From: Ursus arctos
Lineage: Eukaryota > Chordata > Mammalia > Carnivora > Ursidae
NCBI RefSeq assembly: GCF_023065955.2
Contig: NW_026622985.1
Location: 580,001 to 644,000 of the forward strand
Length of the DNA: 64,000 nt
Reading direction: 5' to 3'
A program made the position numbers and the translations under genes. Under the pieces are notes generated by a model, which searched no databases, was not told where the DNA came from, and saw only the letters and a list, made by a program, of their open reading frames with translations. This document shows positions 1 through 64,000 of the stretch, one piece after another; the first letter of the stretch is position 1; every line of letters begins with the position of its first letter.

Positions 1-204
1 GGTAACAGGAAAACATATGGGAGAAGTTCTGAACAAGAAGTGAACATTCGAAGAATCACTGGAGATGTGCAAGAAGGCTCAGGATATCCCATGGTGAAGA
101 TAGAATGAATTCTGCTCTTGCCTGCCCAGGATCTATTCCCCTCCTACCAGTTATACAGTTATAGCAGGTGACCCGGGGGGGGGGGGAGGGGAGGGGGCGG
201 AGTC
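1..204. other. Unassigned sequence at left edge
   Basis: No gene, RNA or repeat family is recognisable here. The only notable element is a G-rich run at 175-200: twelve G, then shorter G runs separated by single A or C. It could form a G-quadruplex on the + strand. Overlapping short open frames look like chance. Confidence 0.5.
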
Positions 205-660
205 ACCATCCTTCCAGGTTTATAAGGTAACACACCTCATTCCTAGCGCCACCAGTGAACACGTGCCCCAGATGTGACCAATCAGCATCAGCCATCCCTC
301 TGGCTACAGTGATTGGTTCACCTGGAGCATGTGACTCAGAGCTAGACCAATGGGAATTATACCAAAGCCCTTTTTTTTTTTTTTTGCCTGAGTTGTTGAA
401 GGCCATTTTGGGTCTCTGTTGGGATGATGAAGTCAACACGGAAGGAAAGAGATCTGAAAGGACCACAGTGATGGAAACAGTGGAAGTCTTGTGACACTGA
501 GCATCTAGCCTGGGACTTCTGGGCTACATTTTGCAGTCACGTGGAACTCACGTGCAGTCATGCAGTCATGTAAGCCAATCGAATTCATTTCTTGCTTTAG
601 CTTGTTTGTTGAGTTGGGTGGCTGTGATTTTCACCCGAAAGGGTCCTGACACGTGGTGGA
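205..660 (+). repeat. Probable old L1-type 3' end fragment
   Basis: The order of phrases matches a mammalian interspersed repeat I know from memory: 'gatgtgaccaatcagcatcagccatccctctgg' character at about 269-302, 'agctagaccaatgggaat' near 341-358, and an ending with 'gtaagccaatcgaattc', 'gttgagttgggtggctgtgattttc' and 'gggtcctgac' character at 570-652. That terminal pattern is typical of medium-age L1 3' untranslated regions. A run of 15 T lies at 371-385. The subfamily name cannot be fixed by eye, and an LTR origin is not excluded. Confidence 0.4.
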
Positions 661-1925
661 TCCAGAGAAACCTGAGTGGAAGAAGTACTCCAGTTACCTG
701 AGCAAATGGAATGGCTGTCTCTGTTGTTCACCTGTCCGGTCAGCTAACACAGCCATCTGCTCTCTCGCCTCCTCCCTCTGACAGGGGCAATTCATGGCAG
801 TGTGCGTTGTCATCAAACAGGGATTCCCCCCCCCCCCCCCAGGGATTCTTCATGTCCTTTAGACTCTTTTTCTTGTTTGGGCTTTGAAGATTACGTTTTG
901 AAAATGTTAAAGCTCCGGCAGAAGTGGACTGTCAGATTGATGACAAGGGACTGGCTTCCAAAAATGTTACGTATTTTAAAATACAGTTGCAAAATGTATA
1001 TTTTCAGCTACATTTTGAGCAGAGAAACAAAGGTCTTCCCCTGCACCATTTGTGCCTTCCGTTGTTGATGAATGTTCCGATGTTGCCTTTTTTATTTCCC
1101 TCAAACAGAATCATGTTTATGCTCTTGTGTCCTGAGACAAGGTGAAATTTAGTTCTGCTCACATTTTAAAACCATCAACTCTGGCTGCTTTTACCTTCTG
1201 CCCATCTGAGCACACCTACTTTGAGCGCTTCCAAAGTTACATAGTTTGTTTGACACCAAGTCACAACTGTATTCCAGAGACTTGTGTCCCTGGCCAGGGA
1301 GTTTTTTGTGCAAATGAAGCTGCTGCTGCTGCTTTGTTGTTGTTGCAATAATGTCCTTTCAGAGTTGGTGTTAAGACCAGGAACTAACTCCGGCAACAAG
1401 TAAACCATTTGGAATCTGCCACCAAACACTTTCCCCCAATCTACAGGAAACAAACACAAGTTCATTTGTCTCATTCTCTAGGCTTTGGAATTTGTGTGGA
1501 AAGGGCGCACTCTTGCCCAGGAAGAGGGCAGGGTGGGGTAAAGGATCCTTGAAAAAATTACCCTGATATTTACATTAGCTGGATGCTCAGTATTTCCTTA
1601 GGGGCTGTGGCACATAACTTGTCTTTGCCTCAAGACCCTAGTATTGACACTTCCACTGAAATGGGGACTGAAGCACACACTTAACTCTAGATCTGAAGGG
1701 GTTAAATGAGACATTTGCGATACAGCAGAATTCACAAGCAATTGCTTCATGCTTGGATTATGTGACTTGAAGCCACAGTTTTTTTTTTTCTCTGTACATT
1801 CTAGGGTCTGGAAAAGTGCTACGACCCCATCATTTTCCTTACCACATACTTCTAACTTTCGTTTTGGAAAATCTGTTTATTTTCCTCTCTCTGTACCCTG
1901 AACTGCTCCAGGCAAAAGTAGAATG
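661..1925. other. Non-coding stretch without recognised gene
   Basis: I see no gene or clear repeat family here. It contains a run of 15 C at 826-840 and a short GCT run passing into GTT repeats at about 1319-1347. The open frames over this stretch are short (under 100 codons), overlap on opposite strands, and encode low-complexity or unremarkable sequence. Confidence 0.5.
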
Positions 1926-1929
1926 AGGT

Positions 1930-2135
1930 AGTTACAAGCATAGATGCTTGAGCCAAGATGCTTGGGGTCAAGTTCTCACTCTGCTTCTTTCTAGCTATGT
2001 GACTTAAACTCTGTGAGCCTCAGGTCCGTTTTCTGTAAAATGGGTGTGATAACAGATATTCTGCCTTGTAGGGTTGTTGCAAAGGCTAAATGAGATGATG
2101 CTTCTGCATGGCGAATACTTCCCAAACCTGGAACT
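1930..2135 (+). repeat. MIR (tRNA-derived mammalian SINE)
   Basis: The fragment follows the MIR core in order: a 'ctctgcttctttctagctatgtgact' type segment (about 1980-2004), 'tctgtgagcctcag' (about 2011-2024), 'ctgtaaaatgggtgtgataa' (about 2034-2052) and 'agggttgttgcaaaggctaaatgag' (about 2071-2095). MIR is an ancient, inactive mammalian SINE, and this copy is diverged as expected. Confidence 0.85.
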
Positions 2136-2732
2136 CACTGCTGGGCCAGCGGTATGCTTAGCCTTCATCCAGACTGTGCAGTTTGTTATAGTAAGGATGT
2201 GAATTTGTATTGATGTGTGTTAGTTTCTATGGGATGACAAAGACTAAAAACACCATGTGTCTCACATCTGCAGAGCAAAGCTTGATGCAAGTCCTCTAGG
2301 AGTCTAGTAATTTGGTAGAGTCAGTCCAAAGAGAAAGAGGCGCTGCCTGTTCGAATGGCCTGGACATCTAGCAGGAGGGCAGGTCAGGATTAGAAGTGCA
2401 GTTATGGAGACTTGCCTGTTCTCTCTGCCTTACTCAGTCCTTGAGCTCAGGCCCCAGAGTATATCTCTCTCCACTAGGGGACAGGAATTTGGCAGACTGA
2501 CTCAGGCTTTGAGCCCTCGTTTGGCTTCTCTGAATAAGCAACAAATATGATATCCCATGCAATATTAGGAATGTCCTTTTACTAATTGTTATTCATTGTT
2601 TATGTGAAATTAAAATTAAATGAATGTCCTGCACCCCTGATGGAAGAAATTTATAGTCCAGTTAGAGAAATAAGACATTCACAAGTCACCAGAAAATGAA
2701 GTACAATAAGCTGAGCATCAGTAGTTCAAGGG
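2136..2732. other. Non-coding stretch, nothing recognised
   Basis: Between the MIR and the first CanSINE there is moderately AT-rich sequence. It has no open frame of note and no repeat I can name. Confidence 0.45.
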
Positions 2733-2891
2733 TGGGTCGCCTGGGTGGCTCAGTCAGTTAAGCATTTGCCTTCGGCCCAGGTCATGATCCCAGGGTGCTA
2801 GGATCAAGTCCTGCATTGGGCTCCTTGCTCAGTGGGGAGTCTGCTTCTTCCTCTTCCTCTGCCTGTTCTCTCTCTCTCTCTCTCTCTCAAA

Positions 2892-2930
<39 letters not shown>

Positions 2931-2943
2931 AATCATTTTAAAA
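2733..2943 (+). repeat. CanSINE (carnivore tRNA-Lys SINE), forward
   Basis: The tRNA-derived head begins with 'cgcctgggtggctcagtcag' (from about 2738), which includes the Pol III A-box region. The typical 'ggtcatgatcccagggt' and 'gctccttgctcagtgggga' parts follow. The tail is a CT repeat (about 2868-2888) followed by eleven AAAT units (about 2889-2932). This is the standard structure of the carnivore-specific SINE. No convincing target-site duplication is visible, so this copy is probably older than those at 3071 and 5375. Confidence 0.95.
2868..2932 (+). repeat. Compound microsatellite (CT)n(AAAT)n in SINE tail
   Basis: A pure CT run passes directly into a long, perfect AAAT run inside the tail of the forward CanSINE. 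Such SINE-tail microsatellites are usually length-polymorphic. Confidence 0.9.
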
Positions 2944-3070
2944 ATCAATGGTTGTGAGAATTTGGAGGTAGAAATTATTATATTTAATTGTAAATGGCCT
3001 GCTATTTTAGTACTATACAAATATATGTGAAGTTACTAAGTGGAGAAAACAGGCTATTTTCAGTATTTTT

Positions 3071-3265
3071 TTTTTTTTAGATCTTACCCATTCATTTGAC
3101 AGAGATAGAGACAGCCAGCGAGAGAGGGAACACAAGCAGGGGGAGTGGGAAAGGAAGAAGCAGGCTCCCAGCGGAAGAGCCCAACATGGGGCTCGATCCC
3201 AGAACTCCAGGATCACACCCTGAGCTGAAGACAGATGCCCAATGACAGAGCCACCCAGCCGCCCC
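3071..3265 (-). repeat. CanSINE, reverse, with 16-bp target-site duplication
   Basis: On the + strand the element reads poly-T, then the 'gacagagatagagacagcca' subtype body, and ends with the reversed head 'gccacccagccgcccc'. It is flanked by an exact 16-bp direct repeat, TATTTTCAGTATTTTT, at 3055-3070 and 3267-3282. This is the expected footprint of L1-mediated insertion. The intact duplication and low divergence indicate a fairly recent insertion. Confidence 0.95.
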
Positions 3266-3339
3266 TTATTTTCAGTATTTTTATTGTTTTTCTTCCTCCC
3301 CTGGCCCTTTTGCATACTCCACATTATTGCTCCACCTCC

Positions 3340-3715
3340 ACCTGACAGACATTTGAGAAAACTTTCCTGTTCCCAGGACTGTTCCAGGCACCAGGGGCAG
3401 AGTGGTGAACCAGATAGACATTGTCCTGCCTTCATGGAGTTCACAGTTTGGAGGGAAGACAGGCAACAGCAGGGAAACATCAAAGAACAGAATCACTTGA
3501 TATAGTAATGACAACTATAGGTGAAGGTGGGCTGAGTGTGGAGGCTGTGTCGGGGGCTCCAGAAAGGGCACTCTGAGGAACAGACACTTGAGTGGAGGCC
3601 TCAGTGGTGTATAGCTGCCTTCCATGCACATGCCCCAGGGAAAAGCATTGCAGGCAAAGGGAACAGTAAAAATCCTGAAGCAGAAAAACAAAAATGAGGC
3701 CGAAGTGCCTGGGGT
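3340..3715 (-). repeat. L2 fragment, antisense
   Basis: Two segments match the reverse complement of the L2 3' region. The first is 'ctgttccaggcaccaggggc' with 'ctgccttcatggagttcaca' (about 3378-3450). The second is a more internal part with 'ggaaaagcattgcaggcaaa' and 'gggaacagtaaaaatcctgaag' (about 3639-3681). L2 is an ancient mammalian LINE. The exact ends are uncertain and one central part is weak. Confidence 0.65.
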
Positions 3716-3974
3716 GTTATTACACACGGTACATTAAATAATAGCTTATTCTCCTTTTTTTCCTAATCCTTTTATTGAAGGGTGTATGTGTTTAAACTGA
3801 AATGGTTAAATGATAGGCAGCTAAAGAAAGAAAATAAAGCTAGGCATTGCAGTAATCCACGAACTATTAGGTAGACTATAATGATTTTTAGGGTCCATTT
3901 TAAGCGCACTTTTCTAGGATGTATTTTCCAGAATAATTCCAGAATAATCTCAGTCACTCATAATGCATCATGTC

Positions 3975-4080
3975 ATTTACATGTATTATCTCATTCAACC
4001 ATCTACCAATGTAGAAGAAAATGCTCTTACTATCATCCCCATTTTATAGATGCAAACACTGAGACCAGAAAGGTGATCTA
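3975..4080 (-). repeat. MIR fragment, antisense
   Basis: 'tatctcattcaaccatct', then 'cttactatcatccccatttt' and 'atagatgcaaacactgagac' follow the reverse complement of the MIR core. It is a short, diverged copy. Confidence 0.7.
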
Positions 4081-4136
4081 ATGGGCAGGAAGACTGAGAT
4101 TGGAGGCCTTGTCACTATGCTGTACCACTTTTTTCT

Positions 4137-4329
4137 TTTTTTTTAAGATTTCATTTATTTATTTGAGAGAGAGAGAGCACAAGCCGGGGAAAGGGAGAAG
4201 CAGGCTACCCTCCAAGCGGGGAGGCCAACACAGGGCTCAATCCCACGACCCTGGGATCATGACCTGACCCCGGGATCATGACCTGAGCTGAAGGCAGACA
4301 CTCAACCAACTGAGCCACCCAGGAGCCCC
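4137..4329 (-). repeat. CanSINE, reverse, with internal 19-bp duplication
   Basis: The + strand reads a T-rich start, 'aagatttcatttatttattt', a GA-rich stretch and the reversed tRNA head ending 'gagccacccaggagcccc'. A 19-bp segment near the B-box region occurs twice in tandem (4247-4265 and 4266-4284, one mismatch). Short direct repeats CTTTTTTCT at 4128-4136 and 4332-4340 are a possible target-site duplication. Confidence 0.93.
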
Positions 4330-4340
4330 AGCTTTTTTCT

Positions 4341-4654
4341 ACTTTTAAAGACAGCAGGTACCCATGGATATTAGGATGCACTCACTAATTGACCCACCAT
4401 GAAAAATGAGTCAGGTCCCTGATCTTGGCTAAAGAGAAGCTTTCTCCTTCCTTCTTGCAGGCAGAGGTTTGTTGCACGCCCTACATTCCAGCATTTCCCA
4501 GGGCAGATATCTACAAAAGAACTCTGCCAGCCTAATGGCAATATTCTTTGTGGATGCCTAAACTCAGTATTATTGTTGTTGATTATTATTATTGTTGCTG
4601 TTATTTCTTATGTCATCTATAACAATTTTGAATTCTGTAACTCTGTGATTGTTG
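4341..4654. other. Non-coding stretch with TTG/ATT simple repeat
   Basis: No gene or named repeat is recognised. A degenerate ATT/GTT trinucleotide run lies at about 4569-4606. Confidence 0.5.
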
Positions 4655-4740
4655 AATAGGTGTCTTTCTAACTAGCATGAAAGTTATATGAGAGCAGGGG
4701 AGTGAGAGGCATCTACTATTTTTTCTTTAAATAAATGAAG
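4655..4740 (+). repeat. Possible L2 3' end, sense
   Basis: 'ggtgtctttctaactagcat', 'gaaagttatatgagagcagg' and 'ttaaataaatgaa' resemble the terminal part of L2 ('...ctagaatgtaagctc...gagggcaggga'). The match is short and diverged, so this is tentative. Confidence 0.4.
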
Positions 4741-4789
4741 ACAGTTCCCTTTGGGACATCCTGAGTTTAGATTGTTCCACTTAAAAAAA

Positions 4790-5215
4790 AAACAATCAGA
4801 TATTTTACCAGCAAAAATGCATTTATTTGGGATTAACAGAGATTACAATTCAGGACCTGCAAGCTATGGCAAAACCATAGTCAAGTTCAACAAACAAAGG
4901 AGAGGGACTTATTTTATGGCAAAGAAGGAGGAAGTTGGGAGAGGTTGTTTTGAAGGAAAGTCCATTGCAGAAAAGCAAGAATTGGGGGTGATGACAGTTT
5001 CTCATTGTCTGGGTTGCAGGGGTAGTCAATTTCTTATAGGACATGCAATGTACATCTTTCCCTGCTGGGGCCTGTAATTGATGATTCTTTCCTGTTGAGG
5101 ATTCTTCTGTTGGGTCTGTAATTGACAATCCTTCCTGTAACTGACACTGAGTGCTGTGATTGTCCCTTCCAGCTTCCCCCGAGTTCGCTTTGACAAGGCT
5201 TCTCTTTATTTTCAC
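4790..5215. repeat. Unclassified interspersed repeat (possible LTR)
   Basis: The stretch has the feel of a mammalian LTR: 'attacaattcaggacctgca', 'aaaccatag', 'gagagggacttattttatgg' and several related phrases built on CTGTAATTGA or CTGTAACTGA at about 5072, 5116 and 5137. I cannot name the family. Overlapping open frames of 108 and 121 codons on opposite strands have no recognisable domain and are treated as chance. Confidence 0.3.
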
Positions 5216-5374
5216 AGGCTATGACAATAGAGAGTTGAAAGAATGCTTTTCCATCTCTTTGCATCACATATCCATTGTGAGGTAAACAGTGTTAACCCCA
5301 CTATAAATTAAGCCTTAAAAATGAGGTGTAGCGTTAAGCCAAACACTTAACTAAGCTCTGTTTGCTCATTTCTT

Positions 5375-5573
5375 TTTTTTTTTTTAAAGATTTTATTTAC
5401 TTATTCGACAGAGATAGAGACAGCCAGCGAGAGAGGGAACACAAGCAGGGGGAGTGGGAGAGGAAGAAGCAGGCTCATAGCGGAGGAGCCTGATGAGGGG
5501 CTTGATCCCAGAACACCGGGACCACGCCCTGAGCCGAAGGCAGACGCTTAACCGCTGTGCCACCCAGGCGCCC
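5375..5573 (-). repeat. CanSINE, reverse, with 17-bp target-site duplication
   Basis: The + strand shows poly-T, 'aaagattttatttacttatt', 'cgacagagatagagacagcc' and the reversed head ending 'gtgccacccaggcgcccc'. It is flanked by an exact 17-bp direct repeat, CTGTTTGCTCATTTCTT, at 5358-5374 and 5574-5590. The element shares its subtype with the copy at 3071-3265 and is close to the expected family sequence, so it is young. It appears to have inserted at the edge of an older L2 copy. Confidence 0.96.
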
Positions 5574-5590
5574 CTGTTTGCTCATTTCTT

Positions 5591-5735
5591 AAGCAACCCT
5601 TCACGGCACGTGTTATGTTATTGTTCTAAGCTCTGGGACAGAGCAACGAGCAAGAACGAAATCGCTGCCTTGGGGCACTTACATTCTAGGGAGGATAGCA
5701 GGTACTCAGGAAATACCAAGTGTACATTAAATGTA
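5591..5735 (-). repeat. L2 3' end, antisense
   Basis: 'tgttattgttctaagctctg', 'gggacagagcaacgagcaag' and 'ctgccttggggcacttacat' with 'tctagggaggatagca' follow the reverse complement of the L2 3' end. The copy lies directly beside the CanSINE insertion. Confidence 0.65.
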
Positions 5736-5799
5736 TAGGGTAAACAGGGATGAGTTAAGAGGGAGGGGGGATGAAAGAGGGAACAAGAGTAAAGAGAGT

Positions 5800-5945
5800 G
5801 TATGTATGTTGAGTGAGTGGGAGGGCACATATTGCATAGAGCACTGGGTATTATACACAAACAATGAATCATGGAACATTATATCCAAAACTAAGGATGT
5901 ACTGTATGGTGACTAACATAACACAATAAAAAATTTTTAAAAAGA
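5800..5945 (+). repeat. L1 3' end (carnivore type), 5'-truncated
   Basis: 'gcatagagcactgggtatta', 'tacacaaacaatgaatcatg', 'gaacattatatccaaaacta' and 'tgtatggtgactaacataac' followed by an A-rich end are the carnivore L1 3' untranslated region. No ORF2 sequence remains. The G- and A-rich stretch from about 5756 may be the start of the same fragment. Confidence 0.85.
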
Positions 5946-6480
5946 TTCAAAATGAAGTAAGTTTTGCTAAGAGAGCCACTCCAACTAGAGTGGAAACGAG
6001 GACACAGAAGTAATGCATCTGCACATCTCCTGTTTCAGTTTCCGATCACCACGAACTGTGGACTCCTGGCACTTGCAACTGCTCAGCTACAACCGGACCA
6101 CCTCCTCCAACACAGCCTTCTACTTTGGACTGAACTAGAGACAATGTAACAACTGTTAGTGGCCAGCCCTCACCACAGTTCTTTCAAAACAAGTGCCTGT
6201 GTTTTTCCTTCATAGACCTGCTCTCCCTGCTGAAAATAAGGGGCACACCGGATTTCTCGCCAATCCTTGTCTCCCAGATGACCGTCCCTACTTCCCCAAA
6301 TTGAGGTTTCAGGTGTTTTCCAGCATCTACTCTTGATGGACACGAATGATGTGCAAATGCAGAGCCCACTTGAGGCTATCGACACATCATCAGGTTATGG
6401 CAAATACCAGAGGAAACATGAAAATGACAAAGTACACTTCAAGTTAAATTGAGGTTCCTGAAATTGAGTTGTTTCCATTT
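5946..6480. other. Non-coding stretch, nothing recognised
   Basis: No gene, exon structure or named repeat is evident. The open frames present (about 61-71 codons) are overlapping and unremarkable. Confidence 0.45.
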
Positions 6481-6493
6481 AAATCTTTTTGGA

Positions 6494-6703
6494 GGGGCAC
6501 CTGGGTGGCTCAGTTGTTAAGCGTCTGCCTTCAGGTCAGGGCGTGATCCCGGAGTCCTGGGATGGAGCCCCACATGGGGCTCCTCCACTGGGAGCCTGCT
6601 CCTTCCTCTCCCACTCTCCTGCTTGTGTTCCCTGTCTCACTGGCTCTTTCTCTCTCTGTCAAATAAATAAATAAAATCTAAAAGAAATAAAAATAAAAAA
6701 AAT
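6494..6703 (+). repeat. CanSINE, forward
   Basis: The element starts 'ggggcacctgggtggctcag' and proceeds through 'gttaagcgtctgccttcagg', a CT-rich part and an AAAT tail, ending in A-rich sequence. Imperfect direct repeats flank it: AAATCTTTTTGGA at 6481-6493 and AAATCTTTGTGGA at 6704-6716 (12 of 13 match). They fit a target-site duplication. Confidence 0.94.
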
Positions 6704-6716
6704 AAATCTTTGTGGA

Positions 6717-7834
6717 AACTTTGGTTCACAAGAATCAGCTCTGTGTGTTATAAATATAATTTATACTTTGACATCACTTCAGAAATCCATTCATTGTGAT
6801 CCATCACAGCCTATAAGGTCCTCTAAATACATATACTTACATTCACACCACCACCAACAACAAAAATCCTCTCAAAGGCATAAACTAAGAATAGTTGTTA
6901 TCCGACATTTGCCATAGTGACAGCGATTACTTGATGATATTATCCAAAAATTAACTTCTTAAAAGTATCCATTTAATGACATATTTCATAAAGTTTTACA
7001 AAACTGTGCCAGAAAAATGATCTGTTTAGGTATCAATTGGATAAAATGGCATGATTGCATTACCCCTCGAAGCAAAAGGATGGCTTTGTCATGTGTAAAT
7101 TTATGCTGTTACTCATGGATTCTTTAATCCTATTATGTTATCTAAGCCATAAAATACTTTAAAGAAAATCATTTCTATCTTTCTTGCCTAGAACTGCTTA
7201 TTATCTCTAGCTTTCTGCCCACGGGGTTCTGAATTTTTTTTGCAAGGGATCACACAGAGCATGTTGCTGGTCCGGCAGATGGTTACAATTTATGTGGCCC
7301 CCTGCATGACAGCTCTAGGGAGTGGATGGACAAGGGGTGAAACCAGCAGAGAGGTTTGGGGTCCAAACACTCAGAGTGCACAGACTGACCTCAGCAGCCA
7401 GAGGGTCCTGCCCAGCTGGGACCTGCCTCATCTTATGAGTCCATGCAGGACACCCACTGCAAGAGTAGCCTGGCCCCATGACCTGCACACACACCACGGG
7501 AGGCCCCATCCAGTGGTGGGGAGGACCTGCTGTCCACACAGAACTATCCACATTACACAACGGAAATTCAGGATGGAGGGCAGGAGAGAGGGAGGTCAAT
7601 GCACTAAGGACCTTTATAATCTGAAACACAGGAGAAATCCAGTGTTTCCAAGAATGTTTTTCTATCCCCTGCAGAAAGGAAACTTGGAATCCAAATTAAT
7701 GAAATTTATTGGAAAATGAGGGAGATATGTTTGCGTACTTAGCTTGTGGCTCAGGCAGTCCTCCCCTGAGACATTAGTAAGTGTCCCTCTTGGCTTCAAT
7801 GGGCTCCTTGGAAGGAAAACAGGGACATCCTGGG
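6717..7834. other. Non-coding stretch, nothing recognised
   Basis: AT-rich sequence to about 7230 is followed by a more GC-rich part. The longest open frames (7240-7719 on +, 159 codons; 7315-7629 on -, 104 codons) overlap on opposite strands. They show no domain, no splice or polyadenylation context and no recognisable product. Confidence 0.45.
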
Positions 7835-8018
7835 GATCTTATTTATTTGAGAGAGCAAAAGAGAACAAGACAGCGTGCACAAGTGGGGTGAGGGGCAGAG
7901 GGAGATGCAGACTCCCCACTGAGTGGGGAGCTTGATGCTGGGTTTGATCCCTGGAGTCCAGGAGCCTGACTTGAGCTGAAGGCAGATGCTTAACCCACTA
8001 AGCCACCCAGGAAACCCA
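7835..8018 (-). repeat. CanSINE, reverse, diverged
   Basis: On the + strand, 'gatcttatttatttgagaga', a GA-rich part, 'gcagactccccactgagtgg' and the reversed head 'taagccacccaggaaaccc' are readable. The poly-A end is degraded and no target-site duplication is visible, so this is an older copy. Confidence 0.88.
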
Positions 8019-8120
8019 GGAAAGGCTTTTTTAAACAGTGTTTTACTAATAAAAGTTTTATAGAATAGCAGATGTAAAAAGAAATTTTAAGTCTCCTATG
8101 TGTCCCTGCCAGGGGTATCC

Positions 8121-8285
8121 TTTTTTTTTTTTTTTTTTTTTTAGTTGGTTAACATACAGTACAGTATTGGTTTCTGGAGTAGAATTTGGTCATTCATCAC
8201 TTACATACACACTTAGTGCTGATCTGTATCCTCCTTCATACCCATCATCCATCTACCCAACCCCGACCCACTTTCCTCTATCAAT
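8121..8285 (-). repeat. L1 3' end (carnivore type), antisense
   Basis: A run of 22 T (8121-8142) marks the poly-A tail of a reverse-oriented element. 'agttggttaacatacagtac', 'tggtttctggagtagaattt', 'cattcatcacttacatacac' and 'cttcatacccatcatccatc' then follow the reverse complement of the carnivore L1 3' region. It is severely 5'-truncated. Confidence 0.8.
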
Positions 8286-8896
8286 GCACAGTGTGCAGAG
8301 CTGCCTTGGGCTCTGAAAGCTCTAGCATGAGCCATCGCCATGGCAACCTGATGATGCACACCATCCCTTCCATTTCAACTGTCACTCTGTAAGCCCAGCC
8401 CTTGCAGTTTGGTTAACAAGTGTGAAGCTCCTCACGATAGGAAATCTGAACTGTTTTTCTACAGGTATGTTCGTGTCAATTTTCTGAATTCCTTCTTTCA
8501 AGTTGGCTGCCTCACTTTTAGAGAAATTTGTTTCTTTTTTAAATTTTTCTTTTCATTTCCACACTCCAATTTGTCCACAGTTTCAGATGAAAATTCTAGG
8601 TTTTCCATATTAGTTAATTTTGATTTTTCAATGAAACTGGCTTCCTTAAATAGCTTCTAAGTTCAGAAAATTGGACCGTTTCTGAATGACAATTTTGTCC
8701 ATACTCATACAGAGAACACACGAAGGGAATATACCACACTGCTCTCAGTGGATCAGGAGGATCTTGATGCCATCCCAGCAACCCGTGATAGGGAAAGGAA
8801 TTCCAGGGCAACCCTTCTCAATGTAGATGATAAAATCTGAAAGCAAGTGTGAGCAGTCCAAATCCAGAGCTTTACAGAAGGAGAAAAAAAACCAGG
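8286..8896. other. Non-coding stretch up to satellite boundary
   Basis: This is single-copy-looking sequence with no gene or repeat that I can name. It ends in an A-rich stretch (about 8881-8892) just before the satellite begins. Confidence 0.45.
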
Positions 8897-11800
8897 GACA
8901 TTTGAAGGCCCCCTGTGCCCCAACACTGGGGGCCACGCTCCCCCTCCCCCACGTACTCACTTCAGCCCGCCGCTCTGCTCCCCGCACAGCCGGCGGATCG
9001 GGCCTGTCAGGCTCCTGGGGCCTAACCCTAACCCTAGGTCAGTCGACTAGGGGTCCCTCCCCAGGGGCTTGGAGCCACAGCCCCAGGGATAGGGGACCTC
9101 TGACCCCAGCGCTGGACTCAGCCTGCCCACCTGCAGCCAACCGGTCCCTTCGGGGCGCCGCTGAGCATGCAAGACTCAGCCTTCAGACGAACATTCAGGA
9201 GAACCGGCAGGGCCCCCGAGCCCCCAGCGACTTCGACGGCCCCCAGCGTCACAACACTTGGGACCACGCTACCACTACCCCGCGTCATAACCTCCGCCCA
9301 CTGCTCCAATCGCCGCACGGCCAGCGGATCAGGCCTGCCGGGCTCCTGGGGCCTAACCCTAACCCTAGATTGGCCGCCAAGGGATTGGGGACCCCTGAGC
9401 CCAAGCGCTGGACTCAGCCTGCCACTGTGCAGCCCCCCTGGGGCCCTCGGAGTGCTGCCCAGCATTCAGGGCGGGAGAATGGGCAGGTACCCCCCGAGCC
9501 CCCGGCAAAATTCGATGGCCCCCCCGTGCCACAACGCTTGGGCCCACGCTCCCCCTCCCTGACACCTTCACCTTGGCAAGCTGCCTTGCTCACCACCCAG
9601 GTGGAAGATCGGGCTTGTTGCGATCCTGGGGCCTAACCCTAAACTTCGGTCGGGGGCTGAGGGGCCCTTTACTAGGGGCCTGGTGCAGCACTGCATAGGA
9701 CTGGGGAACCCCGAGCCCCAGCAGCACTCAGCCTACTACCAGAAGGCCACCCGAATCCCTAGAGGCGACACCAAGCATTCAGGGCGGGAGAACCGGCAGA
9801 GGTCCCGAGACCACTGCCACCCTCGACGGCCCCCTAGGCCACTACGCTTGGGCCCACGCTCCCCCTGCCCCATGCCCTCACCTTGGCCCACGACCCCGCT
9901 CGGCCGTCAGCTGGCATATCGGACCTGCCGGCCTTCTGGGGGCTAACCCTAACCCTAGGTCAGCTGCCAAGGGGCCCACTCCCAAGGGGCCTTAGCGCCA
10001 CAGAGCCTAGGATTGGGGACCACCGAGCCCCAGCACCTGACTCAGGCTGCCTCCACGACGCAACCTGGGCTCCTCTGGGCGCTGTAGAGCATTCAGGGAA
10101 GGAGAAGATGAAGGCCCCACTGAGCCCACAGCGACCTTCGAAGGCCCCCCCGGGCCACAACACTTGGGCCCACAATCCCCCTACCCCACGCACTCACCTC
10201 GGCCCCCTACACTGCTTACCTCACAGCCAGCGAATGGGGCCTGCCTGCCTCCTGGGGGCTAACAATAACCCTAGGTCGGCCCAAGAGGGGCCCCTCCCAA
10301 AGGGCCTGGCGCCACAACGTCCGGGATTGGAGACCCCCCCAGCCCAAGCACGGAACTCAACCTGCCGCCCCACTGCCAAACCGGCCGCTAGGGGCACCGC
10401 TGGTCATTCAGGGCTGGAGAATGGTCAGGGCCCTCCGAACCACAGCGACCTTCCAAGGCCCCCTGGGCCAAAATGCTGGGCCCCACGTTCCCGCTCGCCA
10501 GCGCCCTCACCTCGGCCCGCCTCACCGCTTGCCACACACCCAGTGGACAGGGCCTGCCAGCATACTGGGGGCTAACCCTAAATCTAGGTCTGCCCCGAGG
10601 GGCCCCTCCCAAGGGGCCTGGCGCCTCAACGCTGGGGATTAGGGACCCCGAGCCCCAGCGCCGGTCTCACCCTGCCGCACCTTTGACATCCGGGCCGCTA
10701 GGGGCGCCGCCGGTCATTCAGGGCGGGAGAACGGTCAGGGCCCTCGGAACCCCCGGTGACCTTCAAAGGAACCCGCGCCAAAACACTGGGGCCCACACTC
10801 CCGCTCGCCAGCACCCTCACCTCTGCCCGCCCCTCCGCTCGCCACACAGACTGCGCATTGGGCCTACCGGCCTCCTGGGAGCTAACCTTAACCCTACGTC
10901 GGCCCCCGTGAGGCCCCTTCGAAGGGGCCTGGCGCCGCAATGCCAGGGATTGGGGACCCCCGAGCCCCAGCACCGGACTCACCCTGCCGCACCGCCGGCA
11001 CCCGGGCCGCTAGGGGCGCCGCCGGTCATTCAGGGTGGGAGAATGGGCAGGTGCCTACGAGCCCCCGGAGACCTTCGAAGGCCCCCCGCGCCAAAATGCT
11101 GGGTCCCACGCTTCCGCTCGCCAGCGCCCTAACCTCGGACCGCGACTCTGCTTGCCACACAGCCGGCGGGTCGTGCCTGATGGCCTCCTAGGGGCTAAGC
11201 CTAATACCAGGTCGGCCCCTGAGGGGCGCCTCCCAAGGGACCTAACGCTGCAACGCCAGTAATTGGGGACCCTGAGCCTCAGCGCCGGACTAACGCTGCC
11301 ACTCCGCTGCCTCCCGGGCCGCTGGGGCGCCTCCGGTCATTCAGGGCGGGAGAACAGGCAGGGCCCTCGAGACCCCGGCGATCTTTGAAGGCCCCCCGCT
11401 CCAAAACGCTGGGGCCCATGTTCCCAATCGCCAGTGCCCTCACCTCGGACCGCCCCTCCGCTCGCTGCACAGATGGCGGATCGGGCCTGCCAGCCTCCTG
11501 GGGGCTATCCCTAACCGTAGGTCGGTCCCCGAGGGGCCCCTCCCAAAGGGCCTGGCGCTGAAACACCTGAAATTGGGGACCCCCGAGACTCAGCACCAGA
11601 CTCAACCTGCCGCCATGATCTACCTGGGCCTCTATGGGCGCCGCCGTCATTCAGGGCGGGAGAATGCGCAGGGCCCTCTGAGCCCTCCATGACCTTCAAA
11701 GGCCCCCCGCGCCAAAACCCTGGAGCCCACGCTCCCTCTCGCCAGCGCCCTCACCTCGGCCCGCCCCTCTACTCGCCCCACAGCCAGCGGATCGGGCCTG

Positions 11801-12123
11801 CTGGCCTCCTGGGTACTAACCCCAGCCCTAGCTAGGCCCCGATGGGTCCCTCCCAAGGGGCCTGGCGCCGCCAAGCCGGGGATTGGGGACCACCGAGCCC
11901 CAACGCCATACTCACCCTGCCGCCCCACCACCCGGGCCGCTAGGTGCCCCGCCGCTCATTCAGGGCAGGAGAATGGGCAAGGCCCTCCGAGTCCCCAGCG
12001 ACATTGGAAGGCACCCCGCGTCAAAATGCTTGAGCCCACACTCCCGCTCATCAGCGCCCTCACCTCGGCCCGCCCCTCCTCTCGCAGCACAGCTGGCAGA
12101 TTGGGCCTGCCGGCCTCCTGGGG

Positions 12124-12146
12124 GCTAACCCTAACCCTAACCCTAT
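12124..12146 (+). repeat. Longest telomeric hexamer run seen (three copies)
   Basis: Three consecutive CCCTAA-type hexamers end in CCCTATG instead of the usual CCCTAGG. Nearly all other monomers have two or fewer. The following monomer spacing is about 6 bp longer, as expected from one extra hexamer. Confidence 0.9.
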
Positions 12147-13683
12147 GTCATCCCCAAGGGGCCCCTCCCAAGGGTCCTGACGCCGCAACGCCGGGGATTG
12201 GGGACCCCCGAGCCCCAGCGCCGGACTCACCCTGCTGCCCCACTGCCAACCAGGCTGCGAAGGGCACTGCTGGTCATTCAGGGCGGGAGAACGGGCAGGG
12301 CCCTCCGAGCCCCCTGCAGCCTTCAGAGGCCCCCCGCACTGAAATGCATGGGTCCACGCTCCCGCTCGACAGCGCGCTCACTTCAGGCCGCCCCTCCGCT
12401 CACCGCACATCCAGCAGATCGGGCCTACTGGCCTCCTGGGGGCTAACCCTAACCCTAGGTCGGCCCGCAAGGGGCCCCTCCCAAGGGGCCTGGCGCCGCA
12501 ACCCTGGGGATTGAGGACCTCTGAGCCCCAGCGCCAGACTCAAACTGCCGCCCCGCCACCACCCGGTCTGCTTGGGGCGCCCCTGGTCATTCAGGGCAGG
12601 AGAACGGACAGGGCCCTCCAAGCCCATGGTGACCTTCGAAGGCCCCCCACGTCAAAATGCTTGGGTCCACGCTCCCGCACGCCACCGCCCTCACCTCGGT
12701 CCACCCGTCTGCTCTCTGCACAGCCTGTGGATTGGGCCTGCCGACCTGCTGGGGGCTAACCCTAACCCTAGGTCGGCCCGGAGGGGCCCCTCCTAGGGGC
12801 CTGGTGCTGCAACGTGGGGGTTTGGGGATCCTCTAGCCCCAGTGCCGGACTCACCCTGCCGCACCGTCAACACACGGGCCGCTAGGGGCGCCGCTGGTCA
12901 TTCAGGGAGGGAGAACGGTCAGGGCCCTCTGAGCCACAGCGACCTTCCAGGGTCCCCCGCGCCAAAAAGCTGGGACCCTAGTTCCCACTCGCCAGCGCCC
13001 TCACCTCGGCCCACCTCTTTGGTCGCCACACAGCCAGCAGATCAGGCCTGCCGGCATCCTGGGGCTAACCCTAACCCTAGGTTGGCTCCGAGGGGCCCCT
13101 CCCAAGGGGCCTGACACCGCAACGCTGGGGAATGGAGATCCTGGAGCTGAAGCATCGGACTCACCCTGCCACCCCATCGCCATCCCGGCCGCTAGGGGGC
13201 CACCGGATATTCAGGCGGGAGAACAGCAAGGCCATCTTACTTCCCGGTGACCTTCGAAGGCCCCCCATGCCAAATGCTTGCTCCCACGCTCCCGCTCCCC
13301 AGCGCCCTCACCTAGGCCCGCCCCTCCACTCGCCGCACAGCTGTCAGATTGGTCCTGCCAGCCTTCTGGGGCTTAACCCTAACCCTAGGTCTGCCCCCGA
13401 GGGGCCACTCCCAAGGGGCCTGGCTTCGAACACCGGGGATTGGAGACCCCCGTGCCCCAGAGCCAGACTCACCCTGCCGTCCCACCACCACCTGGGCTGA
13501 CACGGGCGCATCTGGTCATTCAGGGTGGGAGAACGGGCAGGGCCCACCGAGCCCCTGGCAAACTTCGAAGGCCCCAGTCCCAAAATGCTTGGGCCCATGC
13601 TCCCACTTGCCAGCGCCCTCACCTCGGCCCGCCCCTCCGTTCGCCGCACAGACGGCGTACCGTTCCTGCCGGCCTCCTGGGGG

Positions 13684-13996
13684 CTAACCCTAACCCTAGG
13701 TCGGCCCCCGAGGGGCCCTACCCAAGGGGCCTGGCAGCGCAACGCCGGGGATTGGGGACACCCAAGCCCCAGTGCCAGACTCAAACTGCCGCCCCGCTGC
13801 CACCCGGTCCGCTAGGGGCGCCGCCGGTCATTCAGGGCGGGAGAACGGGCAGGGCCCTCCAAGCCCACGGCGTCCTTCGAAGGCCCCCCACGTCAAAACG
13901 CTTGGGTCCACGCTCCCGCACACCACCGCTCTCACCTCGGTCCGCCCGTCTGCTTGCTGCACAGATGGCGTATCGTTCCTGCCGGCCTCCTGGGGG
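13684..13996 (+). repeat. Reference monomer, CCCTAA orientation (313 bp)
   Basis: This is a well-preserved monomer for use as a guide. Landmarks in order are the telomeric block CTAACCCTAACCCTAGG (13684-13700), a GAGGGGCCC segment, CCGCTAGGGGCGCC (13809-13822), TCATTCAGGGCGGGAG (about 13828-13843), CCTTCGAAGG (13874-13883), a CAAAACGCTTGGG segment (about 13892-13904) and a CCGCCC-type GC box near the end. The next monomer begins at 13997. Confidence 0.9.
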
Positions 13997-16900
13997 CTAA
14001 CCCTAACCCCAGGTCGGCCCACGAGGGGCGCCTCCCAAAGGGCCTGGTGCCACAAGGTCGGGGATCAGAGACCACCCAGCCCAAGCGCCCAACGCACCCT
14101 GCCACCCCGCCGCCAACCGGACCGCTAGGGGCGCTGCCGGTCATTCAGGGCAGGAGAACGGGCAGGGCCCTCCGAGCCCCCGGAGACCTTAGAGGCCCCC
14201 GCACCAAAACGCTTGGGTCCATGCTCCCGCTCAACAGCGCCCTCACCTTGGCCCGCCCCTCCGCTCGCCACATAGCCAGCGGATCGGGCCTGCTGACCTC
14301 CTGGGGGCTAATCCTAACCCCAGGTCGGCCCCCGAGGGACCCCCTCCCAAGAGGCTTGGCACCGCAAAGCCGGGGATTAGGGACCCCGAGCCCCAGCGCC
14401 GGATTCACCCTGCCGCACCGTCGACACCCGGGCCGCTAAGGGCACTGCTGGTAATTCAGGGCGGGAGAATGATCAGGGCCCTCTGAGCCACAGCAACCTT
14501 CCAAGGGCCCCCGCGCCAAAAAGCTGGGGCCCACGTTCCCTCTCGCCAGCGCACTCACTTCGGCCCGCCTCTCCACTCGCCGTACACCCAGCGGATCGGG
14601 CCTGCCAGCATCCTGGGGGCCAACCCTAACCCTAGGTTGGCCCCAAGCGGCCCCTCCCAAGGGGCCTGGCGCAGCAGTGCCAGGGATTGGGACCCCGAGC
14701 CCCAGCGCCGGACTCACCCTGCCACACCGTTGACACCCGGGCCCCTAGGGCCCCCGGTCACTCAGGGCGGGAGAACGGACAGGGCCCTCCGAACCCCCAG
14801 TGAACTTCAAAGGACCCCGCGCCAAAACGCTGGGGCCCACGCTTCTGCTCACCAGCGCCCTCACCTCCGCCCTCCACTCCACTCTCACCACAGCTGCCGG
14901 ATCAGGTTATCGGCCTCCAGGGGGTTACCCTAACCCTAAATCCCCCCCGAATGGCCCCTCCCAAGGGGCCTGGCACCACAACATCAGGGAATGGAGACCT
15001 CTGAGCCGTAGCCCCGGACTCACCCTGGCGCCCAGCTATCACACGGGCTGCTACTGGCGCTGCCGGTAATTCAGGGCGGGAGAACAGGCATTGCCCTCCG
15101 AGACCCCGGCGCCTTCGAAGGCCCCCCGCGCCAAAACGATGGGGCCCACGCTCCCGCTCGACAGCGCCCTCAACTCAGCCCGCCCCTCGACTTGCCACAC
15201 AGCCTGCAGATCGGGCCTGCCGGACTCTTTTGGTTACCCTAACCCTAGATCGGACCCCAAGGGGCCCCTCCCAAGGGGCATGGAGCCGCAATGCCGGTAA
15301 TGGACCTCTGAGCTGCAGCACCAGACTCACCCTGGCGCCCTGCTGCCACCCGGGCTGCTACTGGCGCCACTGGTAATTCAGGGCGGGAGAACGGGCACTG
15401 ACCTCCGAGCCCCCAACGACCTTCGAAGGCCCCCCACGCCAAAATGCTTGGGCCCACGCGCCCGCTCGCCAGCGCCCTCCACTCGGCCTGCCCCTCCGCT
15501 TGCCGCACATCCAGTGGATCGGGACTACTGGCCTCCTGGGGGCTAACCCTAACCCTAGGTTGGCCCCGAGGGCCCCTCACAAGGAGCCTGGGGCCGCAAC
15601 ACCGGAGATTGGGGACCCCTGAGCCCCAGCGCCGGACTCACCCTGCCGCCCCGCTGTCCCCGGGCCACTAGAGGCGCTGCCAGTCATTAAGGGCGGAGAA
15701 GGGGCAGGGTCTTCCGAGCCCCCAGCGACCTTCGAAAGCCCCCCCGCGCCAAAACGCTTGGGCCCTGGCTCCCGCTGCCCAGCACCCTCACCTCGGCCCG
15801 CCCCTCCGCTCGCTGCACAGCCGGCGGATTGGGCCTGCGGGCCTCCTGGGGACTAACCCTAACCATAGGTCAGCCCCCGAGGGGCCCCTCCCAAGGGCCT
15901 GGCGCCGAAACGCCTGAAATTGGGGAGCCCCGAGACTCAGCGCTGGACTCACCCTGCCACCCCTATCTATCTGGGCCTCTATGGGCGCCTCCGTCATTCA
16001 GGGCAGGAGAATGCGCAGGGCCCTCTGAGCCCCCGGTGAACTTTGAAGCCACCTGCGCCAAAACCCTGGGGCCCTCACTACCTCTAGCCAGCGCCCTCAC
16101 CTCGGCCTGCTCGTCCACTCACCCTAGAGCCAGCGGATCAGGCCTGCCTGCCTCCAGGGGGCTAACCCTAACCCTAGGTCGGCGCCCGAGGGGCCCCTCC
16201 CAAGGGGCCTGGCACCGCAATGCCGGGGATTGGGGACCCCCGAGCCCCAGCGCTGGACTCACCCTGCAGCTCCGACGCCCCCCGGGCCACTAGGGGCACC
16301 GCCGGTCACTCAGGGCCGGAGAACGGGGTGGGCCCTCTGAGCCTCCAGCGTCATTCGAAGGCCCCCCGAGCCAAAACGCTTGGGCCCACGTTCCCACTCA
16401 CCAGTGCCTCACCGTGACCCACTCCTCCGCTTGCCGCACAGCTGGCGGATCGGGCCTGCTGGAATCCTGGGGGCTAACGCTTACCCTAGGTCGGCCCCCG
16501 AGAGGCCCCTCCCAAGGGGCCTGGCGCCACAACGCTGGGGATTGGGGACCCCCGAGCCCCAGCGCCGGACTCACCCTGCCTCCCCGCCATCACCCAGGCC
16601 ACTAGGGGCGCCACGGGTCATTCAGGGAGGGAGAACGGGCAGGGCCCTATGAGCCCCCAGTGACTTTCGAAGGCCCCCTGCTCCAAAACGCTTGGACCTA
16701 TGCTCCCGCTTGCCAGCGCCCTCACTTCGGCCCGCACCTACGGTCGCCGCAGAACTGGCGAATCGGGTGGGTCTGCCTCCTTGGGGCTAACTCTAACCCT
16801 AGGTCGGCCCCGAAATGCGCCTCCGAAGGGGCCTGGCATTGCAACACCGCACATAGGGGACCCTGAGCCCAACCACAGGACTCACCCTGCCATCCTGCTA

Positions 16901-17557
16901 CCACCCGGGCCGCTAGGGGCGCCGCCGTTCATTCAGGGAGGAGGAACGGTCAGGGCCCTCCAAACCCCAGCGACCTTCGAAAGCCCCCTGCGCCAAAACA
17001 CTTGGGCCCTGGCTTCCGCAGGCCAGCACCCTCACCTCGGTCCTCCCCCCCCGCTCGCTGCACAGCCCGCGGATCGGGCCTGCGGGCCTCCTGGGGACTA
17101 ACCCTAACCATAGGTTAGCCCCCGAGGGGCCCCTCCCAAAGGGTCTGGTGCCGAAACGCCTGAAATTGGGGACCCCCGAGACTCAGCGCCGGACTCACCC
17201 TGCCACCCCGATCTATCTGGGCCTCTATGGGCGCCGCCATCATTCAGGGCGGGAGAATGCGCAGGGCCCTCTGAGCCCCTGGTGACCTTCGAAGGCCCCC
17301 CGCGCCAAAACGCTTGGAGCCACGCTCCCGCTCGCCAGCGCCCTCACCTCGGCCCCCGCCTCCTCTCGCTGCACACCTGGAGGATCGGTCATGCCGGCCT
17401 CCTGGGGCTAACCCTAACCCTAGGTCAGCCCCCGAGGGGCCCCTTCCAAGGTGCCTGGCGCTGCAACACCGGTGATTGGGGACTCCCGAGCCCCAGCGCC
17501 TGACTCACCTGCTGCACGGTCACCTTTCGGGCCTCTAGGTGCGCCGCCGGTCATTCA

Positions 17558-17561
17558 GGGC
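17558..17561. other. Orientation switch 1 (CCCTAA to TTAGGG)
   Basis: The forward monomer reads normally up to TCATTCAGGG and then continues as 'ctgaggtgagggtgctggcg', a part of the reverse-oriented monomer. GGGC at 17558-17561 fits both sides, so the join has about 4 bp of microhomology. Everything right of it reads TTAGGG until the next switch. Confidence 0.93.
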
Positions 17562-19661
17562 TGAGGTGAGGGTGCTGGCGAGTGGGAGCGTGGGCCCAAG
17601 CGTTTTGGCGCCGGGGGCTTTTGAAGGTCACCAGGGCCTTGGAGGGCCCTGCCCATTCTCCCAACCTGAATGACCGGCAGCAATCCTAGCGGCCTGGGTG
17701 GGGGTGGGGCGGCAGGGTGAGTCCAGCGCTGGGGCTCAGGGGTCCCCAAACCCCGTCGTTGCTGCACCAGGCCCCTTGGGAGCGTCCCTTCTAGGGCTGA
17801 CCTAGGGTTATCACCAAGGTGGCCGGCAGGTCCGATTCGCCAGCTGTGCCGCGAGCGGAGAGGGCTAGGATGAGGGCGCTGGCGAGCGGGAGCATGGGCC
17901 CAAGTGTTTTGGTGGGGGGGCCATCAAATATCGCCAGGGGCTCGGAGGGCCCTGCCCGTTCTCCCCAGATGAATGACTTGAGGTGCCCATAGCAGCCCCA
18001 GTGGTGGCCAGGTGGCAGGCTGAGTCTGGCACTGCGGCTTGGGGCTCCCAAACCCCGGTGTTGCGGTGCCAGGACCCTTGGGAGGGGGCCCTCGTGGGCC
18101 GACCTAGGGTTAGGGTTAGCCCCCAGGAGGCCGGGAGGCCTGATCCGCCGGCTGTGCAGTGAGAGGAGGGGCGGGCCGAGGCGAGGGCGCTGGAGAGCTG
18201 GAGCATTGGGCCAAGCGTTTTTATGGGGGCGTTCGAAATTCGCCGGGGGCTCGTAGGGCCCTGCCCGTTCTCCTGCCCTGAATGACTGGCGGCGCCCCTA
18301 GCATCATGGGTGGTGGCGGGTCGGCAGGGTGAGACCGGCCTTGGGGCTGGGGGGTCACAATCCCTGGGGTTGCTGTGCCAGGCCCCTTGGGAGGGGCCCC
18401 TTTGTGTCCGACCTATTGTTAGGGTTAACCCCAGGACGCAGGCAGGCCCTATCTGCTGGCTGTGGGGGTGAGCAGAGTGGTGGACCAAGGTGAGGGTGCT
18501 GGCGAGCGGGAGCGTGGGCCCAAGCGTTTTGGCGCAGGGGGCCTTCAAAGGTCGCCGGGTGCTCGGAGGGCCCTGCCCATTCTCCCGACCTGAATGACTG
18601 GCGGTGCCCGCAACGGCCCGGGTGACGGCGGGGCAGCAGGTTGAGTCCAGCGCTGGGGTTCGGAGTTTCCCAATCCCTGGTGTTGTGGTGCCAGGCCCCT
18701 TGGGAGGGGCCCCTCGGGGGGCCGACCTAGGGTTAGGGTTAGCCCCCAGGAGGCTGGCAGGCCTGATCCGCTGGCTGTGTGGTGAGCGGAGGGGCGGGCT
18801 GAGGTGAGAGCGCTGGCGAGCGGGAGTGTGTGCCCCAGCGCTTTGGCGCAAGGGGGCTTCGAATGTCGCTGGGGGCTCAGAAGGCCCTGCCCGTTCTCCT
18901 GCCATGAATGACCGGCGGCGCCCCTAGCAGCCTGGGTGGCAGCGGGGCGGCAGCATGAGTTCAGCACTGGTATTCGGGGGTCCCCAATCCCAGCATTGTG
19001 GCGATAGTCCCCCTGAGATGGGCCCCTCGGGGGTCGACCTTGGATTAGGGTGAGCCCCCAGGAGGCCGGCAGGCCTGATCCGCTGGCTGTGTGGTGAGTG
19101 GAGGGGCAGGCCGAGGTGAGGGCACTGGTGAGTCGGAGCGTGGGCCCAAGCGTTTTGGTGAGGGGGGCCTTCAAAGGTTGTTGGGGGCTCGGAGGTCCCT
19201 TCCCGTTCTCCCACCCTGGATGACCGGCGGCGCCCCTACGGGCCCGGGTGGCGGCGGGGCGCCAGGGTGAGTCCGGCGCTGGGGCTCTGGTGTCCCGAAT
19301 CCCTGGCGTTGCGGTGCCAGGCCTCTTGGGAGGTGCCCTGCAGGGGCCAACCCAGGTTTAGGGTTAGCCCCCAGGAGACCGGCAGGCATGATCCGCCAGC
19401 TGTGCGGTGAGTGGAGGGTCAGACCGGGGTGAGGGCGCTGGAGAGCGGGAGCGTGGGCCCAAGCGTTTTGGCGCGGGGGGCCTACGAATGTCGCAGGGGC
19501 CTAGGAGGACCTTGCCCGTTCTCCCACCCTGAATGACCTGTGGCATCCCTAGAGGCCCGGGTGGCAGTGGGGTGGCAGGATGAGTCCGGCACTGGGGTAC
19601 GGGAGTCCCAAATCCCTGGTATTGCTGCACCAGGCCCCTTGGAAAAGGCCCCTCTGTGCGG

Positions 19662-19974
19662 ACCTAGGGTTAGGGTTAACACCCAGGAGGCCGTCAGGCC
19701 CTTTCCGCCGGCTGTGCGGCAAGTGGAGAAGAGGGCCGAGATGAGGGCGCTGGTGAGCAGGAGCGTGGGCGGAATCGTTTTGGCGCGGGGGGCCTTCGAA
19801 GGTCGCCGGGGGCTTGGAGGGCCATCCCCGTTCTCCTCCCCTGAATGACCGGCGGCGCCCCTACAAGCCCAGGTGGCAGCAGGGCGTCAGGGTGAGTCTG
19901 GCACTGTGGCTCGGGAGTCCCTAATCCCCGGCATTGCGGCGCCAGACCCCTTGGGACTGCCCCTTCGGGGGCCA
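19662..19974 (-). repeat. Reference monomer, TTAGGG orientation (313 bp)
   Basis: Landmarks on the + strand in order are TAGGGTTAGGGTTAAC (19665-19680), an E2F-type TTTTGGCGCG (19778-19787), CCTTCGAAGG (19793-19802), CTGAATGACCGGCGGCGCCC (about 19841-19860) and a splice-donor-like GGTGAGT (19891-19897). The next telomeric block starts at about 19975. Many neighbouring monomers also have a GGGGCGGG GC box about 40-60 bp before the E2F-type site, but this one has GAAGAGGGCC there. Confidence 0.88.
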
Positions 19975-22900
19975 ACCTAGGGTTAGGGTTGGGCCCCAGG
20001 AGGCCGGCAGGCCCAATCCGCCAGTTGTGCCATTAGTGGAGGGGCAGGCCAAAGTGAGGCCGCTAGCGAATGGGAGCGTGGGTCCAAGCGTTTTGGCTCG
20101 GGGGGGCCTTCGAAGGTCACCGGGGGCTCAGAGGGCCATGCCCATTCTCCCGCCCTGAATGACCAGCAGCGCCCCTAGCGGCCGGTGTGGCAGCGGGGTG
20201 GCAGAGTGAGTCCGGCGCTGGGGCTCCAGGGTACCTGATCCCCGGTGGTGTGGCACCAAGCCCCTTGGGAGGGGCCCTTTGGGGGCCGACCTAGGGTTAT
20301 GGTTAGCCCCCAGGAGGCCACAGGCCCGATCCCCGGTGGTGCAGCGTGCGGAAGGGCAGGACGAGGTGAGGCCGCTGACGAGCGGGAGTGTAGGCCCAAG
20401 CATTTTGGCTCGGGGGCCTTCGAAGGTCGCCAGGGGCTCGGAGGGCCCTGCCCATCTCCCGCCATGAAAGACCTGCGGCGTCCCTAGCAGTCAGGGTGGC
20501 GGCGGGGCGGCAGGGTGAGTCCGTCGCTGGGCCTCGGGGATCCCCAATCCCCTGTGTGGCTTCACCAGGCCCCTTCGTAGGGGTCCCTCAGGGACCGACC
20601 TAGGGTTAGGTTTAGCCCCCAGGAGACCTGCAGGCCTGATCCGCCCCGTGTGCGGTGAGTGGTAGGGCAGCCCTAGGTGAGGGCGCTGGTGATTGGGAGC
20701 ATGGGCCCAAGCATATTGGAGCAGGGGCCTTCGTAGGTCACCGGGGCCTAGGAGGGCCCTGCCCATTTTCCCGCCCTGAATGCCCAGCAGCGTCCCTAGC
20801 AGCCCAGGTGGCGGCGGGGCGACAGGGTGAGTCTGGCGCTGGAGCTCGGGGGTCCCCAATCCCCTGTGGTGTGGTGTCAAGCCCTTTGGGAGGGGCCCCT
20901 CGAGGACCGACCTTGGGTTAGGGTTAGCCCCCAGGGGGGCGGCAGGCCCGATCTGCCAGCTGTGCAGCGAGCGAAGGGGCAGGGGGAGGTGAGGCCGCTG
21001 GTGAGCGGGAGCGTGGGCCCAGGCGTTTTGGCGTGTGGGGCATTCGAAAGTTGCTGGGGGCTCAGAGCGCCCTTCCCGATCTACCGCGATGAATGTCCGA
21101 CGGTGTACCTAGCGGCCCGGGTTGCAGAGGGGCGGCAGGGTGAGTCCGGTGCTGGGACTCAGGGGTCCCCAATCCCTGGTGTTGTGGCTCCAGGACCCTT
21201 GGGATGGGCCCCTCGGTGGCCGACCAAGGGTTATTGTTAGCCCCCAGGAGGCCAGCAGGCCCGATCCGCTGGCTGTGCCATGAGCGGCGGGGTGGGCCCA
21301 GTTGAGGGCGCTGCTTGAGAGCCAGAGCGCGGGCCCAAGCATTTTGGCGTGGGGGGCCTTTGAAGGTCATCGGGGGTTTGGAGGGCCCTACCCGTTCTCC
21401 TGCCATGAAAGACCCGTGGCGCCCCTAGCGGCCCGGGTGGCAGCCGGTCAGCAGGGTGAGTCCAGCTTTGGGGCTGGGGGTTCCCCAATCCCTGGGGTTG
21501 CTGCGCCAGGCCCCTTGGGAGTGGATCCTAGGGGGCCGACATAGCGTTAGGGTTAACCCCCAGGACGCCGGGAGGCCTGATCTGCCAGCTGTGCGGCGAG
21601 CAGAGGGCGGGCCGAGATGAGGGCGCTGGCGAGCAGGAGCATCGGCCCAAGCATTTTGTGAAGTGGGCTTTTGAAGGTCGTTGAAGCCTCGGAGGGCCGT
21701 GCCCTTTCTCCCGCCCTGAATAACCGGCAGAGCCACTAGCGCCCCGGGTGGCGGCGGAGCGGCAGGTTGAGTCCGGTGGTGGATTAGGGGGTCCCCAATC
21801 CCCAGCGTTGCTGCTCCAGGCCCCTTGGGATGGGCCCCTTGGGGACCGACATAGGGTTATGGCTAGCCCCAGGAAGCCGGCAGGCCCAATCTGCCAGCTG
21901 TGCGGGGCGGGGGGGAGGAATGGGCCGAGGTGAGGGCGCCTGCGAGGGGGAGCGTGGGCCCAACCGTTTTGGCACTGGGGGCCTTCAAACATCACCGGGG
22001 GCTCGGAGGGCACTGGCCGTTCACCCGCCCTGAATGACCAGAGGCGTCCCTAGCGGCCCGGGTGGTTCCGGGGCGGCAGGATGAGTCCAACACTGGGGCT
22101 TGGGGGTACCCAATCCCCGGCCTTGGGGCACCAGGCCCCTTGTGAGGGGCCCCTCAGGGGCTGACCTAGGTTTAGGGTTATTCCCCAGGAAGCCGGCAGG
22201 CCCGATCTGCTGGCTGTGCGGCAAGCGGAGATGCAGGCCATGGTGAGGGCGCTGGGGAGCGGGATTGTGGGCCCAGCATTTTGGCGCGGGGGGCTTTCGA
22301 AAGTCGCTGGGGGCTCGTAGGGCCCTGCCCGTTCTCCCTCCCTGAATGACTGGCGGCGCCCCTTGCATCTCAGATGGCGGCGGGGCAGCAGGTTGAGTCC
22401 GGCGCAGGGGTTCGGGGTTCCCCAATCCCCAGCGTTGCGGCGCCAGGCCAATTCGGAGGGTCCCCTCAGGGGCAGACCTAGGGTCAGTGTTAGCCCCCAG
22501 GAGTCCGGCAGGCCCGATACGCCAGCTGTGCGGCGAGCAGAGGTGTGGGATGAGGTGAGAGCGCTGGCGAGCAGGAGCGTGGGCCCCAGCATTTTGCCAC
22601 GGGGGGCCTTCAAAGGTCGCTGGGGTTTCGGAGGGCCGTGCCCATTCTCCCACGCTGAATTACCAGCGGCACCAGTAGCACCCTGGGTGGCAACGGGATG
22701 CCAGGGTGAGTCCAGTGCTGTGGCTCTGAGGTCCATTCCCGGGGATGCATCTTCGGCCTCTTGGGAGGGGCCCCTCGGGGGTCGATCTAGGGTTAGGGTA
22801 ACCAAACTGAGGCCAGCAGGCCTGATCCGCAGGCTGTGCGTCGAGTCGAGGGGCGGGCCGAGGTGAGGGCGCTGTCGATCGGGAGCGTGGACCCCATCAT

Positions 22901-23399
22901 TTTGTTGCAAGGGGCCTTCGAATGCGCCGGGGTCTCGGAGGGCAGTGCCTGTTCTGCCCTGAATTATCGGCAGCGCCATTAGCAACCCGTGTCATAGCAG
23001 GGTGCGACGGTGAGTCCGGGGCTGCAGATTAGAGGTCTCCATTCCCCGGTGTTGCGGAGCCAGGCCTCTTGGGAGGGGCCATTCCAGAGCCTATCCAAGG
23101 TTAGGGTAACCCCCAGGAGGCCGGCAGGCCAGATCCGCCCTCTATGCGGTGAGTGGAGAGGCGGGCTGAGGTGACGTCTCTGGCCATCGGGAATGTGGGC
23201 CCCAGCCTTTTGGCGCGGGAGGCATTTGAATGTCAGCAGGGTCTCGAGGGCCATGCCTGTTCTCCTGCCCTGAATGTCCTGCACCCCTAGCGGCCCGGGA
23301 GGCAGCGGAGCAGCAGCGTTACTCCGGCGCTGAGGCTTGGGATCCCCAATTACAGGCGCTGTGGCGCTAGGCCCTTTGGGAGGAGCCTCTTGGGGGCCG

Positions 23400-24640
23400 A
23401 CGTAGGGTTAGGGTTAGCCCCCAGGAAGCCGGCAGGCCCGACCCGCCTACTCTGTGGCGCCTGGAGGGGTGGGCGGAGGTGAGGGCACTGAGGAGCGGGA
23501 GGGTGGGCCCCCGCGCTTTGGCGCGGGAGGCCCTGGAAAGTCGCCGTGACTCAGAGGGCCTTACCTTTTCTACCGCCCTGAATGAACGGCGGCACTTCTA
23601 GCTGCCGGGGTATCGACGTTGCAGCAGTGTGAGTCCGGCGCTGAGGTTCGGGCTCCCCAATCCCAGGGCTTGGCGGTGCCAGGCCCCTTGGGAGGGGCCC
23701 CTCAGGGTGACCTAGGGTTAGGGTTAGCCCCCAGGATGCTGGCAGACCCTATCCGCTGGGTGTGCAGCAAGCGGAGAGGCAGGCCGAGCTGAGGGCGCTG
23801 GCGAGTGGGAACGTGTGCCCCTGCGTTTTGGCGCAGGGGTCCTTGGAAGGTCGCTGTGGCTCCGAGGGCCCTGACCATTCTCCCGCCCTGAATGTCCGGC
23901 ACCCCTAGCGACCCGGGAGGCAGCGGGGCGGCAGCGTTACGCTGGTGCTGAGGCTCGGGGTCCCCAATTACAAGCTTTGCAGTGCCAGGCCCTTTCAGAG
24001 GGGCCCCTCTGGGACTGACATAGGGTTAGGGTTAACCCCCAGGAGGTTGGCAGTCCCGATCCGCTGGCTATGCGGTGAGTGGAGGGGCGGGCAGAGGTGA
24101 GGGTGCTGGCGAGAGGGAGCGTGGGCCCCAGTGCTTTGGCGCGGGGTCCTTTGAGGGTCACCGGGGTTCAGAGGGCCCTGCCCGTTCTCCCGCCCAGATT
24201 GACCGGTGGCGCCCCTAGCGGCCCGGGTGGCAGAGGGGCAGCAGGGTTAGTTCGGTGCTGAGGCTCGGATTCCCCAATCCCCGGGGTTGGTGGCGCCAGG
24301 CCCCATAGGAGGGGCCCCTCGGGGGTCAATCTAGGGTTAGGGTTAACCCCCAGGATGCTGGCAGGCCCGATCTGCTGGCTATGTGGTGAGCAGAGAGGTG
24401 GGCCAAGGTGAGGGCGCTGGCGAGCTGGAGCGTGGGCCGCAGCATTTTGGCGGGGGGACCATCGAAGGTGCCGTGGTCTCGGAGGGCAGTGCCTGTATTC
24501 CCGCCCTGAATGACTGGCGGCGCCCCTAGCGGCCCGCGTGGTGGCGGGGCGGCAGGGTGAATCTGGTGTTGTGGCTTGGGGGTCCCCAATCCCTGGCGTT
24601 GCAGCGCCAGGACTCTTGGGATGGGCCCCTCGGGGGCCGA
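23400..24640 (-). repeat. Higher-order module Q-M-R-S, copy 1
   Basis: Four consecutive monomers carry subtype marks. Q has 'caattacaggcg' before its telomeric block (about 23400). M has 'aggatgctggcagaccctat' (about 23711). R has 'ttaacccccaggaggttggc' followed by 'agtcccgatcc' (about 24020). S has 'gatgctggcaggcccgatct' after a 'ggtcaatctaggg' lead (about 24330). The same order recurs at 60471-61399. Confidence 0.7.
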
Positions 24641-24950
24641 CCTAGTGTTAGGGTTAGCTCCCAGTATGCCAGCAGGCCCGATCTGCTGGCTGTGTGACGA
24701 GCAGAGACGTGGGCCGAGGTGTCGGCGCTGGTGAGCGGAACGTGGGCCCCAGCGTTTTGGAGCGGGGGGCCTTTAAAGATCGCCGGGGTCTCGAGGGCCC
24801 TGCCTGTTCTCCCGCCCTGAATGACCAGTGGCGCCCCTAGTGGCCCGGAAGGCAGCAGGGCAGCAGCGTTAGTCTGGCGCTGAGGCTCAGGCTCCACAAT
24901 TACTGGCGTTGTGGTGCTAAGTCCCTTGGAGGGGCCCCTCGGGGGCCGAC

Positions 24951-26520
24951 CTGGTATTAGGGTTAGCCCCCAGGAGGCCTTCAGGCACAACCCACCGGCT
25001 GTGCGGGGAGCAAAGTCACAGTGTGAGGTGAGGGCGCTGGCGAGCGGGAGCATCGGACCCAGCGTTTTGGCGTGGGGGGCCTTCGAAGGTCGCTGTGGCT
25101 CAGAGGGCCCTGACAGTTCTCCCTCTCTGAATGATTGGTGGCGCACCTAGCGGCCCAGATGGCGTCGGGGCAGCAGGGTGATCCGGCACTGGGGCTCGGG
25201 GTCCCCAATCCCCGGCGTTGCGTCACCAGGTCCCTTGGGAGGGGCCCCTCGGGGGCCGATGTAGGGTTAGGGTTAGCCCCCAGGAGGCCGGCAGGCCTGA
25301 TCCGCAGCCTAGGCAGCGAGTGGAGGGGAGGGCCGAGGTGAGGGCGCTGGCAAGCGGGAGCGTGGGCCCAGGGGTTTTGGCGGGGGGCGGCCTTCGATGT
25401 TCTTGGAGACTCAGAAGGCCCTGCACATTCTTCCACCCTGAATGACCGGCGGCGCCCTTAGCAGCCAGGGTGGTGGCGGGGCAGCAGGTTGAGTGTGGCG
25501 CTGGGGCTCGGGGGTCTCCAAACCCCGGCGTTGCAGCACCAGGCCCCTTGGGAGGGGCCCCTCCGGGCGGCCCTAGGGTAAGGGCTAGCTCCCAGGAGGC
25601 CGGCAGGCCCGATCTGCCGTCTGTGAGGTGAGCGGAGGGCTGGGCCGAGGTGAGGGCGCTGGCCAGTGGGAGCGTGGGCCCCAGTGTTTTGCTGCAGGGG
25701 GCCTTCGAATGTCGCCGGGATCTCGGAGGGCAGTGCCCGTTCTCCCGCCCTGAATTACCAGTGGCGCAGTAGCAGTCTGGGTGAGAGTGGGACGACAGGG
25801 TGAGCCCGGTGCTGTGGCTCTGAGGTCCATTCCTGGCGATGCGGCTCCAGGCCCCTCGGGAGGGGCCCCTTGGGGGTCGATCTAGGGTTAGGGTAACCAA
25901 ACTGAGGCCGGCAGGCCCGATCCGCAGGCTGTGCGTCGAGTCAAGGGGCGGGATGAGGTGAGGGCGCTGTGAAGCGGGAGCGTGTGCCCCATCATTTTGG
26001 TGCGGGGTGCCTTCGAATGCACCGGGGTGTCGGAGGGCAGTGCCTGTTCTCCCACCCTGAATTACCGGCAGTGCCTTTAGCAGCCCCTGTGATAGCGGGG
26101 TGCGAGGGTGAGTCCGGGGCTGTGGCTCAGAGGTCTCCATTCCCTGGTGTTGTGGTGCCAGGCCTCTTGGGAGGGGCCATTCCAGAGCGGATCCAAGATT
26201 AGGGTAACCCCCAGGAGGCCGGCAAGCCAGATCTGCCAGCTGTGCGGTGAGCAGAGAGGCGGGCTGAGGTGAGGGCGCTGGCCAGCGGGAACGTGGGCCC
26301 CAGTGTTTTGGCACGGGAGGCCTTTGAACGTCACCGGGGTCTCAAGGGCCATGCCTGTTGTCCCGCCCTGAATGTCCGGCGCCCCTAGCGGCCCGGGAGG
26401 CAGGGTGGTGGCAGCGTTACTCCGGCGTTGAGGTTTGAGTTACCCAATTACAGGCATTGAGGCACCAGGCCCTTTGAGAGGGGCCCCTTGGGAGCCGATG
26501 TAGGATTAGGGTTAGCCCCC
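24951..26520 (-). repeat. Higher-order run G-H-I-A-B-Q
   Basis: Six successive monomers at about 310-bp spacing carry subtype marks. G (24951) has 'ggtattagggttag' and a 'caaagtcac' segment. H (25261) has 'cgatgtaggg' and 'gcctaggcagcgag'. I (25571) has 'ggccctaggg' and 'ctagctcccagg'. A (25881) has 'gggtaaccaaactgagg'. B (26191) has 'ccattccagagc' and 'ggtaacccccagg'. Q (26501) has 'caattacaggc'. G-H pairs recur at 43081, 47431 and 48361. I-A pairs recur at 37181, 44321 and 49606. Confidence 0.7.
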
Positions 26521-29500
26521 AGGAAGCCGGCAGGCCCGATCCGCCGGCTGTGTGGCGCACGGAGGGGTGGGCGGAGGTGAGGGCGCTGGCGAGGGGGAGC
26601 GAGGGCTCCCAGGCTTTGGCACGGTGGGCCCTGGAAAGTCGCTGTGACTCGGAGGGCCCTCCCCGTTCTCCCGCCCTGAATGACCAACGGCGCCCCTCGC
26701 AGCCCGGGTGGCAGCGGTGCGGCAGGGTGAATCCGGTGCTGTGGCTTGGGGGTCCCCAATCTCTGGCGTTGCGGCGCCAGGCCCCTTGCGAGGGACACCT
26801 CAGGGGCCGACATAGGTTAGTGTTAGCTCCCAGGAGGCCGGTAGGCCTGATCCTCCGGCTCTGTGGTGAGCGGAGGGGCTGGCATAGATGAGGGCACTGG
26901 CGAGCGGGAGTGTAAGCCCCAGCGTTTTGGCGCGGGGTCCTTTGAAGGTCACCGGGAGTTCAGAGGGCCCTGCCCGTTCTCCCGCCCTGAATGACCGGTG
27001 GCGCTTCTAGCAGTCCGGGTATCGACGGTGCAGCAGGGTGAGTCCGGCACTGAGGCTCGGGGTCCCCAATCCCCAGGGTTGGCGGCGCCAGGCCCCTTGG
27101 GAGGGGCCCCTCGGGGGTCGATCTAGGCTTAGGGTTAGCCCCCAGGATGCCGGCAGCCAGATTTGCTGGCTGTGTGGCGAGCAGACAGGTGGGCCAAGGT
27201 GAGGGTGCTGGCGAGCTGAAGCGTGGGTGGAAGCGTTTTGGCGTGGGGGACCTTCGAAGGCGCCGGGGTCTTGAAGTGCAGTGCCAGTACTCCCGCCCTC
27301 AATTACCAACAGCGCCCTAGCAGCCCTTGTGGCAGCGGGACGCCATGGTGAGTCTGGCGCTGCCGCTCAGATCTCCATTCCCCGTTGTTGCGGCACCAGG
27401 CCCCTTGGGAGGGGCCATTCCAAAGCCGATCTAAGGTTAGGGTAACCCCCAGGGGGCCGGTAGGCCAGATATGATGCCTGGGCAACGAGTGGAGGGGAGG
27501 ACCGAGGTGAGGGCGCTGGCAAGCGGGAGTGTGGGCCCAAGCGTTTTGGTGCGGGGGGCCTTCGAATGTCGCCGGGGGCTGAAGGCCCTGCCAAATCTCC
27601 CGTGCTGAATGACTGTCAGTGCCCCTTGCGGCCCGGGTGGCGACAGGGTGGCAGGGTGAGTCTGGTGCTGGGGCTCGGTGTTCCCCAATTCCCAGCGTTG
27701 TGATGCCAGGCCCCTTGGGAGGGGCCCCTGGCGGGCCGAACTAGGTTTAGGGTTAGCCCCCAGGAGGCCGGCAGGTCCGATCTGACTGCTGTCAGGCGAC
27801 CAAAGGGGCGGGCCGAGGTGAGGGCGCTGGCCAGTAGGAGCATGGGCCCAAACCTTTTGGTGCGGGGGACCTTCGAAGGTCACCGGGTGCTCAGAGGGCC
27901 CTGCTCATTCTCCCGCCCTGAATAACCGGCGACGCCCCTAGCTGCCCAGGTGCAGCAGGACGGCAGGGTGAGTCCGGCGCTGGGGCTCATGGATCCCCAA
28001 TTCCCAGCATTGTGGCGCCAGGCCCCTTGGGAGGGGCCCCTCAGGGGCTTTCCTAGGGTTAGGGTTAGCCCCCAGGAGACTGGCAGGCCCGATCCATCAA
28101 GTGTGCAGCGAGCGGAGGGAAGGCCAAGGTGAGGGCCTTGTGAGCGAGAGCGTGGGCTGAAACCTTTTGGCACGGGAGGCCTTCGAAGGTCGCCTGGGGC
28201 TCGGAGGGCCCTGCCCGTTCCCCCACCCTGAGTGTCCTGTGGTGTCCCTAGCGGCCCGGGTAGCGGCTTGATGGCAGGGTGAGACCGGCGCTGTGGCTCG
28301 GGGGTCCCCAATCCCCGGCGTGCCGTGCCAGGCCCCTTGGGAGGGGCCCCTCGGGGGCCGACCTAATGTCAGTGTTAGCCCCCAGGAGGCCGGCAGGCCC
28401 TATCCACTGGCTGTGCGGAGAGCAGAGGTGCGGGCCGAGGTGAGGGCGCTGGAGAGCGGGAGCGTGGGCTTAAGCATTTTGGCGCGGGGGGGCCTTCGAA
28501 GGTCGCCGGGGGCATGAAGGCCCTGCCAGTCCTCCCACCATGAATAACCGGCAGCACCCCTAGCGCCCCGGGGAGTGGCCGGTCGGCAGGGTGAGTCCGG
28601 GGTGGGGCTCGGGGGTACCCAATCCCCCGCATTGCGGTGCCAAGCCCCTTGGGATTGAACCCTCGGGGGCTGACCTAGGGTTAGGTTTATCCCCCAGGAG
28701 GCCGACAGGCCAAACCGCCGCCTGTGTGGCGAGCGGAGGGGCGGGCCGAGGTGAGAGCGCTGGCGAGCGGTAGCATGGGTCAAAGCGTTTTGGCACGGGG
28801 ACTTTTGAATGTTGCTGGGGGCTCGGAGGGCCCTGCCTGTTCTCCCATACTGAACGACCGGGGCTTCCCTAGCGGCTTGGAAGGAGGCAGGGCGGCAGGG
28901 TGAGTCCGGCCCTGGGGCTCGGGGTCCCCAATCCCCGGCGTAGCGGCACCAGGTCCCTTTGGAGAGGTTTCTTGGGGACCCACCTAGGGTTGCGATTATC
29001 ACCCAGGAGGCCGGCAGGTCCAATCTGCCGGTTGTGTGGCGAGTGAACGGGCAGTCCGAGGTGAGGGCGCTGGGGAGCGGGAGCATGGGCCCAAGCTTTT
29101 CAGCGCGGGGTGCCTTGAAGGTTGTCAGGGGCTCGGAGGGCCCTGACAGTTCTCCCGCCCTGAAAGACCTGTGGAGCCCCTAGCGGCCCAGGTGGGGGCA
29201 GGGCGTCAGGGTGAGTCCGTAGCTGGGGCTTGGTGTTCCCCAATCCCTGGCCTTGTGTTGCCAGGCCCCTTGGGAGGGGCCCCTGGTGGGCCAAACTAGG
29301 GTTAGGGTTAGCCCTCAGGATGCCGGCAGGTCCGATCCGCCTGCTGTTAGGTGAGCAAAGGGGCGGGCCAAGGTGAGGGCGCTGGCCAGTGGGAGCGTGG
29401 ACCCAAACCTTTTGGCGCGGGGGGCCTTCGAAGGTCGCCGGGTGCTCGGAGGGCCCTGCCCGTTCTCCTGGCCTGAATGACCAGCGGTGCCTCTAGCAGC

Positions 29501-30429
29501 CCGGATGGTGGCAGGGTGGCAGGGTAAGTCTGGCGCTGGGACTCAGGGGTTCCCAATCCCCAGCGTTGCAGCTCCAGGCCCCTTGGGAGGGGCCCCTCAG
29601 GAGCCGACCTAGGGTTACGGTTATCACCCAGGAGGCTGGCAGGTCTGATCCGCCGGCTGTGCGGGGAGCGGAGGGGCAGGCCAAGGTGAGGGCGGTGGCA
29701 AGCGGGAGCGTGAACCCAAGCGTTTGGGTGCGGGGGGCCTTCGAAGGTCGCCAGGGGCTCGGAGGGTCCTGCCCGTTCTCCCGCCCTGAATGACCTGTGG
29801 CGCCCTTAGTGGCCCGGCTAGCGGCTTGACGGCAGGGCAAGACCAGCGCTGTGGCTCATGGGTCCCCAATCCCCGGCGTGTGGTGCCAGGCCCCTTGGGA
29901 GGGGCCCCTCGGGGGCCGACCTAGGGTCAGTGTTAGCCCCCAGGAGGCCGGCAGGTCTGATCCGCCTGCTGTCAGGTGACCAAAGGGGTGCACCGAGGTG
30001 AAGGCGCTGGCCAGTGGGAGTGTGGGCCCAAACCTTTTGGCTCAGGGGGCCTTCGAAGGTCGCCGGGTGCTCAGAGGGCCCTGCTCGTTCTCCCGCCCTG
30101 AATAACCGGCGATGCCCCTAGCGACCCGGGTGCGGCGGGGTGGCAGGGTGAGTCCGGCACTGGGCCTCATGGGTCCCCAATCCCCGGCATTGCCGGGCCA
30201 GGACCCTTGGGAGGGGCCCCTCAGGGGCCTACTTAGGGTTATTGTTAGCCCCCAGGAGACTGGCAGGCCCGATCCGTCAGGTGTGCGGAGAGCGGAGGGG
30301 AGGCCGAGGTGAGGGCGCTGGTGACTGGGAGCGTGGGGGGCCTTCGAAGGTCATGAGGGCCCTGCCAGGCCTCCCACCGTGAATGACTGGCGGCACCCCT
30401 ATTGCCCCGGGTGGCGGCGGGGTGGCAGG

Positions 30430-30500
30430 GTGAGTCCGAAGCTGGGGCTTGGAGGTGAGGCTGCTGGCAAGCGGTAGCAAGGGCCGATGTGTTTTGGCGT
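30430..30500 (-). other. Internal deletion within a monomer
   Basis: The monomer passes directly from 'gagtccgaagctggggcttgg' character to 'aggtgaggctgctggcaagc'. The intervening part, including the telomeric block and its flanks (about 190 bp), is missing. The related monomer at about 31240 has the intact version. GGAGGT is shared at both edges, so the deletion probably used short homology. Confidence 0.75.
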
Positions 30501-31407
30501 GGGGGGCCTTTCGAAGGTTTCCAGGGGCTCGGAGGGCCCTGCCAGTTCTCCCGCACTGAATGACCGGGGCCTCCCTAATGGCTTGGAAGGAGGCGGGGCG
30601 GCAGGGTGAGTCCGGCCCTGGGGCTCGGGGTCCCCAATCCCCGGCGTAGCAGTGCCAGGCCCCTTTGGAGAGGTTTCTTGGGGACCGACCTAGGGTTACG
30701 ATTATCATCCAGGAAGCCGGCAGTCCCGATCCGCCGGCTGTGCGGCGAGCGGAGGGGCAGTCCGAGGTGAGGGTGCTGGGGAGCGGGAGCGTGGGCTCAA
30801 GCGTTTTGGCGCGGGGGGCCTTCGAAGGTTGTCCAGGGCTCGGAGGGCCCTGCCAGTTCCTCCGCCCTGAATGACCGGCAGCGCCCCTAGCGGCCCGGGT
30901 GGCGGCGGGGCGGCAGTGTGAGACCCGCGCTGTGGCTCAGGGGTCCCAAATCCCCGGGGTGCTGTGCCAAGCCCCTTGGGAGGGGCCCCTCAAGGGCCGA
31001 CCTAGGGTCGGCATTAGCCCCCAGGATTCTGGCAGGCCCGATAAGCCAGCTGTGCGGCGAGCAGAGGAGTGGGATAAGGTGAGAGCACCGGCGAGCAGGA
31101 GCGTGGGCACAAGCGTTTTGGCGCGGGGGGCCTTCGAAGGTCGTCGGGGGCATGAGGGCCCTGCCAGGTCTTCCACTGTGAATGACCGGTGGCACCCCTA
31201 TCGGCCCGGGTGGCAGCGGGGCGGCAGGGTGAGTCCGAAGCTAGGGCTTGGAGGTACTCAATCCCCGGTGTTGCGGTGCCAGGCCCCTTGGGATTGAACC
31301 CTCGGAGGCTGACCTAGGGTTAGGGTTAGCCCCCAGGAGGCCGACAGGCCCGAACTGCCGGCTGTGAGGCGAGAGGAGGGGCGGGCCAAGGTGAGGGCGC
31401 TGGCTAG

Positions 31408-31411
31408 CGGT
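31408..31411. other. Orientation switch 2 (TTAGGG to CCCTAA)
   Basis: The reverse monomer reads 'gagggcgctggctagcgg' and then changes to 'tgagcttcgaaggcccccca', which belongs to the forward monomer (forward context 'ccggtgaccttcgaagg'). CGG at 31408-31410 is compatible with both sides. Confidence 0.92.
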
Positions 31412-33895
31412 GAGCTTCGAAGGCCCCCCACGCCAAAACGCTTGGGCCCACGTGGCCGCTCTCCAGTGCCCTCACCTCGGCCCGACCCTCTGCTCGCCAC
31501 CCAGCCAGCGGTTTAGGCCCGCCGGCCTCCTGGGGGCTAACACTAACCCTAGGTAAGCCCCTGAGGGACCCCTACGAAGGGGTCTGGCGCCGCAACACTG
31601 GGGATTGGGGACCCCTGAGCCGCAGCACCGGACTCACCATGCCGCCCCTCCGCAACCTGAGCTGCTTGGTGGGCCGTTGGGCATTCAGCGCGGTAGAATG
31701 GGAAGGGCGCTCTGAGCCACCAGCGACATTCGAATGCCCCCACGCCAAAAAGGTTGGGCCCACGCTCCCGCTCGCCAGTGCCCACACCTCGGCCTGCCCC
31801 TCTGCTCGCCACACAGCCGGCGGATCGGGTCTGCCGGCCTCCTGGGGGCTAACACTAACGCTTGGTTGGCCCACGAGGTCCCTTCCCAAGGGGTCTGGCG
31901 CCACAACGCCGAGTATGGGGACCCACAAACCCCAACGCCAGACTTACCATGCCGCCCCGCCACCAGCCAGGCTGCTAGCGGCGCCGCGGTTCATTCAGGG
32001 CGGGAGAACGGAAAGGGCCCTCCGAGCCCACCGCGACCTTTGTAGGCCCCCCCATGCCAAAACGCTTAGGCCCACTCTCCCGCTCGCCAGCGCCCTCACC
32101 TCGGCCTACCCCACCGCTCGCCGCACAGCAGGTGAATCGGGCCTGCCGACCTCCTAGGGACTAACCATAACCCTTGGTCCACCCCCGAGGGGCCCCTCCC
32201 AAGGGGCCTGGCGCCACAATGCCGGGGATTGGGGACCCCCAAGCCCCAGCTCCAAACTCACGCTGCTGCCCCGCCGCAACCCGAGCCGCTAGGGGCTCCG
32301 CCGGTCAATCAGGGCGGGTGGACGGGCAGGGCCCTCAGAGCCATCGATGACTTTTGAAGCCCCCTTTGCCAAAACGCTTGGGTCTACGCTTCCGCTCGCC
32401 AGCGCCTTCACGTCGGCCCACCCGTCCGCTCGCCACACAGCCGGCGCATGGGGCTTGCTGGCCTCCGGGGGGATAACAGTACCTCTAGGTATGCCCCCGA
32501 GGGGCCACTCCGAAGGGGCCTGGCGTATCTACGCCAGGGATTGGGGACCCCCGGTCATTCAGGGCGGCAGGACTGGCAGTGACCTCCAAGCTCCCGGTGA
32601 CCTTCGAAGACCCCCCACGCCAAAACGCGTGGGCCAACGCTCCCGCTCTCCATCGCCCTCACCTCGGTCCGCCCCACCGCTCACCCCACAGCCGGCGGAT
32701 ACTGCCTGCCGGCCTCCTGGGGGTTAACCCTAGCCCTAGGTTGGCCCTCAAGGGGCACCTCCCAAGGGGCCTGGCGCAGCAACCCCAAGGATTGGGGACC
32801 CCCCAGCCCCAAGGCCGGACTCACCCTGTCGCCCTGCCGCCACCCGGGCCGCTAGGGGCGCTGCCAGTCATTCATGGCAGGAGAACGGGCAGGGCCCTCC
32901 GAGCCCCAGGTGACCTTCGAAGGCCCCCCGTGCCTAAAGGCTTGGGCCCGCGCTCCCGCTGGCCAGCGACCTCACCCTGGCCCGCCCCTCCGCTCGCCAC
33001 ACAGCCGGCGGATCGGGCCTGCCGGCCTCCTGGTGGCTAACACTAACCCTAGGTTGGGACCAAGGGGCCCCTCCCAAAGGGCCTGGTGCCAAAACGCCGG
33101 GGATATAGGACCCCCGAGCCCCAGCACCAGACTCACCCTGCCACCCCCGCCACCACCCGGGCCGCTAGGGGCACAACCGGTCATTCAGGGCGGGAAAATG
33201 GGCAGGGCCCTCAGAGTCCCCAGAGACCTTCAAAGACCCCCCCCGCGTCAAAAGGCTTTGGCCCACGCTGCCACTCGCCAGCACCGTCACCTCAGCCCGC
33301 CCCTCTGCTCGCCGCACATCCGTCGGATCGGGCTTGCCGGCCTCCTGGGGGCTATCCCTAACCCTAGGTCGGCTGCCTATGGGCCCATCCCAAGGGGCCT
33401 GGCGCAGAAGCACTGAGTATTGGTGACCACCGAACCCCAACGCTGGACTCAACCTTCCGCTCCGTCGCCACCCAGATCGCTAGGGGCGCGGCCGGTCATT
33501 CAAGGCAGGAGATCGGGCAGGGCCCTCCAAGCCCCCGGTGACCTTCGAAGGCCCCCGCGACAAAACGCTGTGGCAAAAGCTCCAGCACGCCAGTGCCCTC
33601 ACATCGGCCCTCGCCTCCGCTCACCGCACAGCCTGTGGATCAGGCTTGCTGGCCTCCTCGGTGCTAACTCTAACCCTAGTTAGGCCACAGAGGGGCCCCT
33701 CCCAAGGGGCTTGGCGACGCAACACCGGGGATTGGGGACCCCTGAGCCCCATCACCGGACTCACCCTGCCGCCCCGCCTCCACCCGGGCCACTAGGGGCG
33801 CTGCCGGTCATTCACGGCGGGAGATAGGACAGGGCCCTCAGAGCCCCTGGCAACATTCTAAGGCGAACTGTGCCAAAAGCTTGGGCCCTGCCCGT
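31411..33895 (+). repeat. Satellite block 3, CCCTAA orientation (short)
   Basis: About eight monomers are in forward orientation between two reverse blocks. Some are irregular: near 32551 the sequence passes from 'gattggggacccc' straight to 'cggtcattcagggcgg', losing roughly 85 bp. Several telomeric blocks here are degenerate, with 'ctaacactaac' versions. Confidence 0.93.
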
Positions 33896-33898
33896 TAT
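33893..33898. other. Orientation switch 3 (CCCTAA to TTAGGG)
   Basis: The forward segment 'gccaaaagcttgggccc' joins the reverse segment 'gggccctgcccgttatcccg'. The shared bases are the palindrome GGGCCC at 33893-33898. Just to the right, the reverse monomer also lacks about 25 bp between 'gaccggcgg' and 'cggggcggcagg'. Confidence 0.93.
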
Positions 33899-34894
33899 CC
33901 CGCCCTGAATGACCGGCGGCGGGGCGGCAGGGTGAGTCCGGCGCTGGGGCTCGGGGTTTCCCTATCGCCGGCGCTGCGGCTCCAGGCCGCTTAGGAGGGG
34001 CCCCTCGGGGACCGACCTAGGGTTAGGGTTAGCCCCCATGAGGCTGGCAGGCCCGATCCGCCTGCTGTGCGGCAAGCGGAGGGGCGGGCGAGGTGAGGGC
34101 GCTGGCGAGCGGGAGAGTGGGCCTAAGCATTTTGGCATGGGGGGCCTTCCAAGGTCGCTGTGGGCTCAAAGGGCCTTGCCCGTTCTCCCGCACTGAATGA
34201 CTGGTGGCGCCCCTAGGGGCCCGGGTGGCGGCAGGGCAGCAGGGTGAGTCTGGCACTGGGGCTTGGGGGTCCCCAATCCCCGGCGTAGAGACGCCAAGCC
34301 CCTTGGGAGGGGCCCCTCGGGTCCCGAACTACTTTTATAATTAACCCCCAGGAGGCCAGCAGGTCCGCTCCGCCGGCTGTGCGGGCTGAGGTGGGGCGCT
34401 GGCGAGCGGGAGCGTGGGCCCAAGTGTTTTGGCGCAGGGGACCTTCGAAGGTCGCCGGGGGCTCAGAGGCCCTGCCCACTCTACCGTCCTGAATGACCAG
34501 CGGCGCCGCTAGCAGCCGGATGGTGGTGGGGCGGCAGGGTGAGTCAGGGCTGGGGCTCGGGTGTCCCAAATCCCCGGTGTTTCGGTGCCAGGCCCCTTCA
34601 GAGTGACCCCTCGGGGGCCGACCTAGAGGTAGTGTTAGCCCCCTGGAGGCCAGCAAGCCCAATCCGCCAGCTGTGTGGCGAGCGGAGGGGTGGGCCGACG
34701 TGATGGCCCTGGCGTGCGGGAGCGTGGGCCCAAGCGTTTTGGTGTGGTGGCCTTCGAAGGTCGCCTGGGGTTCAGAGGGCCTTGCCCGAACTTCCTCCCT
34801 GAATGAACGGCGGCGCCCTTACCAGCCCGGGTGGCGGCGGGGGTGGCAGCGTGAGTCCGGCACTAGGGCTTGGAGATTACCAATCCCCGGGGTT

Positions 34895-34995
34895 GTGACG
34901 CCAGGCCCCTAGCAGCCTTGGTGGCGGCGTGGCGGCAGGGTGATTCCGGCGCTGGGGCTTGAGGGTCCCGGATCCCTGGCGCTGTGGCGCCAGGC
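34895..34995 (-). other. Partial internal duplication in a monomer
   Basis: After 'gtgacgccaggcccct' the sequence jumps back to 'agcagccttggtggcggcgt', then passes through a second 'gggtgattccggcgctgggg' and 'gtggcgccaggccccttg'. The telomeric blocks either side (about 34625 and 35030) are about 405 bp apart instead of 312, which fits a duplicated piece of about 95 bp. Confidence 0.75.
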
Positions 34996-37900
34996 CCCTT
35001 GCGAGGGGCCCCTCAGACACCGACTTAGGGTTAGGGTTAGCCCCCAGGAGGCCAGCAGGCCCAATCTGCCAGCTGTACGGCGAGCGGAGGTGTGGGCCAA
35101 GGTGAGTGCGCTGGCGAGTGGGAGATTGGGCCCAAGCGTTTTGTCCTGGGGTGTCTTCGAAGGTCGCCGGGGGCTCGGAGGGCCCTGCTCATTCTCCCCC
35201 ACTGAATGACCGGCGGTGCCCCTAGCAGCCCGGGTGGCAGCGGGGCAGCAGGGTGAGTCCGGTGCTGGGGCTCATTGGTCCCCAATCCCCAGCATTGCAG
35301 CTCCAGGCCCTTTGAAAGGGGCCCCTCAGGGGCCTACCTAGTATTAGGGTTAGCCACCAGGAGGCCGGCAGGCCCGATTCCTCCGGTGTGCAGCGAGCGG
35401 AAGGGAGGCCGAGGTGAGGGCGCTGGCGAGCAGGAGCATGGGCCGAAGCCTTTTGGCGCGGGGGGCCTTCGAAGGTCGCCAGGGGCTCGGAGGGCCCTGC
35501 CAGTTCCCCTGCCCTGAAAGACCGGCGTCGCCGCTAGCGGCCTGGGTGGTGGCGGGGCGGCAGGGTGAGTCCAGCGCTGGGCTTGGGGGTCCCCAATCCC
35601 CAGCATTGCGGCACCAGTACCCTTGGGGGGGCTCCTTGGGGTCCGACCTAGGGTTAGGGTTAGCCTCCAGGAGGCCGGCAGGCCCGATCAGCCGGCTGTG
35701 CGGTGAGTGGAGGGGCGGGCCGAGGTGAGGGCCCAAGCGTTTTGGCGTGGGGGGGCTTTGAAGGTTGCCGGGAGTGGGGAGGGCCCTGCCTGTTCTCCAG
35801 CCTTTAATGACAGGCGGCGCCACCAATGGCCCCGGGTGGTGGTGGGGCTGCAGGGTGAGTCCCGTGCTGGGGCTCATGGGTCACCAATGCCCAGCGTTGT
35901 GGTGCCAGGCCCCTTGGGCGGGGTCCCTTGGGGGCCAACTTAGTGTGAGCGTTAGCAACTTAGGAGGCCAGCAGACCCGATCAGCTGGCTGTAAGGCGAG
36001 TAGGGGGCGTGCCGAGGTGAAAGCGCTGGAAAGCGGGATTGTGGGCCCAAGCGTTTTGCCGCGGGGGGCCTTCGAATGTCACCAGGGGCTCCGAAGGCCC
36101 TGCATGTTCTCCTGCCCTGAATGACCAGCTGCACCCCTTGTGACCCGCTTGGAGGTGGGGCAGCAGGATGAGTCCAGTGGTGGGCTCTGGGGTCACCAAT
36201 CCCTGGCGTTGCCACGCGAGGCACCTTGAGAGGGGACTTTCAGGGGCCGACCTAGGGTTAGTGTTAGCCCACAGTTGGACAGCAGGCTCGATCCGCCGGC
36301 TTTGTGGTGAGCGGAGAGGCGGGCCGAGGTGAGGATCCTGGGGAGCGGGAGCGTGGGCCTAAGTGTTTTGGCACGGGGGACTTCGAAGTTCGCCGGGGGC
36401 TCGGAGGACCCTGCTCATTCTCCAAACCTGAATGACCTGCAGAGCCCCTAGCAGCCCGGGTGACGGCAGGTTGGCAGGGGAGTCTGGCGCTGGTGCTCAG
36501 GGGTCCCCGATCCCCAGCGTTGCGGCGCCTGCTCCCTTGGGAGGGACCCCTCTGAGGCGACCTAGGGTTAGGGTTAGAACCAGGAGGCCGGCAGGCCCAA
36601 TCCCATGGCTGTGGGAGGAGCGGAGGGGCCTTCTGAGGTGAAGGTGATGGCAAGCGGGAGAGTGGGCCCCAGCGTTTTGGCACAGGTGCCTCGAAAGTCA
36701 CCAGGGGCTCGGAGAGATCTGCCTGTTCTCCCACCCTGAATGACCGGCGGTGCCCTTAGCGGCCCAGAAGGTGGCGGGGTGGCAGGGTGAGTCCGGAGCT
36801 GGGGCTCGGGGGTCCCAAATCCCTGGCAATGCGGCGCCAGGACCCTTTGGGGGGCCCCACGGGGGCCGACCTAGGGTTAGGGTTAGACCCAGGAGGCCGG
36901 CAGGCCTGATCCGCCAGCTGTGTGGCAAGCGGATCGTTCGGCCGAGATGAGGGCGCTGGCCAGCAGGAGCGTGGGCCCAAGCGTTTTGGCACGGGGGTCC
37001 TTTGAAGGTCACCGGAGACTCGGAAGGCCTGGCCCGTTTTCCCACCCTGAATGACTGGCGGCGCCCTTAGTGGCCTGGGTAGCGACGGGGCGGCAGGTCG
37101 AGTCAGGCGCTGGGCTCGGGGGTCCCCAAACCCCAGTGTTGTGGCACCAGGCCCCTAGGGAGGGGCCCCTCGGGGGTGGCCCTAGGGTTAGGGCTAGCTC
37201 CCAGGAGGCCGGCAGGCCCATTCTGCCATCTGTGATGCGAGCAGGGGGGCGGGTCGAGGTGAGGGCGCTGGCGAGCGGGAGCGTAGGCAGCAACGTTTTT
37301 CCGTGGGGAGCCTTTGAAGTTCGCCGGGGTCTCGGAGGGCAGTGCCCGTTCTCCCACACTGAATTACCAGCAGTGCCAGTAGCAGCCCGGGTGAGAGCAA
37401 TTCGCCAGGGTGAGTCCGGTGCTGTGGCTCTAGGTCCATTCCTGGAGATGCAACTCCAGGCCCCTTGGGAGATGCCCCTCGGGGCTCGATCTAGGGTTAG
37501 GGTAACCAAAATGAGGCGGGCAGGCATGATCCGCAGGCTGTGCGTCGAGTCGAGGGGCGGGCTGAGGTGAGGGCGCTGTCGAGCTGGATCGTGGGCCTCA
37601 GTGCTTTGGCACGGGGTGCCCTGGAAAGTCGCTGTGACTCCGAGGGCCCTACACGTTCTCCCCCCATGAATGACCGGCGGCGCCCCTAGCAGCCCGGGAG
37701 GCGGCGGGGCGGCAGGGTGAATCACGTGCTGTGGCTTGGGGGTCCCCAATCCCTGGCGTTGCCTTGCCAGGCCCCTTGGGAGGGGCCCCTTGGGGCCGAC
37801 CTAGGGTTAGGGTTAGCCCCCTGGATGCCGGGAGGTCCGATCTGCTGGCTGTGCGGCAAGCCGAGATGTCGGCCGTGGTGAGGCCCCTGGAGAGCGGGAA

Positions 37901-40900
37901 CGTGGGCCCTATTGTTTTGGAGCGGGGTACCATGGAAGGTCACTCTGGCTCGGAAGGCCCTGACATTTTCCCGCCCTGAATGATTGGCGGTGCGCCTAGC
38001 AGCCCGGGTGGCGTCGGGCCGGCAGGGTGAGCCCAGTGCTGGTGCTTGGAGTTCCCCAATCCCCAGCGTGGAGGTGCCAGACCCCTTGGGAGCGGTCCCT
38101 CGGGGGCCGACCTACGGTTAGGGATAGCACCCAAGAGGCCAGCAGGCCCGATCCGTCATCTATGCTGCGAGTGGAGAGGCGGTCCGAGGTGAGGGTGCGG
38201 GCAAGCGGGAGCGTAGGCCTAAGCATTTTGGCGCGGAGGGCCTTCGAATGTGTCCAGGGGCTTGGAGGGCCCTGTCCCTTTTCCCGCCTGAATGACTGGT
38301 GGCGCCCCTAGCAGCCCGGGTGGCGGCGGGCCGGCAGGGTGAGTCCGAGGCTGGGGTTTGGGGTTTCCCAAATCCCCGGTGTTGCGGCACCAGGACCCTT
38401 GGGGCTGCCCTTCAGGGGCCGACCAGGGTTAGAGTAAGCCCCCAGGAGGCCGAAGGCTCGATCCGCCGGCTGTGCGGCAAGCAGAGGGGAGGGCCGTGGT
38501 GAGGGCACTGGCGAGCGGGAGCGTGAGCCCAAGACTTTTGTGGTGGGGGGGCCTTTGAAAGTCGCCGGGGGCTCGGAGGGCCTGGCCCATTCTCCTGCCC
38601 TGAATGACCAGCGGCGCCCCTAGCGGCCCAGGTGGCGGTGGGGCGGCAGGGTTAATCCAATGCTGTGGCTCGGGGGTGCCCAATCCCCGGCTTTGAGGTG
38701 CCAGGCCCCTTGGGAGGGTCCCCTCGGGGGCCGACCAGGGTTAGGGAAAGCCCCCAGGAGGCCGAAGACTCGATCCGCTGGCTGTGCGGCAAGCGGAGGG
38801 GCGGGCCGTGGTGAGGGTGCTGGCGAGCGGGAGCGTGGGCCCAAGCCTTTTGTGGTGGGGGGGCCTTCGAAGGTCGCCGGGGGCTCGGAGGGCCCTGCCC
38901 GTTCTCCCGCCCTGAATGACCGGCGGTGCCCCTAGCGGCCCGGGTGGCGGCGGGGCGGCAGGGTGAGACCGGTGCTGTAGCTTGGGGGTCCCCAATGCCC
39001 AGCGTGGGGTGCCAGGCCCCTTGGGTGGGGCTCTTCGGGGGTCGACCTAGGGTCGGTGTTAGCCCCCAGGAGGCTGGCAGGCCAGAACCGCTGGCTGTGT
39101 GGCGAGCAGAGGTGCAGGCCGAGGTGAGGGCGCTGGCGAGCGGGAGTGTGGGCCCAAGCCTTTTGATGCGGGGGGCTTCGAATGTCGCTGGGGGCTCGGA
39201 GGGCCCTGCCCGTTCTCCCGCCCTGAATGACCAGCGGCGCCCTTAGCGGCCCGGGTTGTGGCGGGGTGGCAGGGTGAGTCCGGTGCTGGGACTCAGGTGT
39301 CCCAAATCCCCAGCATTGCAGCGCCAAGACCCTTGGGGTTCCCCTTGGGGGCCGAACTAGAGTTAGGGTTAGCCCCCAGGAGGCCGCCAGGCGCAATCCG
39401 CTGGCTGTTTGGTGAGTGGGTGGGCAGGCCGAGGTGATGGCGCTGGCCAGTGGGAGCATGGGCCCAAGTGTTTTGGAGCCCGGGGCCTTGGAAGGTCGCC
39501 GGGGGCTCGGAGGGCCCTGCTCGTTCTCCCGCCCTGAATGACCGGCGGCGCCCCTAGCGGCCTGAGTGGTGGTGGGGCGGTAGGGTGAGTCCGGCGCTGG
39601 GGCTCGGGGGTCCCCAATCCCCAGCATTGCGGTGCCAGGCCCCTTGGGAGGGGCCCCTCGGCGGCCAACCTAGGGTTAGGGTTAGCCCCCAGGAGGCCAG
39701 CAGGCCAGATCTGCCAGCTGTGCGGTGAGCGGAGGCGAGTGTCGAGGTGAGGGCACTGGCGAGCTGGAGCGTGGGCCCCAGTGTTTTGCTGCGGGGGGCC
39801 TTCAAATTTCGCCGGGTGCTCGGAGGGCCCTGCACGTTGCCCGCCGTGAATGAACGTCGGAGCCCCTAGCAGCCCGGGTGGCAGCAGGATGGCAGGGGAG
39901 TCTGGCGCTGGGGCTCGGGGGTCCCAAATCCCCAGCGTTGCGGTGCCAGCCCCCTTGGGAGGGGCCCCTCGGGGGCCGACCTGGGGTTAGGTTTAGACCC
40001 AGGAGGCCAGCAGGCCCGATCCCATGGCTGTGCGAGGAGCGGAGGGGCCTTCCAAGGTGAGGGCGCTGGCGAGTGGGAGCGTGGGCCCCAGCGTTTTGGC
40101 ACAGGGTTCTGTGAACATCTCCGGGGTCTCGAGGGCCATGCCTGTTGTCCTGCCCTGAATGTCAGTTGCCCCTAGTGGCCCGGGAGGCAGCGGGGTGGCA
40201 GCGTTAACCCTTCGCTAAGGCTTGGGTTCCCCAATTACAGGCGTTGTGGTGCCAGGCCCTTTGGGAGGGGCCCCTCGGGGATGACATAGGGTTAAGGTTA
40301 GCTCCCAGGAAGCCAGCTGGCCCTATCCGCCAGCTGTGTGGTGAGCGGAGGGGCGGGCTGAGGTGATGTCACTGGCCAGCTGGAGCGTGTGCCCAAGTGT
40401 TTTGACGCGGGGGGTTTTCGAAGGACGCCGGGGGCTCAGAGGGCCCTGCCCGTTCTCCCGCCCTGAATGACATCAGCGACCCTAGCGGTCCGGGTGGTAG
40501 CAAGGCGGAAGGGTGAGTCCGGCGCTTAGGCTCGGATATGCCCAATCCCTGGCGTTGTGGTTTCAGGCCGCTTGGGAGGGGGCCCTTGGTGGCCGACCTA
40601 GGGTCAGTGATAGCCCCCAGGAGGCCAGCAGACCCGATCCTCTCGCTGTGCGGCTAGTGGAGGGGCAGGCCAAGGTGAGGGCGCTGGCGAGCGGGAGCGT
40701 GGTCCAAAGCGTTGTGGTGTGGGTGGAATTTGAAAGTCGCCTGGAGCTTGGAGGGCCCTGCCCATTCTCCCGCACTGAAGGACTGGGGGCGCCCCTAGTG
40801 ACCCAGGTAGCGGTGGGCTGGCAGGGTGAGACTGGCGCTGTGGCTCGGGGGTCTCCAATACCCGGCGTGGGGTGCCAGGCCCCTTGGGAGGGGCCCCTCG

Positions 40901-41524
40901 GGGGCCGACCTAGGGTCAGTGTTAGCCCCCAGGAGGCCGGCAGGCCAGAACCGCCTGCTCTGCGGCGAGCGGAGGTGCGGGCCGAGGTGAGGGCGCTGGC
41001 GAGCAGGAGCGTGGGCCCAAGTTTTGGTGCGGGGGGCCTTCGAAGGTCGCCAGGGGCTCAGAGGGCTCTGCCCGTTCTCCCACCCTGAATGACCAGCGGC
41101 GCCCTTAGAGGCCCGGGTTGTGGCGGGGCAGCAGGGTGAGTCTGGCGCTGGGACTCGGGTGTCCCAAATCCCCGGCATTGCGGCGCCAGAACCCTTGGGG
41201 GGCCCCTCGGCGGCCTACCTAAGGTTAGGGTTTGACCCCAGGAGGCCAGCAGGCCCGATCCGCCGGTTGTGCGGCGAGCGGAGGAGGGTGTCGAGGTGAG
41301 GGCACTGGCGAGTTGGAGCATGGGCCCCAGCGTTTTTCTGCGGGGGGCCTTCGAAAGTTGCCGGGGGCTCAGAGGGCCCTGCTCGATCTCCCGCCTTGAA
41401 TGACCGGCGGTGCCCCTAGTGTCCCGGGTGGCGGCAGGGTGACAGAGTGAGTCTGGCGCTGGGGTTCGAGGGTCCCCAATCCCCGTCATTTCAGCGCCAG
41501 GCCCCTTGGTAGGGGCCTCTTGGG

Positions 41525-41555
41525 GGCCCACCTAGGTACCCCCAGGAAGCTGGCA
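41525..41555 (-). other. Monomer that has lost its telomeric hexamers
   Basis: The sequence reads 'cccacctaggtacccccaggaagc', so the TAGGGTTAGGGTTAG core is absent while both flanks are kept. It is a clean loss of the motif within an otherwise normal monomer. Confidence 0.85.
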
Positions 41556-44500
41556 GGCCCAATCCACCAGCTCTGTGGCGAGCGGAGGGGCGGGCCGAGG
41601 TGAGGGCATTGGTGAGCTGGAGGGTGGGCCGAAGCCTTTTGTGGCGGGGGGCCTTCATATGTCGCCGGGGGCTTGGAGGGCCCTGCCTGTTCTCCCACCC
41701 TGAATGACCAGCGGCACCCCTAGCGGTCCGGGTGGTGGCGGGGCAGCATTGTGAGTCCACCGTTGGTGCTCGGGGTTCCCCAATACCCGGCATTGTGGCA
41801 CCAGGCCCCTTGGAAGGGGACCCTCGGAGGCCGACTTGGGTTAGGGTTAGCCCCCAGGAGGCCGGCAGGCTGGATCCGCCGGCTATGCGGCGAGCCGAGG
41901 GGCGCGCTGTGGTGAGGGTGCTGGCGAACGTGAGCGTGGGACCAAGCCTTTTGGCGCAGGGTCCTTCGAAGGGCGCTGGCGGCTTGGGGGGCCCTGCCCG
42001 TTTTCCCGCCCTGAATGACCAGGGGCGCCCCTAGTGGCCCGGGTGGCAGCGGGGTGGCAGGGTGAATCTGGCGCTGGGGCTCGGGGGTCTCCATTCATCG
42101 GCGTTGCGGCAGCAGGCCCTTTGGGAGGGGCCCCTTGGGGGCCGACCTAGGATTAGTGTTAGCCCCCAGGAAGCCGGCAGGCCCGATTTGCCGGCTGTGC
42201 GGTGGGCGGAGGGGCAGGCAGAGGTGAGAGCGCTGGACACCCGGAGCGTGGGCCCCAGTGCTTTTGCGCGGGGTGCCCTGGAAAGTCGCTGTGACTCTGA
42301 GGGCCCTACCCGTTTTCCCGCCCTGAATGACCGGCGGCGCCCCTAGCGGCCCGGATGGCGGTGGGGCGGCAGGGTGAATCCGGTGCTGTGGCTTGGGGGT
42401 CCCCAATCCCTGCCATTACAGCGCCAGGCCCTTTGGGAGGGTCCCTTCGGGGGCCAACCTAGTGTTAGGGTTAGCTCCCAGGAGGCCGGTAGGCCTGATC
42501 CGCCAGCTGTGTGGTGAGCAGAGGGGGGGGCAGAGGTGAGGGCGCTGGTGACCGGGAGCGTGGGCCCCAGCGCTTTGGCGTGGGGTGCCCTGGGAAGTCG
42601 CTGTGACTCTGAGGGCCCAACCGTTCTCCCGCCCTGAATGACCAGAGGCACCCCTAGAGGACCGGGTGGCAGCGGGTGGCAGTGTTAGTCCAGCGCTGGG
42701 GATCGGGGTCCTCAATCCCTGGCGTTACTTCGCCAGGCCCCTTGGGACGGGGCCTTTGGGGCCGACCTACGGTTAGGGATTGGCCCCAGGAGGCCGGCAG
42801 GCCTGATCTGCCATCTGTGCTGCGAGTGGAGGGGCGGTCCGAGGTGAGGGCACTGGCGAGCGGGAACGTGGGCCCCAGCGTTTGGGAACGGGGGGCCTTC
42901 GAAGATCGCCGGGGTCTCGAGGGCCCTGCCTGTTCTCCCGCCCTGAATGACTGGTTGTGCCCCTAGCGGCCCAGGAGGCAGCGGGGCAGGAGCGTTTGTC
43001 TGGCCACGGTGAGGCTCAGCCTCTTCAATTACTGGTGTTGTGGCGCTAAGTCCCTTGGGAGGGGCCCCTCGGGGGCCAACCTAGTATTAGGCTTAGCCCC
43101 CAGGAGGCCATCAGGCACGACCCGCTGGCTGTGCGGGGAGCAAAGTCCCGGTCCGAGGTGAGGGTGCTGGCGAGTGGGAGTGTGGGACCCAGTGTTTTGG
43201 CGCGGGGGGCCTTCGAAGATCGCTGTGGCTCGGAGGGCCCTGACAGTTCTCCTGCCCTGAATGATTGGTGATACGCCTAGAGGCCCGGGTGGTGTCGGGG
43301 CAGCAGGGTGAGTCTGGCATTGGGGCTCAGGGTCCCCAATCCCTGGAGTTGCGGTGCCAGGTCCCTTGGGTATGGCCCCTGGGGAGCCAACGTAGGGTTA
43401 GGGTTAGCCCCCAGGAGGCCGGCAGGCCTGATCCGCGGCATAGGCAGGGAGCGGAGGGGAGGGCCGAGGTGAGGGTGCTAGTAAGCGGGAGCGTGGGCCC
43501 AGGCGTTTTGGCGTGGGGCGCCTTCGAAGGCCACAGGGGGTTTGGAAGGCCCTGCCGTTCTCCTGCCCTGAATAACTGGCAGCGCCCTTCGTGGCCCGGG
43601 TGGCGGTGGGGCAGCAGGGCGAGTCCGGGGCTGGGGCTCAGGGGTCCCCAATCCCCGGCAGTGCGGCACCAGGCCTCTTGGGAGGGGCCCCTTGGGGGCA
43701 AACGTAGTTGAGGGTTAGCACCTTAGGAGGCCGGCAGACCCGATCAGCCGGCAGTGGGGTGAGTGGGGGTTGTGCCGAGGTGAAAGCGCTGGAAAGCGGG
43801 ATTGTGGGCCCAAGCGTTTTGCTGCGGGGGGCCTTCGAATGTCGCCAGGGATCGGAGGGCCCTGCCCATTCTCCTGCCCTGAATGACCAGCGGCGCCCTT
43901 AGAGGCCCAGGTGGTGCCAGGGTGGCAAGTTGAGTCTGGTGCTGGGGCTCGGGGGTCCCCAATCCCCGGCGTTGCGGCGCTTGGCCCCCGGGAGTGGCCC
44001 CTCTGGGGCCGACCTAGGGTTAGGTTTGCCCCCAGGAGGACGGAAGTCCCGATCCGCTGGCTCTGCGGGGAGAGGAGGAGCGGGCGGAGATGAGGGCGCT
44101 GGAGAGCGGGAGCGTGGGCACAGGCGTTTTGGCGCAGGGGCCTTCGAATGTCACCAGAGACTCGGAAGGCCCTGCCCGTTCTCCCACCCTGAATGACCAG
44201 CAGCGCCCCTAGCTGCCCAGGTGGTGGCGGGGCGGCAGGATTAGTCCAGCGCTGTGGCTCGGGGGTGCCCAATCCCCGGCTTTGAGGTGCCAGGCACCTT
44301 GGGAGGGGCCCCTCGGGGGCAGCCCTAAGGTTAGGGTTAGCTCCCAGGAAGCCAGCAGGCCCGATACGCCATCTGTGAGGCAGGCGGAGGGGCGGGCTGA
44401 GGTGAGGGCGCTGGCAAGTGGGAGCGTGGGCCGCAGTGTTTTGCCACAGGGGGCCTTCGAAGTTCCCCGGGGTCTCATAGGGCAGTGCCTGTTCTCCCGC

Positions 44501-47500
44501 CCTGAATTACCAGCGGCGCCAGTAGCAGCCCAGGGGGCAGCGGTACGCCAGGGTGAGTCCGGTGCTGTGGCTCTAGGTCCATTGTCGGAGATGTGGCTGC
44601 AGGCCCCTTGGGAGGTGCCCCTCGGGGGTTGATCTAGGGTTAAGGTAACCAAAATGAGGCCGGCAGGCACGATCCACAGGCTGTGCGTCGAGTCAAGGGG
44701 CGGGCCAAGGTGAGGGCGCTGGTGACCGGGAGCATGTGCCCCAGAGCTTTGGCACGGGGTGCCCTGGAAAGTCACTGTGACTCCGAGGGCCGTACCCATT
44801 CTCCGGCCCTGAATGACCGGCAGCGCCCCTAGCAGCCTGGGTGGCGGCAGGGCGGCAGGGTGAATCAGGTGCTGTGGCTTGGGGGTCCCCAATCCCTGGC
44901 GTTGCGGCACAGGCCCCTTGGGAGGGGACCCTCGGGGGCCGACCTAGTGTTAGGGTTAGCTCCCAGGAGGCCGGTAGGCCTGATCCGCCAGCTGTGTGGT
45001 GAGTGGAGGGGCGGGCGTAAGTGAGGGAGGTGGTGACCGGGAGCGTGGGCCCCAGTGCCTTGGCGCGGGGTGCCCTGGAAAGTTGCTGTGACTCTGAGGG
45101 CCCTACCCGTTGTCCCGCTCTGAATGACCGGCGGCGCCCCCAGCGGCACGGGTGGTGGCGGGGCGGCAGCATTAGTCCGGCGCTGAGGCTCGGGGTCCCC
45201 AATTACTGGCGTTGCGCTGCTAAGTCCCTTGCGAGGGGCCCCTAGGGGGTCGACCTAGTATTAGGGTTAGCCCCCAGGAAGCCATCAGGCATGACCCGCC
45301 GGCTATGCAGTGAGTGAAGTCACGGTCTGAGGTGAGGGCGCTGGCGAGTGGGAGTGTGGGACCCAGTGTTTTGGCACGCGGGGCCTTCAGATATCGCCGG
45401 GGTCTCGAGGGCCCTGCCTGTTCTCGCGCCTTGAATGACTGGCGGCGCCCCTAGAGGCCTGGGTGGCGGCGGTGAGGCAGGGTGAGTCAGGTGCTGGGGC
45501 TCGGGGTTCCCCAATCCATGGCATGGCGGAACCAGGCCCCTTGGGAAGGGCCTCTTGGGGGCGAGGTAGGGTTAGGGTTAGCTCTCAAGAGGCCGGCAGG
45601 CCCGATCCGCTCTCTGTGTGGCAAGCAAAGTGGCGGGTGGAGGTGAGTGCGCTGTCGAGCGAGAGTGTGGGCCCCAGGATTTTGGCGAGGGATCCTTTGA
45701 AGGTCAACGGGGGATCTGAGGGCCCTGCCTGTTCTCCCAGCCTGAATGACCGGTGGCGCCCCTAGCGGCCCAGGTGTCGACGGTGGGGCAGGGTGAGACC
45801 CGTGCTGGGGCTCGGGGTCCCCAATCCCCAGCGTTGTGGTTTCAGGACCCTTCAGAGGGGCCCCTCGGGGGCCGACGTAGGGTTAGGGTTAGCGCCAAGG
45901 AGGCCGGCAGGCCTGATCCACCGCCTAGGCAGCGAGCGGAGGGGAGGGCCGAGATGTGGGCGCTGGCGAGCGGGAGCGTGGGCCCAAGTGTTTTGACGCG
46001 GGGGGCTTTCGAAGGTCATCGGGGGCTCTGAGGGCCCTGCCCATTCTCCCGACCTGAATGACATCGGCGCCCCAAGTGGCCTGGGTGGCAGCAGGGTGGA
46101 AGGGTGAGTCCAGTGCTTAGGCTCAGGGGTCTCCAATCCCCGGCGTAGCGGTGGCAGGCCCAATGGGAGGGTCCCTCGTGGGCCGACCTAGGGTTAGGGA
46201 TATGCCTCAGAAGACAGGCAGGCCCGATTTCTGGTTGTGCCGCGAACGGAGGGGCGGACCGAGGTCAGGGTGCTGGCTAGTGGGAGCATGGGCCCAAGCA
46301 TTTAGGCACGGGGGGGCCTTCAAAGGTTTCCGGGGGTTCGGAGGGCCCTGCCAGAACTCCCGCCCTGAATGACCAGCAGCGCCATTTGCAGACCGATCGT
46401 GGCGAGGCGGCAGGGTGAGTCCCACACGGAGCCTTGGGGGGCCCCAATTCCCCGGTGTTGCGGCGCCAGACCCCTGGGAGGGGCCCCTTGGGGACACACC
46501 TAAGATTAGGGTTAGCCCCCAGGAGGCCAAAGGCCCGATCCGCTGGCTGTGCAGTGAGTGGAGGGGCGGGCCATGGTGAGGGCACTGGAGAGCGGGAACG
46601 TGGGCCCCAGCGTTTTGGAGCAGGGGGCCTTCAAAGATCGCCGGGGTCTCGAGGGCTCTGCTTGTTCTCCTGCTCGGAATGACCGGCGGCACCCCTAGTG
46701 GCCCGGGAGGCAGCGGGGCAGCACCTTTAGTCCGTTTCAGAGGCTTGGGGTCCCCAATTACTGGCGTTGCAGCGCTAAGTCCCTTGCGAGGGGCCCCTCG
46801 GGGGCCGACCTAGTATTAGGGTTACCCCCAGGAGGCCATCAGGCATAACCCGCCGGCTGTGCGGCGAGCGAAGTCACAGTCCAAGGTGAGGGCACTGGCG
46901 AGTGGGAGCGTGGGTCCAAGCATTTTGGCGCGGGGGGCCTTGGAATGTAGCCTGGGCTTGGAGTGCCCTGCCCATTCTCCCAGCCTGAATGATGGGCGGC
47001 ACCCCTAGCGGCCCGGAAGGTGGCGGGGTGGCAGGGTGAGTCCAGTGCTGGGGCTCGGGGGTCCCAAATTCTTGGCTTGCGGCACCAGGAACCTTGGGGG
47101 GGCCCAATGGGGGCCGACCTAGGGTTAGGGATAGCCCCCAGGAGGCCGGAAGAACTGATCCACCAGCTGTGAGGCGAGCGGAGGGGCGGGCGGAGGTGAA
47201 GGCGCTGCGAGCGGGAACGTGGGCCCCAACGTTTTGGAGCGGGGGGGCCTTCGAAGATCGCCGGAGTCTCAAGGGCCCTGCCTGTTCTCCCGCCCTGAAT
47301 GACCGGCGGCGCCCCTAGCGGCCCGGAAGGCAGCGGGGGCAGCAGCGTTAGTCTGGCGCTGAGGCTCAGGCTCCCCAATTACTGGCGTTGTGGCGCTAAG
47401 TCCCTTGGGAGGGGCCCCTTGGGGGCAGACCTAGTATTAAGGTTAGCCCCCAGGAGACCATCAGGCACAACCCGCCGGCTGTGCAGGGAGCGAAGTCGTG

Positions 47501-50214
47501 GTCCGAAGTGAGGGCGCTGAGAAGTGGAGCGAGGGACACAGTGTTTTGGTGCAGGGGGCCTTCCAAAGTCGCTGTGGCTCAGAGGGCCCTGAGAGTTCTC
47601 CCGCCCTGAATGATTTGCGGTGCACCTAGCAGCCCGGTTGGCATCGGGGCGGCAGTGTGAGTCCAGCGCTGGGGCTCGGGGTGCCCAGTCCCCGGCGTTG
47701 TGGCTCCAAGTCCCTTGGGAGGGGCCCCTCAGGGGCCGAAGTAGGGTTAGGGTTAGCCCCCAGGAGGCCGGCAGAAGTTTCCGTCGCCTAGGCAGTGAGC
47801 AGAGGGGAGGGCCGAGGTGAGGGCGCTGGCAAGCGGAAGCGTGGGCCCAGGCGTTTTGGCGTGGAGCGCCTTCGAAGGCCACAGGGGGCTTGGAAGGCCC
47901 TGACTGTTCTCCCACCCTGAATGACCAGCGGCGCCCTTAGCGGCCCGGGTGGCGGCGGAGTGGCAGGTTGAGTCCGGCGCTGGGGATCGTGGTCCCCAAT
48001 CCCTGGCGTTGCAGTGCCAGGCCCCTTGGGAGGGGCCCCTCAGGGGTGGCCCTAGGGTTAGGGCTAGCTCCCAGGAGACCAGCAGGCCCGATCCACCATC
48101 TGTGAGGCAAGCGGAGGGGTGGGCTGAGGTGAGGGCACTGGCGAGCGGGAGCGTGGGTCCCCGTGCTTTGGCACGAGGTCCTTTGAAGGTCACCGGCGTT
48201 CCGAGGGCCCTGCCCGTTCTCCCGCCCTGAATGACCAGCGGCGCACCTCGCAGCCCAGGGGGCGGCGGTGCGGCAGGGTGAATACGGTGCTGTGGCTCAG
48301 TGGTCCCCAATCCCTGGCCTTGCGGCGCCAGGCCCCTTGTGAGGGACCCCTCGGGGGCCGACCTAATATTAGGGTTAGCCCCCAGGAGGCCATCAGGCAT
48401 GACCCGCTGGCTGTGCGGGGAGTGAAGTCCCGGTCCGAGGTGAGGGCGCTGGCGAGCGGGAGCGAGTGACCCAGCGTTTTGGCACCGGCGGCCTTCGAAG
48501 GTCACTGTAGCTGGAGGGCCCTGACAGTTCTCCCGCCCTGAATGATTGGCAGCGTGCCTAGCGGCCCGGGTGATGTCAGGGCGGCAGGGTGAGTCCAGCG
48601 CTGGGGCTCAGGGTCCCCAATCCCCGGCGTTGTGGCGCCAGGTCCCTTAGGGAGTGGCCCCTGTGGGGTCGACGTAGGGTTAGGTAGCCCCCAGGGGGCC
48701 GGCAGGCCTGATCCACCACCTAGGCAGCGAGCAGAGGGGAGGGCCGAGGTGAGGGCGCTGGCAAGTGGGAGCGTGGGCCCAGGCATTTTGACGTAGGGCG
48801 CCTTCGAAGGCTGCAGGAGGCTCGGAAGGCCCTGCCCGTTCTCCAACCCTGAATGACCAGCGGTGCCCTTTGTGGCCTGGGTGGCGGTGGGGTGGCAGGG
48901 TAAGTCCGACGCTGGGGCTCAGGGGTCCCCAACCCCAGGCAGTGCAGCGCCAGGCCCCTTAGGAGGGGCCCCTCGGGGATGACATAGGGTTAGGGTTAGC
49001 TCCCAGGAGCGTGGCTGGCCCTATCCGCCAGTGGTGCAGTGAGCGGAGGCAGGGACCGATGTGAGGGCACTGGCGAGTTGGAGCGTGGGCCCCAGCGTTT
49101 TGTCGTGGTCAGCCTTCGAAGTTCGCCGGGGGCTCTGAGGGCCCTGCCCAATCTTCCACCTTGAATACTGGAGGCGCCCCTAGCGGCCAAGGTGGCAACG
49201 GGGCAGCAGGGTGAGTCCAGCGCTGGGGCTCAGGGGTCCCCAATCCCCAGAGTTGCAGCGCCAGGCTCCTTGGGAGTCGCCCCTCTGGGGCCGACCTAGG
49301 GTTAAGTTTGCCCCCAGGAGGTCGGCAGGCCCGATTCGCCAGCTCTGCAGCGAGCGGAGGAGCAGGCCGAGATGAGGGCACTGGCGAGCGGGAGCATGGG
49401 CACAGGCATTTTGGCGGGGGGGCCTTCGAAGTTCGCCGGAGACTCGGACGGCCCTGCCCATTCTCCCACCCTGAATGACCGGAGGCGCCCTTAGAGGCCC
49501 AGGTGGCGGCGGGGCACTAAATTGAGTCCAGCGCTGGGGCTCGGGGGTCCCCAAACCCCGGCGTTGCGGCACCAGGCCCCTTGGGAGGGGCCCCTTGGGG
49601 GTGGCCCTAGGGTTAGGGCTAGCTCCCAGGAGGCCGGCAGGCCCGATCCGCCGTCTGTGAGGAGAGCAGAGGGGTGGGCCGAAGTGAGGGCGCTGGCAAG
49701 CAGGAATGTGGGCCCCAGCCTTTTGCCGCGGGGGGCCTTCGAAGGTCGCCAGAGTCTCGGAAGGCAGTGCCCATTCTCCCGCCCAAAATTACCAACGGCG
49801 CCAGTAGCAGTCCGGGTGGCAGCAGGACGCCAGGTTGAGCCCGGTGCTGTGGTTCTGAGGTCAATTCCCGGCGATGCGGATCCAGGCCCCTCAGAAGGGG
49901 CCCCTCGGGGGTCGATCTAGTGTTAGGATAACCAAACTTAGGCCGGCAGGCCCGATCCGCAGGCTATGCGTCGAGTCGAGTGGCGGGACGAGGAGAGGGC
50001 ACTGGCGAGCGGGAACATGGGCCCCAGCGTTTTGGAACGGGGGGCCTTCGAAGATCGCCGGGGTCTCGAGGGCCCTGCCTGTTCTTTCGCCCTGAATGAC
50101 TGGCATCGCCCCTAGCGGCCCGGGAGGAAGTGGGGCAGCAGTGTTAGTCTGACGCTGAGGCTCAGGCTCCCCAATCCCCGGGTTTGTGGTGCTAATTCCT
50201 TTGGGAGGGGACCC

Positions 50215-50540
50215 TTGGTGGCCGACCTAGTGTTAGGGTTAGCCCCCAGGATGCTGGCAGACCCTATCTGCTGGGTGTGCTGCAAGCGGAGAGCTGGTCC
50301 TAACTGAGGGCACTGGCGAGCTGGAGCGTGGGCCGCAGCATTTTGGCGCGAGGGACCATCAAATGTGCCGGGGTCTCGGAGGGCAGTGCCTGTACTCCCG
50401 CCCTGAATTACCGGCGGAACCCTAGCAGCCCTTGTGGCAGTGGGGTGCCAGGGTGATTCTGGCGCTGCCGCTCAGGTCTCCATTCCCCGGTGGTGCGGCA
50501 CCAGGCCCCTTGGGAGGGGCCATTCTGGAGCCGATCCAAG
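50215..50540 (-). repeat. Hybrid monomer with M front and S back
   Basis: The first half has the M mark ('aggatgctggcagaccctat', 'ctgctgggtgtgc'). The second half has S marks ('gagctggagcgtgggccgca', 'ccatcaaatgtgccgg', 'gcagcccttgtggcag', 'ctgccgctcaggtctcc'). As with S monomers at 27125 and 61399, it is followed by a B monomer ('gatccaaggttagggtaacc', about 50535). This fits a recombination between M and S monomers. Confidence 0.6.
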
Positions 50541-51159
50541 GTTAGGGTAACCCCCAGGAGACCGGTAGGCCAGATCCGCCCACTGTGCGGTGAGCTGAGA
50601 GGCGGGCCGAGGGGAGGGCGCTGGCCAGCGGGAGCGTGGGCCCCAGCGTGTTTGGTCGGGAGGCCTTCGAAGGTTGCCGGGGTCTCGAGGGCCGTGCCTG
50701 TTCTCCTGTCCTGAATGTCCGGTGCCCCTAGCAGCCCGGGAGGCAGTGGGGGCAGCAGCGTTACTCCAGTGCTGAGGCTTGGGGTCCCCAATTATAGGTG
50801 TTGCAGTGCCAGGCCCTTTGAGCGGGGCCCCTTAGGGGCTGACGTAGGGTTAGGGTTAGCCCCCAGGAAGCCGGCAGGCCCGATCCGCTGGCTGTGCGGC
50901 ACGTGGAGGGGTGGGCGGAGGTGAGGGTGCTGGCAAGCGGGAGCGTGGGCCCAAGCATTTAGGCGTGGGGGACCTTCAAACGTTTCCAGGGGTTCGGAGG
51001 GCTCTGCACATACTCCCACCCTGAATGACCATTGGCGCCGTTTGCGGCCCGGGTCCTGGCGAGGCGGCAGGGTGAGTCCGGCACGGAGCCTCGGGGGACC
51101 CCAATCCCCGGTGTTGCGGCGCCAGGCCCCTTGGGAGGGGTCCCTTGGGGACTTATCTA

Positions 51160-52420
51160 GAATTAGGGTTAGCCCCCAGGAGGCCAAAGGCCCAATCCGC
51201 TGGCTGTGCAGCGAGCGGAGGGGCAGGCCGAGGTGAGGGCGCTGGCAAGCATGAACCAGGGCCCCAGCTTTTTGGCATGGGGTGCCTTCGAAGGTCACCA
51301 GGGGCATGGAGGGCCCTGCCTCTTCTCCCGCCCTGAATGACTGGCGGCACCCCTAGCAGCCCAGGTGGCGTACGGGCGGCAGGTTTAGTCCAGCACTGGC
51401 GCTTGGGAGTCCCTAATCCCCGGCTTTGCGGGGCCAGGCCCCTTGGGAGGGTCCCCTCGGGGGCCAAACAGGGTTAGTGTACACTCCCAGGAGGCTGAAG
51501 GCCCAATCTGCCAGCTGTGAGGTGAGCGGTGGGGCGGGCCAAGTTGAGGACACTGGCTAGTGGGAGCCAGGGCCCTCAAATTTTGGCGCGGGGGGCCTTC
51601 AAATGCCACCGGGGGCTCAGAGGGCCCTGGTCGTTCTCCCACCCTGAATGACTGGCGGCGCCCACAGGAGCCCAGGTGACGGCGGGGCGGCAGGGTGAGT
51701 CCGGCGCTTAGGCTCGGGGGTCCCCAATCCCTGGCGTAGCGGTGCCAGGCCCCTTGGGAGGGTCCCCCGGGGGCCGACCTCGTATTAGGGGTATCCCTCA
51801 GGAGACAGGCAAGCCCGATTTCCAGTTGTGCCACGAGCTGAAGGACGGACAGAGGTCAGGGTGTTGGCGAGCAGGAGCGTGGGCCCAAGCATTTAGGCGC
51901 AGGGGGCCTTCAAAGGTTTCCGTGGGTTCAGAAGGCTCTGCCCGTACTCCCGCCCTGAATGTCCAGCAGCGCCATATGCGGCCCGGGTCCTGGTGAGGCG
52001 GCAGGGTGAGTCCGGCATGGAGCCTCGGGGGACCCCAATCCCCGGTGTTGCGGTGCCAGACACCTTGGGAGGGGCCCCTTGGGGACCCACCTAGGATTAG
52101 GGTTAGCCCCCAGGAGGCCAAAGGCCTGATCCACTGGCTGTGCAGCGAGCAGAGGGGTGGGCCGTGGTGAGGATGCTGGCAAGCGGGAACCAGGGCCCCA
52201 GCTTTTTGGCACAGGGGGCCTTCGAAGGTCTCCAGGGCCTCGGAGTGCCCTGCCTGTTCTCCCGCCCTGAATGACTGGCAGCACCCCTATCAGCCCAGAT
52301 GGTGACGGGGTGGCAGGTTTAGTCCAGCACTGGGGCTCGGGGGTCCCTAATCCCTGGCTTTGCAGGGCCAGGCCCCTTGGGATGGTCCCCTCGGGGACCA
52401 ACCAGGGTTAGGGTAAGTTC
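51160..52420 (-). repeat. Three-monomer higher-order repeat D-C-E-D-C
   Basis: Subtype marks run D (51160, 'aggaggccaaaggcccaatc'), C (51471, 'caaacagggttag' and 'aggctgaaggccc'), E (51786, 'ggtatccctcaggagacagg'), D (52092, 'aggccaaaggcctgatcc'), C (52400, 'caaccagggttagggtaag'). D to D is about 930 bp, three monomers. E-D pairs also occur at 46197/46505 and 53955/54263, and an E-C pair at 62033/62327. Confidence 0.72.
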
Positions 52421-55400
52421 CCAAGAGGCCAAAGTCCCGATCCACCAGCTGTGCGGCGAGCGGGGGGGCAGGCGGAGGTGAGGGCACTGGTGACCAGAAG
52501 CGTGGGCCCCAGCGCTTTGGCGCGGGGTGCCCTGGAAAGTCGCTGTGACTCTGAGGGCCTTACCTGTTTTCCGCCTTGAATGACCGGTGGTGCCCCTAGC
52601 GGCCCGGGTGGCAGTGGGGCGGCAGGGTGAGTCCAGTGCTGGGACTCGGAGTTCCCCAATCCCTGGCGTGGAGACGCCAGGCCCCTTGGGAGGGGTACCT
52701 TGAGGGCAGACCTACGGTTAGGGATAGCCCCCAGGAGGCCGGCAGGCCCGATCAACCATCTGCGCTGCGAGTGGAGGGGCGGTCCAAGGTGAGGGCACTG
52801 GCACTGGGGAACGTGGGCCCCAGGGTTTTGGAATGGGGGGGCCTTCGAAGATCGCCGGGGTCTCGAGGGCCCTGCCTGTTCTCCCACCCTGTATGGCCGC
52901 AGTGCCCCTAGCGGCCCAGGAGTCAGTGGGGCAGCAGCGTTAGTCCGGCGCTGAGGCTCAGGCTCCCCAATTACTGGCGTTGTGGCGCTAAGTCCCTTGG
53001 GAGGGGCCCCTCGGGGGCCAACCTAGTATGAGGGTGAGCCCCCAGGAGGCCATCAGGCACGACCCACTGGCTGTGCATGGAGGAAAGTCGCGGTCCGAGG
53101 TAAGGGCGCTGGCGAGCGGGAGCGTGGGCCCAGGCCTTTTGGCATGGGGCGCCTTCGAAAGTTGCTATGGGCTCGGAGGGCCCTGCCCCTTCTCCCGCCC
53201 TGAATGACCAGTGGCGCCCATAGCGGCCCGGGTGGCAGCGGGTCGGCAGGGTGAGTCTAGCGCTGGGGCTCAGGGTCCCCAATCCCCGGTGATGCGGCAC
53301 CAGACCCCTTGGGAGGGGCCCCTCAGGGCTGACCTAGGGATAGGGTTAGCCCCCAGGAGGTCACAGGCCCGATCCGCCAGCTGTGCAGTGAGCAGAGGGG
53401 CCGGCCGAGGTGAGGGCGCTGGAGAGCGGGAGCATGGGCCGAAGCATTTTGGCTCGGGGTGCCTTCAAAGGTTGCTGGGGGCTCGGAGGGCCCTACCCAT
53501 TCTCCCGCCCTGAATGCCCGGTGGCACCCCTAGCGGCCCAGGTGGCGGCGGGGCAGCAGGGTGAGTCCGGCGCTTGGGCTTGGGGTTCCCAAATCCCTGG
53601 CATTGCGGCGCCAGGACTCTTGGGGCTGTCCCTTGTGGGCCAACCTAGTGTTAGGTTTAGCCCCCTGGAGGCCGGCAGGCCCGATCTGCTCGCTGTGTGG
53701 TGAGCAGAGCGGCAGGCCGAGGTGAGGGCGGTGCTCAGTGGGAGCATGGGCCCAAGCGTTTTGGCGCGGGGGGCCTTCAAAGGTCGCCGGGGCTTGGAGG
53801 ACCCTGCCCCTTCTCCCGCCCTGAAAGACATTGGCGCCCCTAGCAGCCCGGGTGGTGGCAGGGCAGAAGGGCGCTTAGGCTCGGGTGTCCCCAATTCCCA
53901 GCATAGCAGTGCCAGGCCTCTTGGGATAGTCCCCCCGGGGGGCCGACCTAGTGTTAGGGATATACCTCAGGAGAAAGGCAGGCTCGATTTCCCATTGTGC
54001 TGTGAGTGGAGGAGCAGACTGAGGTCAGGGTGCTCGCGAGTGGGAGCGTGGGCCCAAGCATTTAGGCGCGGGGAGCCTTCAAAAGTTTCCGGGGATTCGG
54101 AGGGCCCTGCCCGTACTCCCACCCTGAATGACCATCGGCACCGTTCGTGGCCCGGGTCCTGGCGAGGCGGCAGGGTGAGTCCGGCATGGAGCCTCGGGGG
54201 ACCCCAATCCCCAGTGTTGCGGCACCAGGCCCCTTGGGAGGGGCCCCTTGGGGACACACCTAGGATTAAGGTTAGCCCCCAGGAGGCCTAAGGCCCAATC
54301 CGCTGGCTGTGCAGAGAGCGGAGGGGCAGGCTGAGGTGAGGGCGCTGGCAAGCGGGAACCAGGGCCCCAGCTTTTTGGCACAGGGAGCCTTCGAAGGTCG
54401 ACAGGGGCTCAGAGGGCCCTGCCTCTTCTCCCGCCCTGAATGACTGGTGGCCACCCTAGCGCCCCAGGTTTTGGCGGGTCGACAGGGTAGTCCAGCGCTG
54501 GGGCTCGGGCATCCCCAATCCCCGGCGTTGCAGTGCCAGGCCCCTTGGGAGGGCCACTCGGGGGCCGACCTAGGGTTAGGGTTAACCCCCAGGATGCCGG
54601 CAGTCCCGATCCGCCATGCAGCGAGCGGAGTGGCGGGCTGAGGTGAGGCCACTCGTGAGCGGGAGCATGGGCCCAAGTGTTTTGGTGCGGGGGGCTTTTT
54701 TAGTTCGCCGGGGGCTCTGAAGGCCCTGCCCGTTCTCACGCCGTGAATGACCGGCGGCGCCCGTAGCAGCCCGGGTGGTGGCGGGGCAGCCGGGTGAGTC
54801 CGGCGCTGGGGCTCGGGGGTCCCCGATCCCCGGCATTGCGGCACCAGGCCCTTTGGGATGGGCCCCTCAGGGGCCGACCTGGGGTTAGGGTTAGCTGACA
54901 GGAGGCCAGCAGATTCGATCTGCCGGCTGTGCGTCGAGTGGAGGGAGGGGCCGAGGTGAGGGCGCTGGCTAGCGGGAGCGTGGGCCCAAGCATTTTGGCA
55001 CGGATGGGCTTCGAAGATTGCCAGGGGCTCGGAAGGCCCTGCTCGTTCTCCTGCCCTGAATGACCGGCGGCTCCCCTAGCGGCCCGGTTGGCGGCGGGGC
55101 GGCAGGGTGAGTCCGGCGCTGGGGCTCGGGAGTACCCAATCCCCAGCGTTGCGGCCCCGGGCCACTTGGGAGGGGCTCCTTAGGGGTTGACCTAGCGTTA
55201 GATTTAGTCCCAGGAGGCCGGCAGGCCCGTTCTGCCTGCTCTGTGGCGAGAGGAGGGGAGGGCCGAGGTGAGGTCGGTGGAGAGCCAGAGTGAGGGCCAA
55301 AGCATTTTGGTGCGGGGGTCCTTCAAAGGTCGCCGGGGGATCGGAGGTCCCTGCCCGTTCTCCCGCCTTGAATGACCAGCAGCGCCACTAGCAGCCCGGG

Positions 55401-58400
55401 ATGGGGCAGGGCGGGAGGGTGAGTCTGGCGCTGGGGCTCGGTGGTTCCCAATACCCGAGGTGCGGTGCTGGACCGTTGGGGGGGGCCCCTCTGGGGCTGA
55501 TCTAGGCTTACGGTTAGCCCCCAGGAGGCCAGCCGGCCCGATCAGCCTGCTGTGCGGCGAGTGGAGGGGCAGCCCGAGGTGAGGGCGCTGGAGAGCGGGA
55601 GCGAGTGCCCAAGCGTTTTGGCGCGGGGGGCCTTCGAAGATTGCCAGGGATCGGAGGGCCCTGCCTGTTCTCCCGCCCTGAATGACTGGTGGCTGCCGTA
55701 GCAGCCGGAAGGCGACCGAGCAGCAGGGTGAGTCCGGCGCTGGGGCTCTCGGTCCCCAATCCCTGTCATTTTGACACCAGGGCCCTTGGGAGGGGCCCCT
55801 CGGGGGCCAACCTAGGGTTAGGGTTAGCCCCCAGGAAGCCAGTAGGCCCAATCCGCTGGCTGTGAGAGGAGCAGAGGGGCGGGCCGAAGTGAGCGTGCTG
55901 TCGAGCAGGAGCGTGGACCCATGCGTTTTGGTGCAGGGGGCCTTGGAACGCTGCAGGGGCTCGGAGGGCCCTGCCCGTTCTCCCGCCCTGAATGAACAGC
56001 AGCGCCCTTCGCAGCCTGGTTGGCAGCGGGGCGGCGGGGTGAGTCCGGCGCTGGGGCTCATGGGTCCCCAATCCCTGGCGTTGCGGCATCACGGCCCTTG
56101 GGAGGCACCCCTCGGGGAATACATAGGGTTAGGGTTAGCCCCCAGGAGGCCGGCAGGCCCAATCTGCCAGCTGTGCGGTGAGCAGAGGGGCGGGCCTAGG
56201 TGAGGGCGCTGGTGAGCGGGAGCATGGGCCCAAGTGTTTTGGCGTGGGGGGCCTTCGAAGGTAGCTGGGGGCTCGGCGGGCCCTGCCCATTCTCCTGCCC
56301 TGAATGACCGGCGGTGCCCCTAGCATCCCGGGTGGCAGCGGGGTGGCAGGGTGAGTCCAGCGCTGGGGCTCTGCATCCCCAATCCCCGGGGTTTTCACAC
56401 CAGGCCTCTTGGGAGGGGCCCCTCGGGGGCTGACCTAGCATTAGGGTTAGCCCCCAGGAGCCGGTAGGCCTGATCCACCAGCTGTGCGGAGAGCGGAGGG
56501 GCGGGACGAGGTGAGGGCGCTGGCGATCTGGAGTGTGGGCCCAAGCTTTTTGGCATGGGTTGCCTTTGAAAGTCGCAGGGGGCTCGGAGGGCCCTGCCCG
56601 TTTTCGTGCCCTGAATGACCGGTGGCGCCCGTAGTGGCCCGGGATGCAGCGAGGCGGCAGGGTGAGTCTGGCACTGGGGCTCAGGGGTCCCCAATACCCG
56701 AGGTGCGGGGCCTGGCCCCTTGGGAGTGGTCCCTTGGCAGCCGAGTTAAATTTATGGGGAGCCCCAAGGAGGCCTGCAGGGCCGATCCTCCGGCTGTGCG
56801 GAGAGCGGATGGGCGGGCCGAGGTGAGGGCGCTGGTGAGTGCGAGCATGGCCCAAGCATTTTGGCACGGGGTCCTTCGAACGTCAGCGGGGGCTCGGAGG
56901 CCCCTGCCCGTTCTCCCACCCTGAATGAACAAACCGCGGCACCCCTAGCAGCCTGGGTGGCGGCGGGGCGGCAGGGTGAGTCCAGTGCTGGGGCTCGGGG
57001 CCCCCAATTCCCGGCGTTGCGATGCCAGGCCCCTTGGGAGGGGACCCTTGTGGGCCGACATAAGGTGGGTTAGCTCCCAGGAGGCCAGCAGGCCCGATCC
57101 ACCAGCTGTGAGGAGAGCGGAGGGGCGGGACGAGGTGACGGCGCTGGCGATCCGGAGCGTGGGCCCAAGCATTTTGGCACGGGTTGCCTTCGAAAGTCAC
57201 AGGGGGCTCGGAGGGCCCTGCCCGTTTTCGTGCCCTGAATGACTGGCAGTGCCCCTAGCGACCCGGGTGACAGCGGGGCAGCAGGGTGAGTCCAGTGCTG
57301 GGGCTCGGGGACCCCAATCCCCAGCGTGGCAGCACCAGGCCCCTTGGGAAGGGCCCCACGGGGGCCGACCTAGGGTTAGAGTTAGCCCCAAGGAGGCAGA
57401 CCTGCCCGATTCGCCGGCTCTGTGGCGACTGTAGGTGCAGGCCGAAGTGAGGGCGCTGGCGAGTGGGAGCATGGGTCCAAGCGTTTTGGAGTGGGGGGCC
57501 TTCAAAAGTCCCTGGGGCCTCAGAGGGCCCTGCCCGTTCTCCCTCCCTGAATGACCCGTGGCGCCCCTAGCTGCCCAGGTGGCAGCAGGTCGGCAGGGTG
57601 AGTCCAGCGCTGGGGCTCGGGATTCCCCAGTCCCCGGCGTTTCGGTGCCAGGCCCCGTGATGGGCCCCTCGGGAGCCGACCTAGGGTTAGGGTTATCCCC
57701 CAGGAGGCCGGCAGGCCCGATCCGCCAGCTGTGTGGTGAGGGGAGGGGCGGGCTGAGGTGAGGGCACTGGCGAGCGGGAGCGTGGGCCCAGCCGTTTTGG
57801 CGTGGGTTGCCTTCGGAGGTCGCTGGGGGCTCGGAGGGCCCTGCCCGTACTCCCACACAGAATGACCGGCGGCGCCCCTAGAGGCCCGGGTTGCGGCAGG
57901 GCTGCAGTGTGAGTCCGGCGCTGGGGCTCGGGGGTCCCCAATCCCCGGCGTTGCAGCGCCTGACCCCTTGGGAGGAGCCCTCGGGGACGAACCTAGATTT
58001 AGGGTTAGCCCTGAAGAGGGGGGTAGGCCCGATCCGCCAGCTGTGCGGTAAGTGGAGGGGCTGCCCGAGGTGAGGGCACTGGCAAACAGGAGCGTGGGCC
58101 CAAGTGTTTTGGTGCGGGGGGCCTTCGAAAGTCGCCGGGGCACGGAGGGCCCTGCCCGTACTCCCGCACTGAATGCCCGCCGGCGCCCATAGTGGCCCGT
58201 GTGGTGGCAGGGCGGCAGGGAGAGTCCGACGCTGGGGCTTGGGGGTTCCCAATCCCCAGCATTGTGGCTCCAGGCCCCTTGGGAAGGGCCCCCCATGGGC
58301 CACCTAGGGTTAGGTTTAGCCCCCAGGAGGCCAGCGGGCCTGATCCGCTCACTGTGTGGCGAGCGGAGGGGCGGGACGAAGTGAGGGCGCTGGCGAGTGG

Positions 58401-60419
58401 GAGTGTGGGCCCAAGCATTTTGGCGTGGGGGGCCTTCGAACGTCGCCAGGGATTCGGAGGGCCCTGCCCGTTCTCCTACCCTGAATGACCGGCAGCGCCC
58501 CTAGTGTCCCAGGTGGCGGCACGGCAGCAGGTTGAGTCTGGCGCTGGGGCTCAGGGGTCCCCAATCCCTGCCTTTACGGTGCCAGGCCCCTTGGGAAGGG
58601 CCCCTCGGGGGCCCTCCTACAGTTTGGTTTAGGCCCCAGGAGGCCGGCAGGCCAGATCCGCTGGTTGTGCAGCGAGCGGAGCGGCCGGCCAAGGTGAGGG
58701 CACTGGCGAGTGGGAGCGTGGGTCCAAGTGTTTTGGCGCGGTGGCCTTCTAAAGTTGCCGGGGGCTCGGAGGGCCCTGCCCGTTCTCCTGCCCTGAATGA
58801 TCGGCGGCGCCCCTAGCGGGTGTACCTGGGGCAGCAGGGTGAGTCCGGCGCTGGGACTCGGGTCTCCCCAATCCCAGGCGTGGCAGTGCCAGGCCCCTTG
58901 GGAGGGGCCCTCTGGCACTGACCTAGGGTTAGGGTTAGTCCCCAGGAGGCCGGCAGGCCCAATCCGCCAGGTGTGGGGCGAGTGGAGCAGTGGGCTGAGG
59001 TGAGGGCACTGACGAGCGGGAGCGTAGGCCCAAGCATTTTGGCGCGGGGGCCTTCGAAGGTCGCCTGGGGTTTGGAGGGCCCTGCCCATTCTCGCGCCCT
59101 GAATGACCGGCGCACCCCTAGCGGCCCGGGTGGCAGCGGGGCGGCAGATTGAGTCCGGCGCTGTTGCTCGGGGGTCCCATTCCCTGGCGTGGCGACGCCC
59201 GGCCCCTTAGGAGGGGCCCCTCGGGGGCCGACCTAGGGTTAGGGTTAACCCCCAAGAGGCCGGCATGACCGATCAGCGGCTGTGCGGCGAGCGGAGGGGT
59301 GGGCCAAGGTGAGTGCGCTGGCGAGCGGAAGCGTGGGCCCAAGCGTTTTGGCGTGGGAGGCCTTCCAAGGTCACCGATTGCTTGAGAGCCCTGCCCCTTC
59401 TCCTGCACTGAATGACCGGCGGCACCCCAAGCAGCCCGGGTGGAGTTGGGGCAACAGGGTGAGTCCGGCGCTGGGACTCGGGGGTCCCCAATCCACGGCG
59501 TGGCGAAGCAAGGCCTCTTGGGAGGGGCCCTCTTGCGCTGACCTAGGGTTAGGGTTAGTCCCCAGGAGGCCAGCAGGCCCAATCCGCTAGCTGTGGGGCA
59601 AGTGGAAGGGTGAGCCGAGGTGAGGGCTCTGGGGAGAGGGAGAGTGGGCCAAAGCATTTTGGCGTGGGGGTTCTTCGAAGGCGCCGGGGGCTCGGAAGGC
59701 CCTGCCCGTTATCCCGCCCTGAATGACCGGCGGCACCCCTAGTGGACAGGGTGGCGGCGGGGCGGCAGGGTGAGTCCGGTGCTGGGGCTCGGGGATCCCC
59801 AATCCCCGGCGTTGCAGCGCCAGGCACCTTGGAGGGGCTCCTCAGGGGCCGACCTAGGGTTAGGGTTAGCCCCCAGGAGGCCGGCAAGCCTGATCTGCCG
59901 ACTCTTCGGTGAGCGGAGGGGCGGGCCGAGGTGAGGGCGCTGGCCAGTGGGAGCGTTGACCCAAGCGCTTTGGCGCGGGCGGCCTTCGAAGGACACAGGG
60001 GGCTCGGAGGACCCTGCCTGTTCTCCCGCCCTGAATGAACGGCGGAGCCCCTAGCAGCCCGGTTGATGGCAGGTTGGCAGTGGAGTCTGGCGCTGGGCTC
60101 GGGGGTCACCAATCCCCAGCATTGTGGCGCCAGCCCCCTTGGGAGGGGCCCTTCGGGGGCCGACCTAGGGTTAGGTTTAGACCCAGGAGGCCGGCAGGCC
60201 TGATCCCATGGCTGTGCGACGAGTGGAGGGGCCTTCTGAGGTGAGGGTGCTGGTGAGCCAGTGCGTGGGCCCCAGCGTTTTGGCACAGGGTCCCGTGATA
60301 TTTGCCGGGGTATTGAGGGCCCTGCCTGATGTCCCGCCCTTAATGTCTGGAACCCCTAGCGGCCCGGGAGGAAGCAGGGAGGCAGTGTTACTCCGGCACT
60401 GAGGCTTGGGTTCCCCAAT

Positions 60420-61740
60420 TACAGGCGTTGCGGCACCAGGCCCTTTGGGAGAGGCCCCTTGGGGGCCAACGTAGGGTTAGGGTTAGCCCCCACGAAACCG
60501 GCAGGCCCAATCCGCCGGCTGTGTGGCGCGCGGAGGGGTGGGCGGAGGTGTGGGCGCTGGCGAGCGGGAGCGTGGGCCCCAGCGCTTTTGCGCGGGGGGC
60601 CCTGGAAAGTCGCTGTGACTCGGAGGGCCCTACCCGTTCTCCCGCCCTGAATGACTGGCGGCGCCCCTTGCAGCCCGGGTATCGACAGTGCAGCAGGGTG
60701 AGTCTGGCGCTGAGGCTCAGGGTCCCCAATCACCGAGGTTGGCGGCACCAGGCCACTTGGGAGGGGTCCCTCAGGTCTGACCTAGGGTTAGGGTTAGCCC
60801 CCAGGATGCTGGCAGACCCTATCTGCTGGGTGTGCGGCGAGCGGAGAGGCGGGCCAAGCTGAGGGCGCTGGCGAGCGGGAATGTGTGCCCCTGAGTTTTG
60901 GCGCAGAGGTCCTTGGAAGGTCGCTGTGTCTCGGAGGGCCCTGACCATTCTCCCGCCCTGAATGTCCGGCAAGCCTTGCGGCCCGGGAAGCCGTGGGGTG
61001 GCAGCATTACTCCAGTGCTGAGTCTCGGGGTCCCCATTTACAAGCATTGCGGTGCCAGGCCCTTTCAGAGGGGCCCCTCTGTGGCCCACATAGGGTTAGG
61101 GTTAACCCCCAGGAGGCCGGCAGTCCCGATCCCCCGGCTATGCGGTAAGCGGAGGGGCGGGCAGAGGTGAGGGCATTGGCGAGCGGGAGCGTGGGCCCCA
61201 GCGCTTTGTTGTGAGGTCCTTTGAATTCACCAGGGTTCGGAGGGCCCTGCCCATTCTCCCGCCCTGAATGACTGGTGGCACCCCTAGCAGCCCACGTGGC
61301 GGTGGGGTGGCAGGGTTAGTGCGGCACTGAGGCTCGGGGTCCCCAATCCTCAGGGTTGGCGGCGCCAGCCCCCTTGGGAGGGGCCCCTCGGGGGTCGATC
61401 TAGGGTTAGGATTAGCCCCCAGGATGCCAGCAGCCAGATCTGCTGGCTGTGCGGCGAGCAGACAGTTCGCCAAGGTGAGGGCGCTAGCGAGCTGGAGCGT
61501 GGGTCGCAGCGTTTTGGCACGGGGGAACTTCGAAGGTGCCGGGGTCTCGGAGGGCAGTGCATGTACTCCCGTCCTGAATTATCGGCGGTGCCCTAGCACC
61601 CCTTGTGGCAGCGGGACGCCAGGGTGAGTCTGGCGCTGCCGCTCAGGTCTCCTTTCCCCAGTATTGTGGCACCAGGCCCCTTGGGAGGGGCCATTTCCGA
61701 CCCGATCCAAGGTAGGGTAACCCCCAGGAGGCCGGTAGGC
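60420..61740 (-). repeat. Higher-order module Q-M-R-S, copy 2, followed by B
   Basis: Q (about 60471, after 'ccaattacaggcgttgcgg'), M (60781, 'aggatgctggcagaccctat'), R (61087, 'ttaacccccaggaggccggc' with 'agtcccgatccc') and S (61399, 'aggatgccagcagccagatc') repeat the order seen at 23400-24335, about 37 kb away. B (about 61708) follows. Confidence 0.7.
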
Positions 61741-64000
61741 CAGATCTGCCACCTAGGCAGCGAGTGGAGGGGCAGGCCGAGGTGATGTCGCTGGCGAGCT
61801 GGAGCGTGTGCCCGTGTTTTGACGCGGGGGGCTTTTGAAGGTCGCTGGGGGCTCAGAGGGCCCTGCCTGTTCTCCCCCCTGAATGACATCAGCATCCCTA
61901 GCGGTCTGGGTGGTGGCGTGGTGGAAGGGTGAGTCCGGCGCTTAGGCTTGGGGGTCCCCAATCCCCGGCATAGCGGAACCAGGCCCCTTGGGAGGGGCCC
62001 CTCAGGGGCCGACCTAGGGTTCGGGATATCCCTCAGGAGACAGGCAGGCCCGATTTCCTGTTGTGCCAAGAGCGGAGGGGCGGGCCGAGGACAGGGTGCT
62101 GGCGAGTGGGAGCATGGGCCCAAGCATTTAGGCGTGGGGGGCCTTCAAATGTTTACGGGGGTTCGGAGGGCCTTGCCCGAAATCCTGCCCTGAATGATTG
62201 GCGGCACCCCTAGCGGCCCAGGTGGTGGCGGGGTGACAGGGTTAGCCCAGTGCTGGGGCTCGTGGGTCCCTAATCCCTGGCTTTGCGGGACCAGGCCCCT
62301 TGGGAGGGTCCCCTTGGGGGCCGACCAGGGTTAGGGTAAGCTCCCAGGAGGCCGAAGGCCCAATCCGCCAGGTGTGCGGTGAGCGGTGGGGCGGGCCAAG
62401 TTGAGCGCACTGGCCAGCGGGAGCCAGGGCCCCAGCATTTTGGCACGGGGGGCCTCTGAAGGTCACGGGGGGCTCGTAGGGCCCTGGTCTTTCTCCCACC
62501 CTGAATGACGGGCGGCGCCCATAGCAGCCCGGGTGAAGGCGGGGCGCCAGGTGAGTTGGGCGCTGGGGCTAGAGGGTTCCCAAACCCCAGTGTTGCGGGG
62601 CCAGGCCCCTAGGAGGGGTCCCTCGGGGCCGACCTAGGGTTAGGGTTAGCCCCCAGCAGGTCAGCAGGCCTGATCCACCGGCTGTGTGGAGAAAGGACGG
62701 GCAGACCAAGGTGAGAGCGATGGCGAGCGGGAGCATGGACCCCAGCATTTTGGCACGGGGGGCCTTCGAAGGTCGCCAGGGGCTTGGAGGGCCCTGCCTG
62801 TTCCCCCGCCCTGAATGACCGGCGATGCCCCGAGTGGCCCTGGTGGTGGCGGGGCGGCAGGGTTAGTCCAGCGCTGTGGCTCGGGGGTGCCCAAATCCCC
62901 GCTTTGAGGTGCCAGGCCCCTTGGGAGGGTCCCCTCGGGGGCCGACCAGGGTTAGGGTAAGCCCCCAGGAGGTCGAAGACCCGATGCACCAGTTGTGCGT
63001 CAAGCGGAGGGGTGGGCCGAGGTGAGTGCGCTGGGGAGCGGCATTGTGGGCCCAAGCGTTTTCATGCGAGTGGCCTTCGAATGTCACCGCGGGCTCGGAG
63101 GGCCCTGTCCATTCTCCCACCCTGAATGACCAGCGGCGCCATTTGCGGCCCGGTTGGCAGTGGGGAGGCAGTGTGAGTCTGGCACTGGGGCACGGGTGTC
63201 CCCAATCCCCGGCGTTGTGAAGCCAGGCCCCTTCAGAGGAGCCCCTTGGGGGCCAACCTAGTGTGGGGGTTAGCAATTTAGGAAGCCGGCAGACCCAATC
63301 AGCTGGCTGTGCGGCGAGTGGGGGCATGCTGAGGTGAAAGCGCTGGAAAGCAGGATTGTGGGCCCAAGCATTTTGCAGCGGGGGGCCTTCGAATGTAACC
63401 AGGGGCTCGGAGGGCCCTGCCCGTTCTCCTGCCCTGAATGACCAGTGGCGCCCTTAGCGGCCCGGGTGGTGGTGGTGCGGAAGGGTGAGTCAGGTGCTGA
63501 GGCTCAGGGTTCCCCAATCCCTGGCGTTGTGGTGCCAGGCCCTTGGGGTGGGCCTCTCGGGGGCCGAGGTAGGGTTACGGTTAGCTCCCAGGAGGCCGGC
63601 AGGCCCGATCCGCTCTCTGTGTGGAGAGCGAAGGTGCGGGCGGAGGTGAGGGCGCTCTCGAGCGGGAGTGTGGGCACCAGCGTTTTGGCGAGGGGTCCTT
63701 TGAAGGTCACCGGTGGTTCGGAGGGCCCTGCCCATTCTCCAGCTCTGAATGACTGGCAGCGCCCCTAGCGGCCCGGGTGTCGACGGTGGGGCAAGGTGAG
63801 ACTGGTGCTGGGGCTCGGGGTCCCCAATCCCCAGCATTGTGGCACCAGGTTCCTTGGGAGGGGTCCCTCGGGGGCCGACGTAGGGTTAAGGTTAGCCCCA
63901 AGGAGGCCAGTAGGCCTGATCCGCTGCCTAGGCAGCGAGCAGAAGGGAGGGCCAAGGTGAGGGCGCTGGTGAGCGGGAGCGTGGGCCCAGGTGTTTTGGC

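Follow-up and report, generated by a model that had tools for sequence, protein, structure and literature searches.

Human alpha satellite is built from a 171-bp AT-rich unit without a telomeric block; diverged monomers lie in its flanking arrays, and its higher-order repeats are more than 99% identical. In mouse, the telomere is followed by the homogeneous minor satellite of the centromere and, farther in, by a different pericentric satellite, the major satellite. Among carnivores, FA-SAT of the domestic cat has a unit of ~483 bp that contains telomere-like TAACCC hexamers, as does the 313-bp unit described here. The two units differ in length, and the two systems are compared by description rather than by sequence. 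FA-SAT is described as GC-rich, its unit including a CpG island (PMC6379292); the present unit resembles it with its 78.6% GC and 39 CpG.

We analysed a 64,000-nucleotide stretch of Ursus arctos DNA (C225:580,001-644,000), hereafter the window, most of which belongs to an array of the 313-bp repeat. The likeness to alpha satellite lies in diverged monomers in flanking arrays combined with >99% higher-order repeats of several diverged monomers. The differences are that the 313-bp unit is GC-rich with a telomeric block and that an unrelated 595-bp repeat was found next to the arrays on 12 of the 20 contigs sampled on the array side. The mouse order of elements is also found here, most clearly on contig C59 with the 595-bp repeat as the putative centromeric one, whereas the array in the window lacks the AT-richness and the thorough homogenisation of the mouse major satellite. 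As with heterochromatic interstitial telomeric repeats, telomeric hexamers lie beside putative centromeres, but those of the 313-bp unit are a fixed 15-base part of the monomer and not a tract; degenerate TTAGGG/TTCGGG tracts also occur in the genome.

We conclude, with a probability of about two in three, that the array is pericentromeric and represents an old layer, left unhomogenised, of a satellite that forms higher-order repeats, and that its telomeric block is a passenger.

Results

The GC-rich tandem array occupies window positions 8892-64000. Monomers run from 8892 to the window end (183 matches in a profile search), and the largest gap between adjacent matches is at most 32 bp. Tandem Repeats Finder reports periods of 310-312 bp across 9381-64000, in agreement with the dominant period near 312 bp of the original prediction. 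The edge-corrected consensus unit is 313 bp with two TAACCC hexamers, and the profile-trimmed length is 306-310 bp in 124 of 171 full monomers. The predicted size of 55 kb was too small, as the array leaves the window and spans ~97.6 kb (C225:588,892-686,491; the part beyond the window was sampled, leaving out C225:644,001-655,000 and C225:658,001-674,000). With one unit repeated head to tail in many genomic copies, the array is satellite DNA. Rfam and tRNA searches of the 64-kb window gave no match.

The orientation of the array is not uniform and switches at ~17,558, ~31,409 and ~33,896. Profile matches delimit a plus-strand segment at 8892-17557, which arm comparison identifies as the array portion of the left arm of an inverted repeat, a minus-strand segment at 17558-31410, and a short plus-strand segment at 31408-33895 produced by local inversion. 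The main body at 33872-64000 is on the minus strand and extends beyond the window, as its sampled continuation indicates. Locally rearranged minus-strand monomers with 402-bp and 89-bp duplications were found at 34505-35310 by Tandem Repeats Finder and the profile search.

The telomeric block, CTAACCCTAACCCTA, has one fixed position in the monomer, consensus 172-186 (for example, window positions 9022-9036, plus strand). CCCTAA/TTAGGG occurs 127 times in the window, compared with 43.3 ± 7.1 in 100 shuffles (largest 60). Inside the array there are 125 hexamers: 110 share the strand of their monomer and occupy its positions 168-190, 8 have the opposite orientation, and the other 7 are located elsewhere. 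Thus, the motif has a fixed place; placement is not random, and the motif belongs to the monomer as predicted, rather than representing scattered telomere insertions. The further expectation, that nearly every monomer would carry a block at this place, usually of two hexamers, holds for the place but not for the frequency, because both TAACCC hexamers are intact in 49 of the 171 full monomers, at least one in 129, and none in 42.

Conservation of the block was measured after monomers with extended flanks had been realigned to the 313-bp unit. In the window monomers, block divergence is 0.103 versus 0.085 at base-matched sites, a fraction of 0.883 of random matched sets being equal or lower, and the block ranks 303rd among 313 15-base windows ordered from the most to the least conserved. 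When 229 monomers are pooled, the respective values are 0.0965 and 0.0867 (sd 0.0139). The block is therefore not more conserved than matched sites, as a functional motif should be, and is best read as a passenger that degenerates as the other bases of the unit do, without being preserved.

Selection could still be proposed, for example on the block as a binding site of TRF1/TRF2. TRF-type sites have the 9-base form YTAGGGTTR, of which the consensus block holds two overlapping matches as predicted sites, and at least one such match has remained intact in 110 of the 171 window monomers and in 40 of the 58 from other contigs. On the other hand, base-matched sites diverge no faster than the block, and 42 of the 171 monomers lack an intact hexamer, making such selection very improbable.

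Divergence among the window monomers is star-like. The 171 monomers are on average 85.9% identical to the consensus, and their pairwise identity is 0.762, compared with 0.763 expected for independent sites. Neighbours are no more alike than distant monomers (0.767 at lag 1 versus 0.760 at lag 80). In 58 monomers taken from six slices on six contigs (C26, C226, C59, C15, C192, and C170), the majority base is that of the window at 313 of 313 positions, and the between-array monomer identity is 0.760; because the 58 include six near-identical pairs, slightly fewer are independent. The persistence of the hexamers had been attributed to selection or frequent homogenisation. Neither is supported, as matched-site divergence speaks against the former, and the neighbour, distant, and between-array identities speak against homogenisation at the level of monomers.

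Excess variance among the window monomers (sd of 0.032 versus 0.022 when shuffled) and a best pair of 0.917, versus at most 0.845 in three shuffles, show that some local copying came later. A BLAST self-comparison of the window yielded no match of at least 500 bp at 85%, and no higher-order repeat was found inside it.

In 2.42 Gb, the consensus 18-mer TCATTCAGGGCGGGAGAA was counted 5,940 times and its backward control 0 times. Since 39 of 229 sampled monomers contain this 18-mer, the family is calculated to comprise ~35,000 monomers, or ~11 Mb. The suggestion that the repeat may be a distinct family is upheld, as the 313-bp repeat forms a family of its own in the genome. Exact-pattern scans gave 0 matches for two patterns in viral contigs and 5 single matches for an 18-mer in genome contigs, all in bacterial records and taken as chance; five satellite strings and four SINE strings sought in the literature had no match.

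Higher-order repeats, i.e., near-identical multimonomer units composed of widely differing monomers, are present on C26 (99.9% over 2,274 bp at a spacing of 3,726 bp, or 12 monomers) and on C3 (99.7% over 2,321 bp at a spacing of 2,183 bp, or 7 monomers). They rule out that the whole 313-bp family is frozen. Homogenisation within the family acts on blocks of several diverged monomers, on contigs other than that of the window.

The 595-bp repeat is ~97% homogeneous. Where contigs were sampled on the array side, it adjoins the 313-bp arrays on C225, C37, C70, C115, C4, C270, C181, C59, C307, C329, and C148, and the twelfth case is C290, where it lies at 10.56-10.86 Mb between two internal 313-bp arrays (at 10.3 and 11.0 Mb of 27.3 Mb). 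C59 has telomeric sequence at both ends, the left one joined across gaps, and its array is 1.5 Mb from the right end. Between 63.15 Mb and this end, 14 of the 20 sampled 3-kb slices are the 595-bp repeat, which the slices show over ~0.9 Mb up to near the telomere. Judging from this position, the 595-bp repeat is probably the present centromeric repeat.

The 595-bp repeat was not seen on 8 of the 20 contigs. C15, C26, C192, C226, C170, and C126 end inside the 313-bp family, with the 595-bp repeat absent from one end slice each, and it is also absent on C340 (0 of 5 slices) and C318 (0 of 8 slices). At 11 other sampled contig ends, it is absent except on C307, where a stretch of 4% matches it at 79% identity. 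The opposite ends of C15, C115, C70, C4, C170, C237, and C159 are N and uninformative, and contig ends are not necessarily chromosome ends. CENP-B box cores were found neither in the window nor in the 595-bp consensus, and one was found in the slice C181:1-2000.

On some chromosomes at least, active centromeres could be formed by the 313-bp family itself, with the window as its divergent margin, as with alpha satellite. The 7- and 12-monomer higher-order repeats are found at points where the assembly stops, the beginnings of C3 and C26, respectively, and seven sampled contig ends in all, including the C3 start, are inside the family, so the assembly may lack large homogeneous 313-bp arrays. 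Weighed against the 595-bp repeat adjoining arrays on 12 contigs and its extent on C59, this possibility is a real one that we would nevertheless bet against.

The arrays could alternatively be subtelomeric, like the main reported location of FA-SAT in the cat, and have acquired the block by exchange with chromosome ends. Many array edges are indeed 5 kb to 4 Mb from a contig end, degenerate telomeric tracts occur near arrays (C59:63.32 Mb and C340:0.7 Mb), and C181 begins with telomere variants, its array edge being ~25 kb in. However, of the 11 ends that were sampled at a distance from the arrays, 10 showed no 313-bp repeat; the exception is C192, where a 1.5-kb slice located 12 kb from the far telomere contains 816 N and a small piece of the repeat amounting to 23% of the slice. 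Moreover, the C290 arrays are internal, on either side of the 595-bp repeat. A subtelomeric nature of the satellite appears unlikely. The subtelomeric and pericentromeric readings overlap where a centromere abuts a telomere.

Window positions 1-8891 (plus strand) are a non-satellite flank with SINE-like copies, probably of carnivore types. The flank and the adjoining plus-strand array segment together form the left arm of a giant inverted repeat, 1-17561 (plus strand), with its partner at C225:677,824-700,000. The left arm reaches leftward beyond the window to at least C225:575,389, and the inner end of the inverted repeat coincides with the orientation switch at 17558-17561, as located by the profile search and arm comparison. 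The arms are 99.69% identical over 22,190 aligned bases, with 2 differences in 13,491 bases of flank and 37 in 8,669 bases inside the array.

The flank end at 8200-8890 (691 bp) recurs at 95-100% identity in at least 33 places, its own included, and at 88-89% in at least 7 more, as 40 of 76 candidates were scored. Between chromosomes, the flank diverges by 2.3-3.2% overall, and the array by 4-7% per 300-bp bin in its first 900 bp and by 18-27% beyond 1.5 kb. The last value is close to that between unrelated monomers, so the inner sequences compared are not positional counterparts, and we rejected the idea that the array diverges four to five times faster than its flank.

The divergence or the inverted arms might be assembly artefacts, considering that all DNA comparisons come from one assembly and that the flank arms are so nearly identical. 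Yet the arms do differ inside the array, and C15 carries the same array edge in both orientations, 99 kb apart. Furthermore, 4 of 38 contig-derived proteins match single places in the array at 98.4-99.1% (247/300, 309/309, 243/243, and 215/215 residues), so the diverged monomers are real there. We give artefacts very little credence.

Discussion

An old, unhomogenised layer could have been built as follows. A founder unit of ~313 bp, by chance holding two and a half telomeric repeats, would have been amplified and spread to many chromosomes, and the monomers would contain the motif because the founder carried it. Copies in arrays such as that of the window would have diverged independently without monomer-by-monomer homogenisation, so the telomeric block would decay as fast as the bases around it. 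In other arrays of the family, monomers that had already diverged would later have been amplified in blocks of 7 or 12, giving higher-order repeats.

Since the neighbouring 595-bp repeat is probably centromeric, the array of the window is best seen as an old flanking layer, presumably kept as heterochromatin. Its outer edge and flank may have been copied between chromosomes and, at the window locus, also copied inverted. The order of these events and the age of the array are inferred.

A much bolder proposal, which we regard as a long shot, is that the family is the bear-lineage counterpart of alpha satellite, that its founder captured telomeric repeats at birth, and that it is predicted to recruit TRF1/TRF2 beside putative centromeres in an unselected manner. 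An intact TRF-type sequence match is present in 150 of 229 sampled monomers (~65%). If the proposal is true, there would be on the order of 20,000 predicted telomere-protein sites beside centromeres, which would tie centromeres to telomere biology without selection on the motif. Apart from this proposal, should the 595-bp repeat prove centromeric, its arrangement with the 313-bp arrays would amount to a pericentromere map, a description of which did not turn up in the literature searched.

Descent from a common founder is enough to make a telomeric motif look preserved at one position in thousands of repeats. With old diverged arrays, higher-order repeats, chromosome-shared edges, and inverted arms all in one assembly, the 313-bp family lends itself to dating the build-up of pericentromeres outside primates.

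A GC-rich 313-bp satellite with a fixed telomeric motif

The assembly analysed comprises 2.42 Gb in 362 contigs, and the window corresponds to C225:580,001–644,000 in it. A tandem array occupies the window from 8892 to its end and, with its continuation sampled in all but two stretches, extends as far as C225:686,491 on the same contig. Tandem Repeats Finder gives periods of 310–312 in the window, and the consensus unit with its trimmed ends corrected is 313 bp, 78.6% GC, with 39 CpG, bearing out the GC-rich repeat of about 312 bp in the original prediction. CCCTAA/TTAGGG occurs 127 times in the window versus 43 in shuffled sequence (~3×), and 110 of the 125 array hexamers fall within a single 23-base segment and on the monomer's own strand, so the motif does have a fixed place in the monomer, as had been claimed.

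Insertions of transposable elements are not evident in the 55 kb of old array, where gaps between monomer matches are at most 32 bp. The 8.9-kb flank to the left, unlike the array, appears from its sequence to hold several SINEs, which we take to resemble carnivore SINEs. Non-CpG C-to-A differences from the consensus amount to 0.044 on the C-rich strand and 0.029 for the complement, an excess that is equal in + and − monomers (window 8892–64000).

Persistence of the motif

The telomeric motif shows no sign of being kept. In 171 full window monomers, divergence of the 15-base block with the two TAACCC hexamers is 0.103 versus 0.085 (sd 0.015) for matched sites, drawn at random from outside the block with the same base and CpG class. 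The block ranks 303rd of 313 when 15-base windows are ordered with the most conserved first, and once 58 monomers of six other contigs join, its divergence is 0.0965 versus 0.0867. Both hexamers are intact in 49/171 window monomers and 20/58 from other contigs, and at least one in 129/171 and 43/58, respectively. Significant conservation is absent from every 15-base window of the unit, the lowest ratio being 0.68 with a permutation p of 0.068.

Nor is the window array homogenised at the monomer level. Its monomers average 85.9% identity to the consensus, their mean pairwise identity is 0.762 where independent columns predict 0.763, and this identity barely drops with distance, from 0.767 at one monomer to 0.760 at eighty. 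BLAST finds no matching stretches of at least 500 bp at 85% within the window. The hexamers' persistence had been taken to suggest selection or frequent homogenisation; the observation was right and the inference drawn from it wrong.

Some later copying within the array is nevertheless indicated by pairs of excess similarity (the closest at 0.917, beyond shuffling; pairwise sd 0.032 versus 0.022 shuffled) and by a few four-monomer runs that resemble one another 10 and 115 monomers apart, reaching 0.869 when gaps are excluded.

One founder and its estimated age

The consensus of six slices from other contigs equals the window consensus at 313/313 positions, so all sampled arrays descend from one founder; monomers from different contigs are 0.760 alike. 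The 18-mer TCATTCAGGGCGGGAGAA, present in 39/229 monomers, has 5,940 occurrences in the assembly, 3,149 on one strand and 2,791 on the other, and its backward control has 0. These counts put the family at ~35,000 monomers, equal to 11 Mb or 0.45% of the assembly. Of 38 proteins that match the array in a chance reading frame, four do so at single window places with 98.4–99.1%. The best matches of the other 34 are 50–71% over at least 60 residues, so the family is also present in other arrays, or in other species.

Random monomers show 10.5% difference at consensus A/T sites, and at flank A/T sites the difference between chromosomes is 2.7%, so the founder burst would have ~4 times the age of the flank's spread, provided that A/T sites of array and flank mutate equally. 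At a mammalian mutation rate near 2e-9 per year, the burst would, as a rough guess, date back tens of millions of years.

Higher-order repeats elsewhere in the family

Outside the window the family is homogenised differently, by blocks of diverged monomers that are repeated at two contig starts. At C26:1–6000, a 3,726-bp block of 12 monomers is repeated at 99.9% over 2,274 bp, and at C3:1–4500, a 2,183-bp block of seven is repeated at 99.7% over 2,321 bp. The C26 repeat was found in one of eight array slices tested, five of which, at only 2–3 kb, are too short to reveal such periods. Six near-identical pairs among the 58 monomers from other contigs are expected given this repeat. Of the contig ends sampled, seven fall within the family (C15, C26, C192, C226, C170, C126 and C3), and the assembly may therefore under-represent homogeneous arrays.

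Spread of the array edge and inverted arms

The array edge (window 9381–9800) recurs in at least 28 places on at least 22 contigs at 88–100% identity, and the flank (8200–8890) in at least 33 places on at least 26 contigs at 95–100%, the window's own place included in both; at least seven further flank places are at 88–89%. When contigs C59, C226 and C290 are compared with the window, each bin within 900 bp of the array edge diverges by 4–7%, and divergence reaches 18–27% beyond 1.5 kb. This inward rise limits positional sharing to the outer few monomers. Flank divergence between chromosomes is 2.3–3.2%.

The array's right end repeats its left end in inverted orientation (C225:575,389–597,561 versus C225:677,824–700,000, the outer extent being a lower bound), with 99.69% identity over 22,190 aligned bases (39 mismatches, 30 gap bases). 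The inner end of the arms coincides with an orientation switch at window 17,561. Between the arms, 2 of 13,491 flank bases differ versus 37 of 8,669 array bases, a contrast of nearly 30-fold for which CpG decay alone seems too weak. C15 carries the array edge twice, in opposite orientations with 99 kb between them, at 99%. The arms likely arose when the right edge was copied onto a broken left end, after which conversion would have acted between them.

Differences between the arms are denser toward the inner end. Further local duplication is seen in C225:540,001–541,000, 99.8% identical to C225:573,079–574,078 in the flank. The 33-kb contig C169 carries inverted flank copies ~9.6 kb apart, near-symmetrical about its centre, either a small palindrome or an assembly fold-back.

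A candidate centromeric repeat beside the arrays

A second tandem repeat of 595 bp, with three subunits of ~198 bp, lies beside the arrays on 12 of 20 contigs sampled. Its units average 97.5% to their own consensus (range 69.7–99.5; 54 units from 12 C59 slices). On C59, it fills 14 of 20 slices from 63.15 Mb to the right telomere, the filled slices extending over ~0.9 Mb near the telomere (e.g. C59:64,170,001–64,173,000). Of the 20 contigs, sampled on the array side, 11 have it near the array-side end (C225, C37, C70, C115, C4, C270, C181, C59, C307, C329 and C148), and on C290 it is internal at 10.56–10.86 Mb, with 313-bp arrays at 10.34–10.38 and 11.02–11.05 Mb. Being terminal on many chromosomes and internal on another, the candidate is most simply read as centromeric.

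The repeat was not seen on eight of the 20, six of which end in the 313-bp family; it was found in 0 of 5 slices of C340 and 0 of 8 of C318, two of the latter being 313-bp array. Sampling of 11 ends remote from arrays, for the most part by a single 2-kb slice, did not show it except on C307, where 4% of one slice matches at 79%; seven further opposite ends are N in the assembly.

The 595-bp consensus has no CENP-B box core. One core match lies at position 456 of C181:1–2000, a slice in which telomere variants occur together with 595-bp repeat sequence. Near arrays or the 595-bp repeat there are degenerate telomeric tracts in which TTCGGG variants are numerous (C59:63,320,001; C329:85,400,001; C340:100,001; C340:700,001), and the ends of contigs C115, C307 and C181 carry such variants as well. 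A different GC-rich tandem repeat, with a period of 205 bp, lies at C290:1–2000.

Relation to known satellites

Literature searches, which covered sources other than specialist repeat libraries, named no 313-bp satellite of this kind. Pinniped centromeric heterochromatin is described in PMC7763226 as mostly GC-rich, its precise repeat composition still to be determined. In kind the find is unremarkable, being a satellite family, and this family offers an unusually informative set of stages within one genome.
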